This document shows positions 1 through 64,000 of a DNA stretch of 64,000 nucleotides, piece by piece (position 1 is the first letter of the stretch; every line of letters begins with the position of its first letter). The translations under genes and the position numbers were made by a program. The notes beneath the pieces are model-generated. The model ran no database searches. It worked only from the letters and a program-made list of their open reading frames with translations, and had not been told where the DNA came from. This stretch comes from Circinella umbellata (lineage: Eukaryota > Mucoromycota > Mucoromycetes > Mucorales > Lichtheimiaceae): the NCBI GenBank assembly GCA_025093555.1, contig JAIWNF010000065.1, forward strand, positions 1 to 64,000, given 5' to 3'.

Positions 1-1
1 T

Positions 2-1381
2 ACTGACAACACTTATGACGACCCATTTGATTTACCACCACCACAATTGCTCATCAACAAACAAAAAATCAACTGCTTACTATATGCAGACGACGTAGCA
101 TTAATCGGCACTGCGACAACATTACCACTTTTACTAGAAGCATGTGAAATGCATAGCTATGATCTTGGTTACCGCTGGAACCCTGCAAAATGCGTAATAA
201 TGACGAGTCATACCTCTGACCAGTCATTTTATCTTTATGGCGAGGAAATTCCACAAGCTCCAACATTTAAATACCTTGGTATTCCTTTTGATAATACTGG
301 TAACATTGACCCGACGAGATTAATACAACAAAATAGCAGTTCTGCCCTTGCTGCAATGCGTGTTTTCAAATCTATTGGTGTTAATCCAACTGGTTTCTCT
401 CGACTTCTTTCAGCTCGACTTTATCAACAATTTATTCGTCCAAAACTTGAATATGGTTTAGCTATTACATGGTTTTCAGACAAGCAAACAAAGCTTTTAG
501 AAGATGCCCAGAATAACTGTCTCCGTCTCATCTTTGGTGCACACAAAACTTTTTCAACAAAAGTCATCCGTCATATCACTCGTCTCCCTACAATGGCCGA
601 ACGAATATCAATCTTACAGACCAAATTATTAGTTCGTGCTTATGATCTTCCATCCGACACCCTACTTCATCAACTTCGACCGCACCTTGTTATAACAAGA
701 GATAGTCAGTGGAACACTCTTCATAAATCTAATCTCTGGAATACTTTACCTTTACCACGTTAGGATACAGATCGGCATACACTAAAAATAGCAACAACTC
801 AATTTCGTACCACCAACTTCACCAATATGCTCACTAAACCAAACAACATTCGTTTGGCTGCTTGTAGACCTTATATTTGCATTGATCCCATTCTTTGGCT
901 ACCCATGACAACAAAGGAAAGAAGTCGCGTTGTTCGTTGGTGCATTGGATTTCTCCCTGGTAAACCAGTACCTTGCTGGTGTCACCGTGATGGCGCTCTT
1001 ACTACCACCACCCATCTCATTGAATGCTTTCACTTACGTGCTATTCTTGAAGTACCTGACACTGCCACAATTGACCCTATATCATTTGTACTCAACAAGC
1101 TTCCCAAAAAACCTCCAAAAGAGCAACGTCACCAACAGTATTGGAATCGAATATGGCCACAACTATGTAAAGCTCTCTATGAAATTGATTTCAACTGCCA
1201 CCCAAATGAAGATTTTACAAACAGCAATGATCCCGACCCAGGAAGGCTCTTTCTTAATTGGATCAAATCTGCCGGCGATCCTCCACCTTTTTCTCTCACT
1301 CGCACTACAGCACCAGCAACTACTGACACCACTGACACCACCACCACAGCTCCAGTAGTACCACATCATGAAGTAAACTAG
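2..1381 (+). pseudogene. LINE reverse transcriptase, 3' part of ORF2, one stop
   Basis: The frame is open from base 2 to the TAA/TAG-type end at 1381 except for one TAG at 761-763. The first part holds the reverse transcriptase catalytic motif LLYADDVAL (about 71-97), then the thumb region typical of non-LTR elements (KYLGIPFD, QFIRPKLEYGLA). The segment after the stop ends in a CWC...H....C cluster (CWCHRDG...HLIEC, about 973-1030), which resembles the C-terminal zinc knuckle of LINE ORF2 proteins. A Thr/Pro-rich tail follows. The RT N-terminus and the endonuclease lie outside the window or are lost. Reading through the stop restores one continuous frame, so a single nonsense change explains the break. 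An intact element in which the stop is an assembly error is possible but less likely. Confidence 0.88.
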
Positions 1382-1705
1382 TTTTGCTTTAATTTTCCTG
1401 CCTTACTATCATATTATACATATATATATATATATATATATAAAAAAAAAAAAAAAAAAAAAACTAATCTTATTCCTCCCTTCTAGTATTTTACTACGAC
1501 AGCTTTTTTACTCACTTTTTACATACTATATACTTCCTATTATTGCCTTCACCCTTTTTTTCCCTTCTTGCCCTTGAGGTTTTTTATATCACTTTGCCTA
1601 ACAGGATCGGACTAGAGCGGATATGTCCTATTTCGACGCAGCGTTCATTTAGTCATTTTTTTTTCTCTTTAATAAACTTTAATCTACTAAGAGCCCTAAC
1701 AGCAA
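1382..1705 (+). other. LINE 3' untranslated region with (TA)n and A-run
   Basis: After the ORF stop comes AT-rich sequence with a (TA)n stretch at about 1421-1442 running into an A-run of about 20 bases (1443-1463). This is the usual look of a LINE 3' end. Further AT-rich sequence includes AATAAA near 1670. I cannot tell whether the element ends at the A-run or further right, because no target duplication is recognisable. Confidence 0.5.
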
Positions 1706-2530
1706 GCTGACTATCTTCGATCTATTGATTATATACATCTTGTTTGTCTTATTGCCCCAGCTTTGATTGCTGAAATGATTACTAACAAAGAAGCAAAAAC
1801 TGCTATACTTGCTATTGCAAGTGTATGCAACATAACTTTTAAAAAAACAATTACGGACGACGACTTAAAAAAACTCAAAAAAGATATGGATGTGTGGCTC
1901 CAGTATCTGAAATCTCAAGTTGATAACAAAAATATTAATGGTACCGTCTTTACTATTTCTCAATATTACTTAACACATCTCGATCATATAATATTTGCGA
2001 TGGGTCCATTATGCTAGTATAATGCCGTCTGTCAAGAAAGAGCTATTGGAGAAATAAAAAAAAAGTAAAATCACGCTCAGCAACAGGTGTCAGTGCTAGA
2101 AATATTATGGTTGCACGTGCAGCACAGTGATATGTAGAACAGATTGGAATTGGATCCGATTATAATACCAAAAAATTACATAAATAAGAAGTGCTAACTG
2201 ATTTGGTTGATGATAATGCACGCGAAATATGGGGACATATTGAAATGTTATAGTAATGAATTACAACGAATACAATCTAAAACAAGCACTTACTGATGAC
2301 TGGTCTGTACATGTTCCAAACTTTAAATCACTTAATATAAAAATTGAAATTGGATCAAGGTTATAGATAAATGAACAAGAAATGATAGGGAGCGCCTATC
2401 GAGAATGAAATGAAGACCGTCGTGATGACTATTTTGTAAAACTGTTAATTGAAGTAGATACTGATAGAAGAAGACGAACTATGGTTCACAAAGCAAATTT
2501 TTTTTTTAGTGATGTGATTTTCTTTTTCTG
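1706..2530 (+). pseudogene. Decayed Tnp2-like transposase, C-terminal fragment
   Basis: A broken reading frame aligns by eye with the C-terminal half of the transposases at 27361-30747 and 44513-48086. YLRSIDYIHLVCLIAPAL corresponds to their MRSVDWIVFLQAVVPTL. QYYLTHLDHII..GPL.YNAVCQERAIG corresponds to HYLRHIHEICLKLGPLRSYSTRSAERAIG. A later block ending FFFSDVIFFF matches the terminal VFFGEALLFF block. Several in-frame stops (after about 2015, and near 2130, 2190 and 2250) and the lack of any N-terminal half show an old inactive fragment. It lies directly behind the LINE. No zinc finger, partner gene or terminal repeats are visible here. Confidence 0.72.
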
Positions 2531-2768
2531 ACTTAAACAAGAAAATGAAACAAGACTCCTGATGCTTATAAAAGTATGAGAAGCCACTGCACCAAAACCA
2601 AAAGGATACATTAAAAATGTTTTTGGTTTTTATTATCTCCTATAATCCAGTGTCTATGAAGACATGTTGATTGAGACGGCTCAGAAAGGAAATTAGAAAA
2701 TAAAAAACCCTATTGGGAGATAGGGAAAAGGTTGTGGAAAGGGGTATTACAGAAGAAACTGTGTAATA

Positions 2769-5119
2769 CAGTCGAACCCCGCTTTTTGCACAGGTGGGAT
2801 TTGGGCCAAGAGGCGTGCAAAAAGCGGGGGTGTGCAAAAATCGGGGGTGACACAAAGAAGGAAAATAGAATACCCGCTAAGCTGTCAACTATGACTAATA
2901 CAGTAAACGTAATTAAAAAAAAACACCGAATAAAAGCTATTGATATATTGCTCTACTGAGATAATAGTGTTCTCTTTAGTCTTCTTTTTTTAATAATGTC
3001 TTCAAAACGCAAATCTGAATATCAAAAAGTTCCTGTTAGTTTACAGGAGGATATTGCTAACCATTATTTGGAACTCGAACGTGATGAACGAAAAAAGACT
3101 CCTAGTATTCCTCAATTAATGGCCTGGGCAAAAATTAATTATCAGTTAAAAGAGCCATTTCCTAATAGAACAACTGTTAGTCGGTGGATTAGTACTAGAA
3201 GAAAAGAGTTAGAGACTGGCATAGATAGGAATAAAAGACAAAAAGCTCAAGCAAAGTTCCCAGTATGTTAATTAAATATTTAAGAATATTACTTTATACT
3301 TTTTTAAACTTGCAAAATCTAATTATTTTCAAATATATAGCTTTTGGAGGATGCTGTGTATATGTGGATTGAGCAACGATGTCATGAAAACATACCAGTT
3401 AATTGGGGTATCATTAAGCAATGTGCAAAAGACTTTGCTCCTTTACTTGGTGTTTCAGAAGGTGAATTGGGATTTTCCAATGGATGGGTTGACCGCTTTC
3501 GTAAAAGATTCCATTTGGGAGTAAAAAGGCTTCATGGTGAAGCTAGTTCTGCTGATGTTGTATTGGCAGCAGCAAAGCCACCAGAGATCCAAGAAAAAGT
3601 GTCTCAGTATGCCCCTGAAGATGTTTTTAATATGGATGAAACAGCATTATTTTATTGTAGTGCCCCCAATACTACAATCGCTCCTACATCTTTCAAGGGC
3701 ATTAAAGATGATAAGTCACGACTTACAGTAGTGGCGACTGTAAATGCATTAGATCAAAATGTGTGGCCACTGTGGTTTATTGGAAGAACTGCTAGGCCTA
3801 CATGTTTTAAAACAGTAAGAAGCTACATTATTGTTTATTCTTAATTAAAAATGTATATATTGTAGTAACTTTATTTCTAATATACCTTTTTTCAATTTAT
3901 TAGAATAAAACAGTTGATGTTTCCCATTACGAAGCAAATGCCAATGCTTGGATGACAAAGGCTATTTTTTCAAAATATCTTCGGATGTTAGACAAAGCTA
4001 TGAAGAACCAAAATCGAAACATTTTGCTACTTCTTGATAATTTCTCGGGCCATTTTCCAGAAAAGTATGAGCCAACTAATGTTGAGCTTCTTTATTTGCC
4101 TCCAAATACTACATCTATCATGCAACCATTAGATGCCGGTATTATTAGAAGCTTTAAGGTTCATTTTAAGTGAGTTTTTATTCCATTTATTTTTAAAAAT
4201 AACATGTAACAGTATATAATTTTCTTACATAATCTTTATTATTTTAGGAATCGACAGTATGAGCATGCTTATGACTCTGTGAAGAAGCAACTGGCTGCTA
4301 AAAAGCGTCCATCAAATGCGAATATGTATCGCATTACAGTTGTTACAGCTATTGACTGGGCCCATGGTGCTTGGAATAAGGTTTTAAGGGGCAACACCAT
4401 TATTAATTGTTTTGAAAAAACAAAAATAATAAGTAATGGTAATACCAATACGCATAGTGGATTAGATCCAAATAAACAAGTGGCATTAGATCAAATTAAT
4501 GATTATTTACATCTTATGTATAAGAATGAACTTGATCCTAATTATACCTTTGATCCTAATGCAGCTGAGGAAATTGCTATGGTTCATCCAAAGCTTTCCG
4601 ATGATGATATTATAGCTGCCGTACTTGAAGATGAGCTTGATTTGCCTTTAGTTGCTACAGAAAGCGATGAATCTATTGCTATTCCAGAAATTGAACCTGA
4701 ACCTATTATCTCTTCTAGAGAGAAATTAGAAAGAATAGAAAAGGTCATAAGTATTTTAGATGACGTTGAACATTTAACCGTCAAGGATGAGCTTCGAAAA
4801 ATACGAGATGAATTATGTAGAAAAAATCAAGTGAACCAGTCTTTAGTGACTTCTTACTTTAAAAACTCAACCTAAAATTATTTATTAATAACCATGCAAA
4901 ATTTCTGACTATAAAAATACTTTAATATTACTGGTTTTACTCTATCTCAGACCCGGACATATAAAAGTGGGATTTTGTACAGGTCCCTTTTAGGCGTGCA
5001 AAGTGCAAAAAGTGGGGTTTGTGCAATTTTATTAAGTAAAAAGTGGGATTTAGGCTGAGAGGCGTGCAAAAAGCGGGGGTGTGCAAAAAGCGGGAGTGCA
5101 AAAAGCGGGGTTCGACTGT
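2769..5119 (+). mobile_element. Complete pogo/Tigger-like DNA transposon
   Basis: The element starts CAGTCGAACCCCGCTTTTTG and ends with the inverse, CAAAAAGCGGGGTTCGACTG, and is flanked on both sides by TA (2767-2768 and 5120-5121), the target duplication of the Tc1/mariner/pogo superfamily. Each end also carries two or three subterminal copies of GTGCAAAAAGCGGGG within about 80 bp. Length is 2351 bp. The interior is filled by one spliced transposase gene. Both ends and all catalytic motifs are present. Confidence 0.92.
2996..4875 (+). CDS. pogo/Tigger-like transposase (CENP-B HTH + DDE_1), 4 exons
   Basis: Modelled exons are 2996-3262, 3341-3814, 3904-4169 and 4248-4875, each bounded by GT...AG, giving 544 residues with no stop or frameshift. 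The N-terminus (about residues 1-85) has the helix-turn-helix layout of pogo-like proteins. Exon 2 begins with a CENP-B type DNA-binding domain (EDAVYMWIEQRC, GFSNGWVDRFRKRF). The catalytic acidic residues sit in VFNMDETALFY, LLLLDNFSGH and LPPNTTSIMQPLDAGII, the DDD signature of the pogo branch of DDE_1. The C-terminal third is acidic with a terminal charged coil (REKLERIEKVISILDD), a usual pogo tail. The start is the first ATG inside the element after the left repeat. The reaction would be cut-and-paste transposition at TA. It is the only transposase in this window that looks intact. Confidence 0.9.
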
Positions 5120-5121
5120 AA

Positions 5122-5534
5122 AGAAGGGAAAGAAGCAGTGTGAGAATGGAGAAAGAGGAACGGTGACTAATAAAAGAGTGATTCTAATATTAAAGGGAAT
5201 GTACAAGAAAGAAGAAGAAGAAAAAAAAGAGGATGGGGGAGGAAAAGGTAGGTAAAGTTAATAGAAGAGATTTCTTTGCGATTCATTTTGATTAGGGGAA
5301 GGGTTATCAATCCATGTTGTAAAGGCTTTACCAAGATGCTCGTCAATGTATTGGTGCTGATTGCTAGTTGGATGTTGATGAGCGTCAATCATGGCTAGCA
5401 GTGCGCAACATCGGTGAAAGTCAGAAAGGCTGGTTAGGGTTAGCTTGGCTTAAAAATGTTTAAAAAGGTCAAAAAGGCAAGAAAGGGATCCCTTATTCCT
5501 AGCTAGAAACGAAAATCCTTTTTAAGCCTTTTTA
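5122..5534. other. Intergenic stretch, no gene seen
   Basis: The sequence between the pogo element and the MITE holds a purine-rich run near 5205-5250 and short ORFs only. I see no conserved coding pattern, RNA gene or repeat boundary in it. Confidence 0.5.
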
Positions 5535-5934
5535 GGCTGTTCACAAGCAAAAATTTTTGAAAGTTGTACAACACATAAATCCTATTCCCAAAGAAGATTT
5601 ATGTGCGAATACCAGAATCTTTTTTGGAAATACATAAATCAGCTATCCTGTGATAAAAATGTTGTGGTGAAAGCATGGAAAAATTGAGGGAAATGCGTAG
5701 TTAGTTTAAGTTTCCTTTTTAATATTTAGGAGACGCCTACCCCCTTCTCCTAAATATTAAAAAGGAAAGTTAAGCTGACTACAGATTTTACCACGTTTTC
5801 ACCGCTAAATTTTCATCGTAGGATAGCTGATTTGTGTATTTCCAAAAAAGATTCTAGTATTTGCACATAAATCTTCTTTGGGAATAGGATTTATGTGTTG
5901 TACAACTTTCAAAAATTTTTGCTTGTGAACAGCC
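5535..5934. mobile_element. Tourist-like (PIF/Harbinger-type) foldback MITE
   Basis: A 400-bp near-complete inverted repeat. The ends are GGCTGTTCACAAGC and GCTTGTGAACAGCC, the arms of about 185-190 bp pair over almost their whole length, and a short loop (about 5733-5750) separates them. Direct copies of TTA flank it (5532-5534 and 5935-5937). A 3-bp TTA duplication with termini beginning GG is the hallmark of PIF/Harbinger-derived Tourist MITEs. There is no coding capacity. The arms differ by small indels and substitutions, so it is not a fresh insertion. Confidence 0.8.
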
Positions 5935-6208
5935 TTAGACACATAGTAGACTTTTCTAGGCCCACAGAGCTTCTGGTAATATAAGGCGTTTTTTTTCCTA
6001 CAGTTTTGTTCCGTCTATCAGTTGCCACAGACGTTATAAATAATACAGGGCTTTAATATAAGATCGTAGAAGACAGGGATAAATAAAATAAAACATTTTT
6101 ATGATACCAGACCATTGAATTTGAGTTTTTTATTACAAAATAATTGGTTACTACGGTGGTACTACCTACTATTGCTTACAATTAACTATTAAAACAAACA
6201 TATTATTT

Positions 6209-7190
6209 TCATAATTCACCCAATACACGCATAGTGCTCCAACCACCATCATTGGTATCCTCTTCTACTTCTCTTTGTATCATCTCTTGAACTTGCACCC
6301 AATTGATACGACGTGAAGCTGGACTGTTTTCATTAATCAAATAATCAAAGATTGTATTGTATAACGAATTTTCTTTCAAATCATGGGCATTACAGTTCTC
6401 TATATACAAGGCACACTTAGAATACTTGGCTAATCTGTACAATATCTAATAATGGAAAACAATAACGTTGCTTATCAATTAATCCAGCAGTATTAATGTC
6501 ATATATTAATACAACTGACAGTGACATAGATAAGAACAATAAGCTGTTTGGGAGCTGGGTCTGGTATCTGTGGAATACGACCGTCAGTGTGGCCTCTATC
6601 ATTAAGATAAACATACTTCACACAATCAACTAACATAGGATTCTGTAATAACGCACCAGTTGTAAGATAATTTTTTCTTGCGAATCTACCAATTTAATCC
6701 AACCGTTCATGATTAGCACTTCGACCTGACTCACATAGTGACAGGTATTTTTATAGTAAACAAAGAATGAAACAAACCGGGAATCCTCTGCCAAGTACTC
6801 AAACTTTTTTGTTTTGTTCCAAGCAATTTCTTGTGTGGGAAAAGTTTCAATTGGGGGCTCAAAATGATGATGAAGCCACTTATCAACTTGTTGATGTAAT
6901 GTTGTTCTCCTCATCTTAATGTGCTTTGAATACTATAGTAGAGCGGATAATGTTCAAATTAGAAAAAAAAATACAGCTAAAGCACCACCCATAATATTAT
7001 ATACCAATTTTATAGTTTCTGGTGTAACTGTCGCAAGGTCGCTTTTTTCATTATGTAGTCTTTTTAATAGATCTAAACATGACGCCCTCGCACTGTTTCC
7101 ACTTGGCCATGGGTGTACAAAATATGTGTCCAAAGCGGCTGCCTCGTAGAAAGAATTTTCTCCACTAGGAACATCATTGATTTTGAGCTC
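6209..7190 (-). pseudogene. Unrecognised broken gene (several exons, frameshifted)
   Basis: Read right to left, three coding-like blocks follow one another. The first, about 7190-6993, contains SGENSFYEAAALDTYFVHPW and NSARASCLDLLKRLHNEK. An intron-like gap comes next, with GTGGTG...CTATAG. The second block, about 6914-6640, contains QQVDKWLHHHF and YVSQVEVLIMNGWIKLVDS. After a shift in an A-run near 6665 the third block continues with LLQNPMLVDCVKYVYLNDRG, and a last frame ends at 6209 with WVQVQEMIQREVEEDTNDGG. Amino-acid composition is protein-like and the blocks are collinear, but at least two frame changes are needed. I do not recognise the family. It may be a captured host gene or part of an older element. 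Confidence 0.45.
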
Positions 7191-7384
7191 ACTATAGGAT
7201 GTGTAAATTGTATAGTTCTTATATATTGACTTGTATGTGACAAATGAATAATGGTAGTATCTAAAATTATTTTTTTTACTTATATAGGCTTCGTTCGCTC
7301 CATGGCTAGACGATTGCTAATAAAAAGTAAATAATTAGTGATTATTGTCAGCTGACTACATGACTAACAAGTATCTCAAAGGAA

Positions 7385-7575
7385 ATGAAATATCACTCAT
7401 GTATTGTCAACATCTTCAAGATCATCCGATTCTACACAATAAAATGAAAATGGTTAACCAAGTTTCTCAGTGAACGAGAAGCCCTCAAAAGGAATTACCT
7501 GTTTCTCCACTTGTTTCATTGTTGCTTCCATTTGGTTTATATGAATAGTAGATTCTTCTGAATCTTCTATATCAC
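7385..7575 (-). pseudogene. Small unrecognised coding-like fragment
   Basis: On the minus strand a short frame reads SDIEDSEESTIHINQMEATM, then a possible intron (GTAATT...TGTGTAG), then ESDDLEDVDNT and a stop near 7402. It is acidic and directly abuts the truncated end of the Tc1 remnant. It could be the 3' end of a gene disrupted by that insertion. Evidence is weak. Confidence 0.25.
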
Positions 7576-7589
7576 TTTTTTCTAAAAAA

Positions 7590-8543
7590 AAATACCAAAA
7601 AAAAAAATGAGTTTAGCAAACTCAATTGACTCATGGACATCTTGTTTAGTAAGCTTATTTGAGGATTGCACCATCCATAAAGATCACTATCAGACCCAAA
7701 ACAATTTATTCTTGTTTTATCTGACCATACGACATGCTTCCAATCCTCAGATGTCCAGTTTTTGTGCTCTTGTGCCCATTTTAAACGTTTCTTATGTTTC
7801 TTTTCACTTATAATTGGTTTTTTTAGTTTCTTAAATGCCTTGAGTCCACCTTTATACAGCATATTACGAATAGTTTGAGGAACCACATCAATGTTATAAT
7901 ATGCCTTAAGATATTTAGAGCCTTGTGCAGCATTCCTTAATTCATATTTTTTAAATTGCCTTACTAAAAGCTTGCTTGTAGAGGGATTAGCTTTTACTGG
8001 TCTTCCATTTTTTGAATTTTTAGGTATATTTGGCGTTTTCTTGTAAATTCTTCCAACTGTACTATGTCCAACAGATGTCTTTTTAGCTGTCTGACGAATC
8101 GACATGCCCTTGGAAAGGTAGTGAATAATTTCTTGATGCTTTTCTAAAGATATTTTTTTCATCTAATAGCTTTATGAGATTTTTTTATCTCTAATAATAA
8201 AAATATGTTCATTCTTATTAGTACTTACTTCAAAAGATGCAGAAAGAGGAAAAGAGGAGAAAATTTAAAAAAGATGATGATACTTGTTATTAAAAAACTT
8301 TTTCAGTGGCTCAATTTTCTAACTCCTAAAAGTGCCCTAAAAAAGTGTCTTAATGCTTATATTTTCAAATTACTTGACGGAGCTTTAAATTCTTACCCAA
8401 TCATGGTTATATTTTTTATATGTGATATTAATATCCGCACTAGTGTGCACTCAAAATTTCACATTGATTGGTCAATATCCTAACAAGTAACTAAGCAAAA
8501 TGTTCTAAAGTTATGATTATTGGGACACTTTTTTGACTGAGTG
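7590..8543 (-). mobile_element. Tc1/mariner element, 3'-truncated
   Basis: The 5' terminus, read on the minus strand, is CACTCAGTCAAAAAAGTGTC starting at 8543 and preceded by TA (8544-8545). This is the CAGT-type end of Tc1 elements. It interrupts the Helitron frame just after its KYLYKY motif, so it inserted into that element. No matching inverse terminus is present near 7590. The sequence there is A/T-rich, so the element lost its 3' half. Confidence 0.7.
7665..8162 (-). pseudogene. Tc1-like transposase, N-terminal two thirds
   Basis: The frame begins ATG at 8162 and shows a paired helix-turn-helix DNA-binding region: KHQEIIHYLSKGMSIRQTAK and STVGRIYKK, then a second HTH around SKYLKAYYNIDVVPQTIRNM. 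The first catalytic aspartate lies in HVVWSDKTRINCFGSDSD. Similarity stops soon after YGW, near 7665. The remaining residues to 7572 are a Phe/Leu/Ser run from A/T-rich DNA. The second Asp and the Glu of the DD34E triad are missing, so it cannot be catalytically active. Confidence 0.82.
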
Positions 8544-8545
8544 TA

Positions 8546-9330
8546 TATTTATATAGATATTTCACTGCTTTGTTGCTTGCACAAATTTCGACATTTATAT
8601 GGGAATTATATTTGGTCGTGAGATAAAGATTATAGGGTACTACCCATTGATTGCCAATTTGATAATTCGCTCTATTTATTGTTGTGTCAATCGTGCGGTC
8701 AGGCATATTCCGTCTATGATATGTTATGTTTCCATTTTCATCAAAGCAAGTTTCATTTGCAAATGGTTTTGGATATTTTTTTGAACATGCACCATTTGTC
8801 ATGCATCGAGCTGCCTGATTATTGAGACGTGCTCCACAGGGTGTATGAATCATATTGCATATAACTGTAGCATATGCTTGTGGATAACGTTGTGAATCAG
8901 GAATTTCGGCAGAAATAATATTGTCAACATCCTCAGCAGTTTGTATTTTGGAATTCTCATCTAAAATTAAGACGATGTGAGCATGAGGAAGACCGCGTTT
9001 TTGGAATTCGATTACCATCACCCATGCAAGAACTTTGCCAAGAACATTATTATCTTTGAGATCTGTCATAATAGCTTTAACTTTTTCTGAGAGAACACAT
9101 ATAACCAAATCTGGACGATCTCCTGGTTATTGTCCATTAGAAGCCAAAGCCTCTCTTATCTCAGGCAATTCAGGATTACATGTTATAGTAATGAAAAGAT
9201 CTGGTTTTCCATAATGACGTACAATTGCCATTGCATCCTGGTAAAGCTGTTGCATATATCTTTTTTTATGAAAAAAATGGAAGTAAGCCTTACAATCTAC
9301 AAAATATTTGCAGATTTCTTATACTATTGC
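8546..9330 (-). pseudogene. Helitron Rep/helicase-like domain remnant
   Basis: Read on the minus strand, the frame shows the Helitron_like_N block: YMQQLYQDAMAIVRHYGKPD, LFITITCNPELPEI, an in-frame TAA near 9128, then the HUH motif in EFQKRGLPHAHIVLIL. Zinc-ligand-like cysteines follow (TPCGARLN...CMTNGACSKKYPK), and then the tyrosine motif region KAVKYLYKY. The frame is cut there by the Tc1 element. The helicase half and both Helitron termini (5' TC, 3' hairpin with CTRR) are not visible nearby. Rolling-circle transposition would need the missing helicase, so this is a dead fragment. Confidence 0.85.
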
Positions 9331-10876
9331 ATCTCATCACACATAATCTCAATCGCTTAACAATGTTGCGTGAAGTTGCGCGCTATGATCTTATACACTA
9401 TTATTTGAAAAAAGAACGTTACATACCGTGGGCTGCCAGTGTGAGAAGAAGGGAGAATAACTCGTCACCCCGAAGTTCTAGCTAACTCATCGTTATTTTC
9501 CCCTGTATCTTGTTGAAGAGTATCGGCCACACTGGGCGACAAGGGCGCTATGAAGGGGTTTCAAACAGCTTGGTATCAACTTGATATCAACTTGATATCG
9601 GCTTGCTAGGTAAATATCTAGCTCTTTTCAAATAGCATGATATTCTTTGGGAGAACAACTTTTTTAGCAGATATGAAGTTGTTCAAACAACTTGATATTT
9701 CGGTATCTAAAATGGCCGAGTTCGGGTATAGTATTATTTTTAGATGTGAGGTTATGTAATAAATTGTATGTTGCACTACATTAGGCTGTGGTACCTGATG
9801 AATCTTATTTCTCTTTTGTACAGAGGTCTATATATGGATTTATATTTTGGGGGGATTGTTTTTTCAGTGAAAATAAATAATAATTTTAAAAAACGAATAG
9901 TTTATATGATATGGTAATAATACCGATTTTATTATAATTTTAATATTTATAGAATTCTAAATAAGCAAATAAAAAAAAGAAAAAGAAAAGGGGAAAGGAG
10001 AAAGGGGAAAGATTGCGGGAATAAACAAATTTATGTTATATAAAAAAAATAGGATGACTAATGCTAATAAGAATGGAAGGGATGACAATTACAAAACAAA
10101 TAGTGATGTGCAGAAGTGTGAAAGGTAAACAATAATGGTATTGACACAAAAAGCAACAAATAATAGTAAGAAAAGAAAAAAATAAATCTATGGGAAAATA
10201 GTGTATGAGGGATAATTACTTACCTTTGACCGGTCGAGTGGCCATACAAATATCAACTTGAATAGTATTTTTAAAGAAGAAGCAGTTACCATCTATCTAT
10301 ATATAACATAAAAGAATTAAATGATATGAGAAAGAGTTAAAACAAAGAATAGTAACCATTTGAGAAATTATAAAAATAAATAGAAAACTTACACTTCAAT
10401 TTTGTTTATATTTGACTTGATATAATAAAATACTGATTATTATATAAAAGAACATTGTTAGTAAGAGTTATAAATTTAAAGTATCAGTATGTATATAGTA
10501 TTACCATGTAAAAAACGATGACTGTAATAATGATAGTGCTTGAGAAATCTAGTAGAGTAAAAAAAAGAATTGTAAAAGTAAAAGAAAAGATAAAACGAAT
10601 TCGATAAAAAAAATGGTAAAAGATCAAAAAGTTTTTTTTTTAAAAAAAGGTTCTTATTATCCTACTATCCTTACTAGGTATTACAAGAGTACCTAATCCA
10701 AAAGTTTGAATAAATAACCTCCCCCAAATATACTTCCTTCTGACCTCACTTATCTTTTTCTTTTCAGCAAAAATAAGTACATATTCCACCTACCGTATTC
10801 AACCAAGCTACTAAAAATGTAACCACATACTATTTGACGTGTTGAATAATTTCTTTTATATTAACATTTTCTTTAG
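9331..10876. other. Intergenic AT-rich stretch
   Basis: No conserved coding frame. Between about 9560 and 9710 there are repeated AACTTGATATC strings. From 9840 on the sequence is very A/T-rich with short homopolymers. It may include the left subterminal region of element E, whose boundary I could not define. Confidence 0.4.
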
Positions 10877-11938
10877 ATGCCAACAATAGGAGAGCGTAAT
10901 GCCGCACGTGCCCAATGCAGGATGGACCGTAATGCTGTTATCCAACAAGATAACACAAGAAACACTGCCTTGCTGATCGAAGATCGGATTCGTGAGTTGG
11001 AGACGCGAAACATGATCTTGGAATCCCGCGTTGAAGCAATGGGAAATGTCATTGCTATGCAAGCATTGGCACAACAGTAAGAAGTACAACTTCAACTTCC
11101 TGTTAGCCAGGATGATGTTGTGTCCGATAACCAAGTCCATGGTCCAGGGGATGTTTCAGTAAGGAAATCTTAAAATCACTAGTTAAAAAAAATAGAAAAA
11201 ATATAGAAAGTCAATTATTAACCTCATTAAGTAATAGCGTGCCATTCGTAACCAAAACACAGCCTTGGCTGCTGAAGGATTTCGGTGGAATGAAACATAC
11301 CGATCCACCCATAATAAGGCTGCTAAGATGGCGATTATGGCATACGTTGAAGGCCTTCGACGATATGACATTCAAGGTGATCGATTGTTGAAGAAGATTT
11401 ATTCTTTTTTTGACAATCAACGGACAAAATCTCGCCAATCGGTTGAGCGTGGAGAAAACGGAAGACGTCTAATCAACGTAATACTCGTCGTCATGCTGTA
11501 AGGAAAATAATATTACGTGATTAAAAAAGAGACAGTAGACTAACAAATATTGTAGAAAAAAGATCGTCGATTGAAGGCTTTTCACCTTCATCAGGCTCGA
11601 TTGCAAGAGTCTTATCCTGGAGCAGAGACGTTGCTTCAACCAGGGTATATGTCTGACGAAGAGACAGATGACGAGTATGAAGGGGAGGTGGGAAAGCGTG
11701 TGGTAGTTTGGCAACCACAATGGAGGAATGAAAGTATGTATATTTACCTTAATAATTTATATATGCTTTTTGATTAATTCTGACTTTTGATGTTTAGGCG
11801 AATGAACTTTTGAGACATCTTGACCAGTTGGCACCTCCTTCAGATGCTACTAGATTGGTGAAAAGATTTGGTGGTGTTCTTGTCGTTGTGTTGAGTAGCG
11901 AAGAACAAGAAAAGTTGGGGGGCTGGATAGCCGTTTAA
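10877..11938 (+). pseudogene. Partner gene of element E, broken
   Basis: Exons can be followed as 10877-11158, 11263-11497, 11556-11733 and 11798-11938 with GT...AG borders. Exon 1 encodes a charged helical segment (RIRELETRNMILESRVEAM) and contains a TAA at 11078-11080. Exon 2 (FRWNETYRSTHNKAAKMAIM) needs a frame change near 11450 to reach TSNQRNTRRHA and the splice site. Exon 3 has the acidic block YMSDEETDDEYEGE followed by VVVWQPQWRNE. Exon 4 (ANELLRHLDQLAPP) ends in GGWIAV. It runs tail-to-tail towards the transposase at 12676-15834. I recognise no named family. The fold suggests a DNA-binding helper rather than an enzyme (inference). It is unrelated in motif layout to the partner genes of A-D. 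Confidence 0.55.
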
Positions 11939-12675
11939 AATAAAAATTCGTATCACCATTTGGTATATAAGCAATGAGTGAGAGAAAAAAGTTTTTTTTC
12001 TTGTGTAATATCTTTTATTACTCTATTTGGGGGAAGCGGCTGTTTGGAATTTTTTTCAACTTGTTTTTTTTCCTCACTACTTCTTAATCACCGATTCTTT
12101 TTTTTCTTATTTACTCAACGACATTGATAAATGAGTATATACAAGAACATATAATAGTGTCAACATATAACTGGGGGAGAACAACAATCAATTTGATGTT
12201 TTTTGTTCTTGGCTTTTCGTTGTGATATATCAATAATGTTTTTTTTTTTTTCAAAACTAGATTGAAGTCATTTGCAGCTGTTCTTGATATATTCAGCATA
12301 TTTTTTTTTCAAACATGTAATAGTTGGAAAGATAGAGGATTATACTTCAACATGAAGAACCTTTTATGAAGGTAATGATTTATTTTTGTTCTAATGACGA
12401 TATAAAAATGTCTAACAAATAATATCTTTTTTTTTCTATACAGTTTCTCACAGAATATATTAAATAGAATTATTCCTATGCCCTAAAATGCCCGCAACAC
12501 AATATGATGAATACTATTCGAATTTGAAGGATATAAAGAAGAGGTAATAATGTGAAAATATGAAATGGTTCGAAAATGGGAAATGTTGACTTATAAAATA
12601 GTTCGAAAGAAAGGAAAAGGTTATGATATGGAATGAGTTTAAAAAAGTGGAAAATGGGAGATAGTGTTTTTTATG
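11939..12675. other. Spacer between convergent genes of element E
   Basis: T-rich sequence with several poly-T runs separates the two stop codons. It probably contains both 3' ends. No coding pattern is seen. Confidence 0.4.
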
Positions 12676-15600
12676 CTAACAGTTTTTTGGCAATGAAATA
12701 ACAACGGTTCTAGCATTTGCACTTCTTTGGGCGCCATATTTTACAACAGCAACTTGCCCGTACAAACGATGAACTGGTACAATACAATCCACAGCTTCAA
12801 CACGAAAACTGCTACACCAAGTTTCCAGAAAAGGATCCAGGAATCGTCTACCATCGTTATCACCATGAATGTTGTACCATCGTACATATGCAAATACATG
12901 CTCTGTTGCATCGCCATTGACTACCTGAACATGCCGAAAAAAGAACTGGATTTCACATGGCCAGGCCATTGCTTCATCACGGTCATCAGCATGGAACAGG
13001 ACTTGGGCATAAGCACCACGACGAGATCTTGCTTCAACACTATGGTAATTTTGATCCAATAGTGTTATTGTTTTCATCTTATTATACTGATTACTGACAA
13101 AAAGACGGCCTTCACCAGCATTTGTATAGTGAACGAGATGATCCCCATATACAACACAATAAAAATCCAATAAAAAATTGTAAAGTCGCTCAGGCATAAA
13201 GGTTGTAGGTCCATAGGAGAGAGGATATGCATCTGGCAGTAACGGTTCGCTTCCAGTAACATGACTAGCACGTGAAATATCGGTTGACAATGCATAAAAC
13301 TCGTGTGGATCAAAATGATGATGGATAACATTAACAGTTTGTGGAATAGGCTGAACAAGATCAAGGAAACGATTTAAAAAATGGAGATGATGATGATGAT
13401 GATGATGGAAGAGCGATTCAAATGACTGAACAAAATCACAAGCACCAGTCTTCTGCAAAAACCGTTTCATGAACGTCATTTCGAACGAGTCCTTTTGATT
13501 GGTGTCAATATCCTTTAAATAGCCATTATATCGCTCGTATGAAAATGCCCAATATGCGTATAGCGGTCCAAAGTCTTCGATCGTCGAATCTAAATGCAAA
13601 TGAAGATGCATATTAGGCGTGATCTTCTCTGCACCGTATAGTCGTTGAACACCAATACAAAACTGCAACAATAAATTATTTGATTCTTCCACGTCATCCA
13701 TAGTAATTGATGGTTTAACCATCGAACGGCACGCATCAACAAACAACAACCAGTTCTGTAAATGGACACGAGGAAGATGACTATCGAGTACAAGTGGAGA
13801 ATAAACGAGACACCAGGACTTCCAATCATTAGCAGTCATGAAAGGCAAGCGACTTGCGATTTTCTGCTTCAAGGTAACATAGTCAGGAGGAAGAACAATA
13901 CCATCTGCCAATATTTGCATCTGTTTGAGGTCATTATCAGTAATCAAATCGTTATTAATCCACACCGTTATCATGCGTTTTGCAGTTCCAAGAAACAAGT
14001 TATGCATTGGGTCGATAATTGTGGAACGAACAGGATCAAAATATTGAAGTCGGTGCAATTCCGACCACCTAGTTCCATTTCGACGCTCAAGTTCCTGCCG
14101 TGCAGCCATTGTTTAGCATTACGCCATTGTTCAGCAAAAATACGATTATTATCCCAGGTTCGTAATTCCCAGTTGTCAAGATCAAAGCCAGAGTAGTCGA
14201 TGTTGGTTGTTCCAGGAAAAACAGAAAATTGACGAGCGCATTTATGACAGGCACATAAACTTGCATGGGATGTGAAACCACTTGTTTTACGAGCAGCAGG
14301 TATATCACAAGCATTAATAAATAACGCCAGCCGAACAAGAGTACCCTGGGGATGTGTATTCCTTCTTATTGTTTTTCCACCATACCACTCCAACAATTCA
14401 TCAACTAATGGTCGAAGGTAGTTGTTGATATCAGATGTACGTGCTTCTCGTGGACCTGGCATTACACTAATAAGGATGACATTTTCTGTCTTGAATCGTT
14501 CGGATCGAGGGAGATTGTTGATTGTTAAATAAATGGCGCCAACAGAGTATGTCGAGTTTAAAAATGGACCAAACCAATCAATATTAAGTGTCAATAATAA
14601 TGATCGAGTTGATCAACAAATGGAGTACCGTCATTACCAGGAAACTCTCGCCACATATCACCATCAAATACATCAAAAAAACTGTCTTCCACACGTCTAC
14701 GAATTCGCCATTCCTCGATTTTTTGTTCAAAACCTGGCCGCAAAAACAACCTCTCAATACTTGCAGACAAAGGTTGATAAGCAAATTCTTTGATGGGTTT
14801 CCAATGATTACCGATGGTCCTGAACAAACTATTGCCACATGTATCGGAATAGCGAATATCATTATTGGGACAAGTAGTTGGACAGTTAGGGTCAGACAAA
14901 AGGAATAGACAATGGCATTGGAGCAAGACACGTATTTTCGTAAACTGTCAGTTAATGCTGAAAACCCAGTAATACGACGCAAAGTTGCAAGTGAAGTAGG
15001 AATGGATATACCAGGCTGTAAATCACCAAGAAGAATTATGCAAAACTCGATGATGATGGAAGATAAATGTTCTGACACAAAATGAACTTGGAACAACACA
15101 AGAAAGATGACGACGAGAACAAGAGGATGAGGATAGTTATGTACGTCTGGGATAACGGTGGGAGGAGGACCATGGTACGTATCTGTTTTTTTTTTTTTGC
15201 AATAATAATAAATAGAATATGGTCAGTATATTGCTATGAGCACAATAAAATTATTATTATTTTCAACCAACCTTGATCAATGTTAATCATTCCATTTTCA
15301 TTGCCGAGATCATTGTCACCAAACTCAATGTCTTCAGCATTCATTACAACTCCATCATCATTCTCTTCGCCATTCCCAACGTCAATGTCATCAGTAGCGA
15401 ACACATTATCTTCAGGAGACAGAGGAGCCCGTTGATAATTTGAAGTGGTACCTATTTTATTACAATGAAATAATAAGTAATCTATTGATCTACTATACGA
15501 GCTATAAAATTATATCTTACTATGAGAGGAGGGACTCGGCATATCACCATCAATATCCATACTATCATCTGCCAGAAAAGAACTTTCTGGTTGCAAATTG

Positions 15601-15834
15601 ACGACGGTGTTATTCACTACATATTAATCACACAAAATTATTTACAAGTTATTAAAGAATGTTAAGTATATTTGAAACCATACCATTATGTGAGATAGTA
15701 TCTCTAGCATTTCTTAAAGTGCGAGTTTGATGATAGTCTCGCACTCGGCTTGTCACCATTTGGAAACCGGGTGTTGTTGCTGAACAATGTTCACAAAAAC
15801 AGGCAACCATATTCTCATGGCGATTACGCTCCAT
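12676..15834 (-). pseudogene. Tnp2-like transposase of element E, frameshifted
   Basis: Read on the minus strand, the first exon (15834 to about 15687) carries a zinc-binding pattern, ACFCEHCSATTPGFQMVTSR...H. An acidic region follows on exons near 15615-15520 and 15455-15275. The catalytic part from about 15177 shows NIDWFGPFLNS, ISVMPGPREARTSDINNYLR, a C-x2-C knuckle (LCACHKCARQF) and the second catalytic block RSTIIDPMHNLFLGTAKRM. The conserved block MHLHLHLDSTIEDFGPLY comes next, and the frame ends at 12676. These are hallmarks of the Tnp2/CACTA transposase superfamily. Frame changes are needed near 14922, 14585 and 14105, so the gene is inactive. The long uninterrupted 477-codon distal frame suggests the damage is recent. 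Confidence 0.85.
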
Positions 15835-16639
15835 TATGTAAAAAAAAAAAGATCAAGAACGATCAGTCGAACTCACAATTGTTGAACGCTGCCGCTATTT
15901 ATATTAACTTTGACACATTACATAATAGCGTCCGTCACAAATGATATATTTTATTACACGTTTCAATAATATACATTTACGTTTGTGAATTTATGGGGGG
16001 AGGGTCGGTCTTTTTTATTGTCTGAAATGGGCATAACAAATATAGTTCGAGTAATATTCGTGCATTCAATAATAATATAATATAATAAAAAACATATGTC
16101 ATGTATTAGGCATATTGAAACTAAAACAAAAAGTAAATCTATCATCGTAGGATAGGAAATTATATGTCAAAGATAAATATAGATTTATCTTAATAATATA
16201 GAATATTCTTTTTATATTTGTTTTTTTTTCTTGACAAAAAAAAATAAAGAAGCAATAAAAGAGTAACACAATAAAAGAGTAACACAATAAAAGAGTAACA
16301 CAGTAAAAGAGTAGTGCAATAAAAGAGTAGCGCAATAAAAGAGTAACGCAATAAAAAAGCAACGCAATAAAAAAAACTATTTAAATCCTTTCTTATTATG
16401 GTAAACGAGAACTGTAATAGCATGTGTTAAAGAGAGCTGAAAAAAAAAGTTGGGGGATGTATAAGAATAATGATGAATCATGACATATTATAGATTAGCA
16501 CTCTTTTTTATAAAAAATCAAAAATAGTTTTGCTAATATAAAAGGAAATCAAGGAACACAATTACCCAATTTTGGCTGTTACACATATTGCATCTTTTTT
16601 TTTTCTTTTTTTTTTTTCAAACAACGTGATAGCAAACTA
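15835..16639. other. Intergenic with short tandem repeat
   Basis: AT-rich with no gene seen. It holds a G-rich tract near 15992-16005, the 16-bp tandem repeat listed separately, and poly-T runs at 16590-16620. Confidence 0.4.
16252..16376. repeat. 16-bp tandem repeat AATAAAAGAGTAACAC
   Basis: About eight tandem copies of a 15-16-bp unit AATAAAAGAGTAACRC. The unit resembles the AATAAAAAGTTGCAG unit of the large array at 20.3-23.9 kb. The open frames across it on the minus strand (Leu/Phe/Tyr/Cys-rich) are by-products of the repeat. Confidence 0.8.
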
Positions 16640-17357
16640 GAAGGATGTTTTCAAAGAACTTGATATCAACTTTTTCGCGCAGTGTCTTTTCAGTTGTTCG
16701 TCTAATTCTTTCATGGGAGGGACGTTGCATATAATTGGATCCCTTTCGTTAGTTGTGATGCTAACGGAGGGTTGCGTTTCGTCAATTACTGCAAAAACTT
16801 CACTGTTATCATCATTGTCGATAACATCAATAGTGTCGTCGTCCATCATATCAATATCAATGTCCTCGTTAAATGAAGTAAAATCTTCTTCATCATGATC
16901 CATTGACGTCTCTAGCTGGATCGACGTAAAAGAACGCACAAGTGCCTGTGCATCGTGAATATTAGATGGTTCAGAGGATGAAGCCATCGTATTATTATCG
17001 CCATAATCAAAAATACCATCATCATATACATCGTCATCATAGTCTTGATCGAAGGAATAGTCATCATTATTCACATCTGCTGCTAAATTATTGTTAGTAA
17101 TAGAAATATTAGTATTGAGCTCAGCAAAAAACATCATTGGAATGAGAAAAAACAGAAGTAATATTACTTTCAGGTACAGCGCGACTTGGCAAGCTAGTTA
17201 TACCGACGCTTCTTCGTTGTCTCTTAGTTGGAGGTTCAATGGGATTGTTAGGATCGGCGTAAGGGTTCTTTTCGCATTCATTGTCCTCATGTTGTCTAAG
17301 ATGTACTTTAAAAACAGGTCTGTTGCACCAAATACATTGTTTTGTCTTTCCACGCAT
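16640..17357 (-). pseudogene. Element A transposase, N-terminal exons only
   Basis: Exon 1 (17357 to about 17174) encodes CIWCNRPVFKVHLRQHEDNE and the following Cys, a C-x2-C...H-x5-C zinc finger, then a basic KRQRR patch. A GTAATA...TTTAG intron leads to an exon rich in Asp/Glu (about residues 65-200), the same zinc-finger-plus-acidic start as the transposases B, C and D. Similarity and frame end near 16655. The Cys-rich, catalytic and C-terminal parts are absent, so the element is deleted on this side. It faces the partner gene at 17561 across 203 bp. Confidence 0.75.
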
Positions 17358-17560
17358 TTCGATTCGAAGGTTTTGTGTTATTAATAAAGTTTTTAAAAAA
17401 GGAGTAATGAATAACTTTCAAGCGGGTTAAGCAGTAATGATCAAGATTCATGATTTAAAATTTTTTAAGTGACAATTTGAGGTCAGCCAATATTGTATAT
17501 GAGTGCTGGCTCTTGAAAGTACGTACCCCCACCTTTTATTTTCTCAATTTTTTTTATATA
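17358..17560. promoter_or_regulatory. Shared promoter region of divergent pair A
   Basis: Only 203 bp separate the two opposite start codons, so the promoters must overlap. The region is T-rich on the partner-gene side (TTTTTTTTATATA just before the ATG at 17561). The comparable spaces are 288 bp in B, 287 bp in B', 237 bp in C and 368 bp in D. Confidence 0.5.
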
Positions 17561-18816
17561 ATGAGTCAACAACAACAACAACAACATTCGTATATTCCGA
17601 TGATGAGTCACCATCTTTATCAGGGTATACCAGTTACCCCAGTGGAAGCCATGATTTTGGCGAAGCTCGACCGTTTGGAGTCCAAGATGGATCTCATTCT
17701 GGCGTCGAAGGACCAGGCGGGCGAAGCGTTGGAAGAACCTGTGGAGGAGGCCGGTGACGATGAACCTCCTGTTGAGTTCATTCGTCAGCCGCGCAATGAG
17801 CAAGGCAAGGTCCGCAATGCCAAGATTGCTGATGTTGATGCAGCTGTATTGGCATTGTCCAATATGGACAATTCAACCAAGATGCTGAAGATGGCTCGCT
17901 TGGACAACCATGTCGAAGCTGCCATCAAGCAACTGAACTCGATCGCAGTTCGTAAGGGGACTGCTGGCTTGCCATGGTCCAGCCAAGATCACGGGGTGAC
18001 GAGCTCCATCATGAAGCTCTTCACCGAATCGGTATCAAAGGGTGATCCCTGGATACCGATCGAACAATGTGAGAACAACTGGATGGCCAGGTTCTTGTTG
18101 CTCCAGAAATGGAGCAACGCATCAAAGAAGAAAAGGTTAGTGATACTAAGATAACATGGTTTAATGTGTAACTTTATAAGCTATAGTTAAAGTTTTTGAA
18201 TACTCATTTTCATATTTGTTTCACTATAGCGGAGGTGTTGGAACCGATGATGCTCAAAGGTAATCTATATCCATATCCATATCTTTCTTTTTTCAATATA
18301 AATAAATATAATTCTAACACTAACTATAACTTAATTATTGAAAAGTGTTGGGACTGTGGCTTCGGAGGAATCGAGGGAGATTATCCGTCAGTTCTCGGTT
18401 CCTGGAACAAGGTATATAACAGTATAAATGTAGTATACAACGAGCTGTAAATGTAACATTTAAAAGATGGCTAATTTCGAATTTCTAATAATCTTTCTAG
18501 ATCTGGCCCTGCGGCCCAACATCCTGTACTGACACGGGATGCTTCAATGTATGTTTGTTATATCTTCAACCTGTTTATAATCGTGTAATGACTCAAGATA
18601 TTTCTCCAACTTTTTTTTTATATCTTAGGCATTCCGTGCACAGTGATGGGAGTGCGAGTACTCATGGGTATGTATATATTTGTATTTTGATATATTTGAT
18701 GGTTATATTCTACTATAGCAGTATAAGCTTTCAAGAAATACTAATTGAGTTTTTTTTATAGTACTTCATCAACCATGAGTATTGCTCGCAAACGGCTCTC
18801 GAGCTCTTTGAGCATC

Positions 18817-18862
<46 letters not shown>

Positions 18863-18924
18863 GCAACAGCAATAGCAACAACAATCGCCCGTTTATCCGT
18901 CGAAGAACGGATAAAAGTGGGTAA
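17561..18924 (+). CDS. Element A partner protein, micro-exon gene (306 aa)
   Basis: Modelled exons: 17561-18135, then micro-exons of 30, 66, 48 and 39 nt starting near 18229, 18347, 18501 and 18630, and a last exon 18762-18924. All introns are GT...AG and phase 2, and the total of 921 nt is exactly divisible by three. The protein starts MSQQQQQQHS and has a heptad-like segment (MILAKLDRLESKMDLILASK). Exon 1 ends shortly after EQCENNWMARFLLLQKWSN. The micro-exons are Ser/Thr/Gly-rich. The last exon has a Thr and Asn run and a basic end (RPFIRRRTDK). No lesion is seen although its transposase partner is deleted. I recognise no domain. By position it may play the role of plant En/Spm TnpA, binding element ends (inference). 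Confidence 0.72.
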
Positions 18925-19329
18925 CCACAATCCAGGTATAGTAACGTTTTTATCATTATTATGTTATATATTGTGAGTGGTGATACTGGTGCATGGCAAA
19001 TTGCAATAATACTGTAGTAGGTATCTCGTAATATGCCTATTTGTTTTTCATTCTATTTTAGTACTTTTTATCATCAATTGCTATTATTGAGATCTACTTT
19101 ATTAATAAACATTAAATAATATGATTTTTTGACTATAATAGCAGAGAAATGAAATAAAAAAAATATAAACAAAAATATTATTACTACTGCTGGCTATATA
19201 ATTTTTTTTTTGATCAACAAAATGAAAACGGAGATGAATGTTACTATTATTAAAAATGGTTTATAATTGGTCAATATCAGCATACTATTATGGGTTAGAC
19301 TTCATTTTTCGGGCCAATGGGTATTTGAG

Positions 19330-19458
19330 TGGTGGACTTTTAATCGTAGTTTAATAATCCTGTAAATCCTGTGAATTAGAGCTTTTAACAGGATTTAACA
19401 GTATTTATAGGATTTTTACAGGATTTAACAGTATTTACAGGATTTTTTTTTTACGGTG
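19330..19458. repeat. Subterminal repeats, candidate right end of element A
   Basis: Direct copies of ACAGGATTTAACAGTATTTA and shorter TCCTGTAAATCCTGT inverses cluster here, and the cluster ends in TTTTTTACGGTG. A terminal GTG after dense subterminal repeats is what a CACTA-like right end would show. The left end is missing, so the boundary cannot be confirmed. Confidence 0.45.
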
Positions 19459-19924
19459 TGTGTTGGCTCGTATGACCATTTTCTATTGCCTTTCGATTGA
19501 ACATATAACCGAATGCGAAACTGTTGCCTGTTGAGGTGTGTGAATATTCTATCTGCTATCCATGTTCTTAGAACAAGTATCGATTGATTCTTTCTTCCCA
19601 TAATGAAGGTACCCATATGTAAAAAAAAAATGATGAGGAAAAAAATAAAGGAAGGATAGTCTTTTTAGTGTTATGCAGGCAGGGGACTTCTATATTTTGA
19701 GTGGGGACTTGGAGTGCAAATAAAGCACTTATTTTTCACTTTTGCATAAAATAATTGGCTTACTATTCCCGACGTCCCTTTGAGTTTGAAATTTTGGGGA
19801 CTTTGCTGGACTCAATGGGACTTTGAGGTTTTATAAAAAAAGTTTCCTTTTTGGAGTCACGAACTTCGCAGTTTTTTTAAAGCGCGCATCCTATATAATC
19901 TGAATAACATAAATTATAAAAGGT

Positions 19925-19995
19925 TTAAATAGTGCAGTGGTCGTAAGATGGACCCTTAATCTAATATTAGGGGTTCAAATCCTTTTGCAGAAACT
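19925..19995 (+). ncRNA. tRNA-like sequence, probable SINE head or tRNA relic
   Basis: An A-box match TAGTGCAGTGG (19930-19940) and a near B-box GGTTCAAATCC (19972-19982) stand at tRNA spacing. The second can form a T-arm (AGGGG-loop-CCTTT with G-T pairs). The acceptor stem and anticodon arm do not fold convincingly, and a T-run follows at about 19998-20009. It is more likely a degenerate tRNA or tRNA-derived SINE than a working tRNA gene. Confidence 0.4.
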
Positions 19996-20519
19996 TGATT
20001 TTTTTTTTTGAAATTGTAATTATTAATTGGTTATTTTTAATACTAAATAACCAAATATACTTCTTTACTGTGGCTCTCTTTTATTTCTCTATTATTGTTT
20101 AACACTACATCTGCAGTATTATTATTACTATTATTTAGTACTCATCATTATCATCTGCAGTAACATTATTATTATTATTATCATTATTGTATGTATCTGT
20201 GGTATTTTTGGGAAATATATAAATAGTAGATTATTTTATTAAATAAAAGGATATCTTTTTATCTACCCTATATTCTATTCTCTACCTGTGTGGTTATATT
20301 ATTCTTCATGTTTATATTATCTATCATATCTATATTCGTTCTTTGTGACTATCTCTCCATAGTTTTATCAAAATAGGAAGATAATAGAATAAAAAGTTGC
20401 GGAATAAAAAGATAGTAGATAATACATTAATAGAATAGAAAGATAATAGTATAAAATATTAATAATATAAGATAGAGTGATAAAAAAGATAATAAAATAT
20501 AATTTGAACTGCTACAACT

Positions 20520-20950
20520 ATTTATGCCATTTCACCACTTTTTTGCTAGGCATTTCGGTAAAAATTCATTACTTTTTAACCTTAAAGTTGAATAGCTTGT
20601 AGAATATAATTGGCAGAGTTATGAAAGCTTGACTACATATAGGTCATAATTAGTTAATTTTATAAAAGTTTTTTTAGGTCATTGTACTATACCAGATAAG
20701 GAGATAATAATTAAAACAAATATATTAATGCTTTAAATATATTTTAGGTCATTTCACCACTTTTTTATCATGCATTTCACTACTTTTTTTTACTAAGCTA
20801 CTCCGCAGACTTTTATATTTTTATGACTTGAAATGAAGTATCTTACTGAATATAAGAAATAGAAATGTGAAATTTAGTCCACGTATAGGTTATTATAAGC
20901 TAATATGACTACTAAAATTTTAGGCTATAGTACTATATCATGTAAGGAAA
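20520..20950. repeat. Two diverged direct repeats of about 200 bp
   Basis: Unit 1 begins ATTTCACCACTTTTTTGCTA (about 20520) and unit 2 begins ATTTCACCACTTTTTTATCA (about 20750). Both continue with matching blocks (ATATAGG or GTATAGG, TTTTAGGTCAT or TTTTAGGCTAT, then GTACTATA...GATAAGGAGATAATA or GTAAGGAAATAATA). They are an old tandem duplication at the edge of the minisatellite. Confidence 0.6.
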
Positions 20951-21611
20951 TAATACAGCACTTTTACTATTTTAGAGTACGGATTTTCTAACAAGTAAAA
21001 AAACATCAAAGTATATCATCTCTACGTAGTATAAAAATATAAAGCTATGATTTTGACTATATATTACTTAGATATAGTATTGCTATATTAAGGTTTTTAA
21101 TCTAGTATTGATATATTAAATACAAAAAGAAAAGAAATAAAACTTGACTAGATAATATAGCATAATCAAATAAAAAAAGAGTAACTAGATATAAGAAAAG
21201 AAGATCAAAGTAGTATTACAAAATTATCTATAGTATTTAGATATTGAAGGTATTAGATGATCATAAGTATAAGAACAAAGAGTATTAAGTATAAAAAAGC
21301 ATAACCAAGTAGTTGATAATATTGGTAAATACATCTATTATTATTTCATATATATATATTAATACACTTAGCTATTGATTAGAATTTAATTTAAATAGTA
21401 ATAATGTTCTATTATAAAAACTTCAGTTCTATTATCTTCTTTTATGTCTCTTTTACTCTTTGATATTTCTTTTATTTTATTAGTTTTGATTGATATAACA
21501 TATAGAATAAAAAGTTTTAGAATAAACATTACTGAAATAAAAACTGTAGAATAAGAAGATATGGAATAAAAGTTGTAGGATAAAGAGTTGATAGATTAAA
21601 ATACTATATTA

Positions 21612-22014
21612 GGGTGTCTCAAACATCCAAATTTTTGCAAATATTGAAAATCAGCAGATTTTCAATATTTGTAAGGAGCGATTTTGATTGGTCGGTGTAC
21701 GAATATTCGTACTTCTCAAAAATCGGCGTAAAAAGCATGAATTTCACGAATATTCATATAAAAAAATATTTTTTTTAAGTATAAAGATATTCTATGTTTA
21801 AAACTATATTGTTATGAGTCTATATAGCTATTCATGGATTTATATATATATAAATACATTAGATGATTATTTTTTATTAGAATGTACTATCATTTTTTTT
21901 TAACAAAATCTCATCTTACAGCGAGAGGGTCTCTTCTCTGATTGGCTACTTTCAGATTCCGCTGCGAATATCTGTTTGTGAATATTTGCACAAATTTTGA
22001 TGTTTGAGACACCC
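21612..22014. mobile_element. 403-bp MITE with TA target duplication
   Basis: The ends GGGTGTCTCAAACATC and GATGTTTGAGACACCC are exact inverses and continue imperfectly for about 40 bp. TA flanks both sides (21610-21611 and 22015-22016). The interior has no coding capacity. TA duplication suggests mobilisation by a Tc1/mariner-type transposase. It lies inside the minisatellite, so it arrived after the array formed. Confidence 0.72.
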
Positions 22015-24133
22015 TATTATAAAAAGTTACAGAGTAAAAAGCTATAGAATAAAAACTTGACAGATTGAAATACTATATAATAAAAAGTTACGGAGTAAAA
22101 AGCTATAGAATAAAAACTTGATGAAATAAAAAGACAATAGAATAAACATTACTAGAATAAAAAGCTATAAAATAAAAAGCTATAAAATAAAAAGCTATAA
22201 AATAAAAGTTAATAGACTAAAAAGATATAGAATAGAATATTAATATAATAAAAGTACATGCAATAAAAAAATGATCGAATTAAAAGATAATAGAATAAAA
22301 GTTTATAGAATAATAGCTACAGAGTAAAATATAAATGATACAAAAAGAAAACAGAATTAAAAGACAATAATATAAAAGTAGATGAAACAAAAAGATGTTC
22401 AATAAATCTTTAATTAGATGTAAAGTTACAGAACAAAAGTTGATAGGATAAAAAGTTATAGAATATAAAGTTGCGAATAAAAACTTATAGAATAAAAAGC
22501 TACAGAATAAAAGCTATAGATTGAAAGTCACTAGAATAAAAAACTACAGAATAGAACATTGATGGAATAAAAGTTAATAGAATATCAAACTATAGAATAA
22601 AAAACTGATAGAATTAAAAGATGACTGAATAAAAGTAAAATATTAATGAAGTAAAAGGACAATGAAACAACAAGAAATTAGTATAAAAGTAGATGTAATA
22701 AAAAGCTACTGTATAAAACATTGATGAAGTAAAATATTAATTGAGTAAAACATTGATAGAATAAACTATTGATAGAATCAAATAATAATGTAATAAAACA
22801 TTGGTATGATAAAAAGTTCTATGATAAATGATGACACAATAAAAAATTTTAGAATCAAAAGATAGCAGAATAAAAGATTCTAAAATAAAAAAATATAGAA
22901 TAAAAAGTTATAGATTAAACAGATAATACAATGAAAGTTAACAAAATAAAAAGTTATATGATAAAAAGTTACAGAATGAAAAGTTTTGGAATAAAAAAGT
23001 TGTTGATGGAATAAAAAGTTGGAGAATAAGAAGATAATAGAATAAAAAGAAGTAGAATAAAAAGTTGTGGCATGAAAGTTGACAGAATTAAAAGTTGATG
23101 GAATAAAAAGTTACGGAATAAAAAGTTGTAGAATCAAAAAGTTATTGCATCAAAGTTGACAGAATCAAAAGTTGATGGAATAAAAAGTTTGGAATAAAAA
23201 GTAGTTGCATTAAAGTTGACAGAATCAAAAGTTGGAATCAAAAGTTGCAAAATAAAAAGTTGCAGAATAAAAAGTTGCAGAATAAAAAGTTGATAAAATA
23301 AAAAGTTGTAGAGTAAAAGGTTGTAGAATAAAAAGTTATGGAATAAAAAGTTACAGAATGAAATAAAAAGTTGCGGAATAAGAAGATCTGGAATAAAAAG
23401 ATGTGGAGTAAAAAGATGTGGAATAAAAAGATGTGGAATAAAAGGTTGTCGAATAAGGATATGAGGAATAAAAAGTTGTGGAGTAAGAAGATCAGAAATA
23501 AAAAGTTGCAGAATAAGAAGTTACAGAATAAGAAGATAAGAAATAAAAAATTGCAGAATAAAAAGTTGCAGAATAAGAAGTTGTAGAATAAAAAGATCAT
23601 AGAATAAAACATTGCAGAATCAGAAGTTCTCAAATAAAACATTGTGGAATAAGAAGATTATAAATAAAAAGCTGCGGAATAAGAAGAGGAGGAATAAAAA
23701 GTTGTGGAATAAAAAGTTGCGGAATAAGAAGATCAGAAATAAAAAGTTATGGCATAAGAAGATGAGAAATAAAAAGTTGTGGAAAAAAAAGTTGCGGAAT
23801 AAAAAGTTGCAGAGTAAGAAGATGAGAAATAAAAAGTTTTGGAAAAAAAAGTTGCGGAGTAAGAAGATAAGAAATGAAAAGTTGTGGAATAAAAAGTTGC
23901 GGAATGAGAAGATAAGAAATAAAAAGTTAGGCGCGGATAACATGTCTAGGGCTGAAAAAAATTAAATTATTTGAATTTTTTAATGTGGCTTCCGAAGGAA
24001 GCTACATCAAAAGATTACTATGCTTTGTTGAAAAGAAAATGAAAATAGGGGTTTTTTATTGTATAAAATGTGGTAAAAGAGATCTTTTTAGAATATTTTG
24101 CTTAATTTTATGTTGTTTCGATACATATTCTAC

Positions 24134-25196
24134 TGCCTTTTATTTCGTCCACAATATTTTGGTAATACAATGTTTGATACACGAAATAGAGGTGCTTGTG
24201 AAGACTCAGGCGCTGCTCGAAGTCCACGAGATGATACTGCTAGCTGTTGTGGCTGCTGTTGAGAACTATTATTATTATTATTATTATTATTATTATCTAC
24301 ATCCAATGGCGTATTTGAAAGACTAGGACTATGTTGTAGAGAAATTGCTGTTGGTGAAGTTGATGGAGTAGATACAGCATTTTGATTCCATATAATAACT
24401 GGTTACTGTAGTGTAGAAGACGGTTCATATAATGAAAAAAAAGAAGTACTATTGTAACTTAGTGGAGTAGAAGGTGTTATTTCGAGAATATTAGTAGCAA
24501 CGGAAGACAACTGTGGAATATGGGCTTGACGGTATCTAGGAACTTTATCTTGACTTGGCTCGCGAGCAGCAGGGGCTAACCGTTTTCGACTTGTATCTGA
24601 CAGTACTTCCTTAATTCTTTCTCTTTGCGTTATATTTATTTCTTTGGATACTGCAGTATTTCTAAGCTGTATGTATTGACCATAATATATTCTCAAGTGT
24701 TCTGGAGTTTTGTAATAAATATGTTTACCGTCAACATGTTTGGACCACACCTTTGCAAATGCCATATAATCAGGTCTAGAGTCTTTATATTTTTCTTCTA
24801 CTATATCTCTGAAAAGATCTCGTTCTTCCTTTGTATGAACTGGCAAAATTGGGTATTTAGTCTGTTGCTTTTTTGCTATAAGTGATATTGAGCATCTTTT
24901 GTTTGTAATGTAGATTGTGATATAGTTAGTAATGCAGGTTTTTGTAATGATGATGTAATAAATGCAGAAATATTAATACTATCATTATGTATTTCTTCAT
25001 TTGGAGCTAAATCGATTCCAAGGTCTGTAGCAAGTTTATGTGGCAGTGGTGAAATTCCAAACACTTCTTTAGATGACTCGAAAAAAACAGCATTTTGATA
25101 TACACCTGGCCTATTATAAGAATGCTCCATGTCGAATGATGCTCTCAAATCCAATATATGTTGTGTGAGCCACGGCTCATAATGGCCGTCATCACG
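24134..25196 (-). pseudogene. 3' part of an unrecognised gene split by palindrome B
   Basis: Read from the palindrome border at 25196, the frame is DGHYEPWLTQHILDLRASFD, then YNRPGVYQNAVFFESSKEVF. A frame change near 24880 joins AQYH to KYPILPVHTKEERDLFRD, and the frame continues through HVDGKHIYYKTPEHLRIYYG. A TAA stands at 24403-24405, after which the same frame goes on as a Ser/Thr/Pro-rich stretch, an Asn run (near 24273-24296) and a Gln-rich tail to the stop at 24134. The probable 5' end is across the palindrome at 37012-37161. I do not know the family. The middle block could be a small DNA-binding or protein-binding domain (inference). Confidence 0.55.
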
Positions 25197-25249
25197 TTAA
25201 GAAAAATGAGGTGTAAAACCCGGGTTTTTTCAGTTATCTCCAGTTCTGT

Positions 25250-25560
25250 GGATTTATGGTGAAAATTGACAAAATACCTAAAACCCACAGAACCAAAATA
25301 TACAGATGAAAACCGACACAAACCGAAAAGTACAGTGAATTACATACGTTTACAGAACCAGAATATACAGATGAAACCGACATAAACCCAAAAGTACAGT
25401 GAATTATGTACGTTTACAGAACCAGAATATACAGATGAAAACCGACATAAACCCAAAAGTACAGTTAATCACATAAGTTTACAGAACCAGAATATACAGA
25501 TGAAAACCGACATAAACCCAAAAGTACAGTGAATCACATAAGTTTATAGGACCGATGAGA
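25250..25560. repeat. Subterminal repeats, left arm of palindrome B
   Basis: About four tandem units of roughly 58 bp, each containing TACAGAACCAGAATATACAG, then ATGAAAACCGACATAAACCC and AAAAGTACAGTGAAT. The inverse set is at about 36648-36958. Such subterminal arrays are the binding sites of the helper protein in plant En/Spm. That role here is inference. Confidence 0.75.
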
Positions 25561-25818
25561 ACAAGAGAACACAGCATTTTATATAGGATCACAAATATGA
25601 ACAGATAATAACGTCGATTTACTGAAGCTCAAGTTCCCAAACAACACCATATTACTTAGAGTTTTCATAGCAGTTATTTTATCATATAAAGAGACCAGCA
25701 TTTTTGCTTTTTTTTTATTAAGTTATTATTAAAAGTGTAATATATACCATTGGGTATTGTACATTGGGTATTGCTTTCTTGAATGCTAAAGTTTCAATTT
25801 TCGCAAAGTTACGTATCC

Positions 25819-27072
25819 TTAAATATTGTTGGTGTGGTCAAGTATGTTTCTAACAAAAATAAAAATAGAAAATACGTAGTCCACGTTTTACTATTATGTA
25901 GGTATTTTTTACACCCATTTTATTCTTTACCTTCTGTCGCTTACTACGCTTCTCAGTTCTTCTGGATCTATGCTATTACTAACAAAAATAAAGTGAATCA
26001 GTTATAGCAGTTTTGATTGTAGCCCATTTATATATACATTTTTACATAAAATTTTGGGAGTATCAGGCAAGGGTTTTCATTCCTTACCTATCAGATGATA
26101 CAATACTTAAAGATGGTGTCATTAAATTTTGTTGATCCGTGGTACTTCTTGATATCAAAACATGAAAGTTAGCAGTGTTCCAATACATTCAATTGTTATT
26201 TTATATCTTACCTTTGAGATATAATATGGTCATATAAACATTCATCGCTTTTTTTTTAAGAAAAAAGTAAGTACATAATAATAATGAATAACCGAACATA
26301 GTTTTAAACAAAAACAATTGGATTACCTTCGTTCGTGATCTACTTGCTCTGTTGTCTTTCGGTTGTTCCATCCTTCACCCAGCATATGATTGGCGGCCCA
26401 ATCATCTTCACAAAGTTTTAAATCAATGAAACATCGATCTAATACTGCCTTACCAAATGCATCAAAAGCAATCTTTTTTTCATTGTCATTGATACTTCCC
26501 CAAGCAACCTTGACGTCTGCTTCTTGTAATTTATTGGCTAAGGCGTCTAATGTTGACTTTCGCTCAGCCACCATTGTATTATATATCGCTTCAGCTTGCG
26601 CTTGGGATATATTACTAGTATTTTGCTTCCCCTTGACCACCTTATTTATGATATGGTCCTTGGTGACCTTGTCCCTGACTTCTTTCCGTTTTCCTCTTGA
26701 AATAACTGCTTTTCTTGGTGCAGGAACAACATTCTCAAAATAATATTGACGTCTTGCCAAAAGCGACGCTGCTGACGTTGCTGATGCTGTACTGTTTGAT
26801 TCTAGCATTGAAGTGAACAGATTATTCGAATCTGAAGGATTTGCTTGATCAAACGAGATACTTCTTGATATTGTTTGAAGCGAGATTGCCGATTCTTTTA
26901 AATCAGTCATTGCCGAAAGTAATTCATCGGCTCGAGTCTTTATCTCGTTCTTTAATTCATTGACCATATTCGCCAGGTCATTTTGAGCATCGTATAAAGT
27001 ATGCTGGTCCTCTGCGATGCTTGTTAATTGGCGCTTCAGTTCCTGTATATCTTGATTGGCTTTTGGTGGCAT
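25819..27072 (-). CDS. Element B partner protein, micro-exon gene, left arm
   Basis: Same structure as its inverse copy at 35134-36387: exon 1 from 27072 to about 26327, micro-exons of 36, 57 and 48 nt, and a short last exon ending at 25819. All introns are phase 2. The product is 305 residues. It begins MPPKANQDIQELKRQLTSIA, a long coiled-coil (about residues 5-75), and has a Ser/Ala-rich linker, ARRQYYFENVVPAPRK, and a basic stretch. Exon 1 ends after LCEDDWAANHMLGEGWNN. It differs from the right-arm copy by a few residues (Met or Thr in TSMLESN, Arg or Trp in RGKRKE). Both copies are open. Function unknown. Confidence 0.72.
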
Positions 27073-27360
27073 TATTAATTAAAAAAAGTATCAAATAAAA
27101 AAGTGTGTGGTTTTTCTATTTGGTGGAACAAGAAAAGAGGTGTATTAAAAGAAGAAAAAAAGGAAAACAGTTTTGTTGTTATTTAGTAGTCTGTTTATGG
27201 AAGAAAAATAGAGTTACGCCTTTTTTTCTTGTATCAAAGCTTTTCATGCACCAAAACCCCCCTTTTTTGCTCTCCGCACCTTTTGCTTTAACAGTGTTGG
27301 GTTTCCGACGGAAACTCGGAAACATGGAAACTGTCAACACTTGACTTTAACGAAATCGCC
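27073..27360. promoter_or_regulatory. Shared promoter region of divergent pair B, left arm
   Basis: These 288 bp lie between opposite start codons. They include a pyrimidine/purine-skewed half and a short inverted sequence GTTTCCGACGGAAAC near 27300-27314, a candidate site for a symmetrical DNA-binding protein. The same space recurs at 34846-35133. Confidence 0.45.
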
Positions 27361-30300
27361 ATGCCTCAATGTCCTTATTGCAATTTGAAACCAACTAAAA
27401 AAGCATTTATTTCACATAAACAAGAATGTTACAACAGACGTTATATAGAACCGGCAGCAGGAAAAAGACAAAAACTTTCACATTCATTCATTACCAATAG
27501 TAAATCGGCGTCTGAATCACTTTCAGCACAAGCTTCTACATCAACGTCGTCCTTTTCTTCAGCACCTTCGTCATTACTTTTACAAAGCGTCAATCAATGT
27601 AATGACTATTATGACGACATTGATGATTATGATTTTGGCTACAGTTATACGGACAATGATACCCCTGAACACGACGAATCTCATGACGATTATAATGAGG
27701 TCGACATAACTCAGTATGCTCGTCCATTGGAAAGTGACAGACGTAATATAGATGTTACCGACGGAATAGACCAAGAAAATAATTCACCTGGTTCGGATAC
27801 TATTGAGGGAGCAAGTACTGTATCATCAATAGTGCGTACACGCGAAATAAGCAGCATTTTTGATATGAGAGATATATCCAGTCGAAGGCTATCATTAAAT
27901 GAGCTACTCAGTTTACGACTATTAGAAATAATTAACCGTTTCCATCTTTCAGATGCCTGTTATGAAGAATTAGTAGCTTGGGCAAATGATATCATCACAG
28001 TTGTATCTGGAGATCAAAATGGTAACCTTTTTTTTCTTTATTTTTGAGATTTCATGACTGGATATTAATATATAAAATAAAGTGTCTAGTAATGTGTACT
28101 TCTATCAGATTCTCAGCCCACACAGAACTCAAAACGTGCTGGAAATGATTTATCCAGTTAAGGAACAGCATTATGATATATGCAAACAAGGTTGCTATTT
28201 ATTTATGACGGATGAACTGACAGAGTGCCCCAATGATAAATGTAAACTGCCAAGATACAAGAATATCACTGAAAAAAAAGCATATGCCACAATGTTATAC
28301 TTGCCAATTGCCGACCAACTTGCCACATTTATTGCTCATTCACCGACACGTCAACTTTTACGGAACAAAGCAACGTCATCTGGGGAAGTTCGTAATATCT
28401 TCGACGGGTCTGTAGTCAAGGAAAAGTACTTGGGTGATAATGACCTTGTTTGTGTTTTATACGTCGATGGATTCCGTCCTTATATACACAGTGTTGTATC
28501 CATGACAATAGTACATCTTGTATTAATGAACCTTCCAGATGATAAGATGTAAGCATTACTTTCTTTGGTTAAACATCGACTGTTACGATTTTAGCGATAA
28601 AAAGTACCAACTTCATATATATTTTATTAGGTACAAAAATGAGAATATGTTGCAAGCATCAATTATTCCAACATCGTCCCACGATGATAACCTCGATTCA
28701 TTTTTGGCGCCCTTAATACAAGAAATGAAGCAGTTGGAAAGTAGGGGTATCAATGTACTTTGCGATGATGGCGTTGAACGGCATTATACAGCAAATTTAG
28801 TCATGGCAACTGGTGATATCCCCGGATGTGCCAGCTTGTCTCATCATAGTGGACATATGTCTTACTATGGTAATATATATTTGCTTGGAGTCTAATAAAT
28901 GTTCAATATATATATGAGAGTCCTATATACTAAGTGATATTATACTATAAGTTGCCGAATTTGTTTGATCAAAGGTCAGCGCCTTGAGAGCCCTAAATCA
29001 GCATCCCGGTGAGAAAACAGCAATAATTCTTCTGCAGGATATGGGATGTACTTTCCTGGTGAACCAGGTCCACTACGCTTGGAATATGATTTCAGAACAG
29101 GGGATAAAGTATTATTTCGCTCTTTTCTTTTTTGCTTTTTCTTTTCTTCGAAGCCCAAAATAATATTTTTTGTTTTTAGGAACATAATATAAAATCACCT
29201 AGCCCGTTTACAGAACTGCAGTCATTTTCAGGATCCGGGCCCTTTTTCTTTGGATGTGATGAAATGCATTTATATGGATGTAATATTGGTCTTGGCATTT
29301 TTGCTTGGCTCACAAATCCCATATTACGTGCTCCATATCTACTCAATAGGACTCAAAAAATTGCTGTTAGCAAGGCAATCAAAAAATCAATCCCAACATG
29401 GCCAGGAACATTTGAAGGAATAATTAAAGGTAGAGGATGTACTTCTGTTTTCTTCAGCTTAGTTTTCTATATTCTTTGTATACGTTTTTTTTCTGATACA
29501 GCTCTAAATTAGACATTATGAACACAACAAAAGATTCTAGAGCTGTTGGTTTCATCGCTCTGCTTCAATATGTAGTACCAACTATTGTTATTGATCAACT
29601 CGAAGCTACCAATTGTCCAAAGGAAGCAATATATGCACTTGTGTGTCTTGTTAAGGCATGCTCGTTGTCATTGTCATGGAAAATTAACACAGCTGATATT
29701 GAATCTATTGATGAGTAAGTAAATGTGCGAGATCGTTTGGTACTGATGATGTAATAGGATTCATATTTGAATATATATATATATATAATAGAGCGGTTAA
29801 ATCCTGGCACAACTACGCAGTTGATAGTGTTCCTAAGAGTCTCCAAACAGTCTGCTTACATTATCTTCATCATGTTCCTGAAGTCTTAAGGTTATATGGC
29901 TCATTACGAGGAATTGGAGCAAGGTGCATGGAGCGTTCAGTTGGGCTATTCGACAAAATGATCAAATCAACAAAAAGTCCAGGTGTGAATGCGGGCAATC
30001 AGCTGAAGATGGTGGCGGCAAGCCGATTTCAAACTAGAACAAATAAGCAGGAAATCATTGAGCTTGAAGAGGCCGACTTAGAGGCAATCAGAAGTCAGGT
30101 TATCTATTATGGTGATGGCACAAGTAATGAACCGGAACTATGGGGACCTCATTTGGCTGAAATGTCTACAGATGATTTTGCTGATACATATAACCTGAGC
30201 CGTTACCTTCATAACTATTGGGCGCGTGTTCGAAAAGTACTACCAGGTTCACTCCCATCGTTGAAAAAGAATATTCATGTTGGTAAACGTCTTAATTTTA

Positions 30301-30747
30301 ACGAAATCTCATATGACTGCAAACTTCCACTTGGAACTGAAAAACATGGAACATTTATAAAACTTGAACTACCTGTTGACAAGAATGCATACGGCGGTTT
30401 AGCAAGCGAAGATATAAGTGAACCACGGGTGTTCTTTGGAGAAGCTCTGCTTTTTTTGGCCATCAATACATGGGTAAAGATAACAAATATGCTTAAGTTT
30501 TTTACTTTATTGTATTCTCTGTTTTAGTAACAACTTTATCAAATTAGCAGATAGACGGATACTTTGTTTGGTAAATCTTAACCAAAAGACAGAAAAAACG
30601 AGTTATGGGTATTTAGTTGGGAATACTGGACATGGTTCGGTAAATCGTCTGTACGTTTGTGAGGCATCGGAAATCCAATGCCCAGTGGGAGTACTCCACT
30701 CACCTACAAAAAAAATTTATATTATTATGTATACGAAGATATGTTAA
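27361..30747 (+). pseudogene. Element B Tnp2-like transposase, left arm
   Basis: Exon 1 (27361 to about 28021) encodes a zinc finger, CPYCNLKPTKKAFISHKQEC, then an Asp-rich region. Exon 2 has a second Cys cluster (YDICKQGCYLF...CPNDKC) and the first catalytic Asp in VLYVDGFRPYI. Exon 3 holds NENMLQASIIPTSSHDDNLD and CASLSHHSGHMSYYG. The second catalytic block, FFFGCDEMHLYGCNIG, is near 29249-29296. The C-terminal exons include CMERSVGLFDKMIK and PRVFFGEALLF. Lesions: TGA at 29010-29012, where the right arm has CGA, and a T-run of seven near 30452, where the right arm has eight, which shifts the last part out of frame. The last exon (about 30548-30747) restores similarity to element D. Confidence 0.83.
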
Positions 30748-30950
30748 AGGATTCTATAGTGTGTGGAAACGCAAATAGACTTTGAATAAAAAGAGATGAA
30801 AGTATTTGTTATGGTTATATGATAATATTTCTGAATAATTAAATGTGGAATGTGAAACTGTAATTTTTTTTTATCAACAAAACAACCAAGAACACAAAAA
30901 CATTAGATGACAGATAAGAACCGATAAGAACATAAAGCATAACAGACAAA

Positions 30951-31255
30951 AACCGATATTCACAGACCACAGAGAAGAACAGAGGAGAACAGAACTTTCC
31001 TGTTCGTTTTCATAGTTTTATTCTGTGAATCCCGGTTTACGCATAACAGATGAAAACCGATATTCACAGACCACAGAGAAGAACAGAGGAGAACAGAATT
31101 TTTCTGTTCGTCTACGTTTTCATCGGTTTTATTCTGTGAATCCCGGTTTGGCATAACAGATGAAAACCGATATTCACAGATCACAGAGAAGAACAGAGGA
31201 GAACAGAACTTTTCTGTTCGTCTACGTTTTCTCAGTGTTATTCTGTGAATATCGG
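30951..31255. repeat. Tandem array at the palindrome centre
   Basis: Three units of about 97-115 bp, each starting ACCGATATTCACAGACCACA (GATCACA in the third) and continuing with GAAGAACAGAGGAGAACAGA, then a T-rich inverse-like half ending TTCTGTGAATCCCGG. They share ACAGATGAAAACCGA with the outer subterminal repeats, so this is inner subterminal DNA of element B. No copy of the outer terminal sequence is present here. Confidence 0.75.
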
Positions 31256-31460
31256 TTTTTGTCTGTTATGCTTTATGTTCTTATCGGTTCTTATCTGTCA
31301 TCTAATGTTTTTGTGTTCTTGGTTGTTTTGTTGATAAAAAAAAATTACAGTTTCACATTCCACATTTAATTATTCAGAAATATTATCATATAACCATAAC
31401 AAATACTTTCATCTCTTTTTATTCAAAGTCTATTTGCGTTTCCACACACTATAGAATCCT

Positions 31461-34400
31461 TTAACATATCTTCGTATACATAATAATATAAATTTTTTTT
31501 ATAGGTGAGTGGAGTACTCCCACTGGGCATTGGATTTCCGATGCCTCACAAACGTACAGACGATTTACCGAACCATGTCCAGTATTCCCAACTAAATACC
31601 CATAACTCGTTTTTTCTGTCTTTTGGTTAAGATTTACCAAACAAAGTATCCGTCTATCTGCTAATTTGATAAAGTTGTTACTAAAACAGAGAATACAATA
31701 AAGTAAAAAACTTAAGCATATTTGTTATCTTTACCCATGTATTGATGGCCAAAAAAAAGCAGAGCTTCTCCAAAGAACACCCGTGGTTCACTTCTATCTT
31801 CGCTTGCTAAACCGCCGTATGCATTCTTGTCAACAGGTAGTTCAAGTTTTATAAATGTTCCATGTTTTTCAGTTCCAAGTGGAAGTTTGCAGTCATATGA
31901 GATTTCGTTAAAATTAAGACATTTGCCAACATGAATATTCTTTTTCAACGATGGGAGTGAACCTGGTAGTACTTTTCGAACACGCGCCCAATAGTTATGA
32001 AGGTAACGGCTCAGGTTATATGTATCAGCAAAATCATCTGTAGACATTTCAGCCAAATGAGGTCCCCATAGTTCCGGTTCATTACTTGTGCCATCACCAT
32101 AATAGATAACCTGACTTCTGATTGCCTCTGAGTCGGCCTCTTCAAGCTCAATGATTTCCTGCTTATTTGTTCTAGTTTGAAATCGGCTTGCCGCCACCAT
32201 CTTCAGCTGATTGCCCGCATTCACACCTGGACTTTTTGTTGATTTGATCATTTTGTCGAATAGCCCAACTGAACGCTCCATGCACCTTGCTCCAATTCCT
32301 CGTAATGAGCCATATAACCTTAAGACTTCAGGAACATGATGAAGATAATGTAAGCAGACTGTTTGGAGATTCTTAGGAACACTATCAACTGCGTAGTTGT
32401 GCCAGGATTTAACCGCTCTATTATATATATATATATATTCAAATATGAATCCTATTACATCATCAGTACCAAACGATCTCGCACATTTACTTACTCATCA
32501 ATAGATTCAATATCAGCTGTGTTAATTTTCCATGACAATGACAACGAGCATGCCTTAACAAGACACACAAGTGCATATATTGCTTCCTTTGGACAATTGG
32601 TAGCTTCGAGTTGATCGATAACAATAGTTGGTACTACATATTGAAGCAGAGCGATGAAATCAACAGCTCTAGAATCTTTTGTTGTGTTCATAACGTCTAA
32701 TTTAGAGCTGTATCAGAAAAAAAACGTATACAAAGAATATAGAAAACTAAGCTGAAGAAAACAGAAGTACATCCTTTACCTTTAATTATTCCTTCAAATG
32801 TTCCTGGCCATGTTGGGATTGATTTTTTGATTGCCTTGCTAACAGCAATTTTTTGAGTCCTATTAAGTAGATATGGAGCACGTAATATGGGATTTGTGAG
32901 CCAAGCAAAAATGCCAGGACCAATATTACATCCATATAAATGCATTTCATCACATCCAAAGAAAAAGGGCCCAGATCCTGAAAATGACTGCAGTTCTGTA
33001 AACGGGCTAGGTGATTTTATATTATGTTCCTAAAAACAAAAAATATTATTTTGGGCTTCGAAGAAAAGAAAAAGCAAAAAAGAAAAGAGCGAAATAATAC
33101 TTTATCCCCTGTTCTGAAATCATATTCCAAGCGTAGTGGACCTGGTTCACCAGGAAAGTACATCCCATATCCTGCAGAAGAATTATTGCTGTTTTCTCGC
33201 CGGGATGCTGATTTAGGGCTCTCAAGGCGCTGACCTTTGATCAAACAAATTCGGCAACCTATAGTATAATATCACTTAGTATATAGGACTCTCATATATA
33301 TATTGAACATTTATTAGACTCCAAGCAAATATATATTACCATAGTAAGACATATGTCCACTATGATGAGACAAGCTGGCACATCCGGGGATATCACCAGT
33401 TGCCATGACTAAATTTGCTGTATAATGCCGTTCAATGCCATCATCGCAAAGTACATTGATACCCCTACTTTCCAACTGCTTCATTTCTTATATTAAGGGC
33501 GCCAAAAATGAATCGAGGTTATCATCGTGGGACGATGTTGGAATAATTGATGCTTGCAACATATTCTCATTTTTGTACCTAATAAAATATATAAGTTGGT
33601 ACTTTTTATCGCTAAAATCGTAACAGTTGATGTTTAACCAAAGAAAGTAATGCTTACATCTTATCATCTGGAAGGTTCATTAATACAAGATGTACTATTG
33701 TCATGGATACAACACTGTGTATATAAGGACGGAATCCATCGACGTATAAAACACAAACAAGGTCATTATCACCCAAGTACTTTTCCTTGACTACAGACCC
33801 GTCGAAGATATTACGAACTTCCCCAGATGACGTTGCTTTGTTCCGTAAAAGTTGACGTGTCGGTGAATGAGCAATAAATGTGGCAAGTTGGTCGGCAATT
33901 GGCAAGTATAACATTGTGGCATATGCTTTTTTTTCAGTGATATTCTTGTATCTTGGCAGTTTACATTTATCATTGGGGCACTCTGTCAGTTCATCCGTCA
34001 TAAATAAATAGCAACCTTGTTTGCATATATCATAATGCTGTTCCTTGACTGGATAAATCATTTCCAGCACGTTTTGAGTTCTGTGTGGGCTGAGAATCTG
34101 ATAGAAGTACACACTACTAGACACTTTATTTTATATATTAATATCCAGTCATGAAATCTCAAAAATAAAGAAAAAAAAGGTTACCATTTTGATCTCCAGA
34201 TACAACTGTGATGATATCATTTGCCCAAGCTACTAATTCTTCATAACAGGCATCTGAAAGATGGAAACGGTTAATTATTTCTAATAGTCGTAAACTGAGT
34301 AGCTCATTTAATGATAGCCTTCGACTGGATATATCTCTCATATCAAAAATGCTGCTTATTTCGCGTGTACGCACTATTGATGATACAGTACTTGCTCCCT

Positions 34401-34845
34401 CAATAGTATCCAAACCAGGTGAATTATTTTCTTGGTCTATTCCGTCGGTAACATCTATATTACGTCTGTCACTTTCCAATGGACGAGCATACTGAGTTAT
34501 GTCGACCTCATTATAATCGTCATGAGATTCGTCGTGTTCAGGGGTACCATTGTCCGTATAACTGTAGCCAAAATCATAATCATCAATGTCGTCATAATAG
34601 TCATTACATTGATTGACACTTTGTAAAAGTAATGACGAAGGTGCTGAAGAAAAGGACGACGTTGATGTAGAAGCTTGTGCTGAAAGTGATTCAGACGCCG
34701 ATTTACTATTGGTAATGAATGAATGTGAAAGTTTTTGTCTTTTTCCTGCTGCCGGTTCTATATAACGTCTGTTGTAACATTCTTGTTTATGTGAAATAAA
34801 TGCTTTTTTAGTTGGTTTCAAATTGCAATAAGGACATTGAGGCAT
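31461..34845 (-). pseudogene. Element B' Tnp2-like transposase, right arm
   Basis: Inverse copy of the transposase at 27361-30747 with the same exon borders. It keeps CGA where the left arm has TGA, and eight T's where the left arm has seven (giving LLFFGHQYM as in element D), but has TAA at 33488-33490 where the left arm has CAA. The two arms thus carry different lesions in different exons. The zinc finger, Cys cluster, VDGF and DEMH motifs are all present. Residue differences from the left arm are few (Asp/Gly, Ser/Leu, Leu/Ser, Arg/Cys, Ile/Arg and similar). Confidence 0.83.
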
Positions 34846-35133
34846 GGCGATTTCATTAAAGTCAAGTGTTGACAGTTTCCATGTTTCCGAGTTTCCGTCG
34901 GAAACCCAACACTGTTAAAGCAAAAGGTGCGGAGAGCAAAAAAGGGGGGTTTTGGTGCATGAAAAGCTTTGATACAAGAAAAAAAGGCGTAACTCTATTT
35001 TTCTTCCATAAACAGACTACTAAATAACAACAAAACTGTTTTCCTTTTTTTCTTCTTTTAATACACCTCTTTTCTTGTTCCACCAAATAGAAAAACCACA
35101 CACTTTTTTATTTGATACTTTTTTTAATTAATA
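34846..35133. promoter_or_regulatory. Shared promoter region of divergent pair B', right arm
   Basis: Inverse copy of 27073-27360, including the GTTTCCGTCGGAAAC palindrome near 34892-34906 (one base differs from the left arm). Confidence 0.45.
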
Positions 35134-36387
35134 ATGCCACCAAAAGCCAATCAAGATATACAGGAACTGAAGCGCCAATTAACAAGCATCGCAGAGGACC
35201 AGCATACTTTATACGATGCTCAAAATGACCTGGCGAATATGGTCAATGAATTAAAGAACGAGATAAAGACTCGAGCCGATGAATTACTTTCGGCAATGAC
35301 TGATTTAAAAGAATCGGCAATCTCGCTTCAAACAATATCAAGAAGTATCTCGTTTGATCAAGCAAATCCTTCAGATTCGAATAATCTGTTCACTTCAACG
35401 CTAGAATCAAACAGTACAGCATCAGCAACGTCAGCAGCGTCGCTTTTGGCAAGACGTCAATATTATTTTGAGAATGTTGTTCCTGCACCAAGAAAAGCAG
35501 TTATTTCAAGAGGAAAATGGAAAGAAGTCAGGGACAAGGTCACCAAGGACCATATCATAAATAAGGTGGTCAAGGGGAAGCAAAATACTAGTAATATATC
35601 CCAAGCGCAAGCTGAAGCGATATATAATACAATGGTGGCTGAGCGAAAGTCAACATTAGACGCCTTAGCCAATAAATTACAAGAAGCAGACGTCAAGGTT
35701 GCTTGGGGAAGTATCAATGACAATGAAAAAAAGATTGCTTTTGATGCATTTGGTAAGGCAGTATTAGATCGATGTTTCATTGATTTAAAACTTTGTGAAG
35801 ATGATTGGGCCGCCAATCATATGCTGGGTGAAGGATGGAACAACCGAAAGACAACAGAGCAAGTAGATCACGAACGAAGGTAATCCAATTGTTTTTGTTT
35901 AAAACTATGTTCGGTTATTCATTATTATTATGTACTTACTTTTTTCTTAAAAAAAAAGCGATGAATGTTTATATGACCATATTATATCTCAAAGGTAAGA
36001 TATAAAATAACAATTGAATGTATTGGAACACTGCTAACTTTCATGTTTTGATATCAAGAAGTACCACGGATCAACAAAATTTAATGACACCATCTTTAAG
36101 TATTGTATCATCTGATAGGTAAGGAATGAAAACCCTTGCCTGATACTCCCAAAATTTTATGTAAAAATGTATATATAAATGGGCTACAATCAAAACTGCT
36201 ATAACTGATTCACTTTATTTTTGTTAGTAATAGCATAGATCCAGAAGAACTGAGAAGCGTAGTAAGCGACAGAAGGTAAAGAATAAAATGGGTGTAAAAA
36301 ATACCTACATAATAGTAAAACGTGGACTACGTATTTTCTATTTTTATTTTTGTTAGAAACATACTTGACCACACCAACAATATTTAA
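35134..36387 (+). CDS. Element B' partner protein, micro-exon gene (305 aa)
   Basis: Exons: 35134-35879, micro-exons 35959-35994 (36 nt), about 36063-36119 (57 nt) and about 36231-36278 (48 nt), and a last exon to TAA at 36385-36387. Each junction is AG|GT...AG with phase 2, and the spliced length of 918 nt is divisible by three. An N-terminal coiled-coil (KANQDIQELKRQLTSIAED) is followed by a Ser/Ala linker, a Lys/Arg-rich middle and the Trp motif LCEDDWAANHML near the end of exon 1. The micro-exons encode short acidic/Ser peptides such as SDECLYDHIISQ. It is divergent from the B' transposase. Domain unknown, possibly a TnpA-like helper (inference). Confidence 0.75.
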
Positions 36388-36647
36388 GGATACGTAACTT
36401 TGCGAAAATTGAAACTTTAGCATTCAATGAAAGCAATACCCAATGTACAATACCCAATGGTATATATTACACTTTTAATAATAACTTAATAAAAAAAAAG
36501 CAAAAATGCTGGTCTCGTTATATGATAAAATAACTGCTATGAAAACTCTAAGTAATATGGTGTTGTTTGGGAACTTGAGCTTCAGTAAATCGACGTTATT
36601 ATCTGTTCATATTTGTGATCCTATATAAAATGCTGTGTTCTCTTGTT

Positions 36648-36958
36648 CTCATCGGTCCTGTAAACTTATGTGATTCACTGTACTTTTGGGTTTATGTCGG
36701 TTTTCATCTGTATATTCTGGTTCTGTAAACTTATGTGATTAACTGTACTTTTGGGTTTATGTCGGTTTTCATCTGTATATTCTGGTTCTGTAAACGTACG
36801 TAATTCACTGTACTTTTGGGTTTATGTCGGTTTTCATCTGTATATTCTGGTTCTGTAAACGTATGTAATTCACTATACTTTTCGGTTTGTGTCGGTTTTC
36901 ATCTGTATATTTTGGTTCTGTGGGTTTTAGGTATTTTGTCAATTTTCACCATAAATCC
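36648..36958. repeat. Subterminal repeats, right arm of palindrome B
   Basis: Inverse of 25250-25560: about four units with GGTTTATGTCGGTTTTCATC followed by TGTATATTCTGGTTCTGTAA. Small differences between the arms (for example AACTGTA against CACTGTA) are present. Confidence 0.75.
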
Positions 36959-37011
36959 ACAGAACCGGAGATAACTGAAAAAACCCGGGTTTTACACCTC
37001 ATTTTTCTTAA

Positions 37012-37161
37012 TGTGTGCTGAAGTACGAGAGATACTCGTTCAGGTTGGGTTATTTTAGCCCAAGTAAGAATGGAGGGAGATGAGGTGTAGAATGAAGATT
37101 TTGAAAGATTGTTGCCCGTGGAGCGGTCGGGCGATTTCTGATGAGAATCGGGAAGAGCCAT
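37012..37161 (-). pseudogene. 5' end of the gene split by palindrome B
   Basis: The frame starts ATG at 37161 and runs MALPDSHQKSPDRSTGNNLS, then SFYTSSPSILTWAKITQPER and VSLVLQH up to the palindrome border at 37011. On the other side of the palindrome (25196 leftwards) the same strand opens with DGHYEPWLTQHILDLRASFD. Both pieces end exactly at the palindrome, so I infer one gene with an 11.8-kb insertion in its early coding region. The junction is too altered to rebuild a unique target duplication. Confidence 0.55.
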
Positions 37162-37552
37162 GACTTCTGAACAGTAGCTATAGAAACTTTTTAATATTAA
37201 TGACTAATATCAAGTACCCAACTTTACTGTCAATCACCCACATCATTCTATTAACTAAGCCCTACACCATGGGAAGTAAGGTGAACCAGGTGAACCAGGT
37301 GAACCAGGTGAACCAGGTGAACTTGTGATTTGGAAGTCAGTAGTGTATTTCTCGTTTTGGCAAACAGTGTAACAAAAATAATCCAATCATAAGTCGTAAA
37401 ATAAATCATATAAATCATAAATGTTATTGTAAATATTTTATTATTAAAATCATATTGTTCATATTATTATATATCATATATCATTGTTGGGGTGGGGGGC
37501 GTTCGCGAGTTGATATGGGGAAGGACTGGGAAGCTACACGCTTCCTTAGTCG

Positions 37553-38866
37553 TCAAGCAGGAGAGGGAGAGAGGGCAGGAATAGGAGAGAGGGCAGGAGC
37601 AGGAGCAGGAGCAGTAGTGGGAGCAGTAGCGGGAGCAGGAGCGGAATAGGTGGATGGAGAAGTAGTGAGAGGAGGTTGTTCGAGTTCGTGTGTAATTGGC
37701 ATAAGGAATCGTAGTTGTTGAATTGTAGATGATGATGGCGATGGTGAAGGAGCAGATGGAGAAATTGGTGGGGGTGGTGGCCTATAAAAGAAGCTCCGTA
37801 TTAGAATAACATTATAAAATATATTACCAAGTTCTTGTTATTACTTACATTTGATCTTGGGTATTTGATTCAGTGTGATCACTGGTCCTATAAAGAAAAC
37901 CTTTTAGTACATCTAGTTTAACATGAGCTCATACATAACTTACATTGACATAAGTGACCCTTGAGTTCGTAATGTTGGTGTTGGCGAAGCTCCTCGTTGG
38001 CTAGATAAACCCATACGACTCCTACTCATATCTGTTAGTACGAAACAATATATGAAACATTGATCGGGTATAGTTACTTACATTGCTGACCGAGCACCAA
38101 CAGAAGAACCTGCAGAGTCATTTGTATTAGATCTATAGATAATATAATTAGTAGAAAATATTATTAATTAATACAACTATTTAATAATTGAATTTACTGG
38201 TAACACCCATAATTATATATAAATATACCTGACGATTGATTTGAAGACACTGTGGATAAAATAATTCGCTACCCAATGATTCTTACACTTGTCAATGGGC
38301 AACTTATACATGCGCTTGATGTTGTCCTCGAACTTTTTAATTTCCATCCTCTTGACCTGGGATGGGAAGTCTTTATAAGTCGCCACTGAAGGAAACTGAT
38401 CCAAGGCACATTCAAGATCTCTTTTGTGCGTTCTCGACTCCTTCAGCAACGACTCATACATACTGTTCACGCTTTCCTCACCGATGTTTCCATTGACTTT
38501 TAAGAAAGTGAGAACAGCCTTTTTGTCCTTTCCATTGCCATATCTTTCAATGGTGCCAGTGGAGGTGAGATCTGGCGCACCAGGAGGAGGTTGGTAGTTG
38601 AGCGACATATACTCGCGAAACAGCTGCTCTCGCTGCTCTTCAGTGCGATACGTAGCAAGCGGCATGGCGACAGTACCAAGTGATTGTTGTTGTTGCTGTT
38701 GTTGCTGTTGTTGCTGCGGATTGTTACGTAGATGTTCTTCAACAGCTGCCACACATTGCTTGATTTCTACAACGTCATTGCGCAATTGCGAAATTGAATC
38801 ACGAATCTCTAAGAGCAAATCAAGATAGGGATCAGTTGGTACAGATTGCTGATTAGTGGGATTCAT
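37553..38866 (-). CDS. Element C partner protein, micro-exon gene (344 aa)
   Basis: Exon 1 runs 38866-38229, then internal exons of 51, 78 and 39 nt (near 38138-38088, 38020-37943 and 37891-37853) and a last exon 37781-37553. All introns are phase 2 and the 1035 nt are divisible by three. The N-terminus begins MNPTNQQSVPTDPYLDLLLE and continues as a coiled-coil (ISQLRNDVVEIKQCVAAVEE) and a Gln run. Exon 1 ends soon after DKCKNHWVANYFIHSVFKS, the same Trp motif as in A, B and D. The last exon is Pro/Ala/Ser-rich. No lesion is seen. It stands 237 bp from the divergent transposase. Function unknown. Confidence 0.72.
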
Positions 38867-39103
38867 CCTAAAAAAATGCTTGGAAAAAAATATAAGAACA
38901 AGTTAAACTAAAAAAAATAGAAGAAAAAAAAAAGAACGCGTCATTGATTGCGCAGAATCATCACTATTGACTGCGCCATTGACTGCGCAGAATCATCGTT
39001 GTACAAGCCAGACTCTATCTTAGTATAAATACGAAATAAAATTTAACATATCTTGTCAATCATCACTTCAATTATCCATTGCATTTTTACATTTAATCTT
39101 ACT
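38867..39103. promoter_or_regulatory. Shared promoter region of divergent pair C
   Basis: This 237-bp space contains three copies of TTGAYTGCGC with two full repeats of TTGAYTGCGCAGAATCATC (38943-39000). A GCGCAGAAT core also occurs beside the partner gene of D (about 44229-44238). They are candidate binding sites for an element-encoded regulator (inference). Confidence 0.45.
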
Positions 39104-40235
39104 ATGCCTTTACTTAACGGTCCAATTTGTCCAATCTGCTCATTACCACAACGCGTTAGAAACTTTGAAAACCATGTTTCTTCCTGTAGTAAGTCAAATA
39201 CATACCGGTAATATAAAAATGTACAAATAAACTGGCTTCTAATGTGTGAAAATAGCTGGTGTTCGACCTTATAGGGATCCCAAGTTATTGAACGATGCCT
39301 TACCTGTTAATGTTCTAATGATCTCTGAGCAAGATGAGGATTATATGGTTCTGGATACTTCACCGATCCAAGAAGAGCTCACAGGTGTTCCCCCAGTAGC
39401 CAACTATGATGACGGTGATTACAGTGATTTTGATTATGGCGATATGCAACCTGTTGTTGGCGAGCAAGAAGTCGAAGGGGATGCGGATGATGATTATCCA
39501 ACAGATAAAAATTATATGGATGCTGGTGAAGATGAAGACGAAGCAGGATATGATGATATCGGATTGGAACAAAGCATAGATCATAGAAACACACCGGATG
39601 TTGTAGAATATGTTGATCCATGGGACAAACAGCCAACACTACAAACTGACCAATGTATCGAATATACCGAACATGGCACAATCCCTTTGGACAGCCACGA
39701 AAAAAAGAGCTATGAGCTTTATAGCTGGGCGCAACAGCAAAATATCAGTAGATTTGCATATGAAGAGTTACTCAAGCTATTGAATAAATGGATTGTGGAT
39801 GATGATGGATTTAGTAAGTGTTTTTTTACATTGGGTTTTATAATTCATTGTGAGACAGTACCTAAAAGTCAAAATAAAAGATGGCATGCCTTTATATTCC
39901 CCTCAGAAATGTGAATCACGGATGGAAAAGCTGTTTGACCTCCAGGAAACCAAGTATCGCGTGTGTCCAAATGGTTGTCGTCTTTTTCCACAAGGTTCAA
40001 CCGATCCTTGTTTATATGAAGCAGTGCAATTCAAGCCCAATGGTACTCCTATCAAAACCATGTCATACTTCCCACTTGCAAAGCAATTATCAGCCTTTGT
40101 TGCAGATGATAACACTCGTAATCTCCTTTTACAAACTCGAGAACAAACTGAAGGTGTAATGACGGATATATTCGATGGATCTGTATACCAGGCTTGTAAG
40201 CAAGAACTCTTTCCAACTGATATGGATATTGCGAC
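39104..40235 (+). pseudogene. Element C Tnp2-like transposase, truncated by hAT
   Basis: Exon 1 (39104-39188) encodes the zinc finger CPICSLPQRVRNFENHVSSC. Exon 2 (about 39256-39813) is strongly acidic and ends with the conserved block YELYSWAQQQNISRFAYEEL. Exon 3 starts near 39867 with the Cys cluster YRVCPNGCRLFPQGSTDPC, then MSYFPLAKQLSAFVADDNTR and TDIFDGSVYQ. The frame is interrupted after PTDMDIAT at 40235, directly before where element D has its catalytic VDGF motif. All catalytic and C-terminal parts are missing. Confidence 0.82.
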
Positions 40236-40676
40236 TAGGGATCCTCATGAGAACCGAAGAACCGGAACCAAACCGGAACCAAACCAAGAAAAGTTGAGAC
40301 GGTTCTATGGAAGGAACCGACCAGAACCGACTTGGTTCTACATGGAAAGAACTGAGAACTGACATTATAATTTAGTAGATGTGTGAGGCCAGGACATTAT
40401 GGCTAAGAAAACGTTAATTGCAAAAGTAAAACATAATTATAAATAGCTTGGGACTTTTTTTATATAAAGTGTAAACTGTTAAATAAGAGAAGCGTACAGA
40501 TTTTATTAATATGTATTGAAAAAAAAGAAGAATAGCAATAATTATAAAAATAATAATAATGGAAAGAATAATAAAGGAAAGAATAATAAAGGAAAGAATA
40601 ATAATAAAAAGAATAATAATAATAAAAGAAAGGGAAAGAGCAATGAAAAATAGTATAATAAAAAGAGGTAGAAGTG

Positions 40677-42502
40677 TTACTCGTCAGAATTAAAAGAAGT
40701 CCAAGAATCTAAAAGCATTAGTCTTTGTATGGTCTCTGGTGACAAACGGTTACATGTATAAGGTAAAAGGAGTTGCGTTTGTGAAAAGCAGCGCTCAGAA
40801 GGAGTGGAAGTTACTGGTACTGCGAAATATTGGGCAGCCATATGCGCCAAATTAGGCCACTGTGACTGAGCCTCCCAGTATAAAAATTCAGGTGCCTTTT
40901 GACCTTTCTTTCGGAGCATTGTCACACGCAATCGTTCTTGAAGATAATCGTCAAGTTCGTCATGTTCATCGTTTGTATTATACAAACTATATAACCATTG
41001 TCATTCTTCGTTTGCTTCAGACTCCATTGTTACAGATTTGGGGAAATCTGCCCAAGCATCCCTAACCATCCTTTGGCTCATGTTCTGGTATTCCTCTTCC
41101 CAACCACTGGTATGCCACCAAGTAAACTTCATATGCGGATCAAGGGCCGTTGCAACTGCATATATATGTGTATTATCAACCTTATAGTAATATCTTTGCA
41201 GCTTTTGTAATCCACGTCTTGCTACTCTCTTGAGTTCAGCTGGATAATTACTACTTTCGACATCTTCCAAGGAATCCATTATCAAATTATAATGAATGAT
41301 GGCGGTATTAATTGTCGCGTGGCTTTGACTTGCTGATAACTCAATGGTTGTCTCCCAGAACTTGAGAAGCATAGACTTGACCTGGGAAATGCTCGTCCAT
41401 TCAAGATCACTTAGCTGGAACTCTTGCAATTCGGTATTTGTAGAACACACACTATTGTATAGGACTTGTAACAAGGATGCTCGTGTCAACATTTGGTAGG
41501 TGGAGTTCCATTGTGTTGGTACATCAAGTGACAGCTTGAGTTTTGTTGCACAATGTAATTCTTGTGCGCGCATAAATCTCTGTTTGTTGTGGTAAGGACC
41601 TATATTTATTGTGATATTGGATGTTTAATGAGTATTTTCTGATAATAACAACTTTTTTGCAAAAAAAAATAGTGTTTATCATACCGTATTTTTGTTATGC
41701 CTTTTCGAAGCTTAATAAGTGAGCTCATCACTTGTCGTTCGCCATTGTCCCCAAAACGATCGTGCTTGTTTGCTCTTTCTGGATCGTCGCGATTTTCTTG
41801 CTTGACATATGATTCATTCATACCCTACTTCAAAATATCTTGAACGGTTAAATTTAACACATGTCCAAGACACGGTATATGATGGCTTCTTGTACGAAAC
41901 GGCCTATAGATAGGTATATTTATATTAGTGTCATGTTGATATGTTTTGATATATTGTATAATGTTTAACCTACCATCCTTTTTCTTCAGCATATTTTTCT
42001 ACTTCCTGGGCCATTCTTTTCATGTTGGATGCGTTGTCAGTTGTAATTGTGAATAACTTGGGACCTAGGTTGAAATTGTTGATAATTTCCAAGAATGCTG
42101 CTGCCAAATTCTCTGCCAAATGAAAACCATTCAATGGCTGCAAACCAAGAATTACTTTGTGCATCGTCCAAGTAGAAGTTGATATCCAATGACCGGTGAC
42201 CACGAGGAAAGCATCGTTATATGGACTAGTCCAACCATCAAGTGTACAAGAAATTACAGGAAGGGAATCTAGCAAGTTGTGCAGTTTTTTTTATAAAAGT
42301 CATACTCTTCTTTGGTCTGAAGGTAAAAAAATATGATGTGTTAGTTTGTTAAATATAATGACAAACAAAAAAAAAAGGGGGGCAGAAGTAATATTTTACC
42401 TTTCTTGTAATAGTGTCTGTACTTGGAAGTTTTACCATTTCCATTGCTATTGCTGATTGCACAATGTTCAAGAGCTTTTGTAAATCGTCATTCTCGGCCA
42501 TG
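40677..42502 (-). pseudogene. hAT transposase, catalytic and dimerisation parts
   Basis: Continues, on the minus strand, the BED-finger part at 48403-48809 after removal of element D. Blocks in order are AENDDLQKLLNIVQSA, then an exon with the RNase H-like core (SCTLDGWTSPYNDAFLVVTG, FTITTDNASNMKR), HIPCLGHVLNLTVQDIL, LSLDVPTQWNSTYQML, and the C-terminal hAT dimerisation domain (YFAVPVTSTPSERCFSQTQ). In-frame stops occur just after VQDILK (near 41822) and after ESEANEE (near 41001). Together with the D insertion they make the gene inactive. GT...AG introns separate the exons. The family is BED-type hAT of the Ac group. Confidence 0.88.
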
Positions 42503-42720
42503 GTACACCATGGGAAATTTTCGCGAGATTCGCGAGGTTTGTGGTATAGCATTATAACTCAGTGCAGGCAGGTTCTTAATTTAGATATTTGTACTCTCGA
42601 ACGTAACCAAATGAAGTTTTAGTCTATTTATATCTCAGTCACTCCTTTAACCAATAATACAGTTCAAATTGATATAAAGAATAATAGTATATTTTTCAAA
42701 AAAAAAAAGTTTTATTTCAT

Positions 42721-42932
42721 TTACCGACGATTTGTCGGAACAACGGCATTTGTTTTACTTCTCTGCCGTTTTGAAGAAGGTGTGGAGGAGGACGGAAAAG
42801 AGGAAAGACCAAAGTTGCCTTGTGGTCGCTTAGGATACTGGTTATCCTGCATAAGAGTAACCGGATCTGACGCGGAAGAAGTAGAAGAGGAGGAAGGGAC
42901 GGAGAACGAAGGGAGGTGGTGGTTTTGGATGG

Positions 42933-42964
<32 letters not shown>

Positions 42965-44144
42965 GAAGAAGTTGCAGCAGCAGACAAACTATATTTATAT
43001 GAAGATTATGATCAGAATTTATGATCAGAATTCATGGAATAAAATGAGTACTTTAAATTGTTATTTTGCTTACCTGGCGTTTGCTGCTATGCTGTTGTCA
43101 TCTTCGTCTTCAAATAACGTCCTAATATTAAATATAAAAGAAAATATTATTATTAATACAGTTTATTTATTGACCATGTACATAACTTATGAAGACATAA
43201 TGGCGGACAATCCACCCTCGCTTGCCATATCCATGTAACTTCTATAATATTAAGAAAGAAAAACGTGTGAGAACACACATATATATACATTATTTGATGT
43301 ATTGCCCATTAGTTAATGAAACATACCCCGAATACACGGATGCCGTGCGAACAAGAGCTTGTTTTTTATCTCTATAATAAATGTAAATCGTCAATACTTT
43401 TTTAATCTATATTCATATTTATATATATGTAAATCCCAATACATACCTTTGAGAAGTACTAATGTGCTTCTCAAAAAGATAGTACACCAAGTAGAGTGAA
43501 ACCCAATTTTTCTCATACAAATCAATTGGGATGTCATCTAAATGGTGCTTCATATAGATCGAGACATCCATGGCCAACTTGTCTCTAGCCATTTCGGTGA
43601 GCCCACGGAAAGTTTTGATTGTTTTATTGGGACGGGCATCCCAAACGGCTACAAGTCGTTTATGGAATTTAGCCACAATCTTGACCATGGTGTCCATCAT
43701 GGCAACTTCATTGGGGCCAGTAAGCTGCAAGACCTCGCCGATGAAGTGTTTTCTAATGAGGCCCTGCGTGATCTTACTGGCATCCGGCTTGCGAATCACG
43801 CCCGCCACAGGAATACGGTATTCTGCCATTCGTTTGTACGGCTGGATGTCCCGAGAAACATCCAACAAGGGATCATCGTCCACGAGATGGTGTTGCTGTT
43901 GCTGCTGCTGCTGTTGTCCATGAACTGGGTTTTGCACGGACAGTGCTTCTTTGATAAGAGCAACGGATGACTCAAGGTTAGCCACCTTGTCGTCAACCTT
44001 GGCCATCCAGCTGCGCACGTCTTGCATAAGGACATACCAATCGGGTGGAGGAGGAGGATGGGCGTATTGCGGATACACCAATTGGTAATATGCTTGGTGT
44101 TGCTGGAGAGGTTGTTGTTGAGGTTGTTGTTGTTGTGTGTTCAT
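42721..44144 (-). CDS. Element D partner protein, micro-exon gene (367 aa)
   Basis: Exon 1 runs 44144-43447, then exons of 45, 45 and 48 nt near 43377, 43240 and 43125, and a last exon 42988-42721. The spliced length of 1104 nt is divisible by three with all introns phase 2. One donor (near 43194) is a weak GTCTTC. I start at the ATG at 44144 (MNTQQQQPQQQ), like the Gln-rich starts of A and C, rather than at 44213. Next come a Pro/Tyr/Gln-rich stretch, a coiled-coil (VRSWMAKVDDKVANLESSVA), a Gln run and a conserved core ending LYEKNWVSLYLVYYLFEKH. The last exon has a Thr run and a basic end (SSKRQRSKTNAVVPTNRR). No lesion seen. Confidence 0.72.
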
Positions 44145-44512
44145 TTCGAAATGCGAAGTAATTGAAACAGATGAAACAAAAGAATTTTTTTTTAATTCAG
44201 GTCGCTTCGTCATGTATTCAAAAATGCTGCGCAGAATGTAGTCACATAATCAACAATCACATAATATAAAGTAGTACAAAAAATGTTTGGTAAGTATTAC
44301 TTCTTGAAATAGCTGGATAAATCTTTTACTTAACCTTAGTGATTATTTATCCTGATTAACGAATCGGAAGACTGTAACTGTTTCATACACGCATATTTAT
44401 ATACCCGGTCATTGATGAGGATCTAATATAAATAGAGAGATTATTTCATTTGTCTTTTTATTTTATTAATTCTGATATATATAACATCTACCTTACCCAT
44501 TACTACCAAATC
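44145..44512. promoter_or_regulatory. Shared promoter region of divergent pair D
   Basis: This 368-bp space lies between the two start codons. It includes one GCGCAGAAT core (about 44229-44238), as found repeated in element C. T-rich and AT-rich otherwise. Confidence 0.35.
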
Positions 44513-47500
44513 ATGCCCAGAACTATCCTTAGTCATTGCGATAAATGCAAATTATATTGGAAAAAAACAGTGTTCCAGCAACATTATAGTACTTGTGGTA
44601 ATATACAGTATTATTCATACTTATGAAAACTCTAAAATCAATTAGTACTGAAAAAATTCTAAACATTGTCATACCTTTAATTAATATCAGATCCTGATGC
44701 TTTCCGAGCTCTCTCAAGAAATAACGTCATTGATCCCGAAATTTTGCCCGAAGCTCCTGCCACCACCACAGCCATTCCATTCATTGTATCTGGGTCTGCT
44801 GATTTTTCAATGGATCGCGATACTGAACAAGATCATGAATCAATGGGTTCATTCGGAGGCGACTTTGACGATTTCGACTTTGGTATTGATGGTAATAGTG
44901 GTCAAGAGTATGAACAAAGAACAGACCCTGATGAAGATAATGATAATGTAACTGATGACAATTACACGGATGATGATAATGATGATGATGATGATGAACC
45001 GGGACCATCCGATCTTCAAGAAGTAAGTGAGAGTATCGAAGATGAGGAGTCGATAGACAAATATGTTGACCCTTGGGATAATGAACCTTCATTGCCTACA
45101 AATGTCCCCATTGTCGAAACCGTGTATGATTTTACCGAACTCCCAAAGCACGCGCAAAAGAGTTACGAGCTGTATGCATGGATCCAACAGTCTAACATCA
45201 GCCGCGACGCCTATGGTACTTTACTCAAAATGTTGAACAAGTGGATTATGAAAGAAGGTTTTGGTAAGTACAAATTACATTAAATATATCTATATAAATA
45301 TGATCTACTGTATTTTATTAACAGAAATTTCAGAAAATATACCTTTATATTCACCAGCCAAGAGCGAGGCGCGCCTAGAGCGAATGTTCAATGTCAAGGA
45401 GATCAAGTATCGCATATGTCCCAAGCATTGTAGACTTTTCCCCCTTAATTCAGTTGATCCTTGCAAGTGCAATGCTTTGCAATTTAAACAGAATGGAAAT
45501 CCCATCGAAACAATGTCATACTTCCCATTGTCAAGACAACTGGCAATGTTCATCGCAGATCCTTACATTCGTGAATCTATACATGAAAAAGTAAGCCATG
45601 AAGCTGACCCTGGCATATTAACTGATATATTTGATAGATCCATATATCAGTCATTCAAACCAACTCTCTTTTGCAACCAATCATCTACTAATCTTGACCT
45701 CGCTGTATCTTTATTTGTGGATGGGTTCACTCCATTCAAAGGGGGAAATTCCAGGTTGACAATTGTTCACTTGGTTTTGCTGTCGCTCCCTCCGCTTGAA
45801 AGGCAAGTATCTACTATTATTTTTTATTATTCAACTATATACTATTATTTTTTATACTCCTTCACAATTACTTACACAATATTGTATTGTCATCAAATAG
45901 ATACAAGGCACAAAACATGATGCAAGTCGCTATAATACCTGCCGATCATACTGGAAACATTTACAGTTTTCTTCGCCCGCTAATGAATGAGTTGCGTGCT
46001 CTTGAGGATGCTGGGATGATAGTTGATTGTGCAGACGGGCCAATCAATGTCAAAGTACATTGCTTACTTGGGTCAGGCGATATCATCGGCGTTCAAGAGT
46101 TGATCCATCACTCAGGTTGTATGTCGTTGTATGGTTGCCGTCAATGCCGAATAACTACAGTCTGAGAAATTAGTCCAGCAGGTCGAGGATATGGCAGATA
46201 CTATACTGGAACAATCGAAATGTCTACTCCAATAACGGATGATGAATTTAAAGGAGATAACAATGTAAGTTTAGCACAATACAAACGCATGATGATAAAT
46301 AATACGTAGGATTGTCTATTTATTTTTCAATAACTTACTTTATTAATCCGGTTATGGATAATTATAATTGGTCATGTTTTTAAAAAAAAAATAGGAATAT
46401 GGTATTAGCAAGGCCACAGATTTTGCCCAACTGAAATCGTTCCATGGTTATTCCTTCTTCGGATTGGACGAACTACATCTCATAGGCGCGAATGTTATGA
46501 AGAGAATATGGCAAATGGTATCCGGTGACTTTGCTACTGATGTGAACACGACCATCCTACTACCGAAGCAAGCATCTTCAGCTATTGGGAGTGCTATAAC
46601 TGCATCAGCTGCGACGGTACCATCTGCTCTATTTGAAGGAAGTTTCAGAGGTAATTAATGAACATAGTTTATGAGAAAAACTTATTTATCTATATAAATA
46701 TTAACTTACCTCTCATATATTTAGATGTGTACAAGAAAGCTGGTCTAATGCGATCTGTTGATTGGATCGTTTTCTTGCAAGCAGTGGTCCCCACGTTGGT
46801 CTTCGAACATCTTGTAGAAGAATACACGTCTTCGGCGGACCAAGTGAATGCGGTCATGTCTCTGGTAATTAGGTGTACTCTGGCTCTTCAGTGGAATATG
46901 GACTAGGAAGATCTTGCCAATATCAACACGTAAGTTTATAATAATCAAATTATTCAAGCCTAACTATAACTAACAATGAACCATATCTATAGAAATCTTA
47001 ACACTTGGCATATCCATATGAAGAACAAAGTCAGCACCAACATGTACAATGTCAACTTTCATTATCTTCGACACATCCACGAGATATGCTTGAAACTAGG
47101 TCCATTGCGAAGTTATAGCACACGTTCTGCTGAACGTGCAATTGGTACATTAACACATCATTAACAAACATATATTTTATTTTAACATATAAACATATAC
47201 TTACCAATGCTCCAATGTTTGTATAGGGTTCTTTAAAAGACATATCAAGCAACATGTTTCCCCTGGCTCCAATGCCGCCAACATCATAAAACGTCACATA
47301 ATCACACGTGCCTAGCGCCGCATGTACGTCGAAGAAGATATAGTAGAGGAAGTAGAGGAAGCAGAAGAAGACGAAGACATAAATGACAGTGACCAATATA
47401 CCATTCCGAATGGTAACCAAGAAATTGAACTATGGGATTGGCACCATACCATGCTGGAAATGTATTCCAGTAAGTACAGCCTGCTCCGCTTTCTTCAAAA

Positions 47501-48086
47501 GTATTGGCACAACCAATTTCGCGATAGTCGAGTGCTCACTAGTACATTGGATACCCGGATTCGAGTTGGAAAACATCTCTTCAAAACAGACACTATCTTT
47601 AGGTGTGAAGAATATCCTGGAACGGCGCGCAAGTTAGATACCCTGGTAAAGCTAAGGCTTCCAATTAGAGGACGTAGTGGCAGTACGGCCTTCTATTTTG
47701 GTGAGTTAATGCTATTCTTCACTCATCAATACCAAGGTACATTTTCATCTGCAATATAAAAACTATACAATCTATTATAATAGCAATATACTTACTTTTT
47801 AATTTTTTTCATAGGCGATGAACAGCAGCTATGCTTAGTAAAGCTGAATGGTAATCTCAAAATGACAGAGTACGGGTTGGGTGCACGCCCAAGATATGGA
47901 ACACCTTATGGTTATAGAACAAGTGCAAACACCAGTGAAAGTGACAAGTACTTTGTGACTGGTTGTGAAAATCTTTTGGGATATGCGGGTCTGTTACAAT
48001 CTTCACTTCACCCCGGTCGCTACTATGTTGTCTATCCTGACATGATACCTGGCGACATAACTCTCGGAAACATTCGTGACATTTAA
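44513..48086 (+). pseudogene. Element D Tnp2-like transposase with three stops
   Basis: Exon 1 (44513-44597) gives the zinc finger CDKCKLYWKKTVFQQHYSTC. Exon 2 (about 44693-45263) is acidic and ends YELYAWIQQSNISRDAYGTL. Exon 3 (45325-45801) has the Cys cluster YRICPKHCRLFPLNSVDPC, TDIFDRSIYQ and the first catalytic Asp in VSLFVDGFTPFKGGNSR. A GC-AG intron (about 45802-45900) follows. Later exons contain NMMQVAIIPADHTGNIYSFL, GCMSLYGCRQCRI, the second catalytic block SFFGLDELHLIGANVMKRIW, RSAERAIG and the C-terminal YFGELMLFFTHQYQ and GRYYVVYPDM. In-frame stops: TGA near 46162-46164, TAG near 46903-46905 and TAG near 47319. Otherwise complete, so it decayed after insertion. Confidence 0.85.
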
Positions 48087-48402
48087 CTTTGAAATTTTTT
48101 ATCTTTTATTTTTTTTACCATATTCATTCTTTTCAAAAGCTGCTCTTCTTTTCTTTAATATTTTCTTTCTCTCCTTTTATTTTGTTTTTCAACTTTTGTT
48201 TTTCAACTTCAACTTCCATTTTTATCATTATATATACTCAATAGTTAAATCAACATTACACAGATTTCCAAATAAAGTTTTTTTCTTCATAATTGTTACA
48301 CTAGTCCTCGCGAACCTCGCGAAACTATCTCATATTTGGAAATTCGTGTTACAACAATCCTCGCGAACCTCACGAATCTCGCGAAAATTTCCCATGGTGG
48401 TA

Positions 48403-48809
48403 AAAGGAAGTTTGGTTTTAACAATGAATTTGATAAATGTCTTTATAAAATCATCAGCTGTAAAAACTCGGGAACGTTTTGCTTGGACGAACAAATCCAT
48501 TGGACCTCCAGAACGCTTAGCACCTGTATGTGGGCCATTATCTGCTGTTATTTGATGCTTGTTCTGCAAATGCTTGACTACACCAGAAGTAGAGGAATCC
48601 TTCGAAGCAAAAGAGCGGTTACAAGTACCCACCAAGCATTTAATTCGAGGGGCACCTTTATCATCAGTAAAACGTTGGCCATATCCATATTTAAATATAA
48701 AGCTAGTTTCCTTGATGGATGAATCGTGTTGGAATTCAGATATGACACTCAAAACGGACTCAGTGTCATTATCATCAATAGTACTTGATTGATCACGATC
48801 GATAGACAT
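48403..48809 (-). pseudogene. hAT transposase, N-terminal BED zinc finger part
   Basis: Starts MSIDRDQSSTIDDNDTES at 48809. A BED-type zinc finger follows: CLVGTCNRSFASKDSSTSGV then HLQNKH, preserving C-x4-C...H-x4-H spacing. FIKTFIKFIVKTKLPFT comes next, the usual start of the hAT core. At 48402 the frame runs into element D and resumes at 42502. This part has no internal stop. Confidence 0.87.
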
Positions 48810-50274
48810 GGCAGAAGCTTGAAGGGAAAAACTTGGGGTTGGAGATGAAAGAATGGGAGAGTTTGAATATGGCGTTGGGTTGAACTAATGGAAAGAAATA
48901 TAACAAAAACATAAGAAGGACAATATGGTTACAAATGTTCTTTGTGATTTTATAGCTCGATACTTTTGTATAATTAATGCTTATTTTACCTCATCGTGAA
49001 GAGCACCAAGAGGATTTCTGGATGAAGAACTAGTTTGGAATGGCATTGCTGAAAAGTAAATTGAAGGTAGTTGTAAGTAAACAAATTAACTATTGTTGAA
49101 ATATATCTGGGGAGGGAGATAACACCATAGCCAAATAAAATAGGATAACGAAGAAAAATAATAAAGGATAACTTAAAAATATTTTTTTTTATCTAACGAT
49201 TATGATGGGGTATTTATATATTTTCTAAAACTACTGCGGAATATAATATGTAATGGTAATAATAATAATGATAATAATGATAATTAATGATTAGCATTAA
49301 TTTTGACAATGATGACTATGATGTAATTGCCAAGCAATAATTATTACAAAGCGCAAGAAGTATTGAGAATAATTATAAATAGTCAGAAGGAGTGTCTAAA
49401 AAGGAAATTATTTAAGAATAATCATAAGAAATCTCCAAAAAAGAAATCAAATTTAACAATGACACTATACCTTCCAAAAAGAAATAAACTATCTTGATAA
49501 TGCTAACTACTAGTGCATATTGCCTAAAATAATTATTGACCGAAAGCTCTTTTCATCAATGGGAAACTGATCTTTCTAGCGTAATAAGCACAAAAGATAT
49601 TTCACTGAAATAGTTTTTTTTGCCAAGCTGGAATGGAAATCCAAAATGGATAACCCTGCAAGTAGGAACTATTTTTTTTTTCTTATTTCTTTTTTTACTT
49701 TTACAGATGTAACAACAATATTTTTCCCCTTTCAATTAACACGGCCATTATTTTCTTTTAGGCAAAAGGCAATTACTTTACTTGGACCAACAACACTATT
49801 TTCTACCTTTCATTACTGCGACCATGAATATATCTAAAGAAAGTTTTTCTTTACAGATGTAACAACAATAACACAATGGCTGTTTTTTTATGGATATTTA
49901 TTTTTCTGAATTATCAATAATATCTTTCTTTCTTCCATTTAACACCGCTGTCATTTATTTATTTCTTTTTGCTAATTACTTTATGGATATAAAACAGTAA
50001 TTTTCTAACTCCCATTCAGTATGACAACGTTAAATAGAATATTCAATAGTTGCTATTACTATTTTTGCTTCAATAGAACCACATACAACACTTAACTAAA
50101 GATCATCACCTCTATTCACTATTTAGAAAAGGTATTCAGCTTTTTTTGAATTTAGTTAAAAAATGACTTCCGTTTTTTTTATTGTACTTGTTGGCTACAT
50201 ATAAAGGCTTATTGTGCTTATATTTTGAGATATCTATTTTTTTCACAAAAAAAAAAGACCATTAAATTACTGTC
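48810..50274. other. hAT 5' non-coding interior
   Basis: AT-rich sequence between the hAT transposase start and the right subterminal repeats. It contains short ORFs only and repeated TTTTACAGATGTAACAACAAT (about 49698 and 49852, each part of a diverged repeat). No other gene is seen. Confidence 0.45.
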
Positions 50275-50453
50275 GGTTCCTCGATTCTTCTCGGTTCTTC
50301 TCAGTTCTTGACAGTTCGGTTCGGTTCGGTTCTCACTAAAGGTCAGTTCGGTTCGGTTCTCACTGAAGGTCAATTCGGTTCGGTTCTCAACAAAGGTTGG
50401 TTCGATTCAGTTCTCTTGAGGAACCGAACCGAATCGAACCGTGAGGATCCCTA
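50275..50453. repeat. hAT right subterminal repeats and terminus
   Basis: Multiple copies of GGTTCGGTTCGGTTCTCA and its inverse near the terminus GGATCCCTA. The left end (40247-40345) carries related GAACCGGAACCAAACCGG copies. Short repeated subterminal motifs of this type are typical transposase binding sites in hAT elements. Confidence 0.75.
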
Positions 50454-50469
50454 TAACTAAGTGTTGAAG

Positions 50470-51190
50470 AAGGTAGTTAGTGACCAACTTTTTTGTTCAG
50501 CGCCCTTGTAGGTTGATTTATAGCCTCAATCAAAGCAGTGTTGTTTGTGTCGCTGTTAATGTTGTCATGTTCTCAAAAGAAGAATCTCAAGCTACCTGAG
50601 ATGTTGAAGCATGTAAATTGGATGACTTAGGTTGGTCTGGTATGTGAAATTGCTGTCGTTGTTTTAAGAATTGTTCTTTTGATGGTACTTTTTGTTCAAG
50701 TACATTAATAATATTATGCAATTGTAAAGAAGTTGATTCATTGTCCAGTGCTTGTTGAGGATGTAGATCTGTATAAACATCATGTATAGGACAAGTAAGT
50801 TGTTCGATTTTAGCTTGATGACGTTGATCCCTTTATGGAGCTAATTGCTACTCATGGTTGATACTTCTCTCCTAACTCTCAGCATTGACCTGATGTTGAG
50901 TAAGTGCTGTTTGTTGTTCATGTATTCAAGCTCCCTGCAACTGTGTTATTTTTTGCTGTTGAGTAAGTGTCAATAATTGTTGGTTTGGATCTATTTGCTG
51001 CTGCTGAAGTTGTTATTGTTCAAACTGTTGTTGCTGATAACTCCTCTATTCAAAAAACCATACATTCTCGTTGTCAGCTGATTCTACTACTGGTTGAGTT
51101 GGAGTAGTAGGCCAGTTAAAGTGTTGATGGGGTGAACTTATACTAATAAATGCTCTTGAAGAGCTTCTCTACCAAATGTAAAAGTTTAAA
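50470..51190 (-). pseudogene. Decayed Gln-rich coding sequence
   Basis: On the minus strand, disjoint frames read PHQHFNWPTTPTQPVVESAD, QQQQIDPNQQLLTLTQQQKI, QAKIEQLTCPIHDVYTDLHP, and QLHNIINVLEQKVPSKEQFL. Several stops and frame changes separate them. The composition (Gln-rich, low complexity) resembles a transcription-related protein, but I cannot name it. It is cut on its 3' side by the hAT right end. Confidence 0.5.
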
Positions 51191-51654
51191 GTGAAACAAG
51201 AGTTAACCTTTATTATGTGATTACAATAACTAATATATATATTTGTAACTGAGTGACTACTATTACTTCATATGACTAATGTACAACTATTACAAAGCCA
51301 TTATATGTTGGATACAACAACTTCCATCAGGAAGAGGCTCTTTTTGTTCACAAACCTCCTAAATTCTTTTATCCCTCATATATAACTCTATACACAAAAC
51401 AAAAGAAAGCCTCATTTTATAGTTTAGTTCATCTTCTTGGTTATACCCCAATTCTTTTTTCTTTTTTTCTCTTCCTTTTCCTTGTGCCATAGAATTCCTT
51501 TGCTTATAATGCTTTGTATTGTTTCTCTCTACCCAACCACTCTTGTCTCCTAATTTCAGTTGCCGCCAATAAATTCATTTTCTTGAAAAAATTATTTTAT
51601 CGTGATTTTTCTTCTTACCAACATAATAACATCTCTATAAAACTTACAATCACA

Positions 51655-52269
51655 ATGTCAAGTATGATGGGCGAATCGAGTTACAAGCTTGCAAAAGAAG
51701 CAAAACGCACTTCTGATATGTTAATTTCAACTTATAATGATGACCTGGTTCAAAACGTATGTCGTGAGATCCGAATGCTTCACGCTCGTGCTGAAGCAAG
51801 TGTACGTGAAATGCGTAACAGCAACACAGCACCACTCAACGTCCCATCACAACTTACAGAAATCATGTTGCACCATCTGACGATAAAACGTAACAAACGA
51901 ATTTTATTCGCATATCATCACCAACGATTGAAAAAACTCAAAGAATTATCTTGGGGTATAGGAAGACAAAGTCAGGAGCGACAAATCAAGGAGGCACTTA
52001 GTAAAGAGGAAAATGATTTTTTGGAAAGTTATGGAGATTTGGTGAACAACTACAAGAGTCGCTTTTTGGATATTGATTTGGGCGGTAACGGAGGTGTTGG
52101 TTTAGATCCTCCGCTTGATTTGTTTATTGAAGTTAGAGTGTTGCGTGATGCTGGTAAAATTATTACAGAATATGGCGAGTTAAATCTGACAAAAGGAAAT
52201 CAAGAGTTTGTTCGAAGGTCAGATGTTGAAACGTTGATCAAGGCAGGATACCTTAAACATATTGCATAG
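51655..52269 (+). CDS. PSF1: DNA replication complex GINS subunit Psf1
   Basis: A single-exon gene of 204 residues, the family's normal length (about 200). The N-terminus (SYKLAKEAKRTSDMLISTYN, DDLVQNVCREIRMLHARAEA) matches the Psf1 A-domain helices. The central signature is LTIKRNKRILFAYHHQRLKK followed by W and SKEENDFLESYGDLVNNY. The C-terminal B-domain shows PPLDLFIEVRVLRDAGKI and VRRSDVETLIKAGYLKHIA. Psf1 joins Psf2, Psf3 and Sld5 in GINS, which with Cdc45 and Mcm2-7 forms the replicative helicase in the nucleus. I chose the ATG at 51655, close to the conserved block. The frame is open further upstream to 51514, but that part does not look conserved. A pyrimidine-rich leader precedes it. 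It is an essential host gene within a transposon-dense area. Confidence 0.93.
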   Translation: MSSMMGESSYKLAKEAKRTSDMLISTYNDDLVQNVCREIRMLHARAEASVREMRNSNTAPLNVPSQLTEIMLHHLTIKRNKRILFAYHHQRLKKLKELSWGIGRQSQERQIKEALSKEENDFLESYGDLVNNYKSRFLDIDLGGNGGVGLDPPLDLFIEVRVLRDAGKIITEYGELNLTKGNQEFVRRSDVETLIKAGYLKHIA

Positions 52270-53425
52270 AACTTAATGTATAATCAGTATATATGACCCT
52301 TTCTTATTCTTTTTTTCTTCTTAAAAAAGGTTACACAAAAACATTTCACTTTCCTTTGTTATTAAGCTTCATCCATTCATCCATACATAGCATTCTTAAC
52401 TGTTCATAATGCTCGTACATAGTTGTTCTCCTTTTTTTATTCACTATCATGTTTATATAAATTACATTAAATAATAATTTCTGTTTTGATTTTCTAGGAA
52501 AAAAGAAGAATGATTTTCATTAAATAATCAGGATAATGATTGTCGTATCTGTGTAGCGATATTGATAAACATTCACTGCATAAAGCATACTAAATCTATA
52601 GATTATTAACAGTTTGATATTACTATTTCTATATCAAATATAACATGACTATTGATAGAATACCAGTACATTATTGACATCTTAAATGTGGAATGGTATC
52701 AGCTAATCGAAATAATCACCATACGGACACCTATTATCATCTTCTTAGGCACTTGATGTACAGTACTTCAAATATTGACACATTGTTCAATGTTTTCACG
52801 CGGTATATTTAGGTGAACAAAAAATTAAAATTGCTTCTCTTCTTGTTTCTTAGCTCTATAATGTAGCAAAATAGGATGATAATGAGATTTTTTAGATGTA
52901 TGAAATATATGAATAAAACTATTATAATGATTCACACTTCTTTTTGTTGTTCAAATTTTCAAGAAATACCATTTCGCGATTTTTTCTTTGCCGTTTTTTT
53001 TGAGAGATTATAGGTATTTCATTATTGTCGTCTGAGCTATTTTCTGGATCTGGTTCGTATATGGCCTTCTTGTTTTTGATTCTTTGCGATTTTTGCTTTC
53101 CCCAGTTTTAAGTTTTGATAGTATACATGCATTTTGTGCTTTTAGAACAACTCTTGGTTAGCACATCACTAGACAGCTCGATGTCACTTGTGTACTCGTA
53201 GGGTCTAAAAAGGTATCATCAATCAAATCACTGATGCTTAATAATATATTGTATTTTTCTGGACTGATTCCAACTCGAAAAGTGCATCGTACAATTTTTG
53301 TAATACAAACCTTTCTTGCTCCATAATAACAGCTTTGGAACTATATATTGTGCTAATGTATCTATGTAATTGAGTGCTAATACAAGTATATACTCACATA
53401 AAAAAATGGGTTGCAGGTAAATCCC
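52270..53425. other. Intergenic, downstream of PSF1
   Basis: AT-rich and without a recognisable gene. It likely contains the PSF1 3' UTR (T-rich tract at 52300-52330). A coding-like minus-strand stretch near 52960-53110 (Lys/Glu/Ser-rich) is too short and broken to call. Confidence 0.4.
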
Positions 53426-53429
53426 CGTT

Positions 53430-55430
53430 CAGTGGATTAACGGTGATATGACCATTTACCCGCACGACACGACACGACACGACACGACACGGAGATTTAC
53501 GTAGATTTACAGAAGTACGTCAGAGTACGGAAGAAAATTGAGAACCACCAGAGTTAAAATAACAGCCATAAACATTATAGAGACTCCAATTTCTCATTCA
53601 ACTATTTTTTTAGAATTCAAAATCATCAAATATTATGTAAACGACAGATAGACAAATGATGACGTACGGTACTTTATTTATGAAGATACGCGATATTTTA
53701 AGATTAATGATGGTAAGATGTAAACTCGAATAATGATCAGATATAAAATTGGTTATAAAAATGAATAATACTGCAATATAAAAATGAGAAATAATAATAA
53801 CATAATGTAAACTTGAATAATAATTTGATATAAACTTAATGAATAATTATACGATGTAAATAACTTGGATATGCGGTTAGTTATATGGAAAAAAGTGTGA
53901 GCTAGGATTGTGATTTCAATCGTTTACTCCTCAATGACATTTATGACAAATGATTTATTACCTTCCGCGACCTCTTAAACTGTCAAAATCATCGTCATGT
54001 TCTACCCGTAATATATTCTGATAGCTATCAGTATCTATAGTCACGTCCATGTAAAATAAAATTAAAACGTATATACCTTGTAACTTGTTCTTAGATATGC
54101 TGTAAGCTCTCTGTTTCTGCTGTTGTTGCTCCTCCTGTTGCTACTTATTTTACTTCTAATTGTTCAAAGGCTTCTTAAAATGATTATCATAATTATTCCA
54201 ACCTTCCGCGAGGATGTGTTCAGTCTCTCAATGTTCTTTGCAGAGTTTGAGATTCATAGACATACAGCTCCAGACTGCTTCCATAAACGCGTCAATGGCA
54301 ACTTCTCTGTCCGTTTCATGGATGCTTGTCCAGGTCATGGTTGTTGTCATGTTATATCCTAGAGCGGCTCTCGGGTTTATTTACGGATTAAAAGCATCAT
54401 GATGAGCCAAATTATATCCAATGCTACTCTTCGCTCCATTTCCATAGCATTGTACATAGCGTTTGCTTTATGGTCATCAATGTTTTGGTACTCTTCTCTT
54501 TTCATTACAAGATCAATTTTATGTTCTTTTGTTGATCTGATCCAGACAGAGCAGGCATGTCTATCATTTGAAACTTTATGTTTCCTTGGTACGGGAATCG
54601 CATTTAGGAAAAGTCTTGTCCATCGGAACGTGTATTGGTTGGCGATGGTATTTATTTCTATGCTTTCAATATTACCCTTTCCCTTCCGTTAGTCCAAAAT
54701 AATTTTCTCAGTACTGATCTCTTATCTATTCCAGTAGGGGTGGTTAAATAAAAATGAGCTCCTGCTCTCTACAAAAAAAAAATACTTGTATTGGTGTGCG
54801 AAGACGCCATAGAACTTTGTCTTGTAAGAGTTGTTGGGTACACTAATTAACTTGAGATGGAAGGGTTTGATCTTGTTTCACCGGATGATCCTACACTAAT
54901 CAAGTTTGTTTTATTTTTGACTCGTTAATAGCATTTAGAATATTGTTCTTCATTTCTTTATTATTAATCTTGATCAATTTACTCATTTCATTTTATGTTT
55001 TGAACAATTGAGTTTAATTAGCATCAAGGTCAGCTATTTGTCCTTTGTCGTTTTAATTCCTGTACATCTTGAGTAGCTGTGTTTTTGATTGCATCACAAG
55101 AGTTTTAACATAGTACAATGAAAACGGACAAAACGTTGCTGTTTAAGAAGAAAACAGTTTTTTATTAAAGTTGAAAAAAGATTGACAGAGAGCGTTGGTG
55201 AGGAAGAAAGGAGTTTTTTTTTAACAAAGTAAAAGGAAAATGTTGCCAAGGTATGAAAGGGATTGTTATCGGCTTTTTAAAAATTGATAGTTTTGTCTAA
55301 TTGTGATTCTCTTTGCCACCGAGAAACACCACATATGACGGAGATCTACCAACCACCGAGATTTACCAGGATCTATCTCAAATTCGTGGTTTTTGATGGT
55401 TTTGGTCCGTATTCCTCCGTAGAATCTGGT
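53430..55430. mobile_element. Decayed CACTA-like remnant F, partner gene only
   Basis: A minus-strand copy of the B-type partner gene lies between two flanks that both carry GGAGAT(T/C)TAC motifs (about 53498-53510 and 55339-55370). The left flank also has five to six tandem CACGA pentamers (53460-53490). No transposase sequence is seen on either side, so this is a partner-gene-only remnant or a deleted element. No clear terminus or target duplication could be set. Confidence 0.5.
53960..55100 (-). pseudogene. Decayed B-type partner gene
   Basis: Read on the minus strand, near 54700-54470 the frame is RWTRLFLNAIPVPRKHK, later KANAMYNAMEMERRVALDI. This parallels RRQYYFENVVPAPRK and AQAEAIYNTMVAERKSTLDA of element B. 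Near 54340-54195 it reads DREVAIDAFMEAV, then MNLKLCKEH, a stop, and HILAEGWNN, parallel to KKIAFDAFGKAV, IDLKLCEDDW and HMLGEGWNN. The last exon NILRVEHDDDFDSLRGRG ends at about 53960, in the place of NILDHTNNI in B. Several stops and frame changes show age. Confidence 0.68.
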
Positions 55431-55589
55431 GTGAACCGAATTTCACTACGAATTTTCTTTTGATGTGTAATTTAACTATTATAAATATTACACACTCAGT
55501 AATATCGTGATTCAAGCGAGTTCAAAAGTACAAACTAATATAAAAACATACCAATATCATAATCTAAATGCCAGCGAAAGGTACATCAG

Positions 55590-57990
55590 AAAGTCTTACT
55601 TAGACCAGTTTTTCGCAAGATAGTGTTGGCAAGGAAGTCCATAATTTCTTACAGTACTACGCCAACAGTTATCTGATTTCTTCTCATATTTATCACAGTT
55701 ATCTCATGCCAGTTTAGCTCCTGTAGCATTTAATTCAATACGAAGAAAGAAATGCGACTAAATATATCTTGCATCAAAAACATTCATGTTCCCTTAGATA
55801 GAGGCATATTGTGCTTTTCTTCAGGAAGTGGAATCTCATCAACGGCAATCTGTTACGTATAATATGTTTTTCTGAAAAAAAATTACCAAGTATTATACAA
55901 TGTTAATTTGTTTGCTACTTGTATACCAAGCTATGGAAAGTTGAATATCTAAAACTTGTTACCGTTCTTTGCATCATAGCATTAGTTGCCTTGACTGTCT
56001 TGAGAGGACTTCCGTAGTTTACGTTGTATCTTTGATTCTCCAATGCGTACTTCCACCCTCGATGTCGACCGTACGCCCACGTTAAGGAGGTTCCCAGCAA
56101 AATAAGCACTCCATTTATCTCTATACTTTAGACAACTATATATAATATATAAGATCGTGTAATCAATATTAGATCTGACATATTAAGCTAAGTTTCGCCC
56201 TTTTCGTTTATGACCTCTTCCTCTCTCTCAATCTATCTATACATGTTGTATTGGGATTACCCATTAAAGTACTCCATAATAGGGCTTCTTTCTTTACTTC
56301 TTGTACTCGGGCTCTTATCAAGGTTGCTATCACATACTTCACTTTCTTCTAGTTTCTTATCCTTTTCTGAGGTGTTGCTTTCTCCTGCTTCATCTACTTT
56401 TTTGTTTTCCTTTCTTTTTTTTTTTGGCTGGTGATTTTCTCGAGCATATGAGAACGCACCTTTACGGATGATTCTTTTGTAATCATCTACATCATCATTT
56501 AATGCGTCTTTATCTTTCTTGTTTACTTAAGTCATATTCTTGATTGCCTTTTTTACTTCTTGTATTTCTTCCCTTTTTGGTGGAAAGCAGCCACCGATAT
56601 TGCTACGCAAGTGTTGCTCCATGTCCCATCCACAAAAAATGTGTTTCGAATTGGAAAAATGACTCCTGATTACATTGGTCACAGCCAAACCATTGTCAGT
56701 TATAAAAATCTCAACATCACTGTTATATCAATAGAAATTTAAAATAAAAGGAGACGTAAATAAGTCAACGAGACCCAAAAGAACAATAATTGAACTTAAG
56801 TTTATTAAAATAAAATATTATCTCTACGTATTTATATGAATCTTATTATCAGTGGGATATATTGATATGTGTATACGTAAGATTTATATTTGTCATGGCC
56901 GTGTGGATTATAAATATAAGAATAATGATATTAAGATTAGACTTTAAGCGGTTGATGATATGATATATCTACACAGCTGTTATCTTATATCATTATAGAA
57001 GACAGACTTCTGTGTTCTTATAAATCATAGTCCAAATAGGGGAATACACGAAATGTCAGCAAAGCATAATTAAAGATACGCTATACTTTAATAATTAAAA
57101 TGACAAGTAATTATCTTTATGAATAATATGTGTTGGATACAACAATCACCATCCGGTCAAATAATGTTTCGCATTGTCTTGAGAACACAGTTGTACGACT
57201 TCTCCTTTTCATTTATAATAAATGCAGATGCAATTAATACATTTTGTGGTTTTAATGAAAAAACATGGGTCATACCAACAACATTAAGCAAAGGCATACG
57301 TATCATTCTCATTTGTCATATGTGCTGCATCCAAAACAATTATTTTATTAAGTCGTCGTGCTTTAGGTATACTTGCTCTATGCGTCATAAAGAGTAGGAC
57401 CAACTTAGTTTTTGTTACATCAGGCATGTATCCTGTAATATAAGTATCGTCAATAAGGTTTACAAATACTTGAATGAATCTTCCATGCTTTTCTTTCTCA
57501 TAAATCATTACTCGAAAGTTGTATAAGTCATTTTTCTTCATAATTGGCTCGTCATCATGGTTTAGTAGTTCTTGAAATATTTTTTGAGGCTTGATTGTGT
57601 TACTACTCATCGATGTGATTTGTTGCGTTACTGGAATTGTTTTCTTATAATGATGATGGTGGTATCATAAAATATAGGTACTTTATCCACTGCATGATTA
57701 TGTTCATCTTCATCACTAACTGTTTTTACTCCCCAATGTTGCTTCTCATGGTGCCATTTTACATACATGCCCCAGCTGCAGCCAATTTGCTTTGTAGTTC
57801 AATTTCTCTGTCGTGTTTGCTTGCTTACACCATGATTGCTGCGATTACGTTGACCATGTACACATTTGATATTTATTTCTCGCACATCGCTGTTCTGCAC
57901 CGATACTGCAAACTTGTAATTTCTCGCCACTTATTGATTTCGACCACAATTTCTTGTTTTTGCTCCAGTAAATCCTTGACCGATTAATTC
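55590..57990 (-). pseudogene. FAR1/MULE-type transposase, broken
   Basis: Collinear minus-strand blocks: a FAR1-like zinc-binding region (SLQYRCSDVREINIKCVHGQ...DEDEHNHAV, about 57930-57690), the first catalytic Asp in KIIVLDAAHMTNEND (near 57325), and after a frame change MPLLNVVGMTHVFSL. A further frame gives the second Asp block FITDNGLAVTNVIRSHFSNS and KHIFCGWDMEQHL (about 56720-56600). The C-terminal parts are KWSAYFAGNLLNVGVRSTSR (near 56120-56060) and a SWIM-type zinc finger CWRSTVRNYGLPCQHYL (near 55670-55620). At least four frame changes and stops are required. A Lys/Glu/Ser-rich insertion (about 56420-56230) and about 350 bp of non-coding DNA (56760-57110) interrupt the domain. It is a dead Mutator-like element transposase. 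Confidence 0.78.
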
Positions 57991-60489
57991 TTTCATTGGA
58001 GTAATGTAAACGATAATAATAGTGGATGTACGTAGTATTATAAAAGAATATGAGAATGTGAAAAATATAAGATTATGTCTCTTTTTTATTATTTTACAGA
58101 AATAAATAAAGAACGTTGGCAGGAGAAATAACAATAAAGTTCGTTTATATTACATTGTTTATACATTGAAATATATAGATATTTTATACCTGTATTACTA
58201 CGTACATGTTTTATTTTTATTTATTAATGACATTTTTTTTTGCTTGGTCGTTCGGTCATTCGGTTGTTTATAATGATAATATTTTATGAAAGCTCAATTA
58301 TTTAGATATTTCTTTATCAGCATGAGCAGATATAAGATAGAATTACGTTATTATTGACTGTATGACCCAACACATAAGACCTACAGCAATGTTTTGTTTC
58401 CTTGTTTAACATTTAGATAAACATAGTGTTTTTGATTGTATATATATTTGCTTTTTTATTTGTGTTAATGTGCATTTATTTGCTGAAACAGAGGAACACA
58501 GTCATTTCTATAACTATACTTTTGTTTGTCGTACAGTGCAACAAGCGCAAGATATCATGTACCTTCCTAGAAATGAAGATCTTCAGTTTTTAACAACAGC
58601 ATGTTCTTTTTCCTCAAAATATGTGATAGTCTGTAAGTATAGCGATTGTATACTTTTTAGCTACAGTTGTTGTTATTAGTCCCAGATTATGGTCAATACT
58701 ACTATTCATATGCCTTGCTGTATTATATTATGGTTGATTTATTATGATGAGTAAGAAAACCTGTCTTTCTGCACGAATTCATACCATGTAGAATGACGTT
58801 TGTTTTATTTGAAAGTACTTTTTTCATGTGACGTAAGTGAAACCTTTATACTTTTGATTCTATCGTTCTTGCTAGAAAGAGAAACAGATAAGTATTGATA
58901 AACCTCCACTTTTTTTTTTGTCTTGTAGCAAAAGAGACCTGTGCTGGACTGTTTTTATTTTATTTTCTTTGCTATTGTAATCTGATAATCACTGAGCTTA
59001 AAGGAAATTCAAGTGTGAGAAAATCAATTTTTAAAAAAAAACAAATAAGTAAACAAATATTTAAAAAGAGGTTCATATTTAAGGCTTACGCTTTCTGTCG
59101 AGTGAATAGCAAAGTATTGGGGCTTTATTAGTTGTAAATTATCATCGAGGCTCTGTCTTAATTGATTTTGGCCTGCGACTGAACAAATTATATAGAAATT
59201 CCAATGGCATTTTTAAGCGTGAGTCTTATTTGATAAACCACCCGCTAATAACTTATTTACTTCAGCTGATCCAAGCTTTTAACAGCAACCAGAGCTTACA
59301 AGCGAATGTTTTTTTTCATGTAGATTTGAGTTTTCATGTTGATTTTTGAATTTAAGGAACGACCACATTTGGCGAGGAAAGACAGGCGAAAGAGGAAAAG
59401 CAGTTAGTTTACGTACCCATTATCCTTATTTCTCTGTTCTCTATTCTTCTTTTTACTATTTATTTGGGCTACCTATCGTTAATGATATACCAAGTGACCA
59501 AGACATATTGAGTCATTATTAATAATTACATTAGCCTAAAAAAAATCAAGCAAAAAAAATATTATCATTCTATTGATTTTACTTTTTTTTTTGGAAATTT
59601 AATGATGGCCACGTGGCATTCCATAAAATTGTACACAATTTCTCTTTTGGTTTGTTATACTGATTGTTGGGTGTTTTTTTATTTCCTCTTGTAACTTTTA
59701 TTTCGTTTAAATTGAGCGAGAAAATGTTTATAGTGAATTTATTTTTTTCAATCGGATATCGAAGTGATTTGTCGAAGTATTCCGAATAGAAATATTAGGG
59801 AGCAATGTGGTGCATAGAAAACGTTGAACAATCATTAGAATTGGTTGTGAAGCAGGTAATAAAATAATTAAGAAAGATAAGCTAATGCAAAAACAATACT
59901 TGAAAAAACACTCTTTACTTGTTTTACAATACAACTTATATTGTGTAACCTAAGGTGGGCGGCAAAGTACACAAAAAGTTGAAAATCTACGTGAGAAAAC
60001 ACACCGCCTTTTTATACGTATTAAGTCAATGTTAGTATGTCATATTTCAAGATGCATACACTGTATATAAGATTATCTTAATAATTTATTTATTGGAATT
60101 AGCAACTTTGTTTAATTCATTATATATATATTACCAGGTATGAGTCGTATAAAACGGTAATTTAATTCTAAATAAACCAGATATTTTAAAATTTCTTGCA
60201 ACGCTACAAATGATTGTTTATTTGAGTTTATTAAGAGTTATAAAAGCCTGGTTTAGTATCTTGTTGCATGGTGACTACCTATTAATAACTCATTGAAGTA
60301 TTTAAGCGATATTACATAATGGAACAAGAAGTGGGATCGTACTAATAGAAGCTTACTTTCTATTGCTTTGGAAGATTCTGTTTTTTTACTCTTTTCTTAA
60401 AAAAAGTGACTTTTCAATGTCGATTGACTATATTGTAATAATAAATGGGGGATTTCTTTAATCTATTAAGAGAAGTTGATTTTTTATGG
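57991..60489. other. Long intergenic stretch, no gene recognised
   Basis: AT-rich with ORFs of at most about 80 codons (58470-58679 and 58895-59131 on +), none with a conserved motif I recognise. I see no RNA gene, terminal repeat or array. Confidence 0.45.
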
Positions 60490-60840
60490 TCGCATTATTC
60501 TTATCAGTATTGATCCATTATCTTTACCAAATCCAGAATCAGCATTAGATGTTAATAATGCTGATAATTCTAAATTTTATTTTAATATTCATTCAGAAAA
60601 TGAAGATAATGACTCAGTAACTATAGAAAATGAATAAGATTTAGATGATATTCGAGCTCTATATTCTAATAATTTTGATTCTAATAATGAAGAACAAGAC
60701 AATCCTAATATAAATACTGATTCCTATTTATTATTACAAGAGATGAGAAGACAATATATGGCGAAAAATTATACAAAAAAGGCAAGTGTAGAATATAGAC
60801 GAGCTTCGCAAGAACAATGGCATTGTTACAGAAGTTTTTT
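60490..60840 (+). pseudogene. Unrecognised coding-like fragment
   Basis: A plus-strand frame reads LPNPESALDVNNADNSKFYF, ENEDNDSVTIENE, a TAA near 60636, then DLDDIRALYSNNFDSNNEEQ and LLLQEMRRQYMAKNYTKKAS with VEYRRASQEQWHCYR before it breaks. An acidic region followed by a basic helix suggests the N-terminal part of a transposon protein (inference). Family unknown. Confidence 0.35.
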
Positions 60841-61459
60841 TTAAAAAGGAAACTCGTCATCTTTTTTAGTTTGATTGATGATCGTCATCGGTTTTTTAGG
60901 TTACACTAAATTCCAAGGGTCAGGAGTTTAAATACATGCATGCTCGTCATCTAAGAGTGGAAAACAAAGTGTTTAGACAATAATGCAAGGAAATGTTAAA
61001 CATTACTCTAGAAATTACTATTTTTTTTTTTTTTTTGGGGGGGGGGGATAAGAACAGTAAAAAAATAAAGTCGATATCGTTATTTTAAGTTTGACGTAAT
61101 TGAATCCTCAAAATTCTATCTATTCCTCTTTCTGTAACAGCTGACTTGAAATAAAAGCATGGTACATAAAATTCAAATTATTATTATGCAAAAAAGGAAA
61201 ATTATACATATAAAAAATATATTCAGACTTATTATTTACATGATAATGACGTTGATGTTTTGTTTGGAAGTTAATATAAGCTAAGAAGAAGTAAAAAGAT
61301 GATAAAAAAAAGACATATATGCAAGAAAAATGAATGGATGAAAAAAAAAAGACTGAAAGAATTGTGTCAAAAGGGTGATGGGGTTATTACTATGTTATTT
61401 ACTACTATAAAAAATTTTGTACACAAGATATGGTATAAGGTTAGTTACATATAATTTTT
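60841..61459. other. Intergenic, 3' side of bZIP gene
   Basis: AT-rich with an A/T-to-G homopolymer junction at 61021-61047 (about 17 T then 10 G). No gene is seen. It likely includes the bZIP 3' UTR. Confidence 0.4.
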
Positions 61460-62703
61460 TTAAAAAGTTTCTGGAGATGACCGATGGGAAGATGGAGGCG
61501 ATGATGATGATGATGGAAAGCCAGTATTCGTTTGATAATGATTCTCAGGATAACTCATTAATTCAGAAACGGTGTCGGCAGCAGCTGCAGCAGTAGAAGT
61601 GTGACCACCATTTCCCAATGTAAGTCTGGCAGATGAACGTTGCAAATATGTTTGCTATTATAATAAAATAAATAAATATACATACTCTTGATTAATCAAA
61701 CAAATTAAGAAGTAATTACGAAAAAAAAATCAATTTTTTTTGAGTTGTAATAACTTACCACCATAGTGCAATTACAGTCATTATGAGTCAATAATTGGTT
61801 ACGTAAGAACATGCTTTCTTCACGTAAATGAGCCAAACAATCTTGAAGCTCTTTATTTCGAGACGAAACTTTTTCGGATCGGATTTCAAGTTCTTGCATC
61901 CATTTCTTCTTCTTTTGACGACACTTTGATGCTAAAAAATAATAAATGGTAAGAAAAAAGTTAAATATGCATTTTAATTAATAATATTTGTTGTAATAAA
62001 TAAAGGGGAAAAAGAAGAACATGGATGACACATACCAGCGACTCTGTTACGTTCAAGTAGCTTTTTACGCTGCTCATGTTCCTCTTCGTCCTCATCAAAA
62101 TGCTCAGATGCTCGACGTTTACGACCAACTGTTGTTGAAGCTATTGTAGTAGTAGATTTTGGTGGTGATGGAGGAAGCTCAAGCTGCTGCGTTGTTGCTA
62201 TAGTATTTGTGGTACTAGTTTGAAGAGGAAGCCGCGACGAAATGTTGGTACTAATGGTAGGAGTACTTGTAGTGATGGCAGCATTGCTGGTGACAAAAGG
62301 AGTCTGATCAAATGACGATGGAATAGCAGGTGGAGTTGGAGGTTGACGGTATTGTTGTTTCATTGTTGGAATCAAGGGTACATGACTAGGATAGTAAGGT
62401 GTGGTAAAAACATGTTGTGCATAAGGGTGTTGCTCAGAAGTATTACTATGTTGCTGATTAGACCACGGAGGTGTTAGCGGCATACAACGGTTACTATTGT
62501 TGACTGGATCTTCATTAACAGGTGGAAAGTATCCAGCAGCATTGCATTCCAAGAGGAATCGGGTGGGTGTATTCAAAGGTGGTTGTTCTGAAAATCGAGT
62601 AACAAAAATAAATAATCCGGAGAGTTAATAATCAAAGATTTTAACGTTGGTTGTAGTCTGAACGGAATATTTCTTTTTTTTTCTTTTTTTTACCTGCATT
62701 CAT
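61460..62703 (-). CDS. bZIP transcription factor, ATF/CREB (Atf1-like), 4 exons
   Basis: Exons on the minus strand: 62703-62694, 62587-62036, 61931-61759 and 61654-61460, all GT...AG, giving 309 residues. The N-terminal half is Pro/Thr/Ser/Gln-rich, as in activation domains. The basic region spans the exon 2/3 junction: KKLLERNRVAASKCRQKKKK, with the N-x2-A-A-S-x-C-R signature. The leucine zipper follows (ELEIRSEKVSSRNKELQDCL then AHLREESMFLRNQLL) and ends in HNDCNC. The short segment after the zipper matches the fission-yeast Atf1 style (LLAHKDC). Such factors bind CRE-like sites in the nucleus and act downstream of stress MAP kinases in fungi. The tiny first exon (MNA) is supported by a good donor and acceptor. 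No lesion. It is divergent from the gene at 63572. Confidence 0.88.
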
Positions 62704-63571
62704 AGTGAGATTATTTTTGAAAGCAAATGGTTATTTTGATCCAACTTTTTGTCCAATGTATGTTGTCGAAAAAAAGTAGTAAGATTACAAAAGAAGAAGA
62801 AAAAGAAAAAGAGATAAAGAGAAAAAAAAAGTAAAAAAAAATCAGAACGAATTTATATTTCTTCTCCACTGAATATAAATATGTATACATGTATATATGC
62901 TGGGGTAAAGTTGGCTTCTTGTGTTGGGGGGGGGATTAAGTGTGTCCGCGCGCGTTTGGTAAATTCGGGATTTGGGGGGGGGACATTTGCTGCATTACAA
63001 TTGAGATTTCTAGTGATACCATGATGTAATTGGGTTTGTGAATTTGGATAGAGAGAAATCGAAGATTTCCTTTTGTAGGTCTGTGCTGATATCATGACAG
63101 CTCAATGAACATCGTTTTACCTCTCCCCCCAAAGGTAAAAGGGCTCCCGAGGCGCCTTTTATTATTACTGCTATTACAATAGCACTGAAATAAAAAAAAT
63201 TACTCGTATTCTATTTCTCATATATTCAACAACTGACTGGAGAAGACTGTTGCTGATACTTTTTGTATATATAATTTCCGTTTAAAAAAGAACGTTAGAT
63301 TGAATAGTACGAGAAATACTGGCAGACAAAAGAGACTTGTATATAAATACGGCCGTAGTTTTTTTTCTAAATGCTTTTTTTGTTATTTTCTTTTTCTCAC
63401 TCGTTATCGGAATTTGTAGTAAGTGCGCTACTTTTTTATTGTTGGGGGGAGGAAGAAAGGAAAGACGAAGGAGAATATTAAGGCGATTTGTGGTGCATGT
63501 AAGAAAAAAAAAAGGGATGCCTTATTAATTGATTTAGGTAATCTATCAGACAGAAAAAAGAATAGCAAAAC
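62704..63571. promoter_or_regulatory. Divergent intergenic region between bZIP gene and right-edge gene
   Basis: 868 bp between opposite starts. It has G-runs (62924-62935 and 62974-62982), a C-run (63124-63131) and a GCGCGCG at 62947-62954. Purine-rich tracts precede the bZIP start. Small ORFs here (62853-63095 -, 63337-63528 +) show no conservation. Confidence 0.45.
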
Positions 63572-64000
63572 ATGGCACAACAGACCACATCAGTCACTCA
63601 TGTCACCAATGCGATTCCTAAAGATGAAAAAGTTTTCCCACCTACTTGGAAAACGGACCATTATATTCATCATCAGCCAAATGATCCATCAACATTACAA
63701 CAACAAAACAATTTTTCACCCTATTATGCAGCATCAGCATCAGCGGCAGCGGCAGCGGCAGCAGCAGCTGCTGCTGCTGCTTCTAACAATAGCAGTAATA
63801 ACGGTGGTTTTCGAGTACGTCAACATCCTCCTCCATCTTATCTTCAACAACAACAGCAGCAGCAACAACAACAATACCACATGCCTTCTCAAGCCCCTCC
63901 TCCACATCCACAAGGAAACACTCAGCATCACAATACCCAATACTACTACCCAAACTATTCCCACGGATACCTACAACAAAATATGATGGATCCACAGCCA
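63572..64000 (+). CDS. Ala/Gln/Pro/His-rich protein, 5' part (runs off edge)
   Basis: The frame from ATG 63572 stays open for 143 codons to the end of the window. It starts MAQQTTSVTHVTNAIPKDEK, then VFPPTWKTDHYIHHQ, an Ala run (about residues 55-68, coded by mixed GCA/GCG/GCT), Ser/Asn, a Gln run (about residues 92-101), and a Pro/His/Tyr/Gln-rich stretch. Such low-complexity N-termini occur in fungal transcription regulators, but no domain is reached within the window, so I do not name it. The other two frames across this DNA also lack stops for long stretches because of repeats. The ATG-led frame is preferred for its clean start and amino-acid variety. Confidence 0.6.
   Translation, partial: MAQQTTSVTHVTNAIPKDEKVFPPTWKTDHYIHHQPNDPSTLQQQNNFSPYYAASASAAAAAAAAAAAAASNNSSNNGGFRVRQHPPPSYLQQQQQQQQQQYHMPSQAPPPHPQGNTQHHNTQYYYPNYSHGYLQQNMMDPQP

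Follow-up and report, generated by a model that had tools for sequence, protein, structure and literature searches.

Phase-2 micro-exon cassettes in divergent helper genes of CACTA-like transposons from Circinella umbellata

Four Transposon Lineages with Divergent Gene Pairs

The window analyzed here, a stretch of 64,000 nucleotides at the start of contig JAIWNF010000065.1, belongs to the 50.8-Mb assembly of its host, Circinella umbellata (Mucorales). Between 12 and 49 kb it contains four transposon lineages (A to D) with two divergent genes apiece, one for the transposase and one for a second protein, named helper here. The distance between the start codons of transposase and helper is 204 bp in A, 289 bp in B', 238 bp in C, and 369 bp in D. 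The following transposase features and element borders were located.

12676..17357, minus strand: region of the A transposase, with its start codon at 17357 and an approximate low end
ORF 13971-14594: Transposase_21 domain of the A transposase (Pfam, E 8.2e-13)
31419..34845, minus strand: predicted region of the B' transposase, with its start codon at 34845 and an approximate low end
39104..40362, plus strand: 5' part of the C transposase, with an approximate high end
42506..48399, no strand assigned: element D, with perfect 20-nt terminal inverted repeats (TIRs) from CAC and the 3-bp target duplication GTA
44513..48399, plus strand: region of the D transposase, with its start codon at 44513 and drawn up to the element end

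The D transposase gave a weak Transposase_21 match under the Pfam cut-off (E 5.7e-4), and those of B' and C (the latter as its 5' part) gave no Pfam match. BLASTP connected the D transposase with B' (E 1e-31) and C (E 2e-26). For the predicted A transposase it gave no match to B', C, or D at E 1e-3. As to the characters of CACTA (En/Spm) elements, a tnp2 transposase (Transposase_21) is present, and subterminal repeats occur in B' (65-nt unit, four copies, 36654-36921), in C (9-nt unit, 4.9 copies, 37279-37322), and weakly in D (9-nt unit, three copies, 48359-48385). TIRs from CAC with a 3-bp target site duplication were found in D only, where the perfect 20-nt repeats CACCATGGGAAATTTTCGCG are flanked by GTA. 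The scan for element ends found one end of D type in C, at 37265, and did not resolve those of A and B. For D, its TIRs and GTA duplication support the term CACTA-like, which the preliminary description used for all elements.

Exon Architecture of the Helper Genes

Splicing models of the helper genes are listed below, with supporting evidence in brackets.

17561..18135, plus strand: A exon 1, 575 nt, with a probable coiled coil and the helical C-x3-W domain (model; P0001; AlphaFold2 pLDDT of domain 88-96)
18230..18259, plus strand: A micro-exon 2, 30 nt, phases 2-2 (splicing model, predictor, P0001 mapping)
18346..18411, plus strand: A micro-exon 3, 66 nt, phases 2-2, SREIIRQFSVPGT module (model, predictor, P0001 mapping, module comparison)
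18501..18548, plus strand: A micro-exon 4, 48 nt, phases 2-2, LTRDASM module (model, predictor, P0001 mapping, module comparison)
18629..18667, plus strand: A micro-exon 5, 39 nt, phases 2-2, HSV module (model, predictor, P0001 mapping, module comparison)
18762..18924, plus strand: A last exon (model, P0001 mapping)
25819..27072, minus strand: B helper gene, an inverted identical copy of B' (inverted repeat I1, 100%)
35134..35879, plus strand: B' exon 1, 746 nt (splicing model)
35959..35994, plus strand: B' micro-exon 2, 36 nt (model, predictor)
36059..36118, plus strand: B' micro-exon 3, 60 nt (model, predictor, module comparison)
36228..36275, plus strand: B' micro-exon 4, 48 nt (model; the phase-blind predictor favours another split)
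36357..36387, plus strand: B' last exon, with NILDHTNNI (model, homologs)
38229..38866, minus strand: C exon 1, 638 nt (splicing model)
38082..38132, minus strand: C micro-exon 2, 51 nt (model, predictor)
37944..38021, minus strand: C micro-exon 3, 78 nt, QGSLMSM module (model, predictor, P0026, module comparison)
37849..37887, minus strand: C micro-exon 4, 39 nt (model, predictor, P0026)
37553..37781, minus strand: C last exon (model, predictor, P0026)
43447..44144, minus strand: D exon 1, 698 nt (model; public model P0012 starts upstream, at 44213)
43327..43371, minus strand: D micro-exon 2, 45 nt (model, copy comparison, P0012)
43191..43241, minus strand: D micro-exon 3, 51 nt (model, copy comparison, P0012)
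43074..43121, minus strand: D micro-exon 4, 48 nt (model, copy comparison)
42721..42988, minus strand: D last exon (model, copy comparison)

The preliminary description had counted five elements with a helper gene. Over the helper genes, B and B' are inverted copies with 100% identity, which leaves four independent genes, and in these the architecture it proposed is reproduced. One long exon (575, 746, 638, and 698 nt in A, B', C, and D) ends after a C/Y-x3-W motif and is followed by three or four internal exons of 30-78 nt, all with lengths divisible by three (13/13). All 17 introns of the hand models are in phase 2. They are 56-109 nt long, with lengths mixed modulo 3, and the micro-exons make up 13-20% of the coding sequence by exon lengths.

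The exon architecture of the helper genes is real. The public annotated C. umbellata protein P0001 is identical to the spliced product of gene A in 306 of 306 residues and maps onto its six modelled exons. For gene C, the public model P0026 agrees with ours in exons 3-5 and differs in exons 1-2; at micro-exon 3 the predictor described below takes a later acceptor, which gives 57 nt and likewise phase 2. In gene D, exon 3 is 51 nt long rather than the 45 nt first given, which would bring the spliced total from 1104 to 1110 nt. The window copy has a non-canonical 5' splice site after this exon, where 11/11 other copies have a canonical one. P0012, the public model of the window's D (288 aa), begins 23 codons upstream of the start first proposed and has a stop inside exon 3; the D micro-exons are present in P0011, P0015, and P0017, and in P0012 up to its stop. 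For B' we count 921 nt in place of 918 nt. The phase-blind predictor disagrees with the hand model at the 3' end of B' (locus L039 is B' itself), and here we favour the hand model, because the last exon of L041 and L051 carries the NILDH peptide in that frame.

Database models place intron 1 otherwise in P0003, P0007, P0008, P0014, P0026, and P0028, and P0002, P0010, and P0021 also differ from the hand scheme in intron 1 or the last exon. P0013 and P0010 did not map properly onto their paired loci.

Phase-Blind Prediction

Since the splice sites had first been chosen with the frame known, the genes were modelled again by a Viterbi predictor indifferent to phase. It combines a codon model with intron-side splice matrices, for which the hand-made introns of A-D and L019 served as the training set, always with the gene's own family left out. 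A frame-blind predictor using splice sites only, with no coding signal, was abandoned, as it recovered just 0-4 introns per gene exactly.

In A-D, phase 2 was assigned to 17/18 introns at lam 5 and 6 and to 15/17 at lam 7. At lam 6, 13/17 hand introns were recovered exactly (A 5/5, B' 2/4, C 3/4, D 3/4). Among 13 other representatives from the same genome, misfits included, 28/40 introns were in phase 2 at lam 6, compared with 11/43 in the four divergent transposases (Fisher p = 5e-5), and 20/28 internal exons against 15/39 had lengths divisible by three (p = 0.007). The corresponding p-values for phase and for divisibility are 0.0019 and 0.009 at lam 5, and 4.5e-6 and 0.001 at lam 7; all of them overstate the difference, since some members are kin (L024 with A, L051 with B). 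Introns of one superfamily are also not independent of each other. The transposase introns probably include many spurious predictions; what this control chiefly tells us is that the predictor has no preference of its own for phase 2.

A clear phase-2 cassette was predicted in L061, L062, L083, L051, and L024, and a partial one in L059, L064, and L023. The other 5/13 (L031, L036, L042, L057, and L060) had no consistent phase-2 cassette in the predictor. For L062 the phase refers to the frame that is open in the tail; the exon-1 frame has a stop, and the first predicted intron of this locus is probably spurious. The count omits L016, L019, L020, L041, L070, L072, L088, and L089, which are kin of genes already in it; here L016 had no tail found, and L020 and L089 were predicted with mixed phases. 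L087, excluded as a copy of C, was predicted all in phase 1, with intron 1 placed elsewhere.

The transposases of these elements gave no sign of a general preference of introns for phase 2. The fungal baseline comes from Fusarium and not from Circinella: the available text of that source gives phases 0:1:2 of 215:172:147 in core genes (PMC5677156).

Relatives and Conservation of the Tail Modules

Within the same genome, the exon-1 proteins matched 33 (A), 60 (B), 39 (C), and 18 (D) stretches at E <= 0.1, self included. Weak cross-matches among the exon-1 proteins of A-D unite them in one superfamily. In an alignment of 25 members the W is invariant and the C of C-x3-W occurs in at least 90%.

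The preliminary description held the proteins to have diverged almost beyond recognition. For the tails this was too strong, for short motifs are common to different subfamilies. In A and L019, successive exons carry SREI[IV]RQFSVPGT, then [LI]TR[DE][AV]SM, then HSV. The tails of C, L088, and L083 have QGS[LF]M[SD][MI] in common. The motif NL[MS][TV]P[ST]L is found in B', L041, and L051, at the exon start in L041 and L051 and in the exon interior in B', and NILDH[TE] lies in the last exon of all three. In this comparison, made with exon borders marked, L024 does not end in frame, and the tail of L062 had to be read in a frame of its own.

Tail modules were also present in 8/11 homologs retrieved from Circinella minor. 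For example, gene A and P0003 share 21/22 residues in exon 3, 12/13 in exon 5, 13/16 in exon 4, and only 5/10 in exon 2. The identities of successive micro-exons are 14/17, 21/26, and 10/11 between gene C and P0028, and 8/15, 14/17, and 12/16 between gene D and P0016.

Within subfamilies, dN/dS was 0.20-0.54 in exon 1 and 0.37-1.43 in the micro-exons, where sites are few. Gene A and its copy L010 are identical in 95% of exon 1 and 100% of the tail, which points to recombination between copies. Divergence is lower in helper introns than at the synonymous sites of exon 1. We did not use this as a sign of regulated splicing: copies recombine, composition differs, and micro-exon dS, from few sites, is about 1-9 times the intron distance. 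Transposase columns that look misaligned were also set aside.

These data bear on the question of whether splice sites were simply picked to fit. The tails are of low complexity and the AT-rich DNA offers many GT and AG; one exon end in D had been misplaced, the predictor misses 4/17 introns exactly, and public models differ near intron 1 in several copies. Nevertheless, the public annotation is independent of our models, the modules are conserved in frame and extend to C. minor, and the phase-blind prediction holds in relatives beyond the window. A modelling artefact is thus hardly credible; artefact as well as chance is rejected by the identity of P0001, the phase-blind predictor, and the tails of the second species.

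Proposed Duplication and Loss of Units

The locus L062 aligns with itself at E 1e-25, and its successive units, each an intron plus a micro-exon, are alike, as tandem duplicates would be: for 5/10 unit pairs, the score was higher than in any of 300 dinucleotide shuffles. No pair from the nine further genes compared (0/42) did so, the best being D (4/300) and L041 (6/300). In L023, part of a hand-picked 48-nt micro-exon recurs (36 nt, 78%, E 2e-4), the two starts lying about 150 nt apart, and the frame there has a stop. Judging by the sequence, L023 seems to repeat one micro-exon.

Could the uniform phase have arisen by independent insertion of introns at proto-splice sites (AG|N) of Ser/Arg-rich tails, with no modules involved? 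Codons at the junctions agree with this in part: 18/42 begin with AG and 20/42 encode Ser or Arg. However, 24/42 lack an AG start (AT 8, AA 5, and others), so such insertion alone is insufficient for the pattern. The modules and their order are, moreover, common to subfamilies, and the L062 units look like duplicates. We regard this origin as improbable.

Micro-exons are also missing from some gene models. The P0025 model lacks exon 2 and remains in frame; in L075 that exon has a 1-nt deletion, so the omission looks like a choice of the predictor rather than regulated splicing. In C. minor, the P0008 model is without exon 5, and that of P0029 without exon 3 and three residues of exon 2, both in frame.

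Such models have a bearing on the possibility that selection for alternative splicing maintains the cassette, with combinatorial skipping giving several tail isoforms. The preliminary description held that any micro-exon can be removed with no change of frame, and this arithmetic is correct, all of them being 2-2 with lengths divisible by three. Intron lengths are mixed modulo 3, so the generally frame-neutral event is skipping and not retention. Alternatively spliced transcripts are reported, in the portion of the source available, for the animal CACTA element SmTRC1 and for maize Spm (PMC1636069), and the three models above each omit one micro-exon in frame. Yet the exon absent from P0025 is damaged, P0008 and P0029 are gene predictions, the latter short of neighbour-exon residues as well, and descent with turnover of units already accounts for the phase. 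Selection for splicing is compatible with an inherited cassette, but we consider it rather unlikely. The same doubt applies to the extended form of the idea, in which a combinatorially spliced disordered tail would let one element make a family of isoforms, some of them perhaps activating its transposition and others acting as dominant-negative regulators.

The Helper Protein

AlphaFold2 with the family alignment gave a long helix at residues 27-56 and a helical domain at about 70-190 with pLDDT of 88-96 by blocks. Beyond residue 200, in the tail, pLDDT is 43-54 by blocks. The domain alone reached pLDDT 89.8 and pTM 0.80. The helper is predicted to be a compact all-helical domain with a disordered Ser/Thr-rich tail, and its helix 27-56 is probably a coiled coil. 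Comparisons with Pfam, PDB sequences, and PDB folds found no convincing relative and no DNA-binding homology.

By analogy, the helper probably plays the part of TNPA/TNP1, binding DNA at the element ends as a partner of the transposase. We propose this role from the gene position and from the subterminal repeats in B', C, and weakly D, as compared with the available text on tnpA (PMC2613891).

Comparison with Known Systems

En/Spm tnpA and Tam1 tnp1 likewise give a second, non-transposase CACTA protein from many exons (11 in tnpA, according to the portion available of PMC2613891), with low similarity between families and in elements with subterminal repeats. The Circinella helper is such a small multi-exon second protein. 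However, it is a separate divergent gene and is not spliced from a transposase precursor, whereas the maize accessory protein is spliced from the transposase's transcription unit. For tnpA/tnp1, the extracts of literature searched contain no report of uniform intron phase or micro-exon cassettes.

The micro-exon genes (MEGs) of schistosomes likewise have serial short symmetric exons, and their frame survives the loss of one. As far as the sources are available, about 80% of the MEG coding region lies in exons of 6-36 bp and the products are almost always secreted or membrane-anchored (PMC5825161), with introns of up to 5 kb (PMC10526429). The Circinella genes have the series of short symmetric exons but not the 80% share: their micro-exons form 13-20% of the coding sequence, the introns are 56-109 nt, and the genes are part of transposons.

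SmTRC1 of Schistosoma and fungal Transposase_21 elements have a tnp2-type transposase as well. In the accessible text, hits in Rhizopus oryzae and alternative splicing are reported for SmTRC1, and no divergent helper with a micro-exon cassette is described for it or for the fungal elements (PMC1636069). CNIRT6 and CNEST of Cryptococcus are likewise fungal CACTA/CMC elements and mobile, but in a basidiomycete host; the available part of the source gives 3-bp target duplications for CNIRT6 and describes no such helper gene for either (PMC12810828). Excerpts of the literature on CACTA, Mucoromycota, Circinella, micro-exons, intron phase, and TNPA likewise yielded no description of such a gene.

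Origin of the Uniform Phase

Common descent with gain and loss of whole units is a simpler sufficient cause of the uniform phase. We think it fairly probable that the helper is a CACTA accessory protein with an inherited 2-2 micro-exon cassette, which changes unit by unit and from which mixed-phase units are weeded out. One to five small internal exons, each with phase 2 at both ends, encode the tail, and we take this cassette to be inherited, since module motifs and exon order are common to subfamilies. Tandem duplication or loss of one intron together with one micro-exon would change the cassette. As only units of equal end phase keep the frame, mixed-phase units would be removed, and the phase would stay uniform in spite of sequence drift. 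The tail itself may act as a set of short contact motifs.

Implications

Uniform intron phase is usually discussed for animal exon shuffling. The helper genes offer a fungal case in which it can be tied to a mechanism visible in the sequence, in the alike successive units of L062. They also define a helper-protein family that has no Pfam name and a confidently predicted domain. For annotation they carry a warning: a micro-exon with a lesion may drop out of a gene model in frame, and gene calls can thereby hide the damage. Finally, they make it simple to test whether exon skipping that keeps the frame serves a transposon to vary or control its own accessory protein.

Divergence and Signs of Recombination among Helper Gene Copies

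In the D copies of the helper gene (L070-L079) and in the A copies, the synonymous sites of exon 1 are more diverged than the helper introns, a comparison confounded by recombination and by composition. The relative L010 matches the A helper gene of the window (17561-18924) at 95% identity in exon 1 but at 100% in the micro-exons and introns, a sign of recombination or conversion between copies.

Another helper subfamily, L042-L047, has six copies very similar to one another, and this likeness perhaps reflects a recent burst. In L042, the one member of the six on which the phase-blind gene predictor was run, the phase-2 cassette was not found. The window also holds a remnant, recognized by sequence matches:

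54189-54625, minus strand, remnant of a further B-group helper gene

Arrangement of Elements and Repeats

Elements B and B' together form a nearly perfect palindrome (25193-37015). Its arms, each about 5.8 kb long, lie on either side of a central stretch of about 275 nt, and the palindrome may be either an assembly artefact or a real inverted duplication. The repeat scan detected an array with strong strand skew:

22019-23899, a long run of degenerate ATAAAAAGTTGATAGA-like repeats, 15 nt each

Element D has weak hAT-type parts on both sides (an RNase-H-like match at E 3.9e-5 and a BED-finger match at E 0.016, each falling below the Pfam cut-offs):

41001-41573, minus strand, weak hAT-type part
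48330-48809, minus strand, weak hAT-type part

This flanking arrangement looks as if D had been inserted into a hAT transposon.
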